Assembly: GCF_000003815.2 (NCBI RefSeq) | Contig: NC_049981.1 | Location: 32,046,469-32,110,468, forward strand | Length of the DNA: 64,000 bases | Source: Branchiostoma floridae | Taxonomy: Eukaryota; Chordata; Leptocardii; Amphioxiformes; Branchiostomatidae | Direction: 5' to 3' | In this document: in pieces, positions 1-64,000 of the stretch | Position numbering within the stretch: position 1 is the stretch's first letter | Layout: each line of letters opens with the position of its first letter | The notes under the pieces: model-generated | The model's database searches: none | What the model was told of the DNA's origin: nothing | What the model saw: only the letters and a program-made list of their open reading frames with translations | Position numbers and translations under genes: made by a program

Positions 1-740
1 TGGTTGATAAGGTTGAAGGACAGGTACAATAACATCTCAGCACCAGAAAAAGGTACAGAACACATTTGACCAATCAGTGCAGAGCAAATCTACAGGACCA
101 GTATGGTTGGCCAACCAGCACCAAAGACAACTACAGAGACACTCTGATTGACCAATCAGCACCAAGAAAGGGTACATAACAACCCATTTGACCAGTGGCA
201 CTAAGGAAAGTAAAAAACAAACAAAAAAACAGCACAATTGACCAATCAGCACCAAGGACAGGTATAGAACCCATATGATTGACCCATTACTGGCATTAGT
301 ACTGTGGAAATGTATGTTGAATAGCATGATTGAACATTCAGAACTAAGGATAGGTACACAACAGTATGATTGACCAATCAGCACCACAAAAAGGTCAAGT
401 TGACCTATCAGCACTGAGGAAAAGGTACACAACAATATGATTGACCAACTAGCACCAAGGACAGGTACAGAACCGGTCTGACTTGACATCATATCAAAAT
501 GAAGTTGAAGCTACTAAGAAAATAAGCCCCAAGGACATGTGTTATAGCAGCAAATTTGACCAAAGGCACTAAATTTGGATAGAATACAGTCTGCTTGGCA
601 AATCTACCCAAGGTAGGGACCAGATTTATTGATCATTACCAAGAACAGGTAATTATAAAAGAAGTATTGATTAGTGCCCATGTAACATACCATCTTGTTT
701 GACCCGCCAATAGGCACAGGGCAAGACACTAAAGGTTGAT
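1..740. repeat. Degenerate CCAAT-containing minisatellite
   Basis: Imperfect tandem units of roughly 35-60 bases share the core GACCAATCAGCACCAA followed by GGACAGGTACAGAAC. Clear cores lie near 70, 150, 240 and 371, with decayed ones near 109, 190, 400, 443, 558 and 702. Each good unit carries ACCAATCAG, a match to the CCAAT box bound by NF-Y. Long open frames on the minus strand here are a by-product of the repeat and show no protein-like composition. The array is cut by the left window edge. Confidence 0.8.
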
Positions 741-3279
741 TTCAAATGAAGCAATGGTAACGAATAAGTAAAACCGATATGAACATAAAGATATAAACAT
801 GAACATTGTAACTAGCCAGTTTGTACCAGAAACACATACCTCAGTCAATCTTTACCATACTCCATTCTTAAGGATGTGATATCATCTTGTCCTGTCCTTT
901 TTTCTCCAAAAATCAAACTTGTCAGTAATACCAATATTACGGCCTATAGGTACAGCTGGCATTAAAGGATTTGACTTCATCAGAACTAGTACGTGAGATG
1001 GTGACATGCCTGAGGGGACTATGATATGAAGGTTCTATGATTTAATTACAAAAAATAAACCTCTAGTAATGTCACCATCTAATCGGTCTCTGTGTAATTA
1101 CATCTACATTATAACCCATGCTTCCATCTGAAGATCTATAATCTTAACGTACTGTGAGGAATACGTAGCACCTTCTGTGTAAACACATCATTTATCTAAT
1201 GTATGTATCAGAAAAAGGTAGTGCACTGTCTTTTTTGCTTCTGTGGCCACCTCTCATTGTTACAAAATGTTCTCAATGGATCACCACTTGCCTTTCATGT
1301 CTTAATTCTATGGCTACTATGAAACATCTCACAAAAATATCTTATAAGATAAAAGCTTGTGTGTACCTTTACTAATATTCGCTTCCACAGAAGCAGAGCA
1401 CCCTTTCTTCCTCCATAATCCACCTCTTAGGAGGAAGTTCCATGCTGACAGCTTCTTTCTTAGAACTAGGTCGTTATGGAACAAGCTTCTACGTAATTGC
1501 TTCCCTGATGGTACAACTTTAAATTTTATCTGGACAAAGGTGAACGCATATCTGTCACCACAGGCCAGAACAGTAACCTAAAACATGTGAGCGGCTCTTA
1601 CATCTTTGCTTCGTGGTGAATCTGAAGTAAATAAAAAAGAAATCCAATCTTAACAGTTCTGGAAGCAGCAGTCTCCTTACACTGCATTTACAAACTGTCC
1701 GACACAGCCTGCTTCTAAGAAAAGAATTAGGGATTCAAGGAATAACTGTGACCTAAAAACCCTCCATGTTCTTTTTAAAACTCCAGCACAGCGCTCTGAG
1801 GCGTTATCCATCTTGATTCCAGTACATGACAGCGGGGAAGAGACTTCAGCGAGATCCCCAGGATGGCCCGCTTGTCTGGACAGTTTTATGAAGAGGCAGG
1901 TTGGCAGTCCTGCCGCCATGATAAGTGACCTAGAAATGTGACCTATAAACACACAGCACTGTGCGATCACTGCTCCTGGGTCATACAATTGACTGATTGT
2001 ATAATAAAAGACTTCCTTAGAGCAGTCTTCTGCAGGCAGTATACACCATATGTAGTAATTAGTATTTTCGTATGTCACAGTTCTGTTTTGTAGCCATAAT
2101 TGATCAACATATTTAGTGATAGCCTACACTACAATTACAAGACTGGAAAGTGATAGTTGACTACTAAAGGGAGTATCATAATTGACAGCAAACTTTCTTC
2201 ACTTTTGTAATATCATCCTGAGGGCAGTCTTAAACATCATCCCAGGACAGAAAATTCATTGTTGGGACAGAATAATTCTCACCTTCATGACATGAAATCA
2301 ATGAAAATGTTCCATAAGCTCAAAACGACAGATTTCACAACATGGGCTCCCAAACAATGAGTGACACAGAAAAAAAGGGAGTTTTAATGTTGAGACAACC
2401 ACAAGAAAAATTCCATAATTTTGGATGTATCAGCAGGACCACTAGACATTTCTCAATACTTCACTCTGAAATCAATGTTAAATTGTCGCTAATTGGGCCA
2501 AACATCAGGCCTGAGCCTGCAGTCAGCTCGTCAATACCAGTAATTAGCATGTTAATTAGAGGGGCCATATCTGACAGCTGGAAATGAGGACATGACTTAA
2601 TCAATGCACAAACACATGAATAACAGCTGAGTGGGGGAAGAGTACATCTGCAATGTCATCTCTTTTGGCGATGATCACGGATCATATTTAGTAGTAGCTA
2701 CGCTTAGGCAGTTAATGTTGTGCTGACTACCTGTAATTTATGCATATGGTCTGATACATCTACTAATATAGTTTTGGGTCGACAGCACATGAAAAATTGA
2801 CAAAACTTTTAAAGTACTGGAAATATAGATGATACATGGACTGTACATACTAATACTGTACTACTAACTCTAAGAGATCTAGCCAAAAGTTTGCCAACAC
2901 TTATTCTAATGTGTGGTTTTGTCAAATCTTGCATAATTCCTCTCTTCATTTGAAAGTTTCAGACACTGTGTGTTATTAATCAGTCCTAATTATTATTTTG
3001 ACACTTTTCCATCAATTTCAAGAAATCAAAGCAAATTGCCAAACACAAAACCAACCCTATACATAGTAGTAGTAGCCTTAGTAAACTCATATATAACATG
3101 AACTGTGGTGAGAGACATGGTGGTAAGAAACCCTGGTGAGAGACAGTGATCCATGTGCCGCCGCATGTGTTCAATAATTCAGGCCCGGTTTGACGGATGA
3201 GCTGAAGATGTGTGAGACAGGCTACATGAAGACCCAAACCACAACACTCAATTATTCATACCTCCAACATGTTAACTGC
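741..3279. other. AT-rich intergenic DNA, nothing recognised
   Basis: I saw no exon with flanking splice sites, no RNA gene and no clear mobile element. Short open frames at 1357-1581, 1677-2078 and 2342-2587 have no recognisable protein similarity. This could be intron or flank of the PDZ gene that starts at 12,806 on the minus strand. Confidence 0.5.
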
Positions 3280-3720
3280 CTTATCTGTACACAGGAGGAC
3301 ACGCAAAATTAGCACAACAATACATCCTACTTCACTGGGTCTGCCTCCAACACTGGATCTGTTTTGTCTTGAGCACAAACTATCCTACAATTCAAACCTT
3401 TCAAAGATATACACAAACAATATACTACATTACTAGTAAGGACTACTTTACTGTATCTGCCTCTAACACTGGATTTGATTCATTCTCTAACTTAAGCACA
3501 AACTATCCTAAATCTTGCAATTCAAAGCTTTCAAAGATATTATATAACCACACAAAGAATATATTACATTAGCACAACAATATGGCCTACTTAGCTCACT
3601 GTGTCTGCCTCCAACACTGTATCTGTTTCATACTCTGGTCTTGAGCACAAACTATCATAAATTCTGCAATTCAAAGCTTTGAAAGACACATAAAGAATAT
3701 GCTACATCATCATATTGATA
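3280..3720. repeat. About 125-base tandem repeat, 3-4 copies
   Basis: Successive units share the blocks CTGCCTCCAACACTG, TTGAGCACAAACTATC and GCAATTCAAAGCTTTC, followed by a run ending in TACATTAGCACAACAATA. Copies begin near 3345, 3465 and 3600, with a partial one before 3340. No coding content is evident. Confidence 0.75.
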
Positions 3721-4754
3721 CATCCCACTTCATACTCATACTAGTCATAGTGACTGACAACAATTGAACAAATAAAATAATTCCACATTCACTAAGGTCT
3801 TAACATCATGCAGGTTATCCCCTCAACCGGCACAAAGACACACACACACACAAAGAAGATGCTATACTTGTATGACAATACAGCCTTTCTTCAATATATC
3901 GGACATCAACAAATCAAATAATACTGCGTCTATTCATAGGTCTTTGGAATGGGCTCTCCCAACAAGAGCATCATCACCAAATTAAAGATGCACAAATAAA
4001 AGTTTTAAACATGCTGATTTTGCTGATCTTATTTGATAGACTCTGGTACATTATTGTCACAACAAAATTAACTCTATCTGAATACTAAATACTAGTACTT
4101 TGTCTATTAGTACTGGTGACAAATCTTAGCATGTAAATATTGTGTGTGCCAATGACTTTTTTCTGAAATCCACCTAGAGCATTTTCATCAAGTTCAGCAA
4201 AAATCTTTGATTAAGATCTAATCTTTATCACTTTATCAGTCAACAAATCATGTTTATTGGTTTATGTTGATCAGTTCTATGCGCTGCTAGACTCAGTAGT
4301 ACATACAGTCGTAAATGTTTTTTTTCTGAGTACACAACTGGTTGCAATTCTATGCAAGATGGCTGTTTGCCAGTTTATAATGAAATACAGAAATAGACAA
4401 CGACAAAATAGATAAATATCAGTATTAAAAGGACGTACCAGTACAACCTTTCAACCAAAATGTGTTTCATAGGGATAAAGACTAGACTTTATTTCAATTT
4501 TACAGAGTACTTTGACAATTTGCATTTTCTTTTCTTTCTGCAATTCTAAATATGGTTGCAAAGTCTTGCTTATTTGAAGGACAAAAATGGATGCGCATAC
4601 ACGGATGTCATCCATACAATCAAGTCAGTACATGTGGTCTGATGGTTTGACAGTTGATACCACCTCATTTATTAGTATCATTAAACGCTTCAGTCCTGAT
4701 TTTCCATATCAACAGCAGATTGAAAGGTGCTAAATCAGCCCCTGATTAATAATT
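3721..4754. other. Intergenic, nothing recognised
   Basis: AT-rich sequence with a short (AC)n run near 3838. No exon-like frame, RNA gene or element ends were identified. Confidence 0.5.
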
Positions 4755-4784
4755 CATGAGGTCTGGCTGGTGTTTAATGGTGCC

Positions 4785-5357
4785 AGCTGATGATGTGGCA
4801 ACCTGCTCAGCTTACTGAATGCTGACAGCAGACCTAGACAGGAAAACACAGAGGGCAACCCCTTCCTACAACAGTAAAGAAACTCCAGGAGCTTTAGAGG
4901 AAGCTTGCAGGATGCGAAGCTCAGTGGAGAAAGATTAAGAAAGACTGGATGATGTGGCAACCTGCTCAGCTTGCTGAATGCTGACAGCAGACCTACAGTA
5001 AGCACAAAGGGCAACCCCTTCCTACAACAGTAAAGAAACTCCAGGAGCTTTAGAGGAAGCTTGCAGGATGCAAAGCTCAGTGGAGAAAGATTAAGAAAGA
5101 CTGGATGATGTGGCAACCTGCTCAGCTTGCTGAATGCTGGCAGTACTAAAGCACAGGGGGCAACCTCTTCTACAACAGTAAAGAAACTCCAGGAGCTTTA
5201 GAGGAAGCTTGCAGGATGCAAAGCTCAGTGGAGAAAGAATAAGAAAGACTGGATGATGTGGCATCCTGCTCAGCTTGCTGAATGCTGAAAGCAGACCTAA
5301 AGCACAGAGGGTGAGCCCTTCCTACAACAGGTACAGTAAGGAAACTCCAGGAGCTAA
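4785..5357. repeat. About 155-base tandem repeat, interrupted by a MITE
   Basis: Four units share GATGATGTGGCAACCTGCTC at the start and AAACTCCAGGAGCTTTAGAG near the end, beginning near 4791, 4950, 5106 and 5250. The last unit is split by the inverted-repeat element at 5358-5725 and resumes at 5729 with GAAGCTTGCAGGATGC. The array is therefore older than that insertion. A 120-codon minus-strand frame here only reads the repeat. Confidence 0.85.
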
Positions 5358-5725
5358 GGCCACACCGATTTAATTTCTTGGTTCACGGATTTGCTCGCTC
5401 CTATTTTTTGGGAAAAAAAAATAAAAATAAAAATTACCACTCAGCAAATTTTCACCATTAATGAAACCATTCACCAACTCTCTGGTGTAGCAAATTGGCC
5501 TTTATATTATAAGCTCCTTAAAGTGTGGGTACAGGTGCTGTTACTGTACAAAAATAGTGTTTTTGTACTTTTTTCAAGCTGAAAACTTTTTTTCTTTATG
5601 TTTTGGATTAGCCATTACCTTTACCCCAACCATTTTACAATTCTTATTTTTATTTTTATTTCGCCCTCTCGCTCCATATTTTTTATGAAAAAATCCGTGA
5701 ACCAAGAAATTAAATTGGTGTGGCC
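5358..5725. mobile_element. PIF/Harbinger-like MITE, 368 bases
   Basis: The terminal inverted repeats start GGCCACACC and continue through a block around TTTCTTGGTTCACGGATT. The flanking 3-base direct repeat is TAA/TAA. A near-identical relative lies at 32,613-32,973 with TGA/TGA flanks. A 3-base T-N-A target duplication and GG-starting termini fit PIF/Harbinger elements, but the family assignment is inference. There is no transposase. The insertion splits a unit of the surrounding tandem repeat. Confidence 0.8.
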
Positions 5726-5728
5726 TAA

Positions 5729-6239
5729 GGAAGCTTGCAGGATGCAGCGCACAGTAGAAAAAGATGAAGAAAGACTGAATATAGCTTCAGGACTCTTCCA
5801 AGACTGTAAATGCAGAACACAGTGATGATGATGATGACCCACACTGGGGAGGGACCCTGGTGGGAAGTCTAAGGTATACCGTAGATTTGGAAATGTTCGC
5901 AGTGGTTTTATTTTCCCAGTTTTTGCAGTGAACGCCCCACCACATATCAATGACAACGTAATTTCCACTGTAATATTCATCTTGTTGTAATGTCTAGTGG
6001 CACGTACATGCATTGTAGCAGGGTATATTTTTGGATTTAAGCTCTATTTCTACAGTATTACTAAGTTGTAAATAATATAACCAAACCTGGTCAGGTAACT
6101 ACCTCTCACAGGTCCCACAACCTCCAGTTGCTAGCCACATTAAAACAGTCCTGTCCTTTTCATAGTTAACCCCACCCTACACTAACCAACCACCTGTCCT
6201 GAGCAACCATTTTTCCTCATTTTCCTGAGTGGTTGATGA
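5729..6239. other. Repeat tail and decayed element
   Basis: 5729-5790 completes the interrupted tandem-repeat unit. From about 5804 (ACTGTAAATGCAGAA) to about 5960 the sequence resembles a decayed copy of the CTGTAAATGCA-ended element intact at 22,271-22,476, including a GTTCGCAGTGGTTTTA-like block. Nothing else is recognised. Confidence 0.45.
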
Positions 6240-7215
6240 CATGAATCCTGGTTTTACTGTACTTTGTGCATATTGGTAGACCTAACCCAAAAACTAAGGT
6301 ATACAGACGGTACGTATAAAGTACAATTGAGGTGTACAGCATAGAATAATGAGGTTATTTTGAATGTAGTCATTACTTTGAACAACCTGAATATCTGTGT
6401 CCAAGAAAGGGACTTCCCAATTGTTGGAAACATCAATAAGAAGGCCATGGGGGAGGCCAGCAGCAGATGAAGTCTGGGCCCATCATGCTGGCCCACCAGA
6501 TCCTCTAGGGTGTAAGGGTCAACTCTCTTGAGTGATTGTTGGATCCATGGCCAGGTTTTACTGTACTTAATGCATATTGGTACACCTAACCCCAAAACTA
6601 GGTACATGTATATAGAGGGTACAGCATTAAGTACAATTAAGGTGTGTTACTGTTACTGTCAGTCAGTCTATGCAGACTATGCCACTATACGCAAAGGAAC
6701 TAAACAACAATGGAAACTACAATAAAAAAATTAAGGTGTATAGCATAAAATTATAGTAGTCATTATTTTGACAAAAGGTCTAAGAAGGCCGTGGGGGAGG
6801 CCAGCAGTAGATGAAGTCTGAACCCATCATGCTGGCCCACCGGATCCTCTGGGGTGGGAGGGTCAACTCTCTTGAGTGATTGTTAGATCCATGGCCAGGT
6901 TTACTGTACTTAATGCATATTGGTACACCTAACCCCAAAACTAGGTACATGTATATAGAGGGTACAGCATTAAGTACAATTAAGGTGTGTTAACTTACTG
7001 TTACTGTCAGTCTGTCTATGCAGACTATGACACTATACGTAAAGGAACTAAACAACAATGGAAACTACAATACAAAAATTAAGGTGTATAGCATAGAATT
7101 ATAGTAGTCATTATTTTGACCAAAGGTCTAAGAAGGCCAGAGGGAAGGCCAGCAGTAGATGAAGCCTGGGCCCATCGTGCTGGCCCATCGGATCCTCCAG
7201 GGTGGGAGGGCAAAC
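6240..7215. repeat. About 355-base tandem duplication, 2-3 copies
   Basis: A block containing GGCCCATCATGCTGGCCCA, then ATCCATGGCCAGGTTTTACT and ACCTAACCCCAAAACTAG, recurs near 6425-6775 and 6780-7130, with partial copies at 6240-6330 and 7130-7215. Read on minus, each copy contains a pyrimidine-rich tract plus AG just before a GC-rich stretch, like the splice-boundary arrays seen in the three identified genes. I could not prove that an exon is present. Confidence 0.6.
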
Positions 7216-7410
7216 ATCTCATCTGACAGTACGACTACAAGACCTGGATATGCCTCCACTCACACTGACCTCACACCAGACATAATCAAATCATGGGCGT
7301 ATCGATCTCTCCCCGGCAGAATAATCGCCAAAACTGTCCAGCAATCGTCCACAATTGGACGACTTCCAACAGCCCGGTAGTACTCTTAGTTTATGGAGTA
7401 TTCGCCCCAA

Positions 7411-7666
7411 AGCAGTTACTCAAGCAACTAAATATGATTTTTGGAAACGTCAGACATTTCAAACAGCATCCACTGTCTTTCATCAGTGACGCTGAGGAAA
7501 GCTAGTCGAACTTAAAGTTAAAAGCAGGTTTTGATATGCAAAAGGACTTGGTAGGATATGAAACCTGCTCTTCAACCAGCTTTCCTCAGTGTAACTGACC
7601 AAGGATAATGGATGCCATCTGAAACGTCTGAACGTTTCCAAAATCATATCCAGTTGTTTGAGTTAA
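7411..7666. repeat. Inverted-repeat (fold-back) element
   Basis: The left arm starts AGTTACTCAAGCAACTAAAT and the right arm contains the inverse, TCCAGTTGTTTGAGTTAA, with inner arms CTGAGGAAAGCT and AGCTTTCCTCAG. The motif GAAACGTCTGA-(C)-GTTTC plus ATATCCAGTTGCTTGAG recurs at about 20,030-20,115, 23,170-23,235 and 51,320-51,365, so this is a dispersed family in the window. Confidence 0.65.
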
Positions 7667-9204
7667 GTGCTTTCTTGCATATCTGATTATCTGGATGTCT
7701 AACCTTCATTGACAATTTATAGAGCATTATTGATTACTGTGACAACTATTAGCATTATGTTGATTTGTGTAAAGATAGGTAGAAACAGAGAAATACACGG
7801 GAAGATAAATATGAATAGTTACCATTTGATGATTAAGATAGTGTGATAGTGATGGAAAGACATTCCCTATTAATACATGATAAATTTCAACTAAAACTTG
7901 GAAATTACATATAATTATGAAGTTTATTTTCTCTCTGGCAACCTGCCTACATTTTGTAGCTGAATTGTATAGTACTACATAACAACACAATGATAGCAAA
8001 TCTTTGAAAAAAAAATTTTGTAACCTCATGATTTCAATATTCGTATTAACCTTCTGATGATTCCCAGAGACCAGCATGTTCCCTGTACTCTCGGGACAGC
8101 AGAAATCTGGTTAGTCAGGATTTACATACTGACATGCTGCACCTGATGAACCCTGTGGTTTTCTAAATCCCCTCAAGATTTCATTGGGAAATCCTGAACA
8201 AGCAGTTCTCAGGCCTGAAGGTGTCAAATAAGGACATGATTCCATTATTATGGATGGCTTCCTGAACATAAAAGCTGATACAAAGGCTACACAAATTTAA
8301 TTCGTTGATTCTCATATCTTTTCAAAGTGATGATAAAGCAATTATAAATCAAACCATCAGGCATTGAGAAAATCCTGAATATGACTGTATTTCAATCAAA
8401 GACTTTGGAATGGCATCTTACATGTTGATGATATGGTATGATTCATCAACATCTAAGATGCCATTCCAATTTAGTCTTTGATTGAAACTGAAGTGCTGGC
8501 TATTGGCTTTGATTTGGAATTGTCCAAATACATGAAAACAGTAGTCATCTAAAGTCAACTGACTTGATTAAACAACAAAAGGAATGGGGTGATAAAATAA
8601 ATTATTGAGGATTCATTGCAATTAAGGTTACTAATGAAAAGTAAAAACAACCAAAAGTACAATGCACTTACACAGGCATAATCTTATTAATGTACATCTT
8701 ATTTCTAAAACCTGCAATCATAATTAAACATTGACCAGGCCACACAGCAATGTGAGTAGTTTATATATGCCCCGGCCCTGTGAATGTAGCACCCCTGTTC
8801 CATCACAAGAGGGCCATTACTGAGGAGACAAATGACTGGGCAAGACTCACCACACTTTCATTACTGCAGGAATATTATATAGGTCACAGGTTCACTTCTA
8901 CCTGTACTGGAAACATGGCAGCGATGGATGGAGGGTTTGTTTACAGACTTTTCATCTTAGGCATGCATGTTTCTTTGGCAATAGTTCATGCTGAAATGGA
9001 AATGAACTGCTTAACAATGGGAGGAATGTTTCATATCTAAATTAATTAGAAAACAATACTGGTCCTAGATTAATAGTAATCTAAGAGTAAGACTGAACAT
9101 TCTATAAGTATAATACCAGCCCATGCTCCAGGAAGAAATGTTTTTGAGGTTGCCCAAAATAATGTACATAGCTTTGGCTATACAAACTTAGAATCTGTAA
9201 AAAA
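7667..9204. other. Intergenic, only a hairpin recognised
   Basis: Apart from the inverted repeat at 8390-8487, no exon or RNA gene was recognised. An 86-codon frame at 8780-9040 is unsupported. Confidence 0.5.
8390..8487. repeat. Perfect-arm hairpin, about 43-base arms
   Basis: TTTCAATCAAAGACTTTGGA... on the left is answered by ...AGTCTTTGATTGAAA on the right. The arms are about 43 bases with a few mismatches and a loop of about 12 bases. It could be a miniature fold-back element or a transcribed hairpin; sequence alone does not decide. Confidence 0.7.
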
Positions 9205-9356
9205 AAATCCTACACACACACACACACACACACAAACAAACACACATGTACATGCACTCACACACACACACACATGCATACACATGATATCACACCAACA
9301 CACGCATGCATGCAGGCACAAACATACTAGTACACACACACACATATATACAAAAA
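9205..9356. repeat. (AC)n microsatellite cluster
   Basis: Runs of AC/ACAC with GTACATGC-type interruptions. Minus-strand cysteine/valine-rich frames across it are repeat artefacts. Confidence 0.95.
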
Positions 9357-9539
9357 GTGTGGCAATTAAAATTATTGCCATAGCGACGGTTTTAATGTTT
9401 ATAAGTTTTATAGATCGTTGTTGTTAATGGGTTTTAATAGTCGTATTCCATTCGTCTGGCGATGGATGTTCATAGAGCATTGCTGTCAAAGGGGGTCCCT
9501 TGTGAGTGAAGGGTGAACTAATGAATTACAAATCAGGGC

Positions 9540-10500
9540 CTCATTTTACTCTAGCTAAATAACAATATGCTAAAAAAAGGGTTTCGGCCAGTATCGATAT
9601 CATATAGATATATAGATAGATAAAAATATTTTTTTCTACTGAATTAATTGTGTTTGTCATGCATTATGCAAATAAGGCCCTCATTTGCATAAACTATATA
9701 ACTTGATCATCTCCAACAAACAGACATGCGCAATATATGTTAGCATTTTCTCATTAATTATGCAAATAAGGTATTTATCTATCAATATTCTTCTCTTTCT
9801 CAGTTACAAAGGTCACATGTTGTAATGGTCCTTTAATTGAGCTGAGCATGTTTAGACAATTTCCCAATTTATTATGCAAATTAGCTTCCACTCTGCATAA
9901 TTCTTCATAATTAATATGCAATTATATTAACCATCACGTAACCTATCCACATATCAAAAACCATAACAATCCGTCAACCCCTTCTTTGGCTATTCCCTTT
10001 AATAGTCTGACACCTAAGTCACCTGTCCTGCAGTTCCAAAATAAGCCGCTAGGGGGCCCAAACCTATACCACTTACTTACAGCATCAAGAGCTGTCAACC
10101 ACTTAAGATTCATAGCCGCAGCATGTCCAGAACTCGAGGTATCAAACCAGGAAGTTCTGCTGCACTACCGTAGCAGGCCAATAGGAAGCCAAAAATCTTA
10201 TCGCTTCCAGGTCTCAACAAGACCTACCCACATACCGAATATCAATACAATCCATCCAGGCGTTCTTAAGCTATGGTGGTCTTCTACAACCGGCACACAC
10301 CTAAAAACGTTAGCCAAAATATAACTTTCTTGGCGAAGGTAACTATCACATCGCTATCTCACAACCCCCACATGTTTAAGCTCAAACAATGCCTGTTTCA
10401 CACATCAGTTTGTATTTTTGAAGCAAATATATTAAGGGTGAAGAAGGCCACCAAACTTTCCAAACTCCTGGACACATAAACCACGAACGAACCCGGAAGT
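9540..10500. repeat. Probable dispersed non-coding repeat
   Basis: AT-rich blocks repeat the motif ATTATGCAAATAAGG or its variants (near 9665, 9755, 9870, 9915). They are followed by a GC-richer block with CGCTAGGGGGCCC and a 112-codon frame (9986-10,324) of no recognisable family. It looks like an old interspersed repeat read in inverse orientation. Family unknown. Confidence 0.4.
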
Positions 10501-10887
10501 GATTTCCACGACTCACAGGTCATTTTTCGAGAAATATATTGCAACAATCATTTACCCCCTATTTCAAATGTTTACATTTCCATGACCACCATACTACATA
10601 CTACAATTCGGGTACGTCTGAAGTCCTAGGCTTTTCTCAATTTTGCACGGCTATCAATCAAAATTCGCCTTGCGCGAATACGGAAAACACTGCTGTGCAC
10701 ACGTATATCGGTACCGCGGTATGTGTCCTGCGACTGGAAAGCTTACCCGTGGAGGTAATGGTACATTCCGGCATGATGCAACTACGCACGCGCGGACTTT
10801 TGACATTTCTGACATTCCTGTACAGTTTTTAGAATACTTTCGAAACGGTTCCACACTATACTATTAAGCTCGCCCATCAGGCGTCGC

Positions 10888-11130
10888 TAAAAACACACAT
10901 GCACATGTACACACATACACAAACACACATCTTCACACACACACACACATACACAAACATGGATGCATACTAGTACACACACACATGGATGCATACTAGT
11001 ACACACACACATACATACGCATGTACACACAAACACACACCTTCACACACACGTACACAAATGTACACACGCACGCGCACGCACGCAAACACACAAGGAA
11101 ACACACAAACACACACACTATACACTAATA
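10888..11130. repeat. (AC)n microsatellite cluster with internal duplication
   Basis: AC runs interrupted by repeated ATGGATGCATACTAGTAC blocks (near 10,960 and 10,986). Histidine/threonine-rich frames here are artefacts. Confidence 0.95.
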
Positions 11131-12659
11131 GACTGTATGCAGCCCCTGCCCCCCTCGTTTGGAAGCAGACAGAACTGATGGGCCAGTCGATCCAGCCCAA
11201 ACCAGCCACTTCATTATCGGCGATGAATGGGGCGTTTACTAATAAACCAGCTGGTGCTAAATATGCCATGGTCGGTGGACCCTAACAATTCATGGGGAGG
11301 GGTGATGGAATATACCTGTACATTAAAAAGCCCTATACCACAATATCAGCCATTGTAAATAGTACAAATTAATTACAGATTTGCCCTTCAAGAGGCCACA
11401 GTAAGAATACACATAAAAGAGTGATTAAATTAAGCGGCTTGCTAATTATCACGCGTGAAAAGGGGCGGCTCCTCCCCACTGATAGAGTGGCCCGGTCCTC
11501 CCAGAAGGTGGGGAATTACCTGAGCAGAAAATGTGCCTCCTACCCACTTATTCTCCACATTGATCCCCTCATAACGGATTAAAACCGTCTGAATACAGCA
11601 TCAGACCTGTATAACACACATTCCGCCGTGAGTCCACGTTAGAAAGTGAAGGTGTTGCCCCACGGGGAACAGGAGTTGATTAACGTCGCCCGTTTGTCAC
11701 CGTGTTGCCGGCATGTCGTCCCGACACCTATCACGCCACCAGGTGTGACACGACGAGGCTACGCAACACCGTCTCACCTGTCGTACGCAGACGAGACGCG
11801 GGAATCGTGCAGACACGAGATGCGCAGCGTACGAATCCCCTCCTCCTTCCCTTTTGTTGATTAAATCTGGCCTTATTGAGGGGAGAAAAGAGCACTTTTC
11901 CACAGCGCACTTCCCTATAGACTCCTGCTGGGAGCAGACATGACCCCACTCACACACCCACAGACACAGGAAAAGGAGGGGGCACCTCTCCTCACCCCTG
12001 CTCCATTCTCACTGCTCACACCAAAACATCTGAATTTGCCAGGACATTTCCGGCATGGCAGGCGTTACCTTGGCTGTGTGGTGGGAGGTAAGAGATGTTG
12101 TTAGCGGCGCGGCACACGCCGAGGAGCGGTCGGCACGGTGTTGGGGGTTCCCCCGGGCAGTCCTCGCGGTGCCACCCTACCTGAGACCGGGAGGGACTCT
12201 ACTAGCCGGCAGGCTGTCTGCCCCGCCGGACAAGTCAGGTAGAACGGAGGCCCGCAGCCGGGACATCGATCTACCATCGCGCACGCCGAGAAAGTCAATG
12301 AACAGCCATGGCCAAACCGGCGGATGAAGAATATCCTTCATTTACAAGAACCCCCCACCAACTACCTGTCCTGGGGAATACTCGCCGCTATCGGGTTTGA
12401 TTATTTGGCGGCGTAGCGTGATTTCTGACGCCGTGGACACGCCCCCGGTGCAGGTGTGTGTCCCCGGTCATCACGGACGTTACCGTGTTGGATTTCACAC
12501 CTTGAAACCGGCCAAGTAAGACGGGAGATTCTGCCCACAACACGGCGGGTCGAACCTGCCTGAATGAATGACCGACCCTGATCCGAACCGATCTCGCCGG
12601 GACCGCCCCCCTCCCCACATGCCGTGTTTTCATCGCACCTGAGCGGCCGCGGAACGTAC
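11131..12659. other. GC/CpG-richer flank downstream of the PDZ first exon
   Basis: CpG density rises from about 11,600 and peaks at 12,050-12,650, consistent with the unmethylated 5' region of the minus-strand PDZ gene and its first intron. Several overlapping frames on both strands are what CpG-rich DNA yields by chance. One plus-strand ATG at 12,055 is followed by a good donor (GAG|GTAAGA near 12,089), but no protein similarity supports it. Confidence 0.5.
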
Positions 12660-12806
12660 CTGGCGACTGTAGTCGGCCGGCGATCCCTCTATCACGGCGC
12701 CGATGCACAGCGGCACCTCGGTTCCCGGCCCCCCGATGACCGAGAAGCCGTAAATCCCGGTCCCTCCCGGCCGCTCCAGCTTCACAACTTTCACCCAGCC
12801 CGCCAT
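12660..12806 (-). CDS. PDZ-domain protein, first coding exon (partial gene)
   Basis: On minus, an ATG at 12,806 in good context (CCAAGATGG) opens 49 codons ending in a strong donor, CAG|GTACGT, at 12,660. The peptide begins MAGWVKVVKLERPGG and then carries the PDZ carboxylate-binding loop and following strands: YGFSVIGGPG, then PLCIGAVIEGSPAD. This matches the usual order of GLGF-type loop, beta-C strand and GSPAD turn. The PDZ domain sits at the very N-terminus, as in PDLIM/LDB3-type proteins, but the exact family is not assignable from half a domain. No second exon was recognised in 1-12.6 kb, so the next intron may be very long. The gene is divergent from SGPL1. Confidence 0.75.
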
Positions 12807-15173
12807 CTTGGTTGGGATGCACGTCACGGACTCCCCACCGCGGCCAAACGCATCGCACCGCCCAGGGCTGGCCTCCCACATCCAACCACACAACAACAAC
12901 GCCGAACTTCATTACATTACCGTATCCATGGCAACACGTTGTCATGGAGATCTTAAGACGTCATGACTGATAGATTTTGAAACGACCGGACGAACTCATC
13001 ATACAGAGAAGAGTTGAAGTTCACATGACAGGTGTATTAAACACCCCGCACTGTTGCACAACTTGCTAGTACGACCGGCCTACTAACGTTACAACCCAGG
13101 AAAAAATAAAGCGTAAAATACAAAACAGACAGTATGACCCGAATGCAAGGAGGTTGGATCAAAGCAATTTACGTGAATGTTATTGTTCGACTTTTAGATT
13201 TGACTTTGACCATTAATAAAGCGGTATTGTGCATTCCCTTACGACCGTAGAGGTTGAAGAGACAAAATAGCCTAAGAAATCTTAGAGAAATAAGAGACAA
13301 TATCGAATACAATAACGTTATCTATTTCATTGGTTTATATTGATTTTCCATCTTATAACGTTATGAATATGTCAAAGCTAATTTTAGGATTAAAAGAAGA
13401 GAGGGAAGGAACGGCGGATAAGAAAGAAGGAAGTCAATGTAGTATCGAGGGAAGAAAGGGGATTAGAAAAATAAGAGGATGGAAAGTGATTAAGGGTAAG
13501 ACTCTGGGATAAGAGACAAAGAAGGAAATAGAAGTAACGTCAATGAAGTCTAAGAAAAAGAAAAAGGAAAGCACTGAAGACTAAAAAGGCCGGAGGGAAA
13601 AGAAGGAGAGGGGCAAAAAGGAAACTCAAATATAGCCACACACACACCAATGACGGCAACTAATCTGAGCATGAAAGGTTCATAATATCTCCACAAATGC
13701 TTCATCAATTTCATCGTACATAATTGAAAAGCCGTTTACAATGATATCCTATTTGTTATGAATCATATTTCTATGGATTTAGCACGAAGGTTATGTGCGT
13801 AACGTTAACCGAAGCTGTGGCGGTGCCGAGTGTGAGTCTTGGTGGTAACGGTTAACAGTCAAAGAAAAGAAATGCCGAAATTTCCTAACTTTATTTTGTG
13901 CCGATGGGTCAGTTAATACATTCCTAGGAGCCGAGGAAAGCTAACTAGCACCAAGGCTAGAAACACATATAAAAGGTAGTGTGGCTCGGAGTCAATAGTA
14001 GTAGAGTAGAAGCTCTGTCGAGTGTGAGTCTTTCCTCCTTGGTAACGTTTAAAGAGAATAAATGCAGAAATTCCCCAACTTTTTTTGTGCCGAGTCAGTG
14101 AATACATTCCTAGGAGCCGAGGAAAGCTAACTAGTACCAAGGCTAGAAGCGTCGTCAAAAACAAAGGTAGTGTCTTCGGGTCAATAGTATTGAATAATTT
14201 CTGAACAGGTGTTGTGGCTCAAGCTTTTCCGGGTATGTCTCTTGCACTGATGAGACGAGGGACGACTTGGCGTGCACTGACTTCAAAGACTAACGTAAAG
14301 ATGTAACAATAACGAAGCCGTGTAGAAATACAATATTGATCCCCGATATTATCGGATCCATTGGATCATTATGGCACTAGCATAATGAAACCATGAAAAC
14401 AATGAAACTTTGACAAAAAACAAGGTTATGAAAAAGATTCATTTGCATTACTGACTTTTGACATGACACACAATAAAGGTGAACTGAACTGTCCCTGTCA
14501 ATTCCGTAATAGTGAATGCATCAGATGCGGACAGTTACCCGCATTTAATACCATAACCCTTGAAAACCCTAAAAATTACCCAAACAAAAAAGATATCTAG
14601 GTTGTGACATTTGAGAGTCTTTTTTTTTTGTACTTGAGTATTACTTTCGAGGTGACATTGATACTTTTATTCTGCACTTGGAATTGTATTTTGGCGACAA
14701 TGCATGCTTATCCCATGTGCTAATGTTACCCGATATTTTCATTTCATTATTTTGCCATCCATCTGTCATTTTTATTCATTCCATAATTCAGTTTCGTCTG
14801 ACAGGTGCCGTGGCCAATAACGGTCTCAATGGGACCTGTCGTAATTTCCCGGGGGATTTGTTTACAAAACAACAACGGGAGGCGCGGCAAAGCCTAGCGG
14901 TCACCGGACTGTTCTAGTACAACAGAGTAAGGGGTAAATAAAAAAGAATAATGTGTAGAAACGAAATAAAGTTTTCTATCATAGATGATAAACTCAAACG
15001 TTGTATGATAAGATTAATTTATTCTAATAATTTCTAATAATTATTTAGTACAAATATATATAATTAGTGACAAATAAATAATAATTCATAGAGAAGATTC
15101 CCCCATTTTAGGAATGTACCGTTCCGAACGGCGCCCATTGTGACCTGTCACCCTTGCCCCGGTAACCGGAGTC
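12807..15173. promoter_or_regulatory. Head-to-head intergenic region, PDZ gene and SGPL1
   Basis: The 2.37 kb between two divergent start codons should hold both promoters. CpG content is high near 12,807-13,100 and moderate near 15,110-15,173. The middle is AT-rich, with a tandem duplication at 13,828-14,200 and purine-rich sequence at 13,380-13,640. No TATA box is convincing on either side. Confidence 0.5.
13828..14200. repeat. Two-copy tandem duplication, about 190-base period
   Basis: GAGTGTGAGTCTT begins both copies (13,828 and about 14,018). Both contain ATACATTCCTAGGAGCCGAG and AAGCTAACTAG-ACCAAGGCTAGAA. Small indels separate them. No coding content is seen. Confidence 0.8.
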
Positions 15174-15212
15174 ATGGCGCTTTTCGGGATGGATGTGTAT
15201 CTGCATGTTCTC
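15174..15212 (+). CDS. SGPL1: SGPL1 coding exon 1 (13 codons)
   Basis: The frame ATGGCGCTTTTCGGG... reads [13 protein letters not shown] and ends at a strong donor, CTC|GTAAGT. Length and phase (39 bases, phase 0) join exactly to the phase-0 exon at 18,002. The joined stretch YLHVL-LESAF resembles the short lumenal N-terminus of animal S1P lyases in length and hydrophobic pattern. Start choice is inference; a transcript would confirm it. Confidence 0.75.
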
Positions 15213-18200
15213 GTAAGTTTCTGCCATTTCTACTATTTCTACCCGTAAAGTAGGCCCCATATTTTGCTGAATGTAGGGTGAATATACGGGGTACATGTGG
15301 GTCGAGTCCGTTTTGTTGTAATTTGTTGGTATTTCTTGTTATATTTCGTCGAATTGAGTGTCCTTTTGCGCGAGCGTTAGTTACACAACTCAATTTCTGC
15401 TATTCTCCAAGCAGAGGTTTAGTCGCTGAGACATTGTAGTCGGGATTTTTAATCTGAGAGGAGCGAGCCGGTTAAAATCTTGACGATTGCTATATCTCCA
15501 CGACTCAACCTCTGCTTGAAGAAGAAGTTTCTACCATTCTTCCTCCTTGCTTTTATATATAACGCTGATTTGTTATCACTTGTCACACCAGTTTGTCCAG
15601 TACTAAAACCAGGGGTGCCTAAGCATTTGCACGAACCCTATGAAATTCGTACGAATATTATGTGATACACACGAATCACTATGCGAAAACGCACGAATAT
15701 TATGAAATTCGCACGAATCACTATGCGAAATCGTACGAATTTTATGAAATTCGCACGAATCACTATGTGACACACACGAGCCTTATGTGATTTGCACGAT
15801 CCTTATGCAAAATCGGCGGCCGGGAGGAGGCATGATTTTGAGCGTTTCTACCCGAGATATTTATATTTCAAGGCATGGAATGGACATTTACCGTCGCAAA
15901 GATGTATTTGATAGCCTGTGAGCTACTGTTTAGCTTCATTTCGGCGTGTTACATCGTATTTTCAGTCGCCGAAGCGGCGAAGCCGCCATCTTGAAAATCC
16001 CGCTCCGTTTGTCACGTGACCCCGCCAGTGGTTGCGCAATTTCGCATAAGGATCGTGCAAATCACATAAGGCTCGTGTGTGTCACATAGTGATTCGTGCG
16101 AATTTCATAAAATTCGTACGATTTCGCATAGTGATTCGTGCGAATTTCATAATATTCGTGCGTTTTCGCATAGTGATTCGTGTGTATCACATAATATTCG
16201 TACGAATTTCATAGGGATCGTGCAAATGCTTAGGCACCCCTGAAAACCTTGATAGGTGACTATACCTAACCCTGCGGGTGTTAAATCCCTCCCACATGTA
16301 TTACTGTATGTTTTATTTTGTGAAAGGCAGTGTTTGGGAACCCAAATGAACTTTGAAATTGGCCTCAGTCCAAATAACATGTCCTTGACCCTACACAAGA
16401 AATTATACACCCCGTATTATTTTTGGAGGCCAGATCAAAACAGAGATATCTCACTGCTTTCTTTTTTCCGCCCAAAAGTAGAAAGTGTAGAGATAACTCT
16501 CACCACCATGGATCGTTGCGCTACCCAAATGTAATGAGTGACGTTTAGCAACATTTAAAAAAAAAATAGGAGGAAACAAACTCAGAAAAGTGTTGTTAAA
16601 TCTTTGGACTTGTTTTTCTGAGCTTTTGTTTGCACAAGCCACCATCAGCAACAAAATGTGTTTGGTTTTGAAGGTGCTTAGGTCACAACTGGTTATCAGA
16701 ATAACAGTACTGCACAAATATTACTTCCCACACTTATGCTTGTGTTTTTTTTTAACCTTAATGTAACTACATCATAAACAAGACAGATATATTAACTAAT
16801 CTTTGTTTTTCTTTTCTGCTGAATTTGTAAGAACTAAGATTGATCAAATGGATGTGGTTAAGCCCTTGTCTGAAACAGATATCTTTTACAGTAAGCCGCA
16901 AAAATCCCTGTTCTCTATTAACAAAACAAGAAAGATAACTGATAAGACACACACATTCCAAACTGGGATTTTGGTAACCACCCCAAACTCCCGAAACATT
17001 TTAGTAAACTTATGTAGAATTGAAACATATGACAGAAAGACAAGTGGCTGAGCTTTAGAGTTCTTTTCAACGTCCATCTGCAACAGAACTCCCTCTGATG
17101 GTCCAGTGTTTGTTTTTGTTGCAGCTATAACATACATATGTTTCCTAATTCTTGAAATAATTTGTGAGAAATGGTCAACTAAGTAGTAAAGAAGGCCAGT
17201 TCTTAGTGCAGAATGTGTCATGATTATTGTATCATGTTGGTCGTATATCACAGAGTAGTGGGTTACCTTTAAGCTAAGGATGCAAGAAAAAATTTGTCCT
17301 TTGCTCTCTCTTGATAAATATGTTGTTGCAAGCCAAGGATCAGTTGCCAGCTTTTCCCAGACACAGCAAACAAAGCTAACAGGTTTGATCTAAACAGGGT
17401 ATAAAGGTGGACAATGAAGGTTCATCCTTCTGTTTGGAGCTTTTCAACTTTTGTGTCTCTGAGTTATCTTATTTCAATGGCTAAAGGGGAACAGGATGGG
17501 CATTGTGTATCACTGATAGGGACTTGTTGTACATAGGAGTGTGTGTATTGTCAGGGATTTTAGTGGCAGTTTATTCCCAAGTCCCAACTAATCCCAAGTA
17601 AAGAATCTGTATCATTTTTTATCCTAGTTAGTTTACGGGAATTACTAAATACTTAAGGAAGGCTAGTCTGTGCCCTGCTTTATCTGTACTTCATAAACAA
17701 AATATCCAGTTGTGGGGCTAAGAAGACAGAAAGAAACAAATCTATGGATTTATACCTGTAGAATCATACTGATTAGAATTTAGATATTGTTGAGTCGAGT
17801 CTTCAGCCAGAATTTCTGTTTTAGTGCCACTCTTCATGGAAGAAACATCTCAGGTTTCCGTGTGTTGTTGAGTGCCCTGAAGTTGTTTACCACTGGGTGG
17901 TTTTCCATGTTCTCTTAATGCAGAAATGTCAACTCTCAAATGACTCCGGATCCAGACCGCACTACCAGGGCCTGACTGACATCTTTTCTTTCTTTTTCCA
18001 GCTCGAATCCGCATTTAAAGTTTCGGATTATGTCACGTCGATTGAAGAGAGTTTCAACACGTACATTGAGCAGAATGGTTATCCGCCGCACCAGTTGTTC
18101 CTGTTCACCATCGCCGTCACACTGTTGATGGTATGGCTCTACAGGTTCTTCTTCATGCATGAGCTCAGTAAGTTATGCCCTTCACCTGTTTGTTAAAATG

Positions 18201-21200
18201 TTTGTCACGAAGCTTTCCACGAAATCGTCTTCCGGGAGGGACGTAAAACGGGGGTCCCGTGCTCGAGGAGTTGCCTCGACCACGTTAAACAGCCTCATTA
18301 CCCACACTTTGGGTACCTACTGGCTGCAAAATACACCCGATATTATTATACTAATCTTACCCATGAAATGTTCTTGCGCATAATTATTTGTCTGTTATGG
18401 CTAAAGATTAGTCACTTGGAAAGTGCAGGATAATTCTTAAAAGGTTTGCAACGTCTGATTATGTCAGAAATGAAAAATGAAGAGGAGTTTTCTTTGTCTT
18501 GTAAAAGTTTTACTTAAACTGGAAATTCATTTTTATGAGTATCCTAACTACATGTATACTCAGTTCAAACGTACAGATGTATGAACTATCATAAAGTTAT
18601 GGCATTCATTTGATGTCACATGTAGATCTGAAAAATTAAATTTTAGTTAGTCAAGAAGCTACTAGTAACTTGCCTGTGTTATAATATATTTGTGTTTAAA
18701 GCAGTTTAAAGCAGGTCTGACCTGAGTCATTTCCTGGTAAAATAAATAAAGTGAAAGTGTGTGTGAAACTTTAAGATTTTGTGTTTATTTCTTACACGTA
18801 CCTCCCTTCCTGTAGGCATGTGGGAGAGATTCAAGCTGTCGCTTTTCAAGACAGTTAGGAGGCTGCCCTACTTTGGGCCACAGGTAAGACACTGCTACTG
18901 TAGTGTTACATGTGAAGGAAGTGGACAAGACATTTATGGATCAGTTAAAACTTAGAAACTGTAGTTGTTTTCTTTGAAGTATCTGACAATGCATCTGATG
19001 CTTCCCCAGATTCAGAAGGAAGTACACAAGGCCCCAGACATGTTTGCCTGGGAAAATCAGACTGAGGGGGTGCTTTCCTCTCGGCCTCTAGGAGTCTGGT
19101 TTTCCCGGGGTATAGACATGTATAAAATAGTTAAAAGGAACTATTCAGGACACAGTTTAAAGTCTGTTGTGTTTTTGTTTGTCTTTGAAGCATCGGCTGT
19201 TTTCCTCAGATCCAGGGGAAGTTGGAAAAGTCACCTATGAGTATGAAGCAGTTAAAAGGAAGAAGTCAGAAAACAGTTTAAACAGTTTTCTTTCTTTGTT
19301 CAAAGTTCCTGACCATGTAGCCATTGTCTTTCCCAGATCCAGGGGGAGTTTGAACTTGGAAAAAGGCATTAGACATGTATGAAACAGTTTAAAGGAAAAA
19401 GTCTTTAGTGTTTTTTTTGTTTGTTCAAAGTTCCTTACATGTATTCATTGTCTTCCTTAGATCCAGAGGGAGGTTGAAAAGACCCTTGACAAGATGGCGG
19501 GGTCGATGTTCCAGCTGCCCCCGGGGATGAAGTACGTCTACGGGCTGCCCGAGAACGGCCTGTCTGAGGACCAGGTCATGCGGGCCGTCAAGGGCTACCA
19601 GCAGCTCGGTAAGGAACTACTTTCTCATTAGTATGTCAGATCTCAAAATACCACCTGCATATACAGGTTAGGGCAGGTAAAATTGAAGCTGTGCAGGTAT
19701 TTCTGATGTCTACCTGCACCTAACCTGCACTGGTCCATGTACTGGGTTTTATGCATTATTTGATGTCCTGTCATGTAGGTGTACATGGATTGTTATTATC
19801 TGCATTGACTTTTACCACCTATAGAGTATAAAAGAAAAAGAAAAATAGCAATGGTACCTGAACAATTTTAGTATGATCCATACTTCCTAACTTCAGAGTG
19901 GTGCAGGTAAAATTGTCTGGTGCAGGTAATTTTCAATGTTACCTGCACCAGTGCAGGTATGCAGAAAAAAGTATTTCGAGCCCTGTATGTCAAAAAGCAG
20001 ATAGGATATGATTTTGTCATATGTCAGACGTTTCAGACACTATCCCATATCGTGTCATTGATGAAAGACATTGGATGGTTGTCTGAAACGTCCGACTGTT
20101 TCCAAAATCATCTCCAGTTGCTGAATCAGTTTTGAAGAAACAATGCTTGCTTGATGTTGAAAGTTGTTGAATCTAAAAAGCTATCAGTCACTGAAGTGGA
20201 GTACTATGTAGAGCTTTATACTTAAACATTATAGTACATGATATTCATGGACCTAGTGGCTATTGATAGCATAACAGCACATTGTAGAAAAACAAAGCTA
20301 CATTGTTGGTAATCATGGGTAAGTTGTTCAGAGTCTGACCTTGAAGTTTTTGTGCCTCGGTATAAGTGATATCTTGATATCTTTCAAAAATTAAAATGTT
20401 TCCTTTTATTGCAGGCCACGTTGACTGGAAAAAAGGAAATGTTTCGGGCACTGTTTACAGTGGACAGCCTGAGCTGACGCAGCTCTGCACCAAGGTGTGT
20501 TGTTTGTGTGTCTGTTTTGTTTTGTTTGTTTACTGTTTTGTTTGTTTACTAACTTTTAGGGTAACACTACTAGTGTAACCACTCGTTTACCCACTAGTTT
20601 ACACAGGTGTAGTTGGATAAACTCTTTTCTTACCATCTGTGAAAGTTTCATTAGTAAGAATACCTTGAACCTTAAGCGAGAAACTCTGTGCCGGCAGGTG
20701 TACGGCGAGTTTGCGTGGTCCAACCCGCTGCACCCAGACGTGTTCCCCGGCGTACGCAAGATGGAGGCAGAGGTCGTGGCCATGACCTTGAAGATGTTCA
20801 ACGCCGGAGCGAACGCCTGCGGCGCGGTGAGTCACCCATACACGTGGAAAAGTGACAACTGACTATCTCAACTTCAGACTTTTCCTACAAGACAGCTTTG
20901 TGTTTGGTAGTGTCGGTTACGCCTGGGTCATATTTCCCATCCGGAGTCTGGCCAGACAGGTTTGGCGAATGAAAAGAATAAAAGGCAACAAAATCACAAT
21001 ACGTACTGAAAATATACCAGAGCATGAATATGAAATATAGCAATAAAGCAACACTGTCTAACGTATTGTTTGTTTACTAGATGAAATTCCAACAACACGG
21101 TCTAATATGTAGACTATTCTGGTGCAGGAACACAGCGTAACATGTTTGTTTGTTTGTTTACTAGATGACCTCTGGCGGCACAGAGAGCATCCTGATGGCC

Positions 21201-24200
21201 TGCCTGGCCTACAGGAACATGGCTAAGGAGCGCGGTGTCACCCTGCCCGAGATGTAAGAACCTTTTTTGTTTGTTTTTTTGTTTGTTTGAAGATAAACTT
21301 TGTTGTTGCCTACTCTTCCATTGACAGGGAAAAACTGTTTTAGAGCAAAGCTGGTTTCTTTTCCTGTAAATAAGAACAAAGTTACGTCTTTAACAATTAT
21401 TTCTGTGGGTTGGATCAAAATTACACAAAGTTAACGTTGATGGTGAAAAATGTGCCACTTCTCTTTTGTTTGATCAAACGTTTGTTGTTTTCTCCCCAGT
21501 ATTGCCCCCTTCAGTGTGCACGCTGCGTTCGACAAGGCTGCCCACTATTTCGGCATGAGGATCATTCACGTCAGGATGGACCCCAAGTCTTGGAAGGTCA
21601 ACATCAAGGTATGCAGTCTACACATTACAATGTAGTGGTATTCAGTGTTTGATTATGAATACTTCTGCGAGGGTCTCTGACACAGGGGTACAGTAGGTGG
21701 CAGTTGGCTATTCTTCACGCCGTGATTCCATGTGGCTCAGTCCACTGATACCAGACAATATTTATTACTAGAAGTAGTATCCAGTATTTGATTTTCATAC
21801 TGCTGTATAGGTTCCTGACACAGTAGTGGGTTAAGCAGTCAGCTGGTCTTCACACTGCGGCGGTTCCATGCAGCTTTGTCCAGCGGGCTCACCCTAGTTA
21901 GACTGCACACCTTGATACCACCCTCCTAACACAGGATTAAATCTTCGACATGGCTTTTTAGTAGTAGTAGTAGTAGTATCCAGTATTTGATTATACTGCT
22001 GCTGGGGTCCCTGACACACGGGTAGTCTACCAATGGCCTCTTTCCAGTGTGTTCACTTGTACAAGGCAGTAGTTAGTAGTAGCCAGTATTTGATTTTCAT
22101 ACTGCTGCGAAGGTCCCTGGCACGGAGACAGCAGTCTGCCCTGGTACTTGTGACTTATGATGATTAACATGCCACGCAAGCACAACCAATGACACTGTGA
22201 CCAACAGTAACCGGTACATCGTACTGCCCGGCTGTACCTGCCCCTTAAATGACACTGTGACCAACAGTACTGTAAATGCAGAAACTTTCACGGTGGATGA
22301 ATGTTCGCGGTTTTCGCGGTGGCCGCTTCACCGCGAACTTAAAACCACTGCAAACATTCTTCCATGGCAGTAAGAGACTACAGTGCATGATGCTACTGCG
22401 AACTTAAAACCACCGCAAAAAGTCCTTTTTCTGCTACCGCGAAATTAAATCCCCGCAAGCTTAAATGCATTTACAGTAACTGGTACATGGTACTGGTACC
22501 CACCCCAGTAACCGGTATATTGTACAGTAGCAACAGTAACTGTTTAGGAGTAACGTTTCCTCCTGTCCCCCCAGGCCATGCGGAGGTCCATCAGCAGCAG
22601 CACCTGCATGGTGAGTTAACCCTAATCCTGCTGCCTAATCCTGTAGACCCTGCAAATTTGGAGCCTTAAGGCTACCTTAGCAGGCATAAGGTTTATAAAA
22701 GGTCTCACTTAGTTCAAGTACTCATAGAAGCTCATCTGTGTTGGTAGTAATCATAGAACAATGCTTAACTTTATTCCAGCACCTAGCTGGATAGTAAGTG
22801 AGTGAGTGACGTGTACACAGATCAAATTTTCAACAACCACCGTTACCTTCTTCAGGATCAATACCTGAATCACTTATCAGAAGAATGTAAACATGCGAGA
22901 GTTTTGCAGACACGTGTACAAATACATTATTGTACATTTACATGTACACGAAAGTTACAACTGTTACAAGAGGATGTCTCACTTGTACATGAATTCTGTG
23001 CTGTTTGCTTGTACCATTCTGTTGAGCTCATCAATGTTTTTGTTCCATATTCCAGCTGGTCGGATCTGCCCCACAGTTCCCACATGGTATCATCGACCCC
23101 ATCGCTGACATTGCCAAGGTGAGAACTAAACTTCACTCATGTAACTTAAAAGTACTCAGCAACAGTTTCTCAAGCAACTGGTTAAACTTTGGAGATGTCA
23201 GACCAAATTGTATCCAGTTGCTTGTCGAACAGTCACCTTAGGCATCTTGGATGTGCAACCTTCATTGACACATGGTTTATTCAGTTTGAAAAAATGATGG
23301 GTGTTTGAGATGGGCTTTTTTGTTTGTTTGTTGTTTTGTTTGTTGTTTACAGCTTGGCAAGCGTTACAGGATCCCAGTGCACGTGGATGCCTACCTGGGA
23401 GGGTTCCTACTGACTACTGTAGTTGCTGATTGAGATTTTATTGAGAGTTTTGTTTGTTTGTTGTTGTTTAGACATTTGTTTGTTGTTGTTTACAGCTCGG
23501 CAAGCGTTACGGGATCCCCGTGCACGTGGACGCCTGCCTGTCTGGGAGGGTTCCTGCTGTAGTGGCTGATTATTTATTTGTTTGTTTGTTGTTGTTTACA
23601 GCTCGGCAAGCGTTACGGGATCCCCGTGCACGTGGACGCCTGCCTTGGAGGCTTCCTGCTCCCCTTCATGGGGAAGGCTGGGTTTGAGCTGCCCCCGTTT
23701 GACTTCCGTCTGGACGGGGTGACCAGCATCTCCGCTGACACTCACAAGGTTCGTATGTGGGTTCACAATGTAGGAGGTTTGTCTTTTGTTCTGAAGAACA
23801 AATATGTATTTTGAATTATCTTATACAATGATAGATTTGGTAAGTTTGAAACAACTTCCAGTCTGGATGGTGTAACCAGCATCTCCGCTAACACTCACAA
23901 GGTAGATACAAGGGATTTACAATATACTTTCTGTTTTGTGTCCAGAAATATGTAATATTGGGAATATTTTTGATCTAAATGATGTTCAGTTTTCGTCTGA
24001 ACATTGTAGGCTATAGGTTTTTAAAGCCTTAACTGAAAGGAAGGGATTGTAGATCATCATTTGTACTTAGTCTGGTAATAGGAAGAAAGGGCTTCAGTTA
24101 TAAGGGTTGGATATGAGCTTAGTTAATGAATGGTAAAAAGATGAACTGAGTTGCTGACGATCGATAGTGGGTGCTATATCAAACATTGGAATTTTCCCTT

Positions 24201-27200
24201 AGTACAAAATGTAATACTTAGCAACAACTTTTGCATGCTGGATATGAGGTAAGGTTGAAGGAAGACTGTTTTCGGGAAAAAAGGACATGAAAATCATTCT
24301 TTTGACTTATCAGTGCATTCTAACACTCTTTTGGCCCCCCTCCCCACCTTTCAGTATGGCTTTGCCCCGAAGGGCTCGAGCGTTGTGCTGTACAGCGATA
24401 AGAAGTACCGCCACTCCCAGTACTTCGTGCAGCCCAACTGGCCGGGAGGTGTGTATGCCACCGGAACCATGGCCGGCAGCCGCGCGGGCGCCATCGTCGC
24501 CGCGTGCTGGGCAACCATGATGAACATTGGAGAGGACGGTAGGGCCGACTCACTTTTTATAGAGGGGTGGTGGTCTGTTTACAGCCATCTTGCCCTGACT
24601 GCACATACTTAGACCAGGTTGTTGCTTGTACATATTAAGCCAAACAGCATCTCTTAGAATAAGTTTCTGAGTAGTAACAAAATGAAAGAGGTTTAAAATT
24701 TTTGGTTTTGAATTGTTATGCAAGTAAAGGAAAGACATGATAAACATCGGATGACGGTAGGGCCGACTCACTTTTTACAGAGGGGTGATGGTCTGTTTGC
24801 AACCATCTTGCTCTGCCTGATTCTTTTACATACTTAGGCCAGGTTGTTGCTTGTACTTATTTAGCCCAACAGTATGTCTTAGAATAAGTTAATGAGTACA
24901 AAATTAAAGACATTTAAAAATTTGGTTTTGAAGGTTTATGCAAGTAAAGAAAAGACATGAAAAACATCGGATGACGGTAGGGCCGACTCACTTTTTACAG
25001 AGGGGTGGTGGTCTGTTTGCAGCCATCTTGCTCTGACTGATTTCTTTTACATACTTAGGCCAGGTTGTTGCTTGTACTTACTAGTATTTAGCCAAACAGC
25101 ATCTCTTAGAATAAGTTTCAGAGAAGTAACGAAAGAGGTTTAAAATCTTTGGTTTTGAAGGGTTATGCAAGTAAAGGAAAGACATGAAAAACATCGGAAA
25201 GGACGGTAGGGCCGACTCACTTTTTTTGAGGGGGTGTTTGACATGCATCCCTCCCTGATGTCTTAATGAATCAGGCTAGATTTTTTATTATCATAATTAT
25301 GCTTAGGCCAGGGTTTTACTTATTTGGAACAACATCCCTTGGAATAAGTTTCCGAATAGCATCAAAAAGAAAAACATTTGGAAAGTTTCTTTTTAAGGGT
25401 TATGCTAGTAACTAAAAGCTTATTAGATTGTTAAACATATTAGGGGAAAAGTACTTAGGTTCCATGTACGTTGAGTGGAAGGCAAGGGCATGCATGTATT
25501 GCTTTTGATTCTACAACCCTAAAAAGGGACTGAGAGATCTACATGCATGATATGACAGTTCTTGCCCTTTGTAAGTTGCTGTGTGAGCTAGCTCAATCTG
25601 CCCAAACACAAGCCTATCATTTTTGCCATTTATATGTTAAATATACGTTGACGTGATATCCTGTTTCCTAGGCTACGTTGACATGATATCCCATTTCCTA
25701 GGCTACGTTGAGAGCACCAAGAAGATCGTGAAGGCCGCCCGCTACATCGCCAAGGAACTGAAGAAGATCGACGGAATCTTCGTGTTCGGCGAGCCTGAGG
25801 TCAGCGTGGTCGCCTTCGGATCCGAGGTGTTTGACATCTACAGGGTGTCCAACACTCTCACCGCCAAGGGCTGGAACCTGAACTCACTGCAGTTCCCATC
25901 AAGGTAGGGGGGTCTTCAAGTACAGGGGGTCTTAAGCATCAGGGGGGTCTTCAAGTACAGGGGGGGTAGTAGCAAGGGGGTATCCAACACTCTCACTGCC
26001 AAGGGCTGGAACCTGAACTCACAGCAGTTCCCCTCAAGGTAGGGGGGTCTTCAAGTACAGGGGGTCTTAAGCATCAGGGGGGTCTTCAAGTACAGGGGGG
26101 TAGTAGCAAGGGGGTGTCCAACACTCTGACTGCCAAGGGCTGGAACCTGAACTCACTGCAGTTCCCATCAAGGTAGGGGGGTCTTCAAGTACAGGGGGTC
26201 TTAAGCATCAGGGGGGTCTTCAAGTACAGGGGGGTAGTAGCAAGGGGGTCTCCAACACTCTGACCGCCAAGGGCTGGAACCTGAACTCACTGCAGTTCCC
26301 ATCAAGGTAGGGGGTCTTCAAGTACAGGGGGGTAGGAGCAGGGGGGTCTTCAAGTACAGGGGGGTCTTATTATGAAATGTTCAAGGGTGGGAACTTAAAG
26401 TCTCTGCAGTTCCCCTCAATTAAGGTAGTGGAGTCTTGTTCAAGTACAGACAGTAGGAGCAAGTGGTCTTAAACACCAGGGGGATCGTGCTAAGAGTAAA
26501 TCTGTAACCGTTCTTAATGTACATGGGGAATTGTTTCTGATTGAATGATATTTGCAAGCATGTTTGATTTGTAGTGCATGTTGTTGTTACACGTTTTTTT
26601 GTGTGCAAATTATGCAAGCTAAATGAAGGAACAACAAAGTGGAGAGAGTTTAAGAACGACAAGGAAGAAAAAAAATTATTATCAGTATATTGAATTGTCA
26701 CAGGTTAAAAAGTTAAACCCTTCCCGCGCCTGGTGGCGCATAGGGCGGTGCCCATCTCTGTTTCATTAGCCCTGGGTCACACAACGCAATCACTACAGCA
26801 GGGGGCTAGTCCACTGGTAGTGGTGTGTGTTCAACTTCCATACTCTTTCCCGAATGCTGAGTGCTAAGCAGAGAAAGCAGCATGTACCATTTTTAAAGTC
26901 TTTGGTATGACTCGGCCGGGATCAAACTCACGACCTTCCGAATGCAAGGCAAACACTCTACCCACTAGGCCATTGCATCGGCCGCATCGTAATTGTCACA
27001 GGGCTCCCTTGGAAATCAGTCTGTTAGACTGAAGGGACCACCCTACAAGATCAATACATAAATAAATAAAGAATATGCCAGAACCTGTAAACAAAATCCT
27101 GTCTAAAGCCAGACTGCTTGCCTTCCCAGCATCCACCTGTGCTGCACGCTGTGCCACACCCTTCCCGGCGTCACCGACCGCTTCATCAACGACGTGAAGA

Positions 27201-28027
27201 ACGCCGTGGCCGACGCCCTGGCCGACCCGCAGGCAAAGACAACCGGACAGGTCTGTAGGAACGTTTAGATTAAATTTTAAAGATTCCACCCATCTGTCCT
27301 TGGAACAAGCATGGCGGTCTTAATCGTCATGTAAGACAGGATATAGGAGAATGCTTGCACACAACCAGGATATACTAACTTAAAGTTACTGTGCTCTGAG
27401 GAAGGTGTCTGTTAGACACCGAAACGTAAGCGCAGTAAGTACATCCCGGTTGTGTATAAGAATTCTCCTATATCCTTTATTCTACCAACCTGATAAAATT
27501 ATTTCCCGAATCATGTAACTTAAAGACAGTCTTTTAAAGATGTACTCAGACAAACAGCTGCATCAGTCTGTGTTTTTTAGGCCTCTGACAGCTCTCATCA
27601 TGAAAGATTTGTCCTGTCTATCCGTTCTGCTGAGTGGTAGTTCGTGCTGCCTATCAGTACCCTATGAATGTGTCTGAACATGTATCACAGCTGATGCACT
27701 AGAAGATAACAACAACTCATATTCTACTTATCTCATTATAGCCTGATTAAATCTCGATTATAGCAGCCCGCCCAACATCCGCCGCCATGGGGAGGGCCAG
27801 TTCCAGCCCCGGTCATCAGCAGAGTTTGTGTTACACAGATTAATCTCATTAGACTATAGAGAAAATAAAACATTGAATTGTTGTACTTTCAGGGTGCCAT
27901 CTACGGAATGGCTCAGAGCGTGCCAGACCGCAAGATCATCGCTGACATTGCCTGGGGATACCTCGACTGTGTGTACGACATCAAGCGCAAGGACAAGGAT
28001 GGGCCTGTCAACGGCATGCATCACTGA
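15174..28027 (+). CDS. SGPL1: Sphingosine-1-phosphate lyase, 15 coding exons
   Basis: This PLP enzyme of the ER membrane cleaves sphingosine 1-phosphate to hexadecenal and phosphoethanolamine, the exit step of sphingolipid degradation. Exons: 15174-15212, 18002-18167, 18816-18883, 19461-19608, 20415-20494, 20698-20826, 21165-21253, 21500-21608, 22575-22610, 23056-23118, 23602-23748, 24355-24538, 25702-25903, 27130-27250, 27893-28027. All junctions are GT-AG and in phase, giving 571 codons (human about 568). Visible signatures are one N-terminal membrane segment (about residues 45-65), [42 protein letters not shown] and SADTHK followed by YGFAPKG, where the Lys (about 358) forms the Schiff base. 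The C-terminal part contains [17 protein letters not shown] and GAIYGMAQ. Introns are unusually rich in duplicated exon ends. Confidence 0.97.
15610..16242. mobile_element. Long-inverted-repeat transposon-like element, 633 bases
   Basis: The ends are CAGGGGTGCCTAAGCATTTG and its complement, with arms of about 205 bases (15,610-15,815 and 16,035-16,242). The arms are themselves built of repeated CACGAATCACTATGCGAAA-like units. The flanking direct repeat is AAAAC/AAAAC (5 bases). The centre is unique and CpG-containing (CGCCGAAGCGGCGAAGCCGC), without a transposase. CAGGGG-type ends are common in hAT elements, but the expected 8-base target duplication is not seen, so the class is open. It lies in SGPL1 intron 1. 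Confidence 0.85.
18002..18167 (+). CDS. SGPL1: SGPL1 exon 2, membrane-anchor exon
   Basis: Encodes residues 14-68. A soluble lumenal segment is followed by the hydrophobic stretch [16 protein letters not shown] and aromatic FRFFFM-like residues, the single transmembrane anchor that places the catalytic domain in the cytosol. The acceptor is TTTTTCCAG and the donor CTCA|GTAAGT. Confidence 0.93.
18965..19460 (+). repeat. SGPL1 exon-4 acceptor array
   Basis: Three decayed copies of the exon-4 3' splice region precede the genuine one: CCCAGATTCAGAAGGAAG (AG at 19,009), CTCAGATCCAGGGGAAG (19,209) and CCCAGATCCAGGGGGAG (19,336), then the real CTTAGATCCAGAGGGAG (19,460). Periods are about 199, 127 and 124. 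Each unit also carries CAGTTTAAA and a T-rich tract. Confidence 0.85.
19637..19985. mobile_element. Dispersed element with GCAGGTAAAATT repeats
   Basis: Runs from CAGATCTCAAAATACC to GTATTTCGAGCCCTG, with internal repeats of GTGCAGGTATTTCTG and CCTGCACCTAACCTGCACTG. A related, longer copy lies at 58,856-59,453, with ends CAGGGCTCGAAATAC and GTATTTCGAGCC. The inverted ends suggest a non-autonomous DNA transposon (hAT-like termini, family not proven). Located in SGPL1 intron 4. Confidence 0.65.
21639..22160. repeat. SGPL1 intron-8 tandem repeat
   Basis: The block CAGT(G)TTTGATT-TACTGCTG-GGTCCCTGACAC recurs near 21,640, 21,780, 21,977 and 22,083, with TAGTAG trinucleotide runs between. A short duplication of GACACTGTGACCAACAGTA follows at 22,190-22,270. 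No coding content. Confidence 0.65.
22271..22476. mobile_element. MITE with CTGTAAATGCA ends, about 206 bases
   Basis: The inverted ends CTGTAAATGCA and TGCATTTACAG are flanked by TA on both sides, a Tc1/mariner-type signature. The interior is palindromic and rich in CGCGGT/ACCGCG blocks (TTCGCGGTTTTCGCGGTGG). One-ended relatives occur at 37,204-37,290 and about 5,804-5,960. Located in SGPL1 intron 8. Confidence 0.75.
23353..23570 (+). repeat. Two partial copies of SGPL1 exon 11 (5' half)
   Basis: Copy 1 (from 23,353) reads [20 protein letters not shown] then hits a stop. Copy 2 (from 23,496) reads [15 protein letters not shown] then shifts frame. Both are preceded by the same T/G-rich tract ending TTTACAG as the true exon at 23,602. 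They are non-functional exon fragments with live-looking acceptors. Confidence 0.92.
23602..23748 (+). CDS. SGPL1: SGPL1 exon 11, catalytic-lysine exon
   Basis: Starts [17 protein letters not shown] and ends at the codon for the PLP-binding Lys (SADTHK), immediately followed by the donor GTTCGT. Two decayed copies of its 5' half lie upstream (from 23,353 and 23,496), each with its own acceptor. A decayed copy of its 3' end, including the Lys codon and a donor, lies downstream at 23,860-23,901. Confidence 0.95.
23860..23901 (+). repeat. Copy of SGPL1 exon 11 3' end and donor
   Basis: AGTCTGGATGGTGTAACCAG onward repeats the last 14 codons of exon 11 with a D-to-N change (SANTHK) and ends AAG|GTAGAT. 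It retains the codon of the catalytic lysine but lacks an acceptor. Confidence 0.9.
24539..25400 (+). repeat. SGPL1 exon-12 donor array
   Basis: After the genuine donor (GT at 24,539) the end of exon 12 plus about 210 bases of intron recurs, with donors GACG|GTAGGG at 24,757, 24,977 and 25,206. Exon-derived AACATCGGA-GGACG remnants precede each GT. Periods are 218, 220 and 229; the last copy decays by 25,400. Confidence 0.92.
25672..25903 (+). CDS. SGPL1: SGPL1 exon 13 with tandem in-frame acceptors
   Basis: The expected exon starts at 25,702 (GC TAC GTT GAG). A 30-base tandem duplication places a second equally good acceptor, TTTCCTAG|GCTACGTTGA, at 25,671. Using it adds ten in-frame codons ([10 protein letters not shown]) with no stop. 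The known family alignment favours the 25,702 start; the longer form is a possible splice variant. Confidence 0.85.
25904..26430 (+). repeat. SGPL1 exon-13 donor array
   Basis: The final ~57 bases of exon 13 (TCCAACACTCTCACCGCCAA ... CCATCAAG) with the donor GTAGGG recur with period 134-135. Donors lie at 26,039, 26,173 and 26,307, and a truncated fourth at 26,425. The spacer is G-rich (GGGGGTCTTCAAGTACAGGG). Copies are highly similar, so the array is recent or homogenised. Confidence 0.95.
26718..26986 (-). mobile_element. tRNA-derived SINE
   Basis: On minus, the head reads GGCCGATGCAATGGCCTAGT with an A-box (TGGCCTAGTGGG, 26,961-26,972) and a B-box-like GGTCGTGAGTTTGATCCC (26,928-26,945) at tRNA spacing. 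About 190 bases of unrelated body follow, ending near GGTGGCGCA-type sequence. This is the RNA polymerase III promoter layout of a tRNA-derived SINE. Located in SGPL1 intron 13, opposite to the gene. Confidence 0.85.
27338..27477. repeat. Long hairpin with hammerhead-like core
   Basis: Arms starting AGGATATAGGAGAAT and ending ATTCTCCTATATCCT enclose a second perfect 9-pair helix (TACTGTGCT / AGCGCAGTA). Inside is CTGAGGA, then a 6-pair stem (GGTGTC / GACACC), then GAAA and CGTA. The CTGANGA...GAAA...TH order is that of a type-I hammerhead with a minimal stem III, apart from one extra A before stem II. Located in SGPL1 intron 14. Self-cleavage is unproven. Confidence 0.5.
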
Positions 28028-28400
28028 GGTGCTAAGTGGCCTTGGATTTTAATCAGCAGCCCCAGAGAGGCTGTAAAGGGCCTTGGATAAATGTTAAACT
28101 GTACCCACGTTTCCAAATAGCTGACAGTGAAGAAAATGTCATATGGATTTTGCAACTTACTTAAGGCCACACCAATTTATGTTTTTGGTTCTCAGTTTTT
28201 TAAAGATATCATAAACTGGAGGACCATAATAAAAGCACATCCTGTGGAAAACATTTATGCCTTAGGTGCACTCAGTTTTATGGAATAAAGACAGTCAAGT
28301 TTTTTTCTCCCACCCCACTGCTTTTATGATGTCTGCTTGCCATATTTTCACCTTAAAGTTTCTGAGAACCAAGTAGATAAATTGGTGTGGCCTTATGTGT
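28028..28400 (+). other. SGPL1: SGPL1 3' untranslated region, probable
   Basis: Sequence after the stop contains AATAAA at 28,284-28,289, inside a MITE-like inverted repeat (28,165-28,392). If that signal is used, the transposon supplies the polyadenylation site. No cleavage-site data. Confidence 0.5.
28165..28392. mobile_element. Short MITE, GGCCACACC ends
   Basis: The ends GGCCACACCAATTTAT and AAATTGGTGTGGCC, with inner TGGTTCTCAG / CTGAGAACCA, form 30-35-base arms. The ends match those of the elements at 5358 and 32,613, but the interior is shorter and different. Flanks are TAA and TTA, not an exact duplication. Confidence 0.75.
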
Positions 28401-29070
28401 GAACTTCACCCATATTTTGTAAGTCATACAAAAATTCTCTCACATCTTAGCGTCAGTACCTTTGTCCAGCTCAGCATAAGCAGATGTAAATCACGGTCCT
28501 GAAAAGTTTTTAAAAAAAATGATAATAATGATATAAATGTATGAAGTGTGCTGCTTACATGACTGGTGGAATTTACGGGTTATTTTTCACCAAGTTTCTG
28601 TAAGTAGTATAATTTCTACCTCTCACTAGCATCAGTATTTTTGTCCAATTCGGTACGGAGACAGTTGGTAATCACAGAACAAAAAAATAAGTGTAAAGAT
28701 TTAAAAAAAAAAACTTATTGAGAAGAGATTTTGGAGGGTTGGCAACATCCAGTGCAGTGGAAGGAAATAGAGGGGAGTTCTGTTTGATACAGGCTCTCTG
28801 TAGGGTGACGAAAACACATCATGCACAGCATTGAGTTGTGTCATGTGAGGGGACCAGATGGAGGGGAAGGAGGAGGGAAAATACTTTTATCCAAACACTC
28901 AAACCCCAAAAATGTTTGCTCATTTCTGGGAAAAGATATTGAGTAGAATTTCTGATATTGGATTGCTGAACGGCATTCTTCCCTGTGGTACTTGGTTTGA
29001 AAACCATATAGTAGCACACGGGTGGTGCTGGGATCACTCATAAATTGCAAAATTTAGCTGCCTACATGCA
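28401..29070. other. Intergenic, nothing recognised
   Basis: AT-rich SGPL1 downstream flank. Short frames near 28,820-29,050 show no protein similarity. No RNA gene or element was identified. Confidence 0.5.
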
Positions 29071-29075
29071 CATGT

Positions 29076-30092
29076 TGCTGTCCTGCAACCAATGGGATAA
29101 CAGAACAGTCCCAAATAACCAAAGGAATAACAGAACAGTCCCAAATAACCAATGGGATAACAGAACAGTCCCAAATAACCAATGGGATAACAGAACAGTC
29201 CCAAATAACCAATCGGATAACAGAACAGACCCAAATAACCAATGGGATAACAGAACAGTCCCAAATAACCAATGGAATGACAGAACAGTCCCAAATAACC
29301 AATGGGATAACAGAACAGTCCCAAATAACCAATGGGATAACAGAACAGTCCCAAATAACCAATGAGATAACAGAACAGTCCCAGATAACCAATGGGATAA
29401 CAGAACAGTCCCAAATAACCAATGGGATAACAGAACAGTCCCAAATAACCAATGGAATGACAGAACAGTCCCAAATAACCAATGGAATGACAGAACAGTC
29501 CCAAATAACCAATGGGATAACAGAACAGTCCCAAATAACCAATAGGATAACAGAACAGTCCCAAATAACCAATGGGATAACAGAACAGTCCCAAATAACC
29601 AATGGGATAACAGAACAGTCCCAAATAACCAATGGGATAACAGAACAGTCCCAAATTACCAATGGGATAACAGAACAGTCCCAAATAACCAATTGGCTAA
29701 CAGAACAGTCCCAAATAACCAATATAATAACAAAACAGTCCCAAATAACCAATGGAATGACAGAACAGTCCCAAATAACCAATAGGATAACAGAACAGTC
29801 CCAAATAACCAATATAATAACAGAACAGTCCCAAATAACCAATGGGATAACAGAACAGTTCCAAATAACCAATGGGATAACAGAACAGTCCCAAATAACC
29901 AATATAATAACAGAACAGTCCCAAATAACCAATGGGATAACAGAACAGTTCCAAATAACCAATATAATAACAGAACAGTCCCAAATAGCCAATGGGATAA
30001 CAGAACAGTCCCAAATAACCAATGGGATAACAGAACAGTCCCAAATAACCAATAGGATAACAGAACAGTCCCAAATAACCAATAGGCTTAGA
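29076..30092. repeat. 30-base minisatellite, about 34 copies
   Basis: The unit begins CAGAACAGTCCCAAATAACC and continues AATGGGATAA. Most units are identical or differ at one to three positions, chiefly in the triplet before ATAA (GGG, AGG, TAA, GGA). Because 30 is divisible by three and the unit lacks stops in several frames, it yields frames of up to 362 codons on both strands; these are artefacts. Every unit contains CCAAT. Confidence 0.97.
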
Positions 30093-31194
30093 GCAATAGT
30101 AAACAACCAACAGGAAAAAGAAGAACGATCTAAAATGACCAAAGGGTTTTAAAAAAACACAATGTGTCGGGAGAATAATTACTACTATGCAGAGGATAAT
30201 CTGCCATATACTGGAACCTACATGTATATCGCCTGAGGTTTGTTAATAGTTGGAAGTGTTTTATGTTAAGACATGTCCAACATTGTACAGCTGTTTAAAG
30301 GTGAATGCCTCTGTAAAAATACAAAACAAAGAGAAAGCGCACATGATATGATATTAAGAACATGGCAATAAAACGTTGGTGTACTAGATCATCCTAGCCA
30401 TGCTTGGTGTGGAAATATTCAATGACTTTACCGAAAAAGGGGAGTCGACAAAAATCCGTGGCCAAGCATCTATGCTGCTGTGTTGACAAATCAGTTGCCT
30501 TGATGTGGGAAAGAAAAACAATAAAATTTTCTGCTAACAAAAGCTTGATTCTATACAAGGTTCTGCGACGTAAATATAATTTTTGCATTGTATATTTCTG
30601 TAAAACTTGTCTGCTTTTCCTTATTAAGCAACAAAGAAATGCAAGTATCTGTTTGTTATGTTTATGATTATCTCTTGGTCAAGTTGTATAATTTTGGTGT
30701 GTATGTACACGTACGTAACCGTGATAAGGTAATATGTGAAGATATTGATATAATTTTCTGTCGTTGAAGGTTTTTACATATCCATTCCTTAGACATGGAA
30801 ATTTTATATTTTACCTCATATCGAGTGAACTGTGATATCCGTAAAGATTGACTGATAAAGACATTCAAAAGATATACACAATGTTTCGGTTGCAACATTC
30901 TTATACTTGTATACATGTCTCGTAACTATATGAACAATCGACTAGATGTTGTTAGGACTCAGTAGCCAACCAGTATTTACGAAGTCTTGGAAACAAAACT
31001 TGCCAAAGACAGACAAGAGACAACTGCTGTAACGTTGGTGCTTAACACTGCCCTTGCGCAGTGGTGCTACCTTCAACAGTTAGACATTTTGTATGGAGAT
31101 ACGAACATTTATCAAAAGCTCCGTGGGAGATACGATCATCTCTCTGTTGTCAAATGTAGAGATGTAGAACTGAGTGATATCTGGCGAGGCTAGA
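30093..31194. other. Intergenic, nothing recognised
   Basis: AT-rich DNA with AATAAA motifs (near 30,366) but no exon with splice sites and no recognisable element. Confidence 0.5.
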
Positions 31195-31735
31195 CAGATA
31201 CACACATGTAACGTTTGATACTACATCGTACATCAGACTGTGACACATGTAACGTTTGATACTACATTGTACATCAGACTGTGACACATGTAACGTTTGA
31301 TACTACATTGTACATCAGACTGTGACACATGTAACGTTTCATACTACATTGTACATCAGACTGTGACACATGTAACGTTTGATACTACATTGTACATCAG
31401 ACTGTGACACATGTAACGTTTGATACTACATTGTACATCAGACTGTGACACATGTAACGTTTGATACTACATTGTACATCAGACTGTGACAACTGTAACG
31501 TTTGATACTACATTGTACATCAGACTGTGACACATGTAACGTTTGTTACTACATTGTACATCAGACTGTGACAACTGTAACGTTTGTTACTACATTGTAC
31601 GTCAGACTGTGACACATGTAACGTTTCATACTACATCAGACTGTGACACATGTAACGTTTGATTCTACATTGTACATCAGACTGTGACACATGGAGCGTT
31701 TGATACTACATTGTACATCAGACTGTGACAACTGA
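31195..31735. repeat. 41-base minisatellite, about 13 copies
   Basis: The unit reads GACACATGTAACGTTTGATA then CTACATTGTACATCAGACTGT. A few units have TTCATAC, ACAACTG or a short deletion (near 31,625). Not divisible by three, so no long frame. Contains CATGTAACGTT. Confidence 0.95.
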
Positions 31736-31801
31736 AGTGGATCTCTATGAGTCAATACAGGAATCAATGTGAATTCTGTCTTGCGTGATTTTTGTTGTAA
31801 C

Positions 31802-32501
31802 TAGAGTCCATTCCAAGACACCATGCGGATGTTTGTTGCCATTGTTTAGAATTGATTTTAAAGTTTTGTAATTATATGTCAAGGACATTTGATACTTCAG
31901 AAATATTTTTAACACTGTTTCAACTTTATAAATATTTCCCTGGTCCTGTAAAACTTTGGAAATATTCATGGTGTGGAATTGTATACTTCTAATGGTTTCT
32001 AAATAATGATAACAGCATTCTACCATTATTTACCATTTTCTACCATTTTTTGTAAATGGTTGGGTGGGCTGGGCAGATAGCAATTCACACATCCTTGCAA
32101 AGTATGGTTGGGTGCCATGCAACAATGGCCCACCACAAAGGATCCACCAGTGCCCAGCAGTGAAAGCTAAAAATATACAGATGCAACAATAGGGCTTACT
32201 TTTATGGGGGCAATAAACTAATTTTACCATTTGGCCAGGTTTACCATTTTTTGTAAATATTTGTAAATGTGAAATAATCACAGAGAGGTTTCACAATTAT
32301 TCTACATAAAGATATTTTTGTACAGTTACTTTCAAAATGTTTCTAAAATATTCAAATAAATTCAAATAAATGAGTATTTTCTTAGTCAATTTTTTTAAAA
32401 TAATTTAATTATTGTGGCTCAGATATTCTTTTATTCAAAATAATTCAGACTAATTATAAATATCGCCTAAAAACCCTCATGGTGTCTTGGAATGGACTCT
32501 A
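31802..32501. mobile_element. AT-rich element with 24-base perfect inverted ends
   Basis: TAGAGTCCATTCCAAGACAC at 31,802 is matched in inverse at the right end (TGTCTTGGAATGGACTCTA, ending 32,501). The interior is AT-rich with repeated TACCATTTTTTGTAAAT blocks (near 32,040 and 32,245). No transposase. A non-autonomous DNA element is the simplest reading. Confidence 0.7.
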
Positions 32502-32612
32502 TATCAGATTTTCAGATTGGTAATAGCACCTTCCTTGTATGTAGTTAGATATACCAATTTTGGATCAGGATAATGAAAGCGAAGTGATTTCAATCCATTT
32601 TTTTTTTACTGA

Positions 32613-32973
32613 GGCCACACCAATTTAATTTCTTGGTTCACGGATTCGCTCGCTCCTATTTTTTAGAAAATAAAATAAAAATAAAAATCACCACTCAGCA
32701 AATTTTCACCATTAATGAAGCCATTCACCAACTTTCTGGTGTAGCAAATTGGCCTTTATATTATAAGCTCCTTAAAGTGTGGGTACAGGTGCTGTTACTG
32801 TACAATAATAGTGTTTTTGTACTTTTTTCAAGCTGAAAACTTTTTTTCTTCATGTTTTGGATTAGTCGTTACCTTTACCCCAACCATTTTACAATTTTTA
32901 TTTTTATTTCGCCCTCTCGCTCCATATTTTTTATGAAAAAATCCGTGAACCAAGAAGTTAAATTGGTGTGGCC
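32613..32973. mobile_element. PIF/Harbinger-like MITE, 361 bases
   Basis: Close relative of 5358-5725, sharing nearly the whole length including TATTATAAGCTCCTTAAAGT and CTGTTACTGTACAA. Termini GGCCACACC/GGTGTGGCC; target duplication TGA/TGA. High similarity between the two copies suggests recent mobility. Confidence 0.85.
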
Positions 32974-33117
32974 TGAAGAGCTATTGATCTTGTGATAGAA
33001 AGGGCAGATGCTATGTACCAGGGAAAATTCAGGAAATTCCATAAAGCTCTTTTCAACAAGCACTATGAACCATGATGAACAGCATTGCCCAAAAACTTGT
33101 TCCATATGCATTTACTT

Positions 33118-33262
33118 CAAAACACCGACGGCAAGGTGAAGAATAGTTTCTCTCAACAAGAGCTATTTACTATGACAAGTAATGCAAATACTGTTAAAAC
33201 ACCGATGGCAAGGTGAAGAATAGTTTCTCTCAACAAGAGTTATTTACTATGGCAAGTAATGC
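33118..33262. repeat. Two-copy tandem duplication, about 82 bases
   Basis: GGCAAGGTGAAGAATAGTTT and CTCTCAACAAGAG-TATTTAC occur twice, with AAAACACCGA(C/T) starting each copy. No coding content. Confidence 0.85.
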
Positions 33263-33581
33263 AACTTTGTCATTTTAGGACTAGCACTCACCAATACTTC
33301 TTCTTTGGGGTAGTTCAGTGATACATTTCAATAGATTATAGCATTTGGGGTCTGTTTTTACAACATTTGGACACTCTTTTGTAGTATTCCTAGGAGGAGG
33401 CATGCCACTTGTGAAGTGCAATGTTCTAGAAAAAGAGTGTGTTTCAAAGACAGATATTTTATATGATATAAAACACGGAGAGGAGCAGATCCTCACATCT
33501 GCTTGGAGATTAGGAAGTATCTGCAGTACAGACTATGACTGCAAGATGACGCTGCTGTAAGCGCGAGGGAGTTGCATAAAC

Positions 33582-33594
33582 AGGTCAAAGGTTA
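33582..33594 (+). promoter_or_regulatory. DR1-type nuclear-receptor site upstream of RNLS
   Basis: AGGTCAAAGGTTA is two AGGTCA-like half sites spaced by one base (one mismatch), the binding pattern of HNF4 and RXR heterodimers. It lies about 104 bases before the RNLS start codon. Function is inference. Confidence 0.4.
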
Positions 33595-33697
33595 CAAAAC
33601 AGTGAGGAAGATCAGTCGGCGCCGGTGTGCTCTATATTCTACAACTACTGGACAGTATTTCTCTCCACACATTTGCTTTGTTGCTGCACTGTCCACC

Positions 33698-38544
<4,847 letters not shown>

Positions 38545-40619
38545 CTATAGAATATATCATTTTAATCAATATCATCGGTCAAATCTTGTTTGTGTGGGAC
38601 TAGACCCTGATTAACTAAACCCTGCTGTATTTATCTAGCACAAAATGCTGATCAAGTTTGTATCACTGTACACAGGGATGCCTAAGCCTATGTATCCATG
38701 CAAATTTTACAAAACCCATAAATTTTATGGAATAGAAATGGTCCTAACAGTACATAATCTTACCTTACCTTACCTAGTCATAGGTACATAGACACAACTT
38801 GTCTTTGGTCAGGGGGCTGCTACCAACCACACGTTGACAATAGATAATAAGAGTGGGTATATTGTTACAAGAAGTGTCAAAATTTTCTCCTGCTAGTGGA
38901 CTAGAAGTAAGACCTTAATATGTAACTTCAACAACAATTCATGATCTGAGGTCATGCAGGATGAAATTTTTTTTTTCAAAACCTCCTGTTTTTGTTTGGT
39001 GCAGTTGTATTTCTCATGACATGAGCAATGTACATATATGTACCAAGAGTCCTAGCATAATGTACTAAGATAGCTTGCTAATGTTGTCTCATGTCTAACC
39101 AGTGCAAAGACCAAGTCTTTTTGTGAGAAATTGTAAATTAAACACTCAGTCATTGAAGTCTTAATCTTTCTCTTGTCTACGTCAACAATATGCCTGATGT
39201 AGTTACATGGTAATACAAAGTGCATCAGATTATGACTTAGTAAGTTGGTCACTGTGCATTCTTTGCTTGATTCTATTTGCTCCTCTCTATGATTGTGGCT
39301 GTCTGTATTTGAACTTATGTTATTTCTGAAGGCATTCCATATTGATTACGCATACGTCTTGCCATCTTTACAAAAGAAAACAACAGTCAGAGTGGGTTTT
39401 TTTCTGTTCACTCTAAGAAAGTTTATTTTCAAACAAATTTACAGCTTAAGATAATCAAGACAGCATCCATCTTCAACCACCATTACCTTTCCTCAGTTTC
39501 TGGATATAAAACTGCATTTTTGGTTTTACCAATCACCAAAGAATAAAGAAAGACACTCAGTATAAATTTGCAACATACATTTTTGTACTTTTCATAATAC
39601 TCCATCTTTATATAAAGTAATAATAAAAGACCACAGCATCCTTCTATGAGGATCCTGTCTGAAATCATTTAGATCAAACAACAGATCATGATGACAAAAT
39701 ACTTTTTGATAGACTTGAATAACATTTGATAGGACACCTAAAATAAAACTCCTACATGACTTAATATGTATTTACAAAGTAGAGAACAAAACTTGTCAAC
39801 CATTTCAGCAAGCAGCCAAACAAGAATTGTAGAAACATAGAAGTAAATATTTACTATATTTCAGCACACAGTCCAAGTTGCCTCCTTTGGGACACATACT
39901 TCGCTATAACAAGCTTATTTCTAATGTCTATTACAAAGTGTGCTTTTCATATCATAAGCTGGCTTGAAAGTTAAGTTAACTTGGTATTCTTATTGTATTC
40001 TTATCATTTATAAAAAAATTCTTACCGCCCTAAAAGGCGTCCATGTTATACAATATTACAGTTTACATAACCTTCTCTGTGCAGCCTAACCGTCTAACCA
40101 GTACACATTTTGTGCCAAACACCTGCCCCCAGAGGGAGTATTGTCAGCAGAGCACACACATGTACAAGCACAAGGCATAAGGCATTAGACTCCTAAGTCC
40201 TATGTGCAAGCAAAGAGGTTAAAAACCTCCTTGGTGCAAGGTACAACTTTTATATTTCTATATTTTTGCTTTCATTTCAAGACCAAATCTTTTAGTATAC
40301 ACTGTGTAGCACACTTGATTCCAGGTAATTTTGTGAGCACATCATTTCTTTAAGTAAAAAATCTCGCATCCTATAAAACACGGGAATATTATTCGTACAT
40401 AAGAGATCTTAGCTACATGTTCACTCTCACACAGTCCAGAACAATACAGATCACACCATTCATATCATTCTATTATATTATGTTATCTTAAAATAATTCT
40501 CTCTTCACTTAAAGCTGCTCAACATAGGGGCATTAATGGAATCTGAAATATACAAGATTAGTCACAGAGTACCAGACTGCTGTCAGTGGAACACAGTGCA
40601 GAGGACAGGGTGGAGCGGA
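38545..40619. other. Tail-to-tail region between RNLS and NFKB
   Basis: The two genes converge here, so the region should hold both 3' untranslated regions. Candidate signals are AATAAA on plus at 39,542-39,547 and its inverse TTTATT (minus) at 39,422-39,427. That arrangement would make the transcripts overlap slightly. No exon or RNA gene was recognised. Confidence 0.45.
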
Positions 40620-40792
40620 CTAGTGCACGTCCGCCGTTCTCGCCGTGTCAGCCTGCCCCGCCCCTTTGTGGTGACTGACATCTGTCATCCCCTCCCCGCT
40701 GGACAGCTGCATGGACACAATGGACTGTTCCAGCCCCGAGTCAAAGTTCGGGCTGGCGATGTGACCCCTGACCTTCTCGGCATCCAGGGTGG
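40620..40792 (-). CDS. NFKB1: Last coding exon with DSG phosphodegron
   Basis: Residues 977-983 read DSGLEQS, with the same spacing as the IKK-phosphorylated, beta-TrCP-recognised DSG-x3-S motif of vertebrate p105. It is preceded by SPNF and followed by [12 protein letters not shown]. The exon ends ADVH-stop at 40,620. Signal-induced degradation of the precursor is therefore likely an ancestral chordate feature. Confidence 0.9.
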
Positions 40793-43700
40793 CTGTGGGG
40801 ACAGAGGACAAGATGTCAGGAAAACTCAGAACTTTTCAGTCATTTCCACAGGGACTGTGATACTTACATACATGTATATAACAGTTTAAACAGAGTCTGT
40901 ATTGTCCAGAAGACTAAGGCCATACCAGATTAATTTGTTGGTTCTTAGAGTCAGACATTTTCGCATGAAAGTTCCCTAAGAGGTCACCAAGAAAACAAGG
41001 CTGGGATAAAAACTTAAAAAAATAAAAAAATAAACTTGTCTGGTCCAGTCCTCACCTGGTGCTGTTGCCATAGTAGGCGCTCCTGTAACCATGGAAACCT
41101 CAGGCTTGCCTTTCATGGCTCCATCAATGATGCTGATGGTGTCATGACGACCAATTTCCTCCAGGCCTGCCCGTAACTTAGCAACTGTTCCCTCCATCAT
41201 CTAAATAACAACATGTAACTTAGCAACCATTTCCTCCATCATCTAAACAACAGCAACATGTAACTTAGCAACCGTTCCCTCCATCATCTAAATAACAACA
41301 TGTAACTTAGCAACCAATTCCTCCATCACCTAAATATTCAAAAACATGTAACTTAGCAACCGATTCCTCTATCTAAACAACAACATGTAACTTAGCAACC
41401 AATTCCTCTATCATCTTAAAAACAAAAACGATTATGGTACTCCTTACTTGTTTCATTCTTCCCATTTTTGTTCATGTGATACTCGAAATTGCAATTTCAA
41501 ACTTGCTCAGAATGTTTTTAATTGTAACAGTGGAAAAATGTCAGTGATGTCATTTTTATTAATTTACGACAACCCAGTCCCCCGGTCTTTCTCTGACCTC
41601 CCACGTGGTGACCGCGTGTCCGCCCTTGCCTAGTCACACTTCCGCCCACCAACACCGGGGCTCTCATTCTGTCTTTCGTCCGCGGGAAGCGAGGCGCACG
41701 GAGACTCGCTCCCCGGTTTTCGACCCACCGCCAACCCCTTATCTCCTCCAATATCCTTACCATAGATAAACTGTAGTATTTGCTGTCACGTAGAGTTGTA
41801 TTCATGATTAGTTTGTTATCATATGTTATGATGTTCAGTGCCCGTTCTACTGACCTTTATCGATGTTATAGGCGTGTTTCTGTGGAAAAGTACGAGAATA
41901 AATCTTTTCCCTTTGTTTGCCAAACGCGTTTCGACTCCAGTTGTTTATAGTTAATTAGAAATACTCAGTGCTATGCAGCGGCCTGTATAAGATGATCCAG
42001 GCTTCCAGCAATAAATCAGAACATACAACAAAAACAACAAACCTCAAAGTTCTCCAGAAGAGCAGTGGTGGGGCTCGGGCGGAGCTTGAAGGCGTTGCTA
42101 AGGTTACCGAGGCCCAGCCGCTCGGCCAGCGCCCCCCAGTCCCGTCCGGGGCTGCTCTCGTCAAGTGCCTTTGAAAGGAAGACCCGTGATGTGCTGTCCA
42201 ATCTGGTCAGGTCCCCAGTGCCTGTAAAAAGGTCAATTATCTTAAAAGGAGTTGGTACAAACTTTGCTATTAACTCTACCTTTTGTTGACTGCCTTTTTG
42301 ATGTGTGTGGGATATTTGCAATGCATTTCTGTTGATTAACTCCCTGCTGCCTAAAGCCCATAACCAATATACCCATTTTACCTTAGCAGACTGAAGATTA
42401 ACCCTTGTCCTGCTGGGATTCTTTTGCCAATTTAACACCCCCCAAGCTGATTTATTGATCAGATCAGTAAAACTTGACCTATTCTGTGCTACTGCTGCAG
42501 AGTTGCTTCCCCATTCGATGTGCTTTGCTGTGGTACATTGCCACATGGAGGTGGGAAATACCCCAACCCATGATAATACAGGACCCAGATACTGGCATTG
42601 TGCAATGCAACAACTGTTGCACGTAGCACGACCAGGGTTAAAAGATGTCTGTCAAATGAGTAGTTCCTGACCTTTGGTGTGAGTGAAGTGCGGAACGTCG
42701 GGCCGCTGGTGTTTGGGCACGTACGGCTTTCCGCTCAGGATGTCTCTCATCTGGGGAGGGAAACAAGACGCTCCAGTTAGGACATGCGACAGGAAGCAAA
42801 TGCACTTCTGAACCATTTCAGCGCATCTCTTCCACCAGCAGACCATGATGTAGTAATGAATGATACGTCTTACATCTCTCTCATACTAACATATACCACA
42901 GTATAAAACACACATGATGAAAGTCGAAGACAAAAAAGATAACCAAAGCATAAATGACATAACCTTTGTCATCTTTCTGTTTATTATGTTATCCAGATTT
43001 GCGTATCCAAAACATAGTCTGCTTTCCAAACCTGAGAACTAACCACTTTTTTTCATCCCCAAAATCCACACACTCAACACTATCTGGTTTATCATCTGTT
43101 GTTCCCTGCCACGCGAGTGATGGACATCCTTGCACGTAGATGTGGAAACAAAAATCATTTATTCAGAAACAATTCTGAAAAAGTTACCTCATCTGAGGCT
43201 GCCAGGTCCAGTGGAGTCTGACCCTTGGCCTCTGCGACCTCTGACCCTTGACCTTCCTCCTCCTCGTCCTTAGCCTCGTAGTTCTCCAGCCCGGGATCGG
43301 CGCCGGCCGCCATCAGCAGGGCCGCCATTCCCAGCATGCCCCTGCCGCTCGCCACGTGCAACGGGGAGTTCCCGTCAAAGTTCTGGGCATCGACGTCCGC
43401 TCCCGCCTGGAGGAATGGAAAACGTGTTAAGCAATTATCACATCTAATGACTGATCAATTCTCATCCCTTATTCTTGTAGATAAAGACAGCCCTTGGTGA
43501 GCACAAATACTCTTATGAGGCAGAATATCTCAATTCTGCAATAAATCTTCTTATAATCTGGACACAAATTATGACAAGAGTCATCCTATGGCTTATCCCT
43601 CCCACACACACAGAGATATAGAAAACAACAGTACTCCTGTTAGCAAAGCAATTAACAAAACAGCAAAACTCTTGCATGGTAAAGAATACATTTGTAAAAC

Positions 43701-46700
43701 TAAAGCATTGTTTGTTACCTGTGAGTTGAGAAAGAGGTCCCTTGGTCACCTCCAACTTAATGTTTATCAACATTTCATTACTCCAAAAGGAAGCCTTAGG
43801 CTTTTAATTTTCCCTGCACCAGTTAAATAATATGTATTATTCTTAATAGTTTATCATCTGCTGTTTAATAAATGTGTACAGCTGAATAAACAAAAAAAAT
43901 CACTAAAAATGAAAAACCAGTGTCTAGCTGACCTCGAGGATGAGGTACCCGGTGATGGCCAGGTTCTCGTTCTCCACCGCGTGATGCAGCGCTGTCCGCC
44001 CGCTCTTCCCGTCAGGAACGTTCACGTCCACCTTGGCCATGACCAGCTCCTTCAGCGCCCCAAGGTTACTCGCCATCACGGCCAGGTGCACAGGTGTGAA
44101 GCCTGCAGGAGACATGGAGGATCTTAGTTATTGTGGAAAACAAGATGAAATGGACTCAATTCCATATCTTCAAAATGACTTACGCCAATTTTTTTTAAAT
44201 TCCTTCTTCAACAGAAGGTGCCAAATATTAGCTTGTGAATTTTAGTGATTAGCGGCCCTTCCTCTTTAACTAGAGTAGAAGGCTCAGTGTTTGATTCCTT
44301 AGTGGTGTTGGAAGTACATTGTAATGTCTTTCTACATAGTTAGGATATCTTGTGTATCTGCCTAAGTCTTAAAGTGTTATCATAATGGTAAATATTGAGA
44401 ATTTCCCTCACCCTCAAAGTTATGCGCGTTGATGTCAGGAGTGTTGGCGACACCGGGTGCCTGGGCTGGGATGTTCCGCAGGATGGCCTGGAGACTCTTC
44501 TCATCGCCTGCAGGGGGGAGGGGGGCAGTCACCTTCAAGTTTACAACTTATCATATTGTACAAATTAAATGCATTTTAGAAGCAATTCATCAACCACCTT
44601 TAAGAGATTTCTTTTTCCCTATCAATTCCATTCCAGCTAGTCATCCCCTTACAATTTACAGTGTTTTTTTCTTAACATAACTTTTGTACAGTAACGTTAC
44701 ACCTTTTTTCAATCTACTTCAGATCTTACGTTACAACTTTCCACCACAAAGTCATTTCTATCCCCTCAAGAGTTCCTTAAATCTAATTGGATGTATGGAA
44801 ACTTTGATCAAAATCCATGATTCAAAGGTTCCATTTGGTCTGATTGGATAACTTGAAAAGGATCCTCAAGCCTGATTGGACAAGTTAAGAGATTCCCCCT
44901 TGTCTGATTGGATGATGTGAATGAAGCCTTACCAGCCTTAGCCGCCAGGTGCACAGCTGAGTTGCCATGGCGATCGGGCAGCCAGGGGTTTGCTCCGCAG
45001 CGCACCAGCAGGTCCGCCACCTGGGGCTGCTGGGTAATCACAGCCAGGTGCAGGGGAGTCTGGGTAATGGGAAAACCAAGTGTCATAAAGGGTCATTCCA
45101 TTTAGAAAATGGGGGATGAGTAGCAATTCTGTCCCAGAGGTTACAGGTAAGCAGGTTAGGCTCATACTGGGGACAAAGGTTAAAGGTTTTGGGTCACTGT
45201 CAGAGGTGGTTCTATTGATGACCCTGGGGGTCAGAGTCACATGATAGACAAAGGTTAAAGGTTACGTGTGACTGAACTGTCTGAGGTGTTTGTACTAGTT
45301 GATGACCCTGGGGTCATATGATAAACAAAGGTTACAGGTCATGCGTGACTGACCTGTCGGAGGTGGTTGTACTGGTTGATGACCCTGGGGTCACATGATA
45401 AAGAGAGGTTAAAGGTCATGTGTGACTAACCTGTCTGAGGTGGTTGTACTGGTTGATGACCCGTGCGTCGGGCAGGGTCAAGGTCACGTGCAGCAGGTTC
45501 TGCACCACCAGGGGGTTACTGTGGATGATGGCCAGGTGCAACGATCTGCAGGTAAAACATATGAAAACATCATTTAACAATAACTAGATTTAGTCGGCAG
45601 AGTGGGTAAAGTGAGCACCATATTGTCTTCAACGAAAGAAAATATTGCAATTTGAAACGACGGTTTGTCTGTTGCGGTTAGAAACATCACGATTGACACC
45701 AGATCCACTCACTTAGAGGACTAACTATTTGGCTTTATCTCCTTTAAGTTGGACTGTGTTTAAACAGAAAAGAAAAGAAAGAAAACTGACGTGTCTCCCT
45801 CGTCGTCCTGCACAGCTGTGAGGTGGCGCTGCACGGCCAGCAGCATCCGCACGTCCCCCGTGATGGCGTAGTCTCGCAGGGCGTTGGCCGTTCGCTCCGC
45901 CAGTTGCCAGGCAACATCCCCGTACTGCAGGGCACCCCGGCTGGGTCCCGTCGTACCTGTGGCAGTAGGAAACAAGGGATTTTAATGAAGTGATGGCGTA
46001 GTTTCGCAGGGCGTTGGCCGTTCGCTCCGCCAGTTGCCAGGCAACATCCCCGTACTGCAGGGCTGGAAATAAGGGAGTCTGAAGAAAATTCTGATTCACA
46101 TATGAAATGTGCAAATCTGCAATCTGTTTTTATTAAAACCATGTTTCTGGTCGTTGGTAACATTTAAGTACAAGTTGGAGAAAACTTCAAATGAAGAAAA
46201 ATTGAATGAACACTGCAAATGCCCTATCAACGCCGATAAATCTAAATGTACTGTCTTTACAAAGTTGCAAAAACTATCCCTGCCAATACTTCAACAAAAG
46301 TCCAGAGCTTTTGTCTGAGCTAATTTCCTTTCTGCTTGTCTGGTGTCATGAATTCATGGTGAAAAACACGGAAACAAAACCACCTCAAACATTTCAAGAT
46401 GTATATTCCCCGTTGTACCTTTCTGTTTGACTGCAGGATCAGGTTTAGTGAAGGCGCTGGGTTTCCACGGCTGCGGCCCCAAGCTGACAGCCTGCCCCTT
46501 CAGCCCTGCCTGGGCATCCCCTCCAATGTGAGCCTGGCTCATCGCCATGGAGTCCTCCATGGGGGCGGAGTCTGTGATGAGGTCATCGTCGTCGTCGGGC
46601 AGGGCGCTGTCGACAACCAGGTCATCGTCCTCCTCAGGCTGTCTGATTGGTCGATCCACGGAACCTGTGAGTGGACAAGGTTAAACATGATCCAAGGTCG

Positions 46701-49700
46701 CAAACTTTTTGTGTACAAAATACTGAACAATTTGTACCAGACAATTGCAATCAATAGGAATTCTCTAACTATATCAGTCTGTACTGCTATCTGTATAACT
46801 AATGATTATGACAAAAGTAAAGAAATAATTACCATAAAATACAGTATGCTCTTTTGGATGACATCAAGGCTATTTTCTCATCTTTCATTACATTCATTTC
46901 TTAAAGGAGGAAATGATAATGGTCATTTCCTGACCACTTTGTAGAAAACAAAAGTTCTTGATCAACTTATAACCAAAAAGCCTCCATTAGCTAATTTACC
47001 ACTTTACAAACAGCTGTTTATTGTACAATCTGAACTTGACCTTACCCTGATCCTTCATGGCACCCCCTCCGCCATACGCCTGGAAGGCCCCACCCCCTCC
47101 AAAGTGGAACGTTCCGCCGCCGATGGTGCTGCCAAATCCAAAACCACCCCCGTACATTCCTGTAGCAAAACAGACACATGCATGGACTCGGGTTTTGGGA
47201 ATCAGGTTTTCAAATATAAACCATAACATAAAAGTTGTGCATGTCTTTTGCTCAGGGCCAAAGCCGTATAGCAGCATTTTCAAGTTGTTTGGTAAACTTT
47301 ACAACACAAAACACTACCATGTCAGATTGAGTTTACCCTCTGTGCAGAGCCTCAGCTGTCAATATGGTGGTTAACAAAATCATGATTGCATAGTACTCAC
47401 CAGGACCGAACCCCCCTCCTCCTGCAGTGGGCCCTCCTGGCCCCCCTCCCCCGAAGTGGGTGTTGAAGTGTGGAACTGTCTTCTTCCTTTTCTTGCCGAT
47501 CTCTTCTTTATCTGTGGGAGTCAGAGAAATAATCACATCAAGATCATACTCACTCACTCTACTTCGAATACTACAACACCTGTCCTTGGTGCTGAACTTT
47601 CTTCACTCACAGACACAGTACCTGTTAGTATTGCAAAGACTTTTGATTTCAAAATTTTTCTGTGGTTTAACTTTAAAACTTGTTTTAAACTATGTACCAA
47701 ATCGCTGGTAGAGTTAAAGCACATGATTGAGTCTATGTTAAGGTGTGTAACCTTGGTATTTGTTTACAACATTCAAAATGGAAGTTTCAAACTGTACTAT
47801 GAAAGTAACTGTTATGCCTCAGGTTGAGAGTCAGGATAGTTTGTGTATGCATTGCAGAGTATCTATCCACTATATTTTAAGTTAAGTTTTAAACTGAGTA
47901 CCAAACTTAATGAAGTAACGATTGCATCTTGAGTTACAGTTTGAAACTGTTGTCGCTGGTGAGTAAAGGGTCTGGAGCTTACAAGTCTTAAGTATTGATT
48001 GCATTGACAGTTAAAGTTTGAAAGTGCATACCAAACTGCTGAGGCTGGTACGTGAAGGGTTTTTAACTATGTACCAAATTGCTGTTAGAGTTAAAAAATT
48101 TGATTGAGTCTATGTTAGGGTGTGTCAATTGCAAAGTATTTGTTTACAACATTCAAAATGGAAGTTCAAAACTCAGAACTGTTATGACTGGTTGAGAAAC
48201 AGGATAGCTTATATGTATGCATTGCAGAGTATCCATTCATTGTATTTAAAGTAAGTTTAAAATGAGTACCAAACTTAATGAAGTAATGATTGCATTGACA
48301 GTTAAAGTTTGAAAGTGCGTACCAAACTGCTGGGGCTGGTAGGTGAAGGGTTTTGGGTCGCTGAGTTCCCCGTCTGACTTCCTACGCAGCTGAACGTGCA
48401 CACTGATCGGCCTCTCGATAGCCATGTTGTGGTACGGCGGGGTCTTAAACACGATGGCAAACTGTGGAAACGGAAAACGTTAAGAAATTACAAGGGCTTT
48501 CTGTCATACTATGGCTGTAGAATACGTCGATGAAGGTTAGACATAAGATAGTAATAAGATATGCCAAAAAGCAGTTACTCAAGCAGTGGCTGTAGAATAG
48601 TAACATGATAAACTACCTAATGGAATTGCATACCAGCTTTGTGATCAGATTTAGTACAAATGCACCTGTACATGTTACATGTGGGACTGATGGATTTTAG
48701 TCATCGCATATTAGGGAATTCTCCAGCTTTTAACAAGAAGTCCAATCTAAGAAAAAGCCATTAAATTTAACATTGCTCCTTATAACCATTTCTCTTTCCC
48801 CAAAACTCAGTGACCTTCTTCCTTGTCCACACTTGAGCACTTAACAAACTGTGACTGTACAATTTTCTGTTGGTTACAAAAAAAGGCCGAAGTGTTAAGC
48901 AAGCCTCCTACATGACACCATGTGATGGTACTGACCTGTCTGTGGACGTCCGCAGGCCCAAAGTCTCCGTATGCCTCCCACTCTGATCCCCCATTGGTCG
49001 AATCATCTGCCTCCTCGTAGAAACGCACCTGGATGTCATCTGTGAAATAACATTAGTCAAAAGCTGACTCAGATGTTTACTGGTAGCCATAGTCTTATGT
49101 TTAATCAAAGAAGCTTGTTTCAATACTGCCAACTTGGTGAGTTTTTAAATCGTCGCTCAAAACATTTGCTTGATTGTTTTTCTAAACTGACCTACTTAAC
49201 AGTTGAAGGCATTTCTTTTCAGGGCTCTTAACCATTCAGTTCTTGCAATGCCACCTGTTAATAACTATGAAAATGCAGCAAAGATAGTCGAGTTTTCAAC
49301 TGGTTTGATGTAATGGTTTAACAAGAGATAGCAGCAAAAGTATCTGGCAAAGTGAAAATAACAGGCAAGTGACTGTCATATTAGGGTCAGGTTGGGTCAG
49401 GTCATGTGAAGTCAGGTCAGGTCAGGTGAGGTCAGGTCAGGTCATGTGAGGTCGCTCACCTTTCTGCACCTTGTCACACAGCAGGAAGACCTCGTCGCCG
49501 CCGGTTACGCAGCCGGAGTGGCGGTCCATCCGACAGATCTTCAGCGTGGAGGCGTTCGGGGCCTCTGTGATAACACAAGCATTGCGATTACTACCAGTAT
49601 TATACAGCATCAAAGACAACTTAATGCATTTCTTCATACTTTTATATACAAGGCTAGGGGTAATCCAAGTAATCAGTTCAGTCGGTGATGATCCAAGTAA

Positions 49701-51894
49701 TGTCATCATCATAAATTCAAAGTTCCACAGTTATGCAATGATGGGCACTATTTCCAGGACTGCTTTTAGATATGTAGAATTCGAAGAAACTGTACTAGAC
49801 TCACAGGATTAACCTACACATTCAAGATAAGTAAAATAAGTATCGTTGAAGAGATCCATTAGTCACATATGAGCACAGTTAATCGAATTTTCATCTAACA
49901 GTGACTTCTTTTTGGAGGTACGTGTGTACACCTACAAAAAGTCACTGTTAGTGGAAAATTCTATTAAAAGTAGAAAGTAAAAATAAGCTTGAACAGAGGA
50001 TACGTACTGCTATCGAATACGGCATCTGAGATGACAGGAGCGAGGGTGCGTGTGTACGCCCCGTTCTCTAAAACTCATACTATAACAGACAAGTAGTAAA
50101 CTACAAAGAGGCGAGGGTCAGACAAAGGCCAGGATACGTACTGCTGTCGAACACAGCGTCTGATATGACCGGAGCGAGGGTTCGTGTGTACGCCCCGTTC
50201 TCGTCCTGCAGGAAGGCCTGGAAGCAGACCCGCACCGCGCTCAGGTCCATCTGCTTCGCCTGATCCTGGGACTCCTTCGTGATCTGCTTCTTGTCTTGGT
50301 CTGAGGAAAATAAGAAATGTACAGAACAGCTGTGTTAGATTTGTATTCATTGCAGCAGCTTCTTATCTTGTCATGTTTTGAGGAAAGTACAAAATGCAGA
50401 GAACAGCAGTGTTAGGTTTGTATTTGTTGGAGACTTAACAGCTTCTTGCTTTGTCTTGTTCTGAGGAAAGAAGATGTCGTAAAACATCATGTTAGCTGTA
50501 TTAAACCATAGTAATTAGATACAAGTGTATCTAAGATTAGCCCATTTTTATGGAAATCTAGTTCCTTTCTCACCTGTCATTGTGTCAGTGTGGTTGTGGA
50601 TTTACTCTAAAATAACTGGTGGCGTTATTTGCTGTTGTATTCACATGTATTGCTTTAAATATACATTTCTACACAGTCACATGAAAAAGAGTTTTGGTAT
50701 CAAACCATCCTCTGTGATATTGTGAAAAAAAATCAAGAAACAAAATAGAGGTAGACTTAAGCTTCCTAACATTACAATAAAGCATGTTCAAACTACTGAG
50801 AGTAAAGAACAAGGGACACACCGCTAAACTTTTATCTCAAAAGTACTTTCCTGATGGAATGATTGAATGAAAGATTGATGAACAAAGAGCTCAGGATGTG
50901 CGTTTCCTCACCTGTGATGTACTTGTTACTGTCCTCCTCGTTCAGGTTGTCGAAGTCGGGGATGATCTTCCCGGTCTCCTGGCAACGGCGGGCGGCGACC
51001 AGCTCCTTCATCTTCCTCTTCTCCAGGATGGACGGGACGTTCTTCTTGGTCACATGGAGAACACCCAGGTTTGGGAAACTGGTTTCGAGAATAGAGAACA
51101 AAAGGTGTTACGGGGTCAGGATGGGAGGGGACGTTCTTCTTGGAACAAAAAGTGTTACTGAAACTCAGTGAAATTAGCTCCTGTTGTTTTAGTTGCAGGA
51201 GCTAAAAGTTTTGTTGCCGTGGGGTGGGGGGTGGGGGCGGGGTAGTGCTATGTCCCAAGTGCCGGAAAGTTCCATGCGTAGTCCCCCTTTTCTGGGACGA
51301 AGGATAGTGGATTCTATCCGAAACGTCTGACCGTTTCAAAACCATATCCAGTTGCTTGAGTAACTATTTTTGGTGTAAAGTTTGACAAAGATTATCTATT
51401 ATCATTTTGAACCATCATTTTCTGTGCATGTTATGTGCAGTGTAGCTACTAGTAGTAGTCTCTCCATCAGAGGAACTTGTTCTAAGTATGTAGTTGTTTA
51501 CTTACAATATTTTCAGGATGAAAACAAACACATAACATATTCTATTCCAGCCATGAGATGAGGAAGGCAGCTGAGGACTTAATGAAACACTGTCCAGGTA
51601 AATGTTATATTGGGATTCAAGAACCCTGGTTTTCTATAACACCTAGTACATATTTCTATGCAGCCTAAGTCTGTAAAACATTTTGAGTCCCTATAGGGAA
51701 TAATTATCAAACAGTTTGACTGAGGAGGTGTTCAACCTTAGTGGAAAGGAGGTTGAAAAAAACACTTCTGGAGAAACGAGTGACTCACGTTGCCGTCATG
51801 TCCTTAGGCCCGACCTGCACCACACAGAACCCGTCCTCGTTGCACTGCTTCCCCACCAGGTACAACTTAACAACCAACCACTCTATGTGTGTCT

Positions 51895-51927
<33 letters not shown>

Positions 51928-53924
51928 GACATGGGGGGAGGGGGGGCCAAGACTCACGTTGCTGTCATGTCCTTAGGTCCGACCTGCACCACACAGAACC
52001 CGTCCTCGTTACACTGCTTCCCCACCAGGTAGTGCGCGTGCGGCCGCGGCTGGTCCTCATTGGTCATCAGGGTCACCACAATACGGGCGTAACCTTGGTA
52101 ACCAATGATCTAAACAAAGGGACAATACATGAATTTCAACCATATGATGCCTACACATCCTATATTTTGAAGACAATTTCACTGACTACTTGGTATTTGA
52201 CAACATAAGAGATTTTCTAGTTCAACTCTTACACATGGAAATGATGTGTCATGTGACTTAAAAGTCAAGTTCATTTACCTAAGCAAAATCGCTCTGATGC
52301 AAAGCATTGTCTACAATTGTGAAGAGCCTGATCACAAATACATAAAAATTTAAACCAACTGCTTTATGCTTTGAACATGAAAATATCATTAAGATGGGAT
52401 TTCTTGGTTATACAATTAACAACTTACATGTACATGCTGGCAAATCTATTCTTTGAGACTAGTTACAATCTAAAAGCTCAACACAATACATAGGATACTG
52501 CGTGCTGTCTGAGTGAAGAAAGAAAACCCCATAACTGTTGTTACCTTGACAGCCGGGTATGTTTTCCTGTTCTTCTCGCTGTGTATCCCGGGAATCCCGC
52601 CGTGGGACGGACCCTCGCACCCGTACCGGAAACGGAACCCGCGCTGGCAGGGGAGACGACAGGAAAGTCAAATATGCTTACTTATCAACCAAGAAATATA
52701 GACCAATGATCTGAACTACATGTACATGTATCATTGTCACAGAGTAACAAATAAAGGCTTAATAATTAAAGCTGACTGAAAACATATCGTTTATGAAGGT
52801 TAGACATCCAGGTAAACAATATTCAAATATATCACCTGTTTTTCTAGTTAGCTATAGTGTATTGAATTGTTCTGTCAGTTCATTTTAGTGACGGATGTCA
52901 CTCAAAACATCTGAAAGTAAATCTCTGTTTTTCATCCAGTTGTAGAGGTTTAATTGTATTTGAATATTATCTATATTTTCAGTATGTAGAATAGAATTTG
53001 TGTTTGATATGCTGTCATTTAGTATATGAAAGGAAAAAAAAAACTTATCTTTCAAGAGCAAACTAACAAGGAAATGCTATATAATTTTGTCTAATCCAAC
53101 AACAGAATCAAACATGTATGACTAGCTCTTGACTATGAGTATGAAGTGTTGCTGTGTAATATAACTTATATATACAAGTAGAGAAGAAGGAAATTGTTAC
53201 CGATTTGGGCTGTTCAGTGATCTCGAGGTAAGGTGTGCCCTGCATCCCTATAATATAAGACACAGTGTTGTTAGGCACACAGAAATACTGGCTTGCACCC
53301 TGTATGTATCCTGTTTTATGATTATTGAAGGGTTCAAATCTAGCGAATTGAGGCTTAAAAATTATCAAATTGTAGCCTCTACAAAATGTTCGGGAGATTT
53401 TTAATCTAAAGCAGAATTATGACATTGCAGCCTAACATGAAAACTACATTTTAGGACATTAATAAATATAGTTTTATTAGACTGTTTCTACTTTGCAAGT
53501 TGCAGCAGCAATACCTAACTGTTATGTAAAATAGAACCAGTCATTATTGCAATAAAAGTAAGAAATGTCTCAAACGGTCGTGAAGTCAGCAGGTAAAGTT
53601 TTCCTGGTGGTGTATGCAAATGAGGAAAACTTAAAACTCACTACATATAGTACATAACATTATTTACATGATGTTTCCTATCTCACTGAGAAAGGTGGTA
53701 GATGGTCCCCCCAAATGTCTACAGGTAAATTTAGAATTAAGTTTGTTTACTAGGAAACCATACCTGAAACAGGTGCGTTACTCACCTGTGTTCCCGTTCA
53801 TGGCGTGCTGCATTTCCGTCATCTTCTGCAGCAGGCTGATGTCTGGCGCTCCCTCCTCCCCGTTGATTATCTCGTTAACGAGCGACGCGGGAAGTTCCAC
53901 CGACTCGAACGCCATGTCTGTCAT
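40620..53924 (-). CDS. NFKB1: NF-kappa-B p105/p100-type protein, 22 coding exons
   Basis: Ancestral class-I NF-kB; whether to call it NFKB1 or NFKB2 is arbitrary in an invertebrate. Exons in transcript order: 53924-53786, 53247-53201, 52643-52545, 52109-51958, 51078-50912, 50300-50142, 49564-49460, 49039-48936, 48461-48323, 47511-47401, 47159-47046, 46664-46419, 45956-45791, 45545-45431, 45059-44933, 44507-44412, 44102-43933, 43406-43188, 42750-42672, 42221-42043, 41200-41056, 40792-40620. All are GT-AG and in phase: 1016 codons (human p105 about 968). Domains: Rel homology 52-370 with [13 protein letters not shown] (66-78), NLS KKRKK (377-381), glycine-rich region about 390-445, acidic segment 446-527, ankyrin repeats about 560-825, death domain 852-911, C-terminal degron. 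Glycine-rich-region processing should release a p50-like DNA-binding subunit. Confidence 0.97.
41203..41430 (-). repeat. NFKB exon-21 acceptor array
   Basis: The start of exon 21 (plus: AACTTAGCAACTGTTCCCTC then CATCAT) with its acceptor (plus CT, TAG on minus) recurs five times. Acceptor positions are 41,243, 41,288, 41,330, 41,373 and 41,415, with period 42-45. ACATGTAACTTAGCAACC marks each unit. Several copies keep a usable AG. Confidence 0.93.
41431..42042. other. NFKB intron 20, nothing coding
   Basis: A GC-richer patch at 41,570-41,740 (CCACGTGGTGACCGCGTGTC) lies between AT-rich flanks. It contains CACGTG (E-box) but no exon with splice sites. Confidence 0.5.
42043..42221 (-). CDS. NFKB1: Death-domain exon (coding exon 20)
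   Basis: [38 protein letters not shown] and [15 protein letters not shown] form the helices of the p105-type death domain, including the conserved DW-LAE-LG core. The domain assists IKK and TPL2 interaction in vertebrate p105 (family knowledge). Confidence 0.93.
43188..45956 (-). CDS. NFKB1: Ankyrin-repeat exons (coding 13-18)
   Basis: IkB-like C-terminal half. Repeats show the TPLHLA pattern: [102 protein letters not shown] and [10 protein letters not shown]. An acidic insert ([15 protein letters not shown]) sits within the last repeat, as in vertebrate p105/p100. This region should mask the NLS and inhibit DNA binding. Confidence 0.95.
45180..45430 (-). repeat. NFKB exon-14 donor array
   Basis: Plus-strand units read (A)CCTGTC(G)GAGGTGGTTG then TACTGGTTGATGACCC, copying the last ~30 bases of exon 14 with the donor. 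The genuine donor is at 45,429-45,430. Copies follow at 45,352 (donor intact), about 45,275 and about 45,198 (donor mutated), period 77. Each spacer contains AGGTTAAAGGTCA-like sequence. Confidence 0.93.
45986..46063 (-). repeat. Partial copy of NFKB exon 13
   Basis: 73 bases nearly identical to the exon-13 interior (GGCGTTGGCCGTTCGCTCCG ... CCGTACTGCAGGGC) lie upstream in transcript order. On minus the copy is preceded by TTTCCAG, a possible acceptor, and reads [20 protein letters not shown]. It has no good donor. Confidence 0.93.
46419..46664 (-). CDS. NFKB1: Acidic linker exon (coding exon 12)
   Basis: 82 codons with a near-duplicate acidic motif, [13 protein letters not shown] then [12 protein letters not shown], a possible recent internal duplication in coding sequence. 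It connects the glycine-rich region to the ankyrin repeats. No known domain. Confidence 0.9.
47046..47511 (-). CDS. NFKB1: NLS and glycine-rich region exons (coding 10-11)
   Basis: The exon at 47,401-47,511 starts [16 protein letters not shown] (nuclear localisation signal) and runs into [14 protein letters not shown]. The exon at 47,046-47,159 continues [20 protein letters not shown]. In vertebrate p105 such a glycine-rich stretch after the Rel domain halts the proteasome and fixes the end of p50, so constitutive processing is expected. That role is inferred. Confidence 0.93.
47640..48322 (-). repeat. NFKB exon-9 donor array
   Basis: GTACCAAACTGCTGGGGCTG (plus; donor plus exon end) recurs in decayed form at about 48,030 (GCATACCAAACTGCTGAGGC), 48,073, 47,696 and as AGTACCAAACTTAATG at 47,900 and 48,268. 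Whole blocks of about 365 bases, including ACAACATTCAAAATGGAAGT, are duplicated. Intron 9 is largely made of these copies. Confidence 0.8.
48323..53247 (-). CDS. NFKB1: Rel homology domain exons (coding exons 2-9)
   Basis: [20 protein letters not shown] opens the DNA-binding half. The recognition loop [13 protein letters not shown] contains the Arg, Tyr, Cys and His residues that contact kB DNA and give redox sensitivity in Rel proteins. The dimerisation half contains [64 protein letters not shown] and [10 protein letters not shown], all close to the vertebrate p50 pattern. Intron phases are 0, 0, 2, 1, 1, 1, 0, then 1. Confidence 0.97.
49384..49456. repeat. AGGTC pentamer repeat
   Basis: GGTCAGGTCAGGTGAGGTCA-type sequence, a run of AGGTCA half sites directly abutting the donor of NFKB exon 7 (49,458-49,459). 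Confidence 0.85.
49885..49961. repeat. Hairpin with about 33-base arms
   Basis: GAATTTTCATCTAACAGTGA ... pairs with ... TCACTGTTAGTGGAAAATTC around a short GTACGTGTGTAC-type loop. It lies in NFKB intron 6. No similarity to other hairpins in the window. Confidence 0.7.
50000..50070 (-). repeat. Copy of NFKB exon-6 end and donor
   Basis: ATACGTACTGCTATCGAATA ... GTGTACGCCCCGTTCTC repeats the last ~58 bases of exon 6 and its donor (genuine donor 50,140-50,141, copy 50,006-50,007; period 134). Several substitutions (ACGGCATCTGAGATGACAGG) show decay. Confidence 0.93.
51780..51866 (-). repeat. Copy of NFKB exon-4 end and donor
   Basis: ACTCACGTTGCCGTCATGTC ... TGCTTCCCCACCAGGTA repeats the final ~75 bases of exon 4 with an intact donor at 51,787-51,788 (genuine 51,956-51,957; period 169). 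A (TG)n run separates the copies. Confidence 0.93.
51888..51930. repeat. (TG)n microsatellite
   Basis: About 20 TG units with a TC interruption, followed by a G-rich run. It sits between the two copies of the NFKB exon-4 end. Confidence 0.95.
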
Positions 53925-54014
53925 GGCAGTCGCGGTTCAGAACCAAACACGTCAATTCTTTGTTAGCGCTCGCTTTCCGTTCTATCTCACCACCTCTTTA
54001 CAACGGGAAGCTAT
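53925..54014 (-). other. NFKB1: NFKB 5' UTR part of first coding exon
   Basis: On minus, a long T-rich tract ends TTTGTCACAG|ATAGC at 54,015, an excellent acceptor 90 bases before the ATG. An upstream noncoding exon must exist. A second in-frame ATG occurs three codons later. Confidence 0.8.
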
Positions 54015-54189
54015 CTGTGACAAAGAAAAAAAGACAAGAAAGAGAAAAAAAAATGAAAAACTCACCTAGTTTTTGCTCTATATCAAGCTGTTTGAAGTAA
54101 AGTTGTCAGGAAATCAGTCAAATCCCTCCTGTTTACCACTAGAATGTAACCACTGTGTTAGAGGCTGGGTTTTAGAAAGGGGAAGTTAT

Positions 54190-54220
54190 TGACTCATTTG
54201 CATACCCGGTGGAAAGCCCC
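54190..54220. promoter_or_regulatory. AP-1, octamer and kB site cluster
   Basis: Within 31 bases: TGACTCA (54,190-54,196, AP-1), ATTTGCAT (54,196-54,203, octamer) and GGAAAGCCCC (54,211-54,220, inverse GGGGCTTTCC, matching GGGRNNYYCC). It lies about 180 bases beyond the first coding exon in NFKB intron 1. Sites are exact consensus matches; function is inference. Confidence 0.5.
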
Positions 54221-55156
54221 ACCAGCGTCAGGCAGTATTTCTGGCAGGGAGCGATGACGTCATTAACCAAACAATAGCCTTCTATACCTGAGGTTTGGAC
54301 TCTGCCATTTTCTTACCTAACGGGGGTAAAAAGAAAACTTACAAACTCCTAAATAAATATACATTCAAGGTCAAACGTTACTTTGATTTATTTTGCAAAC
54401 CACTGTGGTTTTGGTTCTTTATTTTTTGTCTCACTAGATCGCTACAGCAAACAGAAAATATTTTAATACCCCCTCTAAAACAGTTAAATTGGGCCAGCCC
54501 TTTCCAGGTTATTGTTTCAGTAAGTAACTGGTGTAGAAAGGAGAAGTGCTTATAAGGGTGTAGTTTTAAAAACTGTCAGGAAATTACGCAGGTGGTCACA
54601 ACACTTCACAAAAATACACTTCCCACTTGTTTGCTCCAGAGAAACTTTCCATATTTTTCACGTCACAACTCCTGATGACTATTTATGTTAACCTCCTTGG
54701 TTGTAAATTTTGTTATGTAACTCTTTGTGAAAATGTAACATGATGAAAAACCAGCAAACAGAGAAATCCTTTGGTCATTATTACGGCTAAACCAGATCAT
54801 CATATCATGACTTTTTTCCTACGTTTCAGGATACTACTAGTATATCATTACTAAATTTATATCCGGGGTGACATAAACGGATCTGGAACTCTGTTTTATT
54901 GTAAAAAAAAAAAAAAAAAAAAAACAGGGTTGCAGGTAGCGACACTTGAAATGACTTCCTGAAGTTACAAAGGTTTGATTTAAACTAATGAATACAAAGT
55001 CTATGCAAACAATGAAAAACAGCTATTCTATTGCCCTGATCATTACATCAACAAAAAGTCACTGGCCTCATGTAACCTTTACACAAACCCTGTCATTGCT
55101 TGCATGAAGAAACATCTTATCAGCATTTGTGTCATTAAAATTCCCCTGGTCAGTGT

Positions 55157-55166
55157 GGAAAGCCCC
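55157..55166 (-). promoter_or_regulatory. kB consensus site
   Basis: GGAAAGCCCC (minus GGGGCTTTCC), the same 10-mer and CCACC 3' flank as at 54,211-54,220. The two occurrences share TGGAAAGCCCCACC and may be duplicates. Confidence 0.4.
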
Positions 55167-55577
55167 ACCCACTGGATGTGTCAATGATATGATGGTAACA
55201 CTGAAACTGAAACTATGATTCAAATGGCATGGCTGGTAACCAATGGGGCACAATAGCCTCCTGACTGCCACCTCATATATAAGTTAATGTCACTATAAGG
55301 CCTTCGTCAGCCCGGCTGGGCAGCTTTTGGGAATGAAAAGTATGATATAATCATATAAAAGAAACCAAAGTACACAAGAAGTAAACAGAATAGTGGGCAG
55401 TATTTGTGTATATTTTTACATAATAAACATTTCTGTTTTTTGTTTCTACAAACAGCCCAGTCGACTCCGGTTTGTATATGTGACGTTAGCCCCATACTAG
55501 TAATGACTCAGATATTCTTACCAAAGAAATGCACAATGAAAAAAATACACAAAGATAAATCAAATAGATCTACTTAA

Positions 55578-56006
55578 AGGTCTGCTACGCAGTTTTTTGC
55601 GTTCAAATTTGAAATATTCTAGAACTAAGAAATCTCAGATTTACTACTACTTTTTGACACTTTTGTGTCATTATTTCACGTTTGCAACGTAGAGAATTAG
55701 CCTACAAACATTTCGTCATACGCGCGCTGTAACTTTCTGACCTCCCTACTTAGGCACCGGTGAGAATTCGAACAAGAATCAATCATCAACGGTTCGTTCG
55801 GAAGAAACAAAATGGCTGAAACCCAGTGCGGGCGTGCAGATTCACAGATTTTCAAACGCGCTCGCACGGCGAAAATATCGACTCCCGACGTACCTTGAAT
55901 AGTGTTCCGTAACGTGGTAGGCTTGATTCAACTAACTATAAAGAAATGGCCGGAAAATGGATTTTTTGTTTTCAGTTTGAAGCGCAAAAAACTGCGTAGC
56001 AGACCT
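55578..56006. mobile_element. TTAA-flanked MITE, 429 bases
   Basis: The termini AGGTCTGCTACGCAGTTTTT and AAAACTGCGTAGCAGACCT are inverted and flanked by TTAA on both sides (55,574-55,577 and 56,007-56,010), the target signature of piggyBac and Kolobok elements. The interior is partly CpG-rich with no transposase. Family is not assignable. Confidence 0.85.
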
Positions 56007-57354
56007 TTAAGTAGCATCAGTAATTCTTGAGGTATGCACACCAGATATCCAGGTGCTCTTGACAGTGGAGAGAAGGCCTCTAAATATAACATATTTCTAT
56101 ATGGGAGACTTACATTGTACCATGGCAAATGGTGGAATTAGATTTATAAACATATAATTAATAGTTTCAGACTTTCAGTTGATGTTACATTTTGTACCTC
56201 CAGGGAGGTTGTTAGGCTTGTATGATTACACTACTCTAAAGTTGTTATTTCAGTGACTTCTTGATCGCGATGCCTAAAAAAAAAAAAAGTGGATATGGAA
56301 GGTTTGAGCTACGGTAGCTTAAGATACCAGGCTGCTGCTCCACCTTTTCTTACTTTTTCAGAGATGTGACTCTCCCAGGACCATTAAGGGCTGTAACGTT
56401 ACAGTTGTTATGTCATACAAAGAATACAACTCTTGTAAGAAATCATTTTAGTGCTCCACGCATCTTAATCACTTGAAGTATAATCTTTGAAACCTTGTAC
56501 ATTTGAAAAAAAAAATTAATGTATACTTATGAAAAAGTCTGGTTCGTTCTCTTTCAGATAACGTCCAACAGGCTAGAAATTCATATTTGAAGGATCTATT
56601 CTGTATTCAGAGCTACGACCAGTTAACTGGAGTGGGATTCGAACCCTGGCCCCATGATCCAACAGTTGCTTTCTGAACAGGTGGTCGTCAAAATGAATAA
56701 CGTTACACACATGTACTTCTACAATTCCACAGGAAAATTTCCCCTCGATACAGCTTCTAATAAATATGCAAATTTCTGTCTAACATGGCATTCCTCAAAA
56801 TGCATAATTTTGATACAGTGTGCATGGTGTTGTTTTTCATGAACTCCAACTCAATATTCATAACATGTTGTAGATTGATGATGCTATGTTCCAAAACAAG
56901 CTGTACGTTTATGTCGACATTCCAGACTCAAGCAGTAACATTAAAACCTCTATCATCACTTCTAACGTCAGTGTGAGCCTGTCTGCATCCTGACCCATCC
57001 CCCTACTCCATCCACTGGCTACACACACATACACAGTCAGATTGGGAACTTTTCCTCGAGAAGAAGAAACCTGAAGTCTACAGATTCAACAACGTGTCAC
57101 AACTTGCACCTCAAGGTATGGTGGTACAGGGCTTGATATCAAGACCATTGCTTTCCTATTAGGCACCTACAAATCGTACTTTTTATTTGCGATTTTGATC
57201 TACGTAACGTTATAACGCACAGGAAGGTACTCATCCATGTCATCAGAAACCTAACGTTACAAGTTCCGAGAAGCCGAGATAGTGCACGGCATTCACGTAA
57301 ACACTGGGGACCTTTTTACAGCAAAACATACGATCTATCGGAGCTGTGACTCAC

Positions 57355-57670
57355 CTAGATACTGCCCAGATCTTCAGAAGATGCGTAAAACCCCGTAAGT
57401 TTGCAGTTCTAGAGTATTTCTGGACTTGGACGTGGAAAAAACACTCCGTCTGACTCCAGCGTAAAGTCCCTAAACCTGGGAAAACCCCGCATTTCCAGCT
57501 AAGTTGTGATTGGCCGGCACAGGTCAGCTGGTGTAAAATAGACGCCGGTGATTGGGTAGAGGTGGGGACGTGCCAAAAATAGATCTGCGTCACCAGGAAG
57601 TGTTCCAGGTAGGGCTGACCGTGTATTAGCGCTCCTTGCAATTTGATAGAAAACTGCAATCTTGTAACTC
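57355..57670 (-). other. NFKB1: Probable NFKB 5' noncoding exon and promoter
   Basis: On minus, CTAG|GTGAGT at 57,355 is a strong donor and the sequence just upstream is GC-richer. It would splice to the acceptor at 54,015. A kB consensus, GGGGTTTTCC (minus), lies at 57,479-57,488. The transcription start is not visible from sequence; the right boundary is a guess. Confidence 0.5.
57479..57488 (-). promoter_or_regulatory. kB consensus site in putative first exon
   Basis: Minus GGGGTTTTCC fits GGGRNNYYCC. It sits 124 bases upstream of the putative donor of the noncoding exon, where autoregulation of NFKB genes would be expected. Confidence 0.45.
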
Positions 57671-58260
57671 AATCAAGTCGGCGCTTCTAAGACGGCCGAA
57701 AAATAGCCTGGTGCAAAACTTACCTGATCATGATGATGTTGGCATTGTTGACAAATATGGTTGATGTTAATAGGGGGGGGACACTATTTTGCAAAAATGC
57801 AGTTTTTGATGAAATACGCCCCTAGAAATATGGAGACGGTCCATCTGAATATGAAAATGTAAAAATTTTGAAAATATTTGATTGCTAACCCCCCTGTACA
57901 TGCCCCCTGAAGTTTTTAAGTTGACAATGTACTAAACTAGTATAACGCTATACTACCAAACATGCTTAGTGCCTTAGAAATTGTACTTTGGCATCCTTGG
58001 CAGAATATTTGACTTCAGGAGAGATCATTGTGGATATCTGAACCTCCAAATGTATTTCCCATGCAAATATGGACTATTCCAAATCACCCCCATGGCAAAA
58101 ATGGACTGATCCAAACTCAAAATTGGACGAAACGGGCTACAGGACAATTTGTATTCATTTCTACCAATTTTTACACTCAATCGCACAGAGGCAGTTAGCC
58201 TTGTAGGATTTTAAAACGCCAGTGGTACTCAAATACTCTGCAAAACATATTTCTTTGTAG
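57671..58260. other. Intergenic, nothing recognised
   Basis: AT-rich DNA between the NFKB 5' end and the plus-strand exon-like frame. It could include upstream introns of the latter. Confidence 0.45.
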
Positions 58261-58628
58261 CGAAATGGAGTATCACAAGTTTTCACATACTGAATCAGGT
58301 CCAGGTTCAGGTCCGGACCTCTGGACCTCTGGACCTCTGCCATTGTCTAAGTGGCAACCACAATGACCAATCTGAAGTTACTAGGGTACTGAAAAAGAGA
58401 AGAGAACCTGTATCGTTTAGAGAGTACAGTAGAGAAGGCAGGAAAGGACGCAGGACACCAGAGAGTCTGATAGCTTGGAAGAGAAATGAAGACGAGCTTA
58501 AGAAGCAAGGACTCAATGGGAAAGAGATTGCAAACATTGCTGTTGATTGGAAGAGAGACAAATATCTACTAGAAACCCTGAAAACCCAACATGGATCTTT
58601 CACATCAGCAGCAGAAGTTGATATGTAA
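58261..58628 (+). CDS. Possible terminal exon of an unknown gene, or pseudogene
   Basis: After an acceptor-like TTTCTTTGTAG, a frame of 121 codons stays open from 58,263 to TAA at 58,626-58,628, without an internal ATG until its penultimate codon. The C-terminal 75 residues look protein-like: KKRREPVSFREYSREGRKG, RTPESLIAWKRNEDELKKQG, LNGKEIANIAVDWKRDKYLL. They are basic, helical and spaced W-K in a way loosely like HMG/SANT-type DNA-binding helices. AATAAA follows at 58,800-58,805. I do not recognise the family. A retrocopied or transposon-derived fragment is possible. Confidence 0.4.
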
Positions 58629-58799
58629 GTGTAAAGCTGGCCCAACTCAAGAACACAGCCCTGTCACTACCGATAACCACGAAAACTCCATCTGCGGTCA
58701 ACCTAAAATTGTACTTGAACAATGTTACACGCCATTGACACCATCAATGAGTATAAATTTCACTATGGTTCTTTTGATTCTGTTGTAAATAGATTTACC

Positions 58800-58805
58800 A
58801 ATAAA
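58800..58805 (+). terminator. Polyadenylation signal AATAAA
   Basis: A canonical hexamer 171 bases after the stop of the exon-like frame at 58,261-58,628, compatible with a short 3' untranslated region. Confidence 0.4.
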
Positions 58806-58855
58806 ACATTGTTGAAATTCAGTATCGCAGGCATCTTGCTTACAATGACAAATAT

Positions 58856-59453
58856 CAGGGCTCGAAATACTACCTGTTTATGAAGGTTAGTGCAGGTAAA
58901 ATTGGAGCTGTGCAGGTATTTCTGGTGTCAACCTGCACCTAACCTGCACTGGTCCAGGTACTGGGTATATACAGGTTAGTGCAGGTAAAATTAGAGCTGT
59001 GTAGGTATTTCTGGTGTCTACATGCACCTAACCTGCACTTGTCCATGTAATGGGTATATACAGGTAAGTACAGGTAAAATTGGAGCTGTGCAGGTTAGTG
59101 CAGGTAAACTTGGAGCTGTGCAGGTATTTTTGATGTCTACCTGCACCTAACCTGTACTGGTCCCAAATACTAGGTTTTTATACATAAACGTTATATGATG
59201 TAGGTGTACGTGGATTGTTATTAGCTGCATTGAATGTTATTGTTATTAGCTGCATTGAATGTTACCACTATCACCTATATTAAGTAATATTCTGTAGAAA
59301 AGAAAAAATAGCAATGGTTCCTGAACAATTTTAGTACATGTATGAACTATACTTCCAAAATTCAGAGTGGTACAGGTAAATTTGTCTGGTGCAGGCTATT
59401 TTCAATGTTACCTGCAACAGTGCAGATATGCAGAAAAAGTATTTCGAGCCTTG
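58856..59453. mobile_element. Element with tandem GCAGGTAAAATT units
   Basis: The ends CAGGGCTCGAAATAC and GTATTTCGAGCC are inverted. The interior repeats a ~115-base unit with GTGCAGGTATTTCTGGTGTC and ACCTGCACCTAACCTGCACT about three and a half times. Same family as 19,637-19,985, which has fewer units, so the internal array expands or contracts. Confidence 0.75.
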
Positions 59454-62400
59454 GATATAGTATGTACATGTACAAGAGAGCCTAGTAGTAGAGAGAACAG
59501 TCAAATGTTGCTTTTCTTTCCATATTTGACGACACATATACAAAAGCACTGGTTTTAAGCTTGGCAAAAAAAACTGTGTTTTTGTAACCATGAAACAGTG
59601 TTTCTTTTTGAAGTTGCCCAATTCCTTGGCATCGAGTTTCTGAAAGTTTTACCACTATTCTTGTGAAGATAAAGACACTCTGCAGTTGATTTGGGTACTC
59701 TTTATTATTCTGAGCACTTGTCGAATTACTGCCCTACCGTGATTTCCCTGTTTTTGGCCAAATAATGGAAATTCGCCCCAATACTTGCTGCCCTGTTGCC
59801 ATGGCAACCAAGAATATTAAGCCAAAACCTGATAGAAAGGTATCTTGGAGTGTAATGTATCATGTAATTACACAAAATGTGCAAAAAGAACTGAAGTAAT
59901 GCAGTCAGTGCTTGCAGACCTTAGCAATGTCACACAAGTACATGGCGAGGGGGGTATCCAAACTTCAGGGGGTATGTACAGGGGGGTTAGAGTTTTACGA
60001 TTGCCTAATTTTTGTGATTTCTGTGTTTATATAGATCATCTCCATATTTTAGGATGCGTATTTCAAAAAGTTTGTACTAATGTCCCCCCCTAATGTTAAA
60101 CCTGGACAAACCAAGTCGGGGGTAAACTTTGCAAAGACCTTCACTGTGCGAAAGGGTGTGATTTCCGGACAAAGTCGGAGTTGACATTTCTGGACATGCT
60201 AAAATTCGGACTGTGTTTGGACACCGATGTTCAATATCATGATTCAGGTATTGTGTGCTTTGTTGCGTATCCGGACAAATAAGACTTTCCTGTTTTTCAA
60301 GATACGTATCATTAAGGTTTATTGCTTCCGAATACGTGATATGTCTCACATTTTTAATACCATTGATATTTGATATATCCAAAATCTATTAAGTTAGGAA
60401 TTGATTCAGCGCATATCCGGACGATCATCAGGCTCATAAAGCTCGATCGACAATACTCCACACCAGCGGTGCAGTGTGAAAAAGCTTCATGTCCGGACAA
60501 TATCATGAGCCAAGTTCACTCGTAAAACTCCGGATAGCGGTGCAGAACGTTGGCGTGGTCACTAAACATAAACTGTGCGACTTCTAGGGCGGCAGGACTT
60601 TCAAGGCAGATAATGGCCTACACCGCGCCACCGCACGGCACGCAATTTTTGCTAATTTACGCCAAACGGTAAGTACATGATGCATTTTAGGTGTTTTAGG
60701 TATTCACTATCGACATCATTTGAAAGGATTTCCTGGAAGGTTTTGAATCGATCGTCTGTGGCTCTTTTTAAAACTTGAGACAACCAATGAGGGCCAATAC
60801 AAGTGAAGCTTTCCTTCAACAACATGATATTTATCAAATGGCAGTCCACGCCGCTGAACTACAGCCAATCAGAAAGCAGATTTCCTGGTATCTCCCCATC
60901 CCTACCATTTTTCTGCACAGCGATACAATTTAAGGTTGTGCCAATGTTTTACATCAATGATAAGCTGGTATAGACGTAGAGACAAAAATAGTGGAGAAAC
61001 GGACTTAATTACAAGTCTTTATTTATTAGCATGCCGTCCATTTCTTCTAATTTTGTAAACTAAAATTTTCAGTTTGCGTTAGAAATGTGGCAAAGTGGTC
61101 AATGTCGGCCTTTTCTAAGAATAACATGTTTTGAAAGGGAAATGCACGTTACTGTCTCCACATAATTTTGTATTGTTGTTTTAATTTCGAATTATTAGGA
61201 AACCAGTATGTTGCAAGTAGATAGCGGAACAGAATGATATCATTGCGTTACATTTCTAATGGTTTAAGTTAACCCTGCATTTTGTTGTGTCAATTTGTAT
61301 TTGTTATTTGCTTTCATTATGGGCCCGATTCAATGTTGACAGACCGGAGTGTTATCATTTCATTGACCAAAGCTGATCCTATCATTTCATTGGCTGACTG
61401 AAATGCTGTCGATCATTGGTTAACAATGCCGTCATGCTGATTGGGTGGTTCCATTTGATGATGTTCAGAGGACGCCTTGATCTGAAAAAATATCTCGCGT
61501 CCAGAAATTTTGAAAAAAAAATCTGATTTTATGAATGAAAGCAGGTGAAGGAAGGAATTGCTTCATGCGGTGGAATATTCATTGTTTTCTTTAAAGACAG
61601 AAGATTCACCTGAACTTCCTGACTGGAGCTGTCCATGTAAGGTTGTTGCTGCTACACCTACATCACTGTTAATGTTTGCTTTTGTAAATGGACTATCTAC
61701 ATAGCAACTTGGGAAGATCAGTTTGAAAAGAAAGGCTACCATGTTTAGGTAAACATCTTTGATGAATAGTTATTTCCTGATGACATGTAAAACTTTAAAA
61801 TGTCAACATTTCACACTGACTTCAAGAAAACTTATACACTACGAGAAAGTTGTAATCACAAGAAAAGTAGGGAGTTTAGTAATAACTGTACAGTCCGGCC
61901 ACATTAATTGGTTTCACGGTTGCCAATGTTGATGTAATGTTTTTGTAAAGCATACAGCAGATTATGACAGGCATTAGTTACCTATATCTAACATGTTAGG
62001 AAATATTAAGTATGAAAAGAGTTGTTTTTTTAATACAACACGATCACATGACCGATTGCAGTGTAAGTACCCATGTACATGTTTCACTGGGTATTACTTG
62101 CCCAAACATTCATGTTACATCATATACGTCACAAGTATGATTTTATTTTCGTTTCCTGGCTGCAATCGTCGCTCCAAACTGTGGAAATGTCACGTCATCA
62201 TTTACTTTAGTCAAACTTGACGGGAAACACTGAGAAAACCTGACTCCTCTGAGAGGATTTTTAGAGAGTTCTGTTACTGGGTATAAATGTATCTATATAA
62301 GTATATATAGCGACTGAGCTGCTTTTAAAGAATCACTTCGGTTCAGTTTGTGAGATATTTTAACTGTTTCCACGCTGAACATATCCGAAGTGTGTTGCCG

Positions 62401-63460
62401 CTTGTAGACTATATTCTGTAAAGTCATCACGTTTGGAAAAATGTGACTCCCCCCCCCCCCCTCATGGAAGCAGGGATGGAATCGCCCTGGCACATGTACC
62501 AAAACTTTGGAAATAAACTTCCGTTAACAACGCCACGGCAGCAGTGTTTGGGTTGTATGTGTTTGTAAGTGTGTAATACTATGTAGAATATGTGTGCGTT
62601 TATGGCAAAACGAAAGGGTTAAGAAAAATGCATGAAATGCTCACCAAAAATGTGTCTATTTTGTATATAAGGCCACAGCAAGTAAATTTTATGGATGACA
62701 TCCTCTGCAAACTGAAAAAATAGTGCGAAAAGAACAAGATTGCTTCATCTTCAAAATAGGCACCATAAGGTTGTGCTGACTGATGTAAAAAGATTCAAGG
62801 AACAAAACTTGGTATCAGAGCCAAGAAGGCATTCATTCCTGTATTCAAGACATGTACTTTTTTTTCAAAAGTGACACTAGTGTGGTAGACTGGCATCACT
62901 AACAAAGTTGGTAACCACAATCATAGCTTCCATACTGGTGTCACTGTTACAACTATCCAATAAGTTTCATTTCTACAACTACAGTCCTGGATACCTCGCA
63001 AGTGTCATTTCTACAAGAACACAATTATTAGGCCACAACACAATATATTTGCTGATTTTGGTACTCTATCGTCATGTTGACCATGCCTGCAGAAGAAAAA
63101 AAAATCATTTTTTTGTTTTAAATGAGGCGAAAATTAATGCGGGCGCTGATGCCATCCTTAAAATTTACTTGCTATGGCCTAAATGCAGAACTGTTAATAA
63201 AAAGAAAAGATGCACCGATGATAAATTATGACCTTAAATGACTTTTCAGATGCATTTCGTGCTTCTTATTTCGCATTTGTTTTATCTCGTGGAATCATTA
63301 ATTTGCTTCTTTCAAAACACAAGTCTCACTACTACGAATGCCCGAGCTTCAAGTGTTCTACTGCCGCCACATTTTCAACGGAACATCTCCAGTATCATTT
63401 ACAGTTTGTTGTTCCATCTTATAACATGGCAGCATTGACGATTAGATAGTAGACAGCTCG
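59454..63460. other. Intergenic, nothing convincing
   Basis: A long AT-rich stretch. Notable only: repeated TCCGGACAA/TTGTCCGGA motifs at 60,160-60,500, a CpG-containing patch at 60,530-60,640, a C run at 62,448-62,461, and decayed MITE-like ends (CCGGCCACATTAATTGG at 61,897; AGGCCACAGCAAGTAAATTT at 62,671). No exon with splice sites was recognised. Confidence 0.45.
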
Positions 63461-63483
63461 ATGGGGTGGGGGTGGGGGGGGGG

Positions 63484-63720
63484 GTGGCTTAACTTCAGGG
63501 TGTTTATCCCAGAAGCCAGAGGTTCTTGGTTCAAATCCTGCCATGCTACTGATCTTGTGCTCCTGGGAAAAACGGTGGAGGTAAAAAGCAGTGGAAGAAG
63601 AGAGTTGGGCCCCGCTTCCCAATACCATGCCCTAGATGCAGTGGATAACAAAACACTCTCTGACGTGTTTTTGCACCATGTAAGTGAACAGGAGAAGGGC
63701 TAGCAACCCCTCCTTGTACA
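63484..63720 (+). mobile_element. tRNA-derived SINE, probable
   Basis: A-box-like TGGCTTAACTTCAGGG (63,485-63,500) and B-box GGTTCAAATCC (63,528-63,538) occur at tRNA spacing, followed by ~180 bases of body including CCGCTTCCCAATACCATGCC. An 80-codon frame here is an artefact. Different family from the SINE at 26,718-26,986. Confidence 0.65.
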
Positions 63721-63839
63721 AATATACCGTTATACTGAAACAGCGAGGAAACGTGCGACCTATGTGCCACTAGGCACCACAACAACATCAACAAAGGGAA
63801 CCAACGCCCCGCCATTCTGGCAGGTTGACCCCAAGGTCA

Positions 63840-64000
63840 CCACCAGGTGTGTCGACACGGAACAAAGGTGGGACCGCTGACGACGCGACAGGTGTTTGTT
63901 TACCGTTGGCGCAGCAAAGGACGAAATAAGTTCGCCTCATAGAGGGGTGTTGTTCTGTGTAGCAGTCGGGACAGAAACAACGCTAGGGTAAGACGTCAAG
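63840..64000 (+). promoter_or_regulatory. CpG-dense right edge, possible 5' exon
   Basis: CpG-rich sequence (GGGACCGCTGACGACGCGAC) ends in CTAGG|GTAAGA near 63,988, a plausible donor of a noncoding first exon. A gene may start here and continue beyond the window. No coding sequence is visible. Confidence 0.3.

Follow-up and report, generated by a model that had tools for sequence, protein, structure and literature searches.

The window analysed here, a 64,000-nucleotide stretch of the Branchiostoma floridae genome (contig NC_049981.1), holds the adjacent genes SGPL1, RNLS and NFKB. When the window is compared with itself, local same-strand repeats are seen that contain an exon edge together with its splice site and are copied into the adjoining intron. 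The question that they raise is whether such repeats come from a process peculiar to this locus or aimed at splice sites, or whether they are what short duplications leave behind after selection. We favour, at a probability of roughly 0.7, the reading that they are mirage minisatellites, i.e. short-range duplications of which selection has let through those that do not alter the mRNA. Passages of two papers (PMC3087553, PMC3902484) describe mirage minisatellites as named for Adh3 and also found in the globins BflGb6 and BflGb9, in troponin C and in PGBD5, so an amphioxus Adh mirage, which an earlier note on this DNA had mentioned, is indeed in print. According to the same passages, the published mirages (Adh3, globins and troponin C) are said to leave splicing undisturbed, and copy number varies between haplotypes or assemblies (BflGb6 and PGBD5).

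Exons in the window were located by searching PDB sequences with translated frames (NFKB lies on the minus strand), and splice sites were fixed by reading phase, homology and splice scores. The modelled set comprises 32 introns, i.e. 64 junctions, of SGPL1, RNLS and NFKB; it excludes SGPL1 intron 1, the part of NFKB that lies 5' of its first modelled Rel exon, and the NFKB stretch from 44933 to 44102, and it includes a last NFKB intron (43188 to 42221) in which a hidden exon is possible. A repeat was taken to straddle a junction under a strict rule, with the match reaching at least 5 bp beyond the junction on either side (blastn E<=1e-3). By this rule, 10 of the 64 junctions (7/32 donors and 3/32 acceptors) lie inside a local repeat. 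With two weaker cases (acceptor 25702 and donor 23748) the number rises to 12, of which 8 are donors and 4 are acceptors, in agreement with the earlier note, which had counted about twelve such duplications and placed them on both donor and acceptor sides. The note's statement that the unit always straddles the junction fails: among 15 arrays, found in 14 of the 32 introns, 10 straddle strictly (11 counting donor 23748) and five do not, the donor 23748 copy being one of these five. The arrays themselves stand, with periods of 30 to 291 bp in place of the range of about 43 to about 230 bases first given.

In SGPL1 (plus strand), acceptor 19461 lies in an acceptor-side array of a ~121-bp unit at 69% identity (19120-19478), and acceptor 23602 has two copies upstream at 72-86% identity with their decoy AGs intact (23318-23660). 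At donor 23748 (23702-23903), a 49-bp copy of the exon end, ending in GT, is found 152 bp into the intron; it includes only 2 bp of intron and therefore fails the strict rule. Donor 24538 is followed by a 220-bp unit (24516-25418) with three decoy donors, all matching the real donor across its nine-base context. The exon at 25702-25903 is flanked by arrays at both ends: its acceptor has a 30-bp tandem unit (25641-25711) with a decoy TAG 30 bp upstream, which does not pass the strict rule, and its donor has a ~134-bp unit (25843-26486) with four decoy donors, three of them sharing the nine-base context of the real site. The frame is open across both copies at acceptor 25702, and use of the decoy acceptor would add ten residues. 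In RNLS (plus strand), donor 33815 (33772-34330) is accompanied by three decoy donors with the nine-base context of the real donor.

The NFKB arrays (minus strand) include a 77-bp unit at donor 45431 (45172-45462) with two mapped decoy donors, one of which has lost its GT, and a 77-83-bp unit at acceptor 50300 (50289-50470), where the decoy AG is lost. At donor 48323 (47990-48354), a copy at 95% identity lies 291 bp downstream and is part of a longer repeat array (47682-48317). Two further copies are displaced, namely a 72-bp copy at donor 50142 (49997-50202; displaced 134 bp, 90% identity) and an 81-bp copy, 74 bp of it exonic, at donor 51958 (51782-52031; displaced 169 bp, 96% identity). A third case (45860-46063) has 74 bp from an exon interior copied to the upstream intron at 98.6% identity, without a junction; this intronic copy has its own acceptor-like TTTCCAG just before it. 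Most arrays are tandem, as first described, and some copies are displaced. The spacers at donors 51958 and 50142, and likewise at loci L028 and L041, resemble either flank no better than shuffled sequence does, and the spacer at 45860-46063 is borderline (one side scores 24, where shuffled sequence reaches at most 23). The displaced copies look like short copy-and-insert events; young displaced copies with an unrelated spacer are not the product of simple tandem slippage.

Other repeats in the window lie off the modelled exons. Those at 15.6-16.2 kb, which fall within the range given in the earlier note, are not exon edges and belong to an inverted-repeat element: a MITE-like element of ~590 bp (15639-16227), unrelated to exons, in which a 20/42-bp tandem repeat makes up one arm and the reverse complement of that repeat the other. 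Between SGPL1 and RNLS there are arrays of a 30-bp unit in 33 copies (29087-30083) and of a 41-bp unit in 13 copies (31202-31730). More arrays (156, 348, 89 and 30 bp) lie outside the three genes at 4789-5330, 6437-7210 and 58884-59126; the units of the array at 58.9 kb, in which CAGGTAAGT-like motifs occur, possibly represent a further mirage.

As controls we used genes elsewhere in the same genome (513,431,437 bases in 431 contigs), found by a Pfam family search with exon-by-exon matches. The families (dynein DHC_N2, chaperonin, tRNA synthetase, adaptin, aminotransferase, thiolase and two dynein AAA_6 rows) were picked for size and exon number. They gave 42 stretches, 127 adjacent exon pairs and 116 resolved introns. 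The analysis took in 115 of these, which carry 40 locus labels and come from 15 contigs. The script that resolved introns was blind to repeats, and two loci were edited by hand: at L042 (where a repeated match was visible before selection) the acceptor was placed at the exon-side copy, and at L023 one intron beside a duplicated exon was dropped. Three control loci (L026, L027 and L030) contain some N. At L023 (2960-3690), a dynein exon of ~41 residues is present twice, ~610 bp apart and at 72% identity, possibly as a whole-exon duplicate; in the family rows, a short dynein exon stretch (positions 1-28) occurs in three copies ~145 bp apart (G000:C11:20521813-20522184). A globin family search of the genome, aimed at the published mirage, listed ten rows, and no repeat was evident among them.

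The control introns contain 30 arrays (in 26 of the 115), 17 of which straddle a junction (6 at donors and 11 at acceptors). A repeat covers 19 of 230 control junctions (17 if counted by array), and straddling arrays are spread over 13 of the 40 locus labels and 9 of the 15 contigs. Mirage arrays are therefore not confined to the SGPL1/RNLS/NFKB locus and are no property of one locus; of the locus- or genome-wide process that had been suggested, the genome-wide part is supported and the locus-specific part is not. In the controls, 15.9% of intron bp and 3.6% of exon bp fall in local repeats, and in the window 22.7% and 11.1%, respectively. Introns with an array are somewhat denser in the window (14/32 versus 26/115, Fisher P 0.024), as are covered junctions nominally (10/64 versus 19/230, P 0.097), in a comparison that has to be read knowing that the window was picked for exactly these repeats. 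Within control loci there are 246 same-strand HSPs, against 9 inverted ones within 2.5 kb and 34 between 39 pairs of different control loci (paralogous exons included), so local repeats are above chance.

With window and control together, straddling arrays are found at 13 donors and 14 acceptors (7 and 3 in the window, 6 and 11 in the controls). The exonic part of the straddling unit ranges from 6 to 91 bp (median 44), and its share of the unit is smaller than expected (mean 0.33 versus 0.44 under uniform placement, KS P 0.01). Unit length is a multiple of three in 9 of 27 cases, which equals chance. A process aimed at splice motifs, one of the ideas first put forward, is not supported, because donors equal acceptors overall and the exonic extent varies so widely. 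The best match is 96-100% in 5 of the 37 arrays listed, which is near the allelic divergence of Branchiostoma floridae, and 69-92% in 32 of the 37.

The arrays supply putative decoy splice sites, as had been proposed: GT/AG is kept in 63 of 68 copies, and 51 of the 68 score no more than one bit away from the real site, counts to which a single control array (L017, donor at 4745) contributes 13 copies, all with the donor context intact. Selection maintaining the decoys was considered and not established, since the preference for junction dinucleotides over the other aligned dinucleotides (0.857 versus 0.777, event-weighted over 28 junctions) has a Wilcoxon P of 0.07; nor was there any sign of selection against decoys.

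Whether the junction is favoured depends on what random duplication would leave. Duplications wholly in exons would be selected against, so random ones should remain in introns or across one junction, and given the small size of the introns (medians of 495 and 547 bp), about one third of tolerated duplications would be expected to straddle by chance. Under an analytic null, 11.7 of the 30 control arrays are expected to straddle with placement in their own intron (P 0.025 for the 17 observed) and 10.2 with pooled introns (P 0.008). When the limits on E-value and distance are varied, the P values range over 0.013-0.079 and 0.004-0.038, respectively. We also simulated random duplications in real introns, with exons conserved while the sequence diverged and the same detector applied. 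The simulated straddling share was 0.319 (3000 runs), and 0.27-0.34 across variants with array-free introns, two copies only or large deletions (1000 runs each), giving P 0.0006-0.009 for the control arrays. The view that random duplication would not favour junctions thus holds in part: it overlooks the 27-34% that straddle by chance, and both the controls (17/30) and the window (10/15) exceed that share. Tandem-only control arrays straddle in 14 of 20 cases (0.34-0.38 simulated, P 0.001-0.004), non-dynein controls in 7 of 9 (3.8 expected, P 0.017), and a gene bootstrap gives a confidence interval of 0.39-0.75 for the control share.

Several counts weaken this excess. Dynein genes alone give 10/21 straddling versus 7.9 expected (P 0.22), and there is no excess among control arrays below 80% identity (6/15 versus 5.6 expected) or among non-tandem control copies (3/10 versus 4.3 expected). 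An interim count of the first 88 control introns stood at 11/22 versus 7.9 (P 0.10). Removing the three N-containing loci leaves 16/26 (P 0.004 or 0.009), removing L042 leaves 16/29 (P 0.015 or 0.052), and removing both L042 and its paralogue L058, two loci whose selection is doubtful, leaves 14/27 (P 0.041 simulated, 0.109 analytic). That repeats in control genes overlap junctions more often than random placement predicts, as the earlier note proposed, is therefore moderately supported; the excess is modest, about 1.7-fold, and likely but not proven. Uniform random duplication taken alone under-predicts straddling in the five simulation runs, by the same factor of ~1.7, which counts against a purely random version of the favoured reading.

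An alternative that takes this excess at face value is duplication biased to the borders, for instance where replication stalls, R-loops form or repair takes place at GC-rich exon edges; per site, straddling units would then be about two to three times as likely as intronic units (a figure derived from 17:13 versus 0.32:0.68). The surplus of straddling arrays over the simulated share, which recurs in the tandem-only and non-dynein subsets, speaks for it, as does the higher GC of exon edges (0.548) compared with introns (0.381). Against it, the splice motif is not an anchor, donors and acceptors are hit alike, and the surplus is absent or faint in just those subsets where it is lacking above, i.e. 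arrays below 80% identity, non-tandem copies and dynein genes, as well as in the interim count and after removal of L042 and L058. We consider this alternative unlikely, though the strongest of the rivals. GC as the driver of the arrays was tried separately and is weak: intronic arrays have a GC of 0.418 versus 0.388 in the rest of the intron, and are higher in 10 of 17.

Far less probable is that the arrays mark newly gained introns that arose when AG|GT segments of exons were duplicated in tandem (intron gain of the Rogers type); a passage of the globin paper (PMC3087553) proposes intron gain from mirages. The presence of local tandem duplicates whose GT/AG sites are intact would suit it, but it requires an array over both donor and acceptor, offset by one intron length, and none of the 45 events of window and control reaches across an intron in this way. 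Assembly artefacts, whether from collapsed haplotypes or from mis-joined repeats, are just as improbable, since the five near-identical arrays and a globin mirage mis-assembled in a draft (as a passage of PMC3087553 has it) are outweighed by the 32 arrays whose decay mis-joins do not give and by re-sequencing that confirmed the PGBD5 arrays (in a passage of PMC3902484).

Set against known systems, the window arrays have units across the exon-intron boundary, on 5' and 3' sides, with AG/GT in the copies. Like the amphioxus mirages as the cited passages describe them, they are tandem units on the donor or acceptor side, often in several copies, that carry cryptic splice signals. Unlike those, the arrays of window and controls lie in new genes (SGPL1, RNLS, NFKB, dynein, chaperonin and others), include displaced copies beside tandem ones, and come with an estimated frequency and a test against random placement. 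They share tandem duplication with splice-like sites with the Rogers-type gain cited in part of PMC3087553, but here existing introns grow. With ordinary intronic minisatellites they share unit size, decay, multi-copy arrays and some occurrence off junctions, and differ in that their units take in exon edge and splice site above the rate of the random model. In the open-licence literature searched we found per-gene reports only, and neither a genome-wide mirage estimate nor a random-placement test; within that literature, the frequency estimate and the calibrated test are new, and the arrays are further mirage minisatellites.

The mechanism that we favour, duplication filtered by selection, starts from what is observed, i.e. 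arrays that spread to other genes, carry mostly intact decoys, are symmetrical overall between donors and acceptors and show a modest excess at junctions. Short-range duplications (mostly tandem, with units of ~30-290 bp, and some displaced) would recur along genes, their anatomy suggesting slippage, unequal exchange or templated repair as the source. Selection would purge those inside coding exons, and those within introns, as well as those that cross a single junction and place their additional copies in the intron, would spare the mRNA and so persist. Splicing, assumed here to be correct, would then need to use the exon-proximal site despite decoys that are often equally strong. The excess at borders might reflect GC-rich exon edges, mispairing anchored by exons, or arrays that are lost more slowly close to exons.

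Taken further, and more doubtfully, duplication may be ongoing and favour borders two- to three-fold per site, with about 1/12 of the junctions in conserved genes sitting in near-intact decoy ladders; introns would then grow from their edges, and splice choice would be made by exon definition and not by site strength. Mirages have been known gene by gene, and here they cover 19/230 control junctions, about 8%. If this figure holds for the junctions of conserved genes, the genome would be a natural mass experiment on a spliceosome that ignores strong decoys and on intron lengthening, and if the modest excess at borders holds as well, a mutational explanation would be called for.
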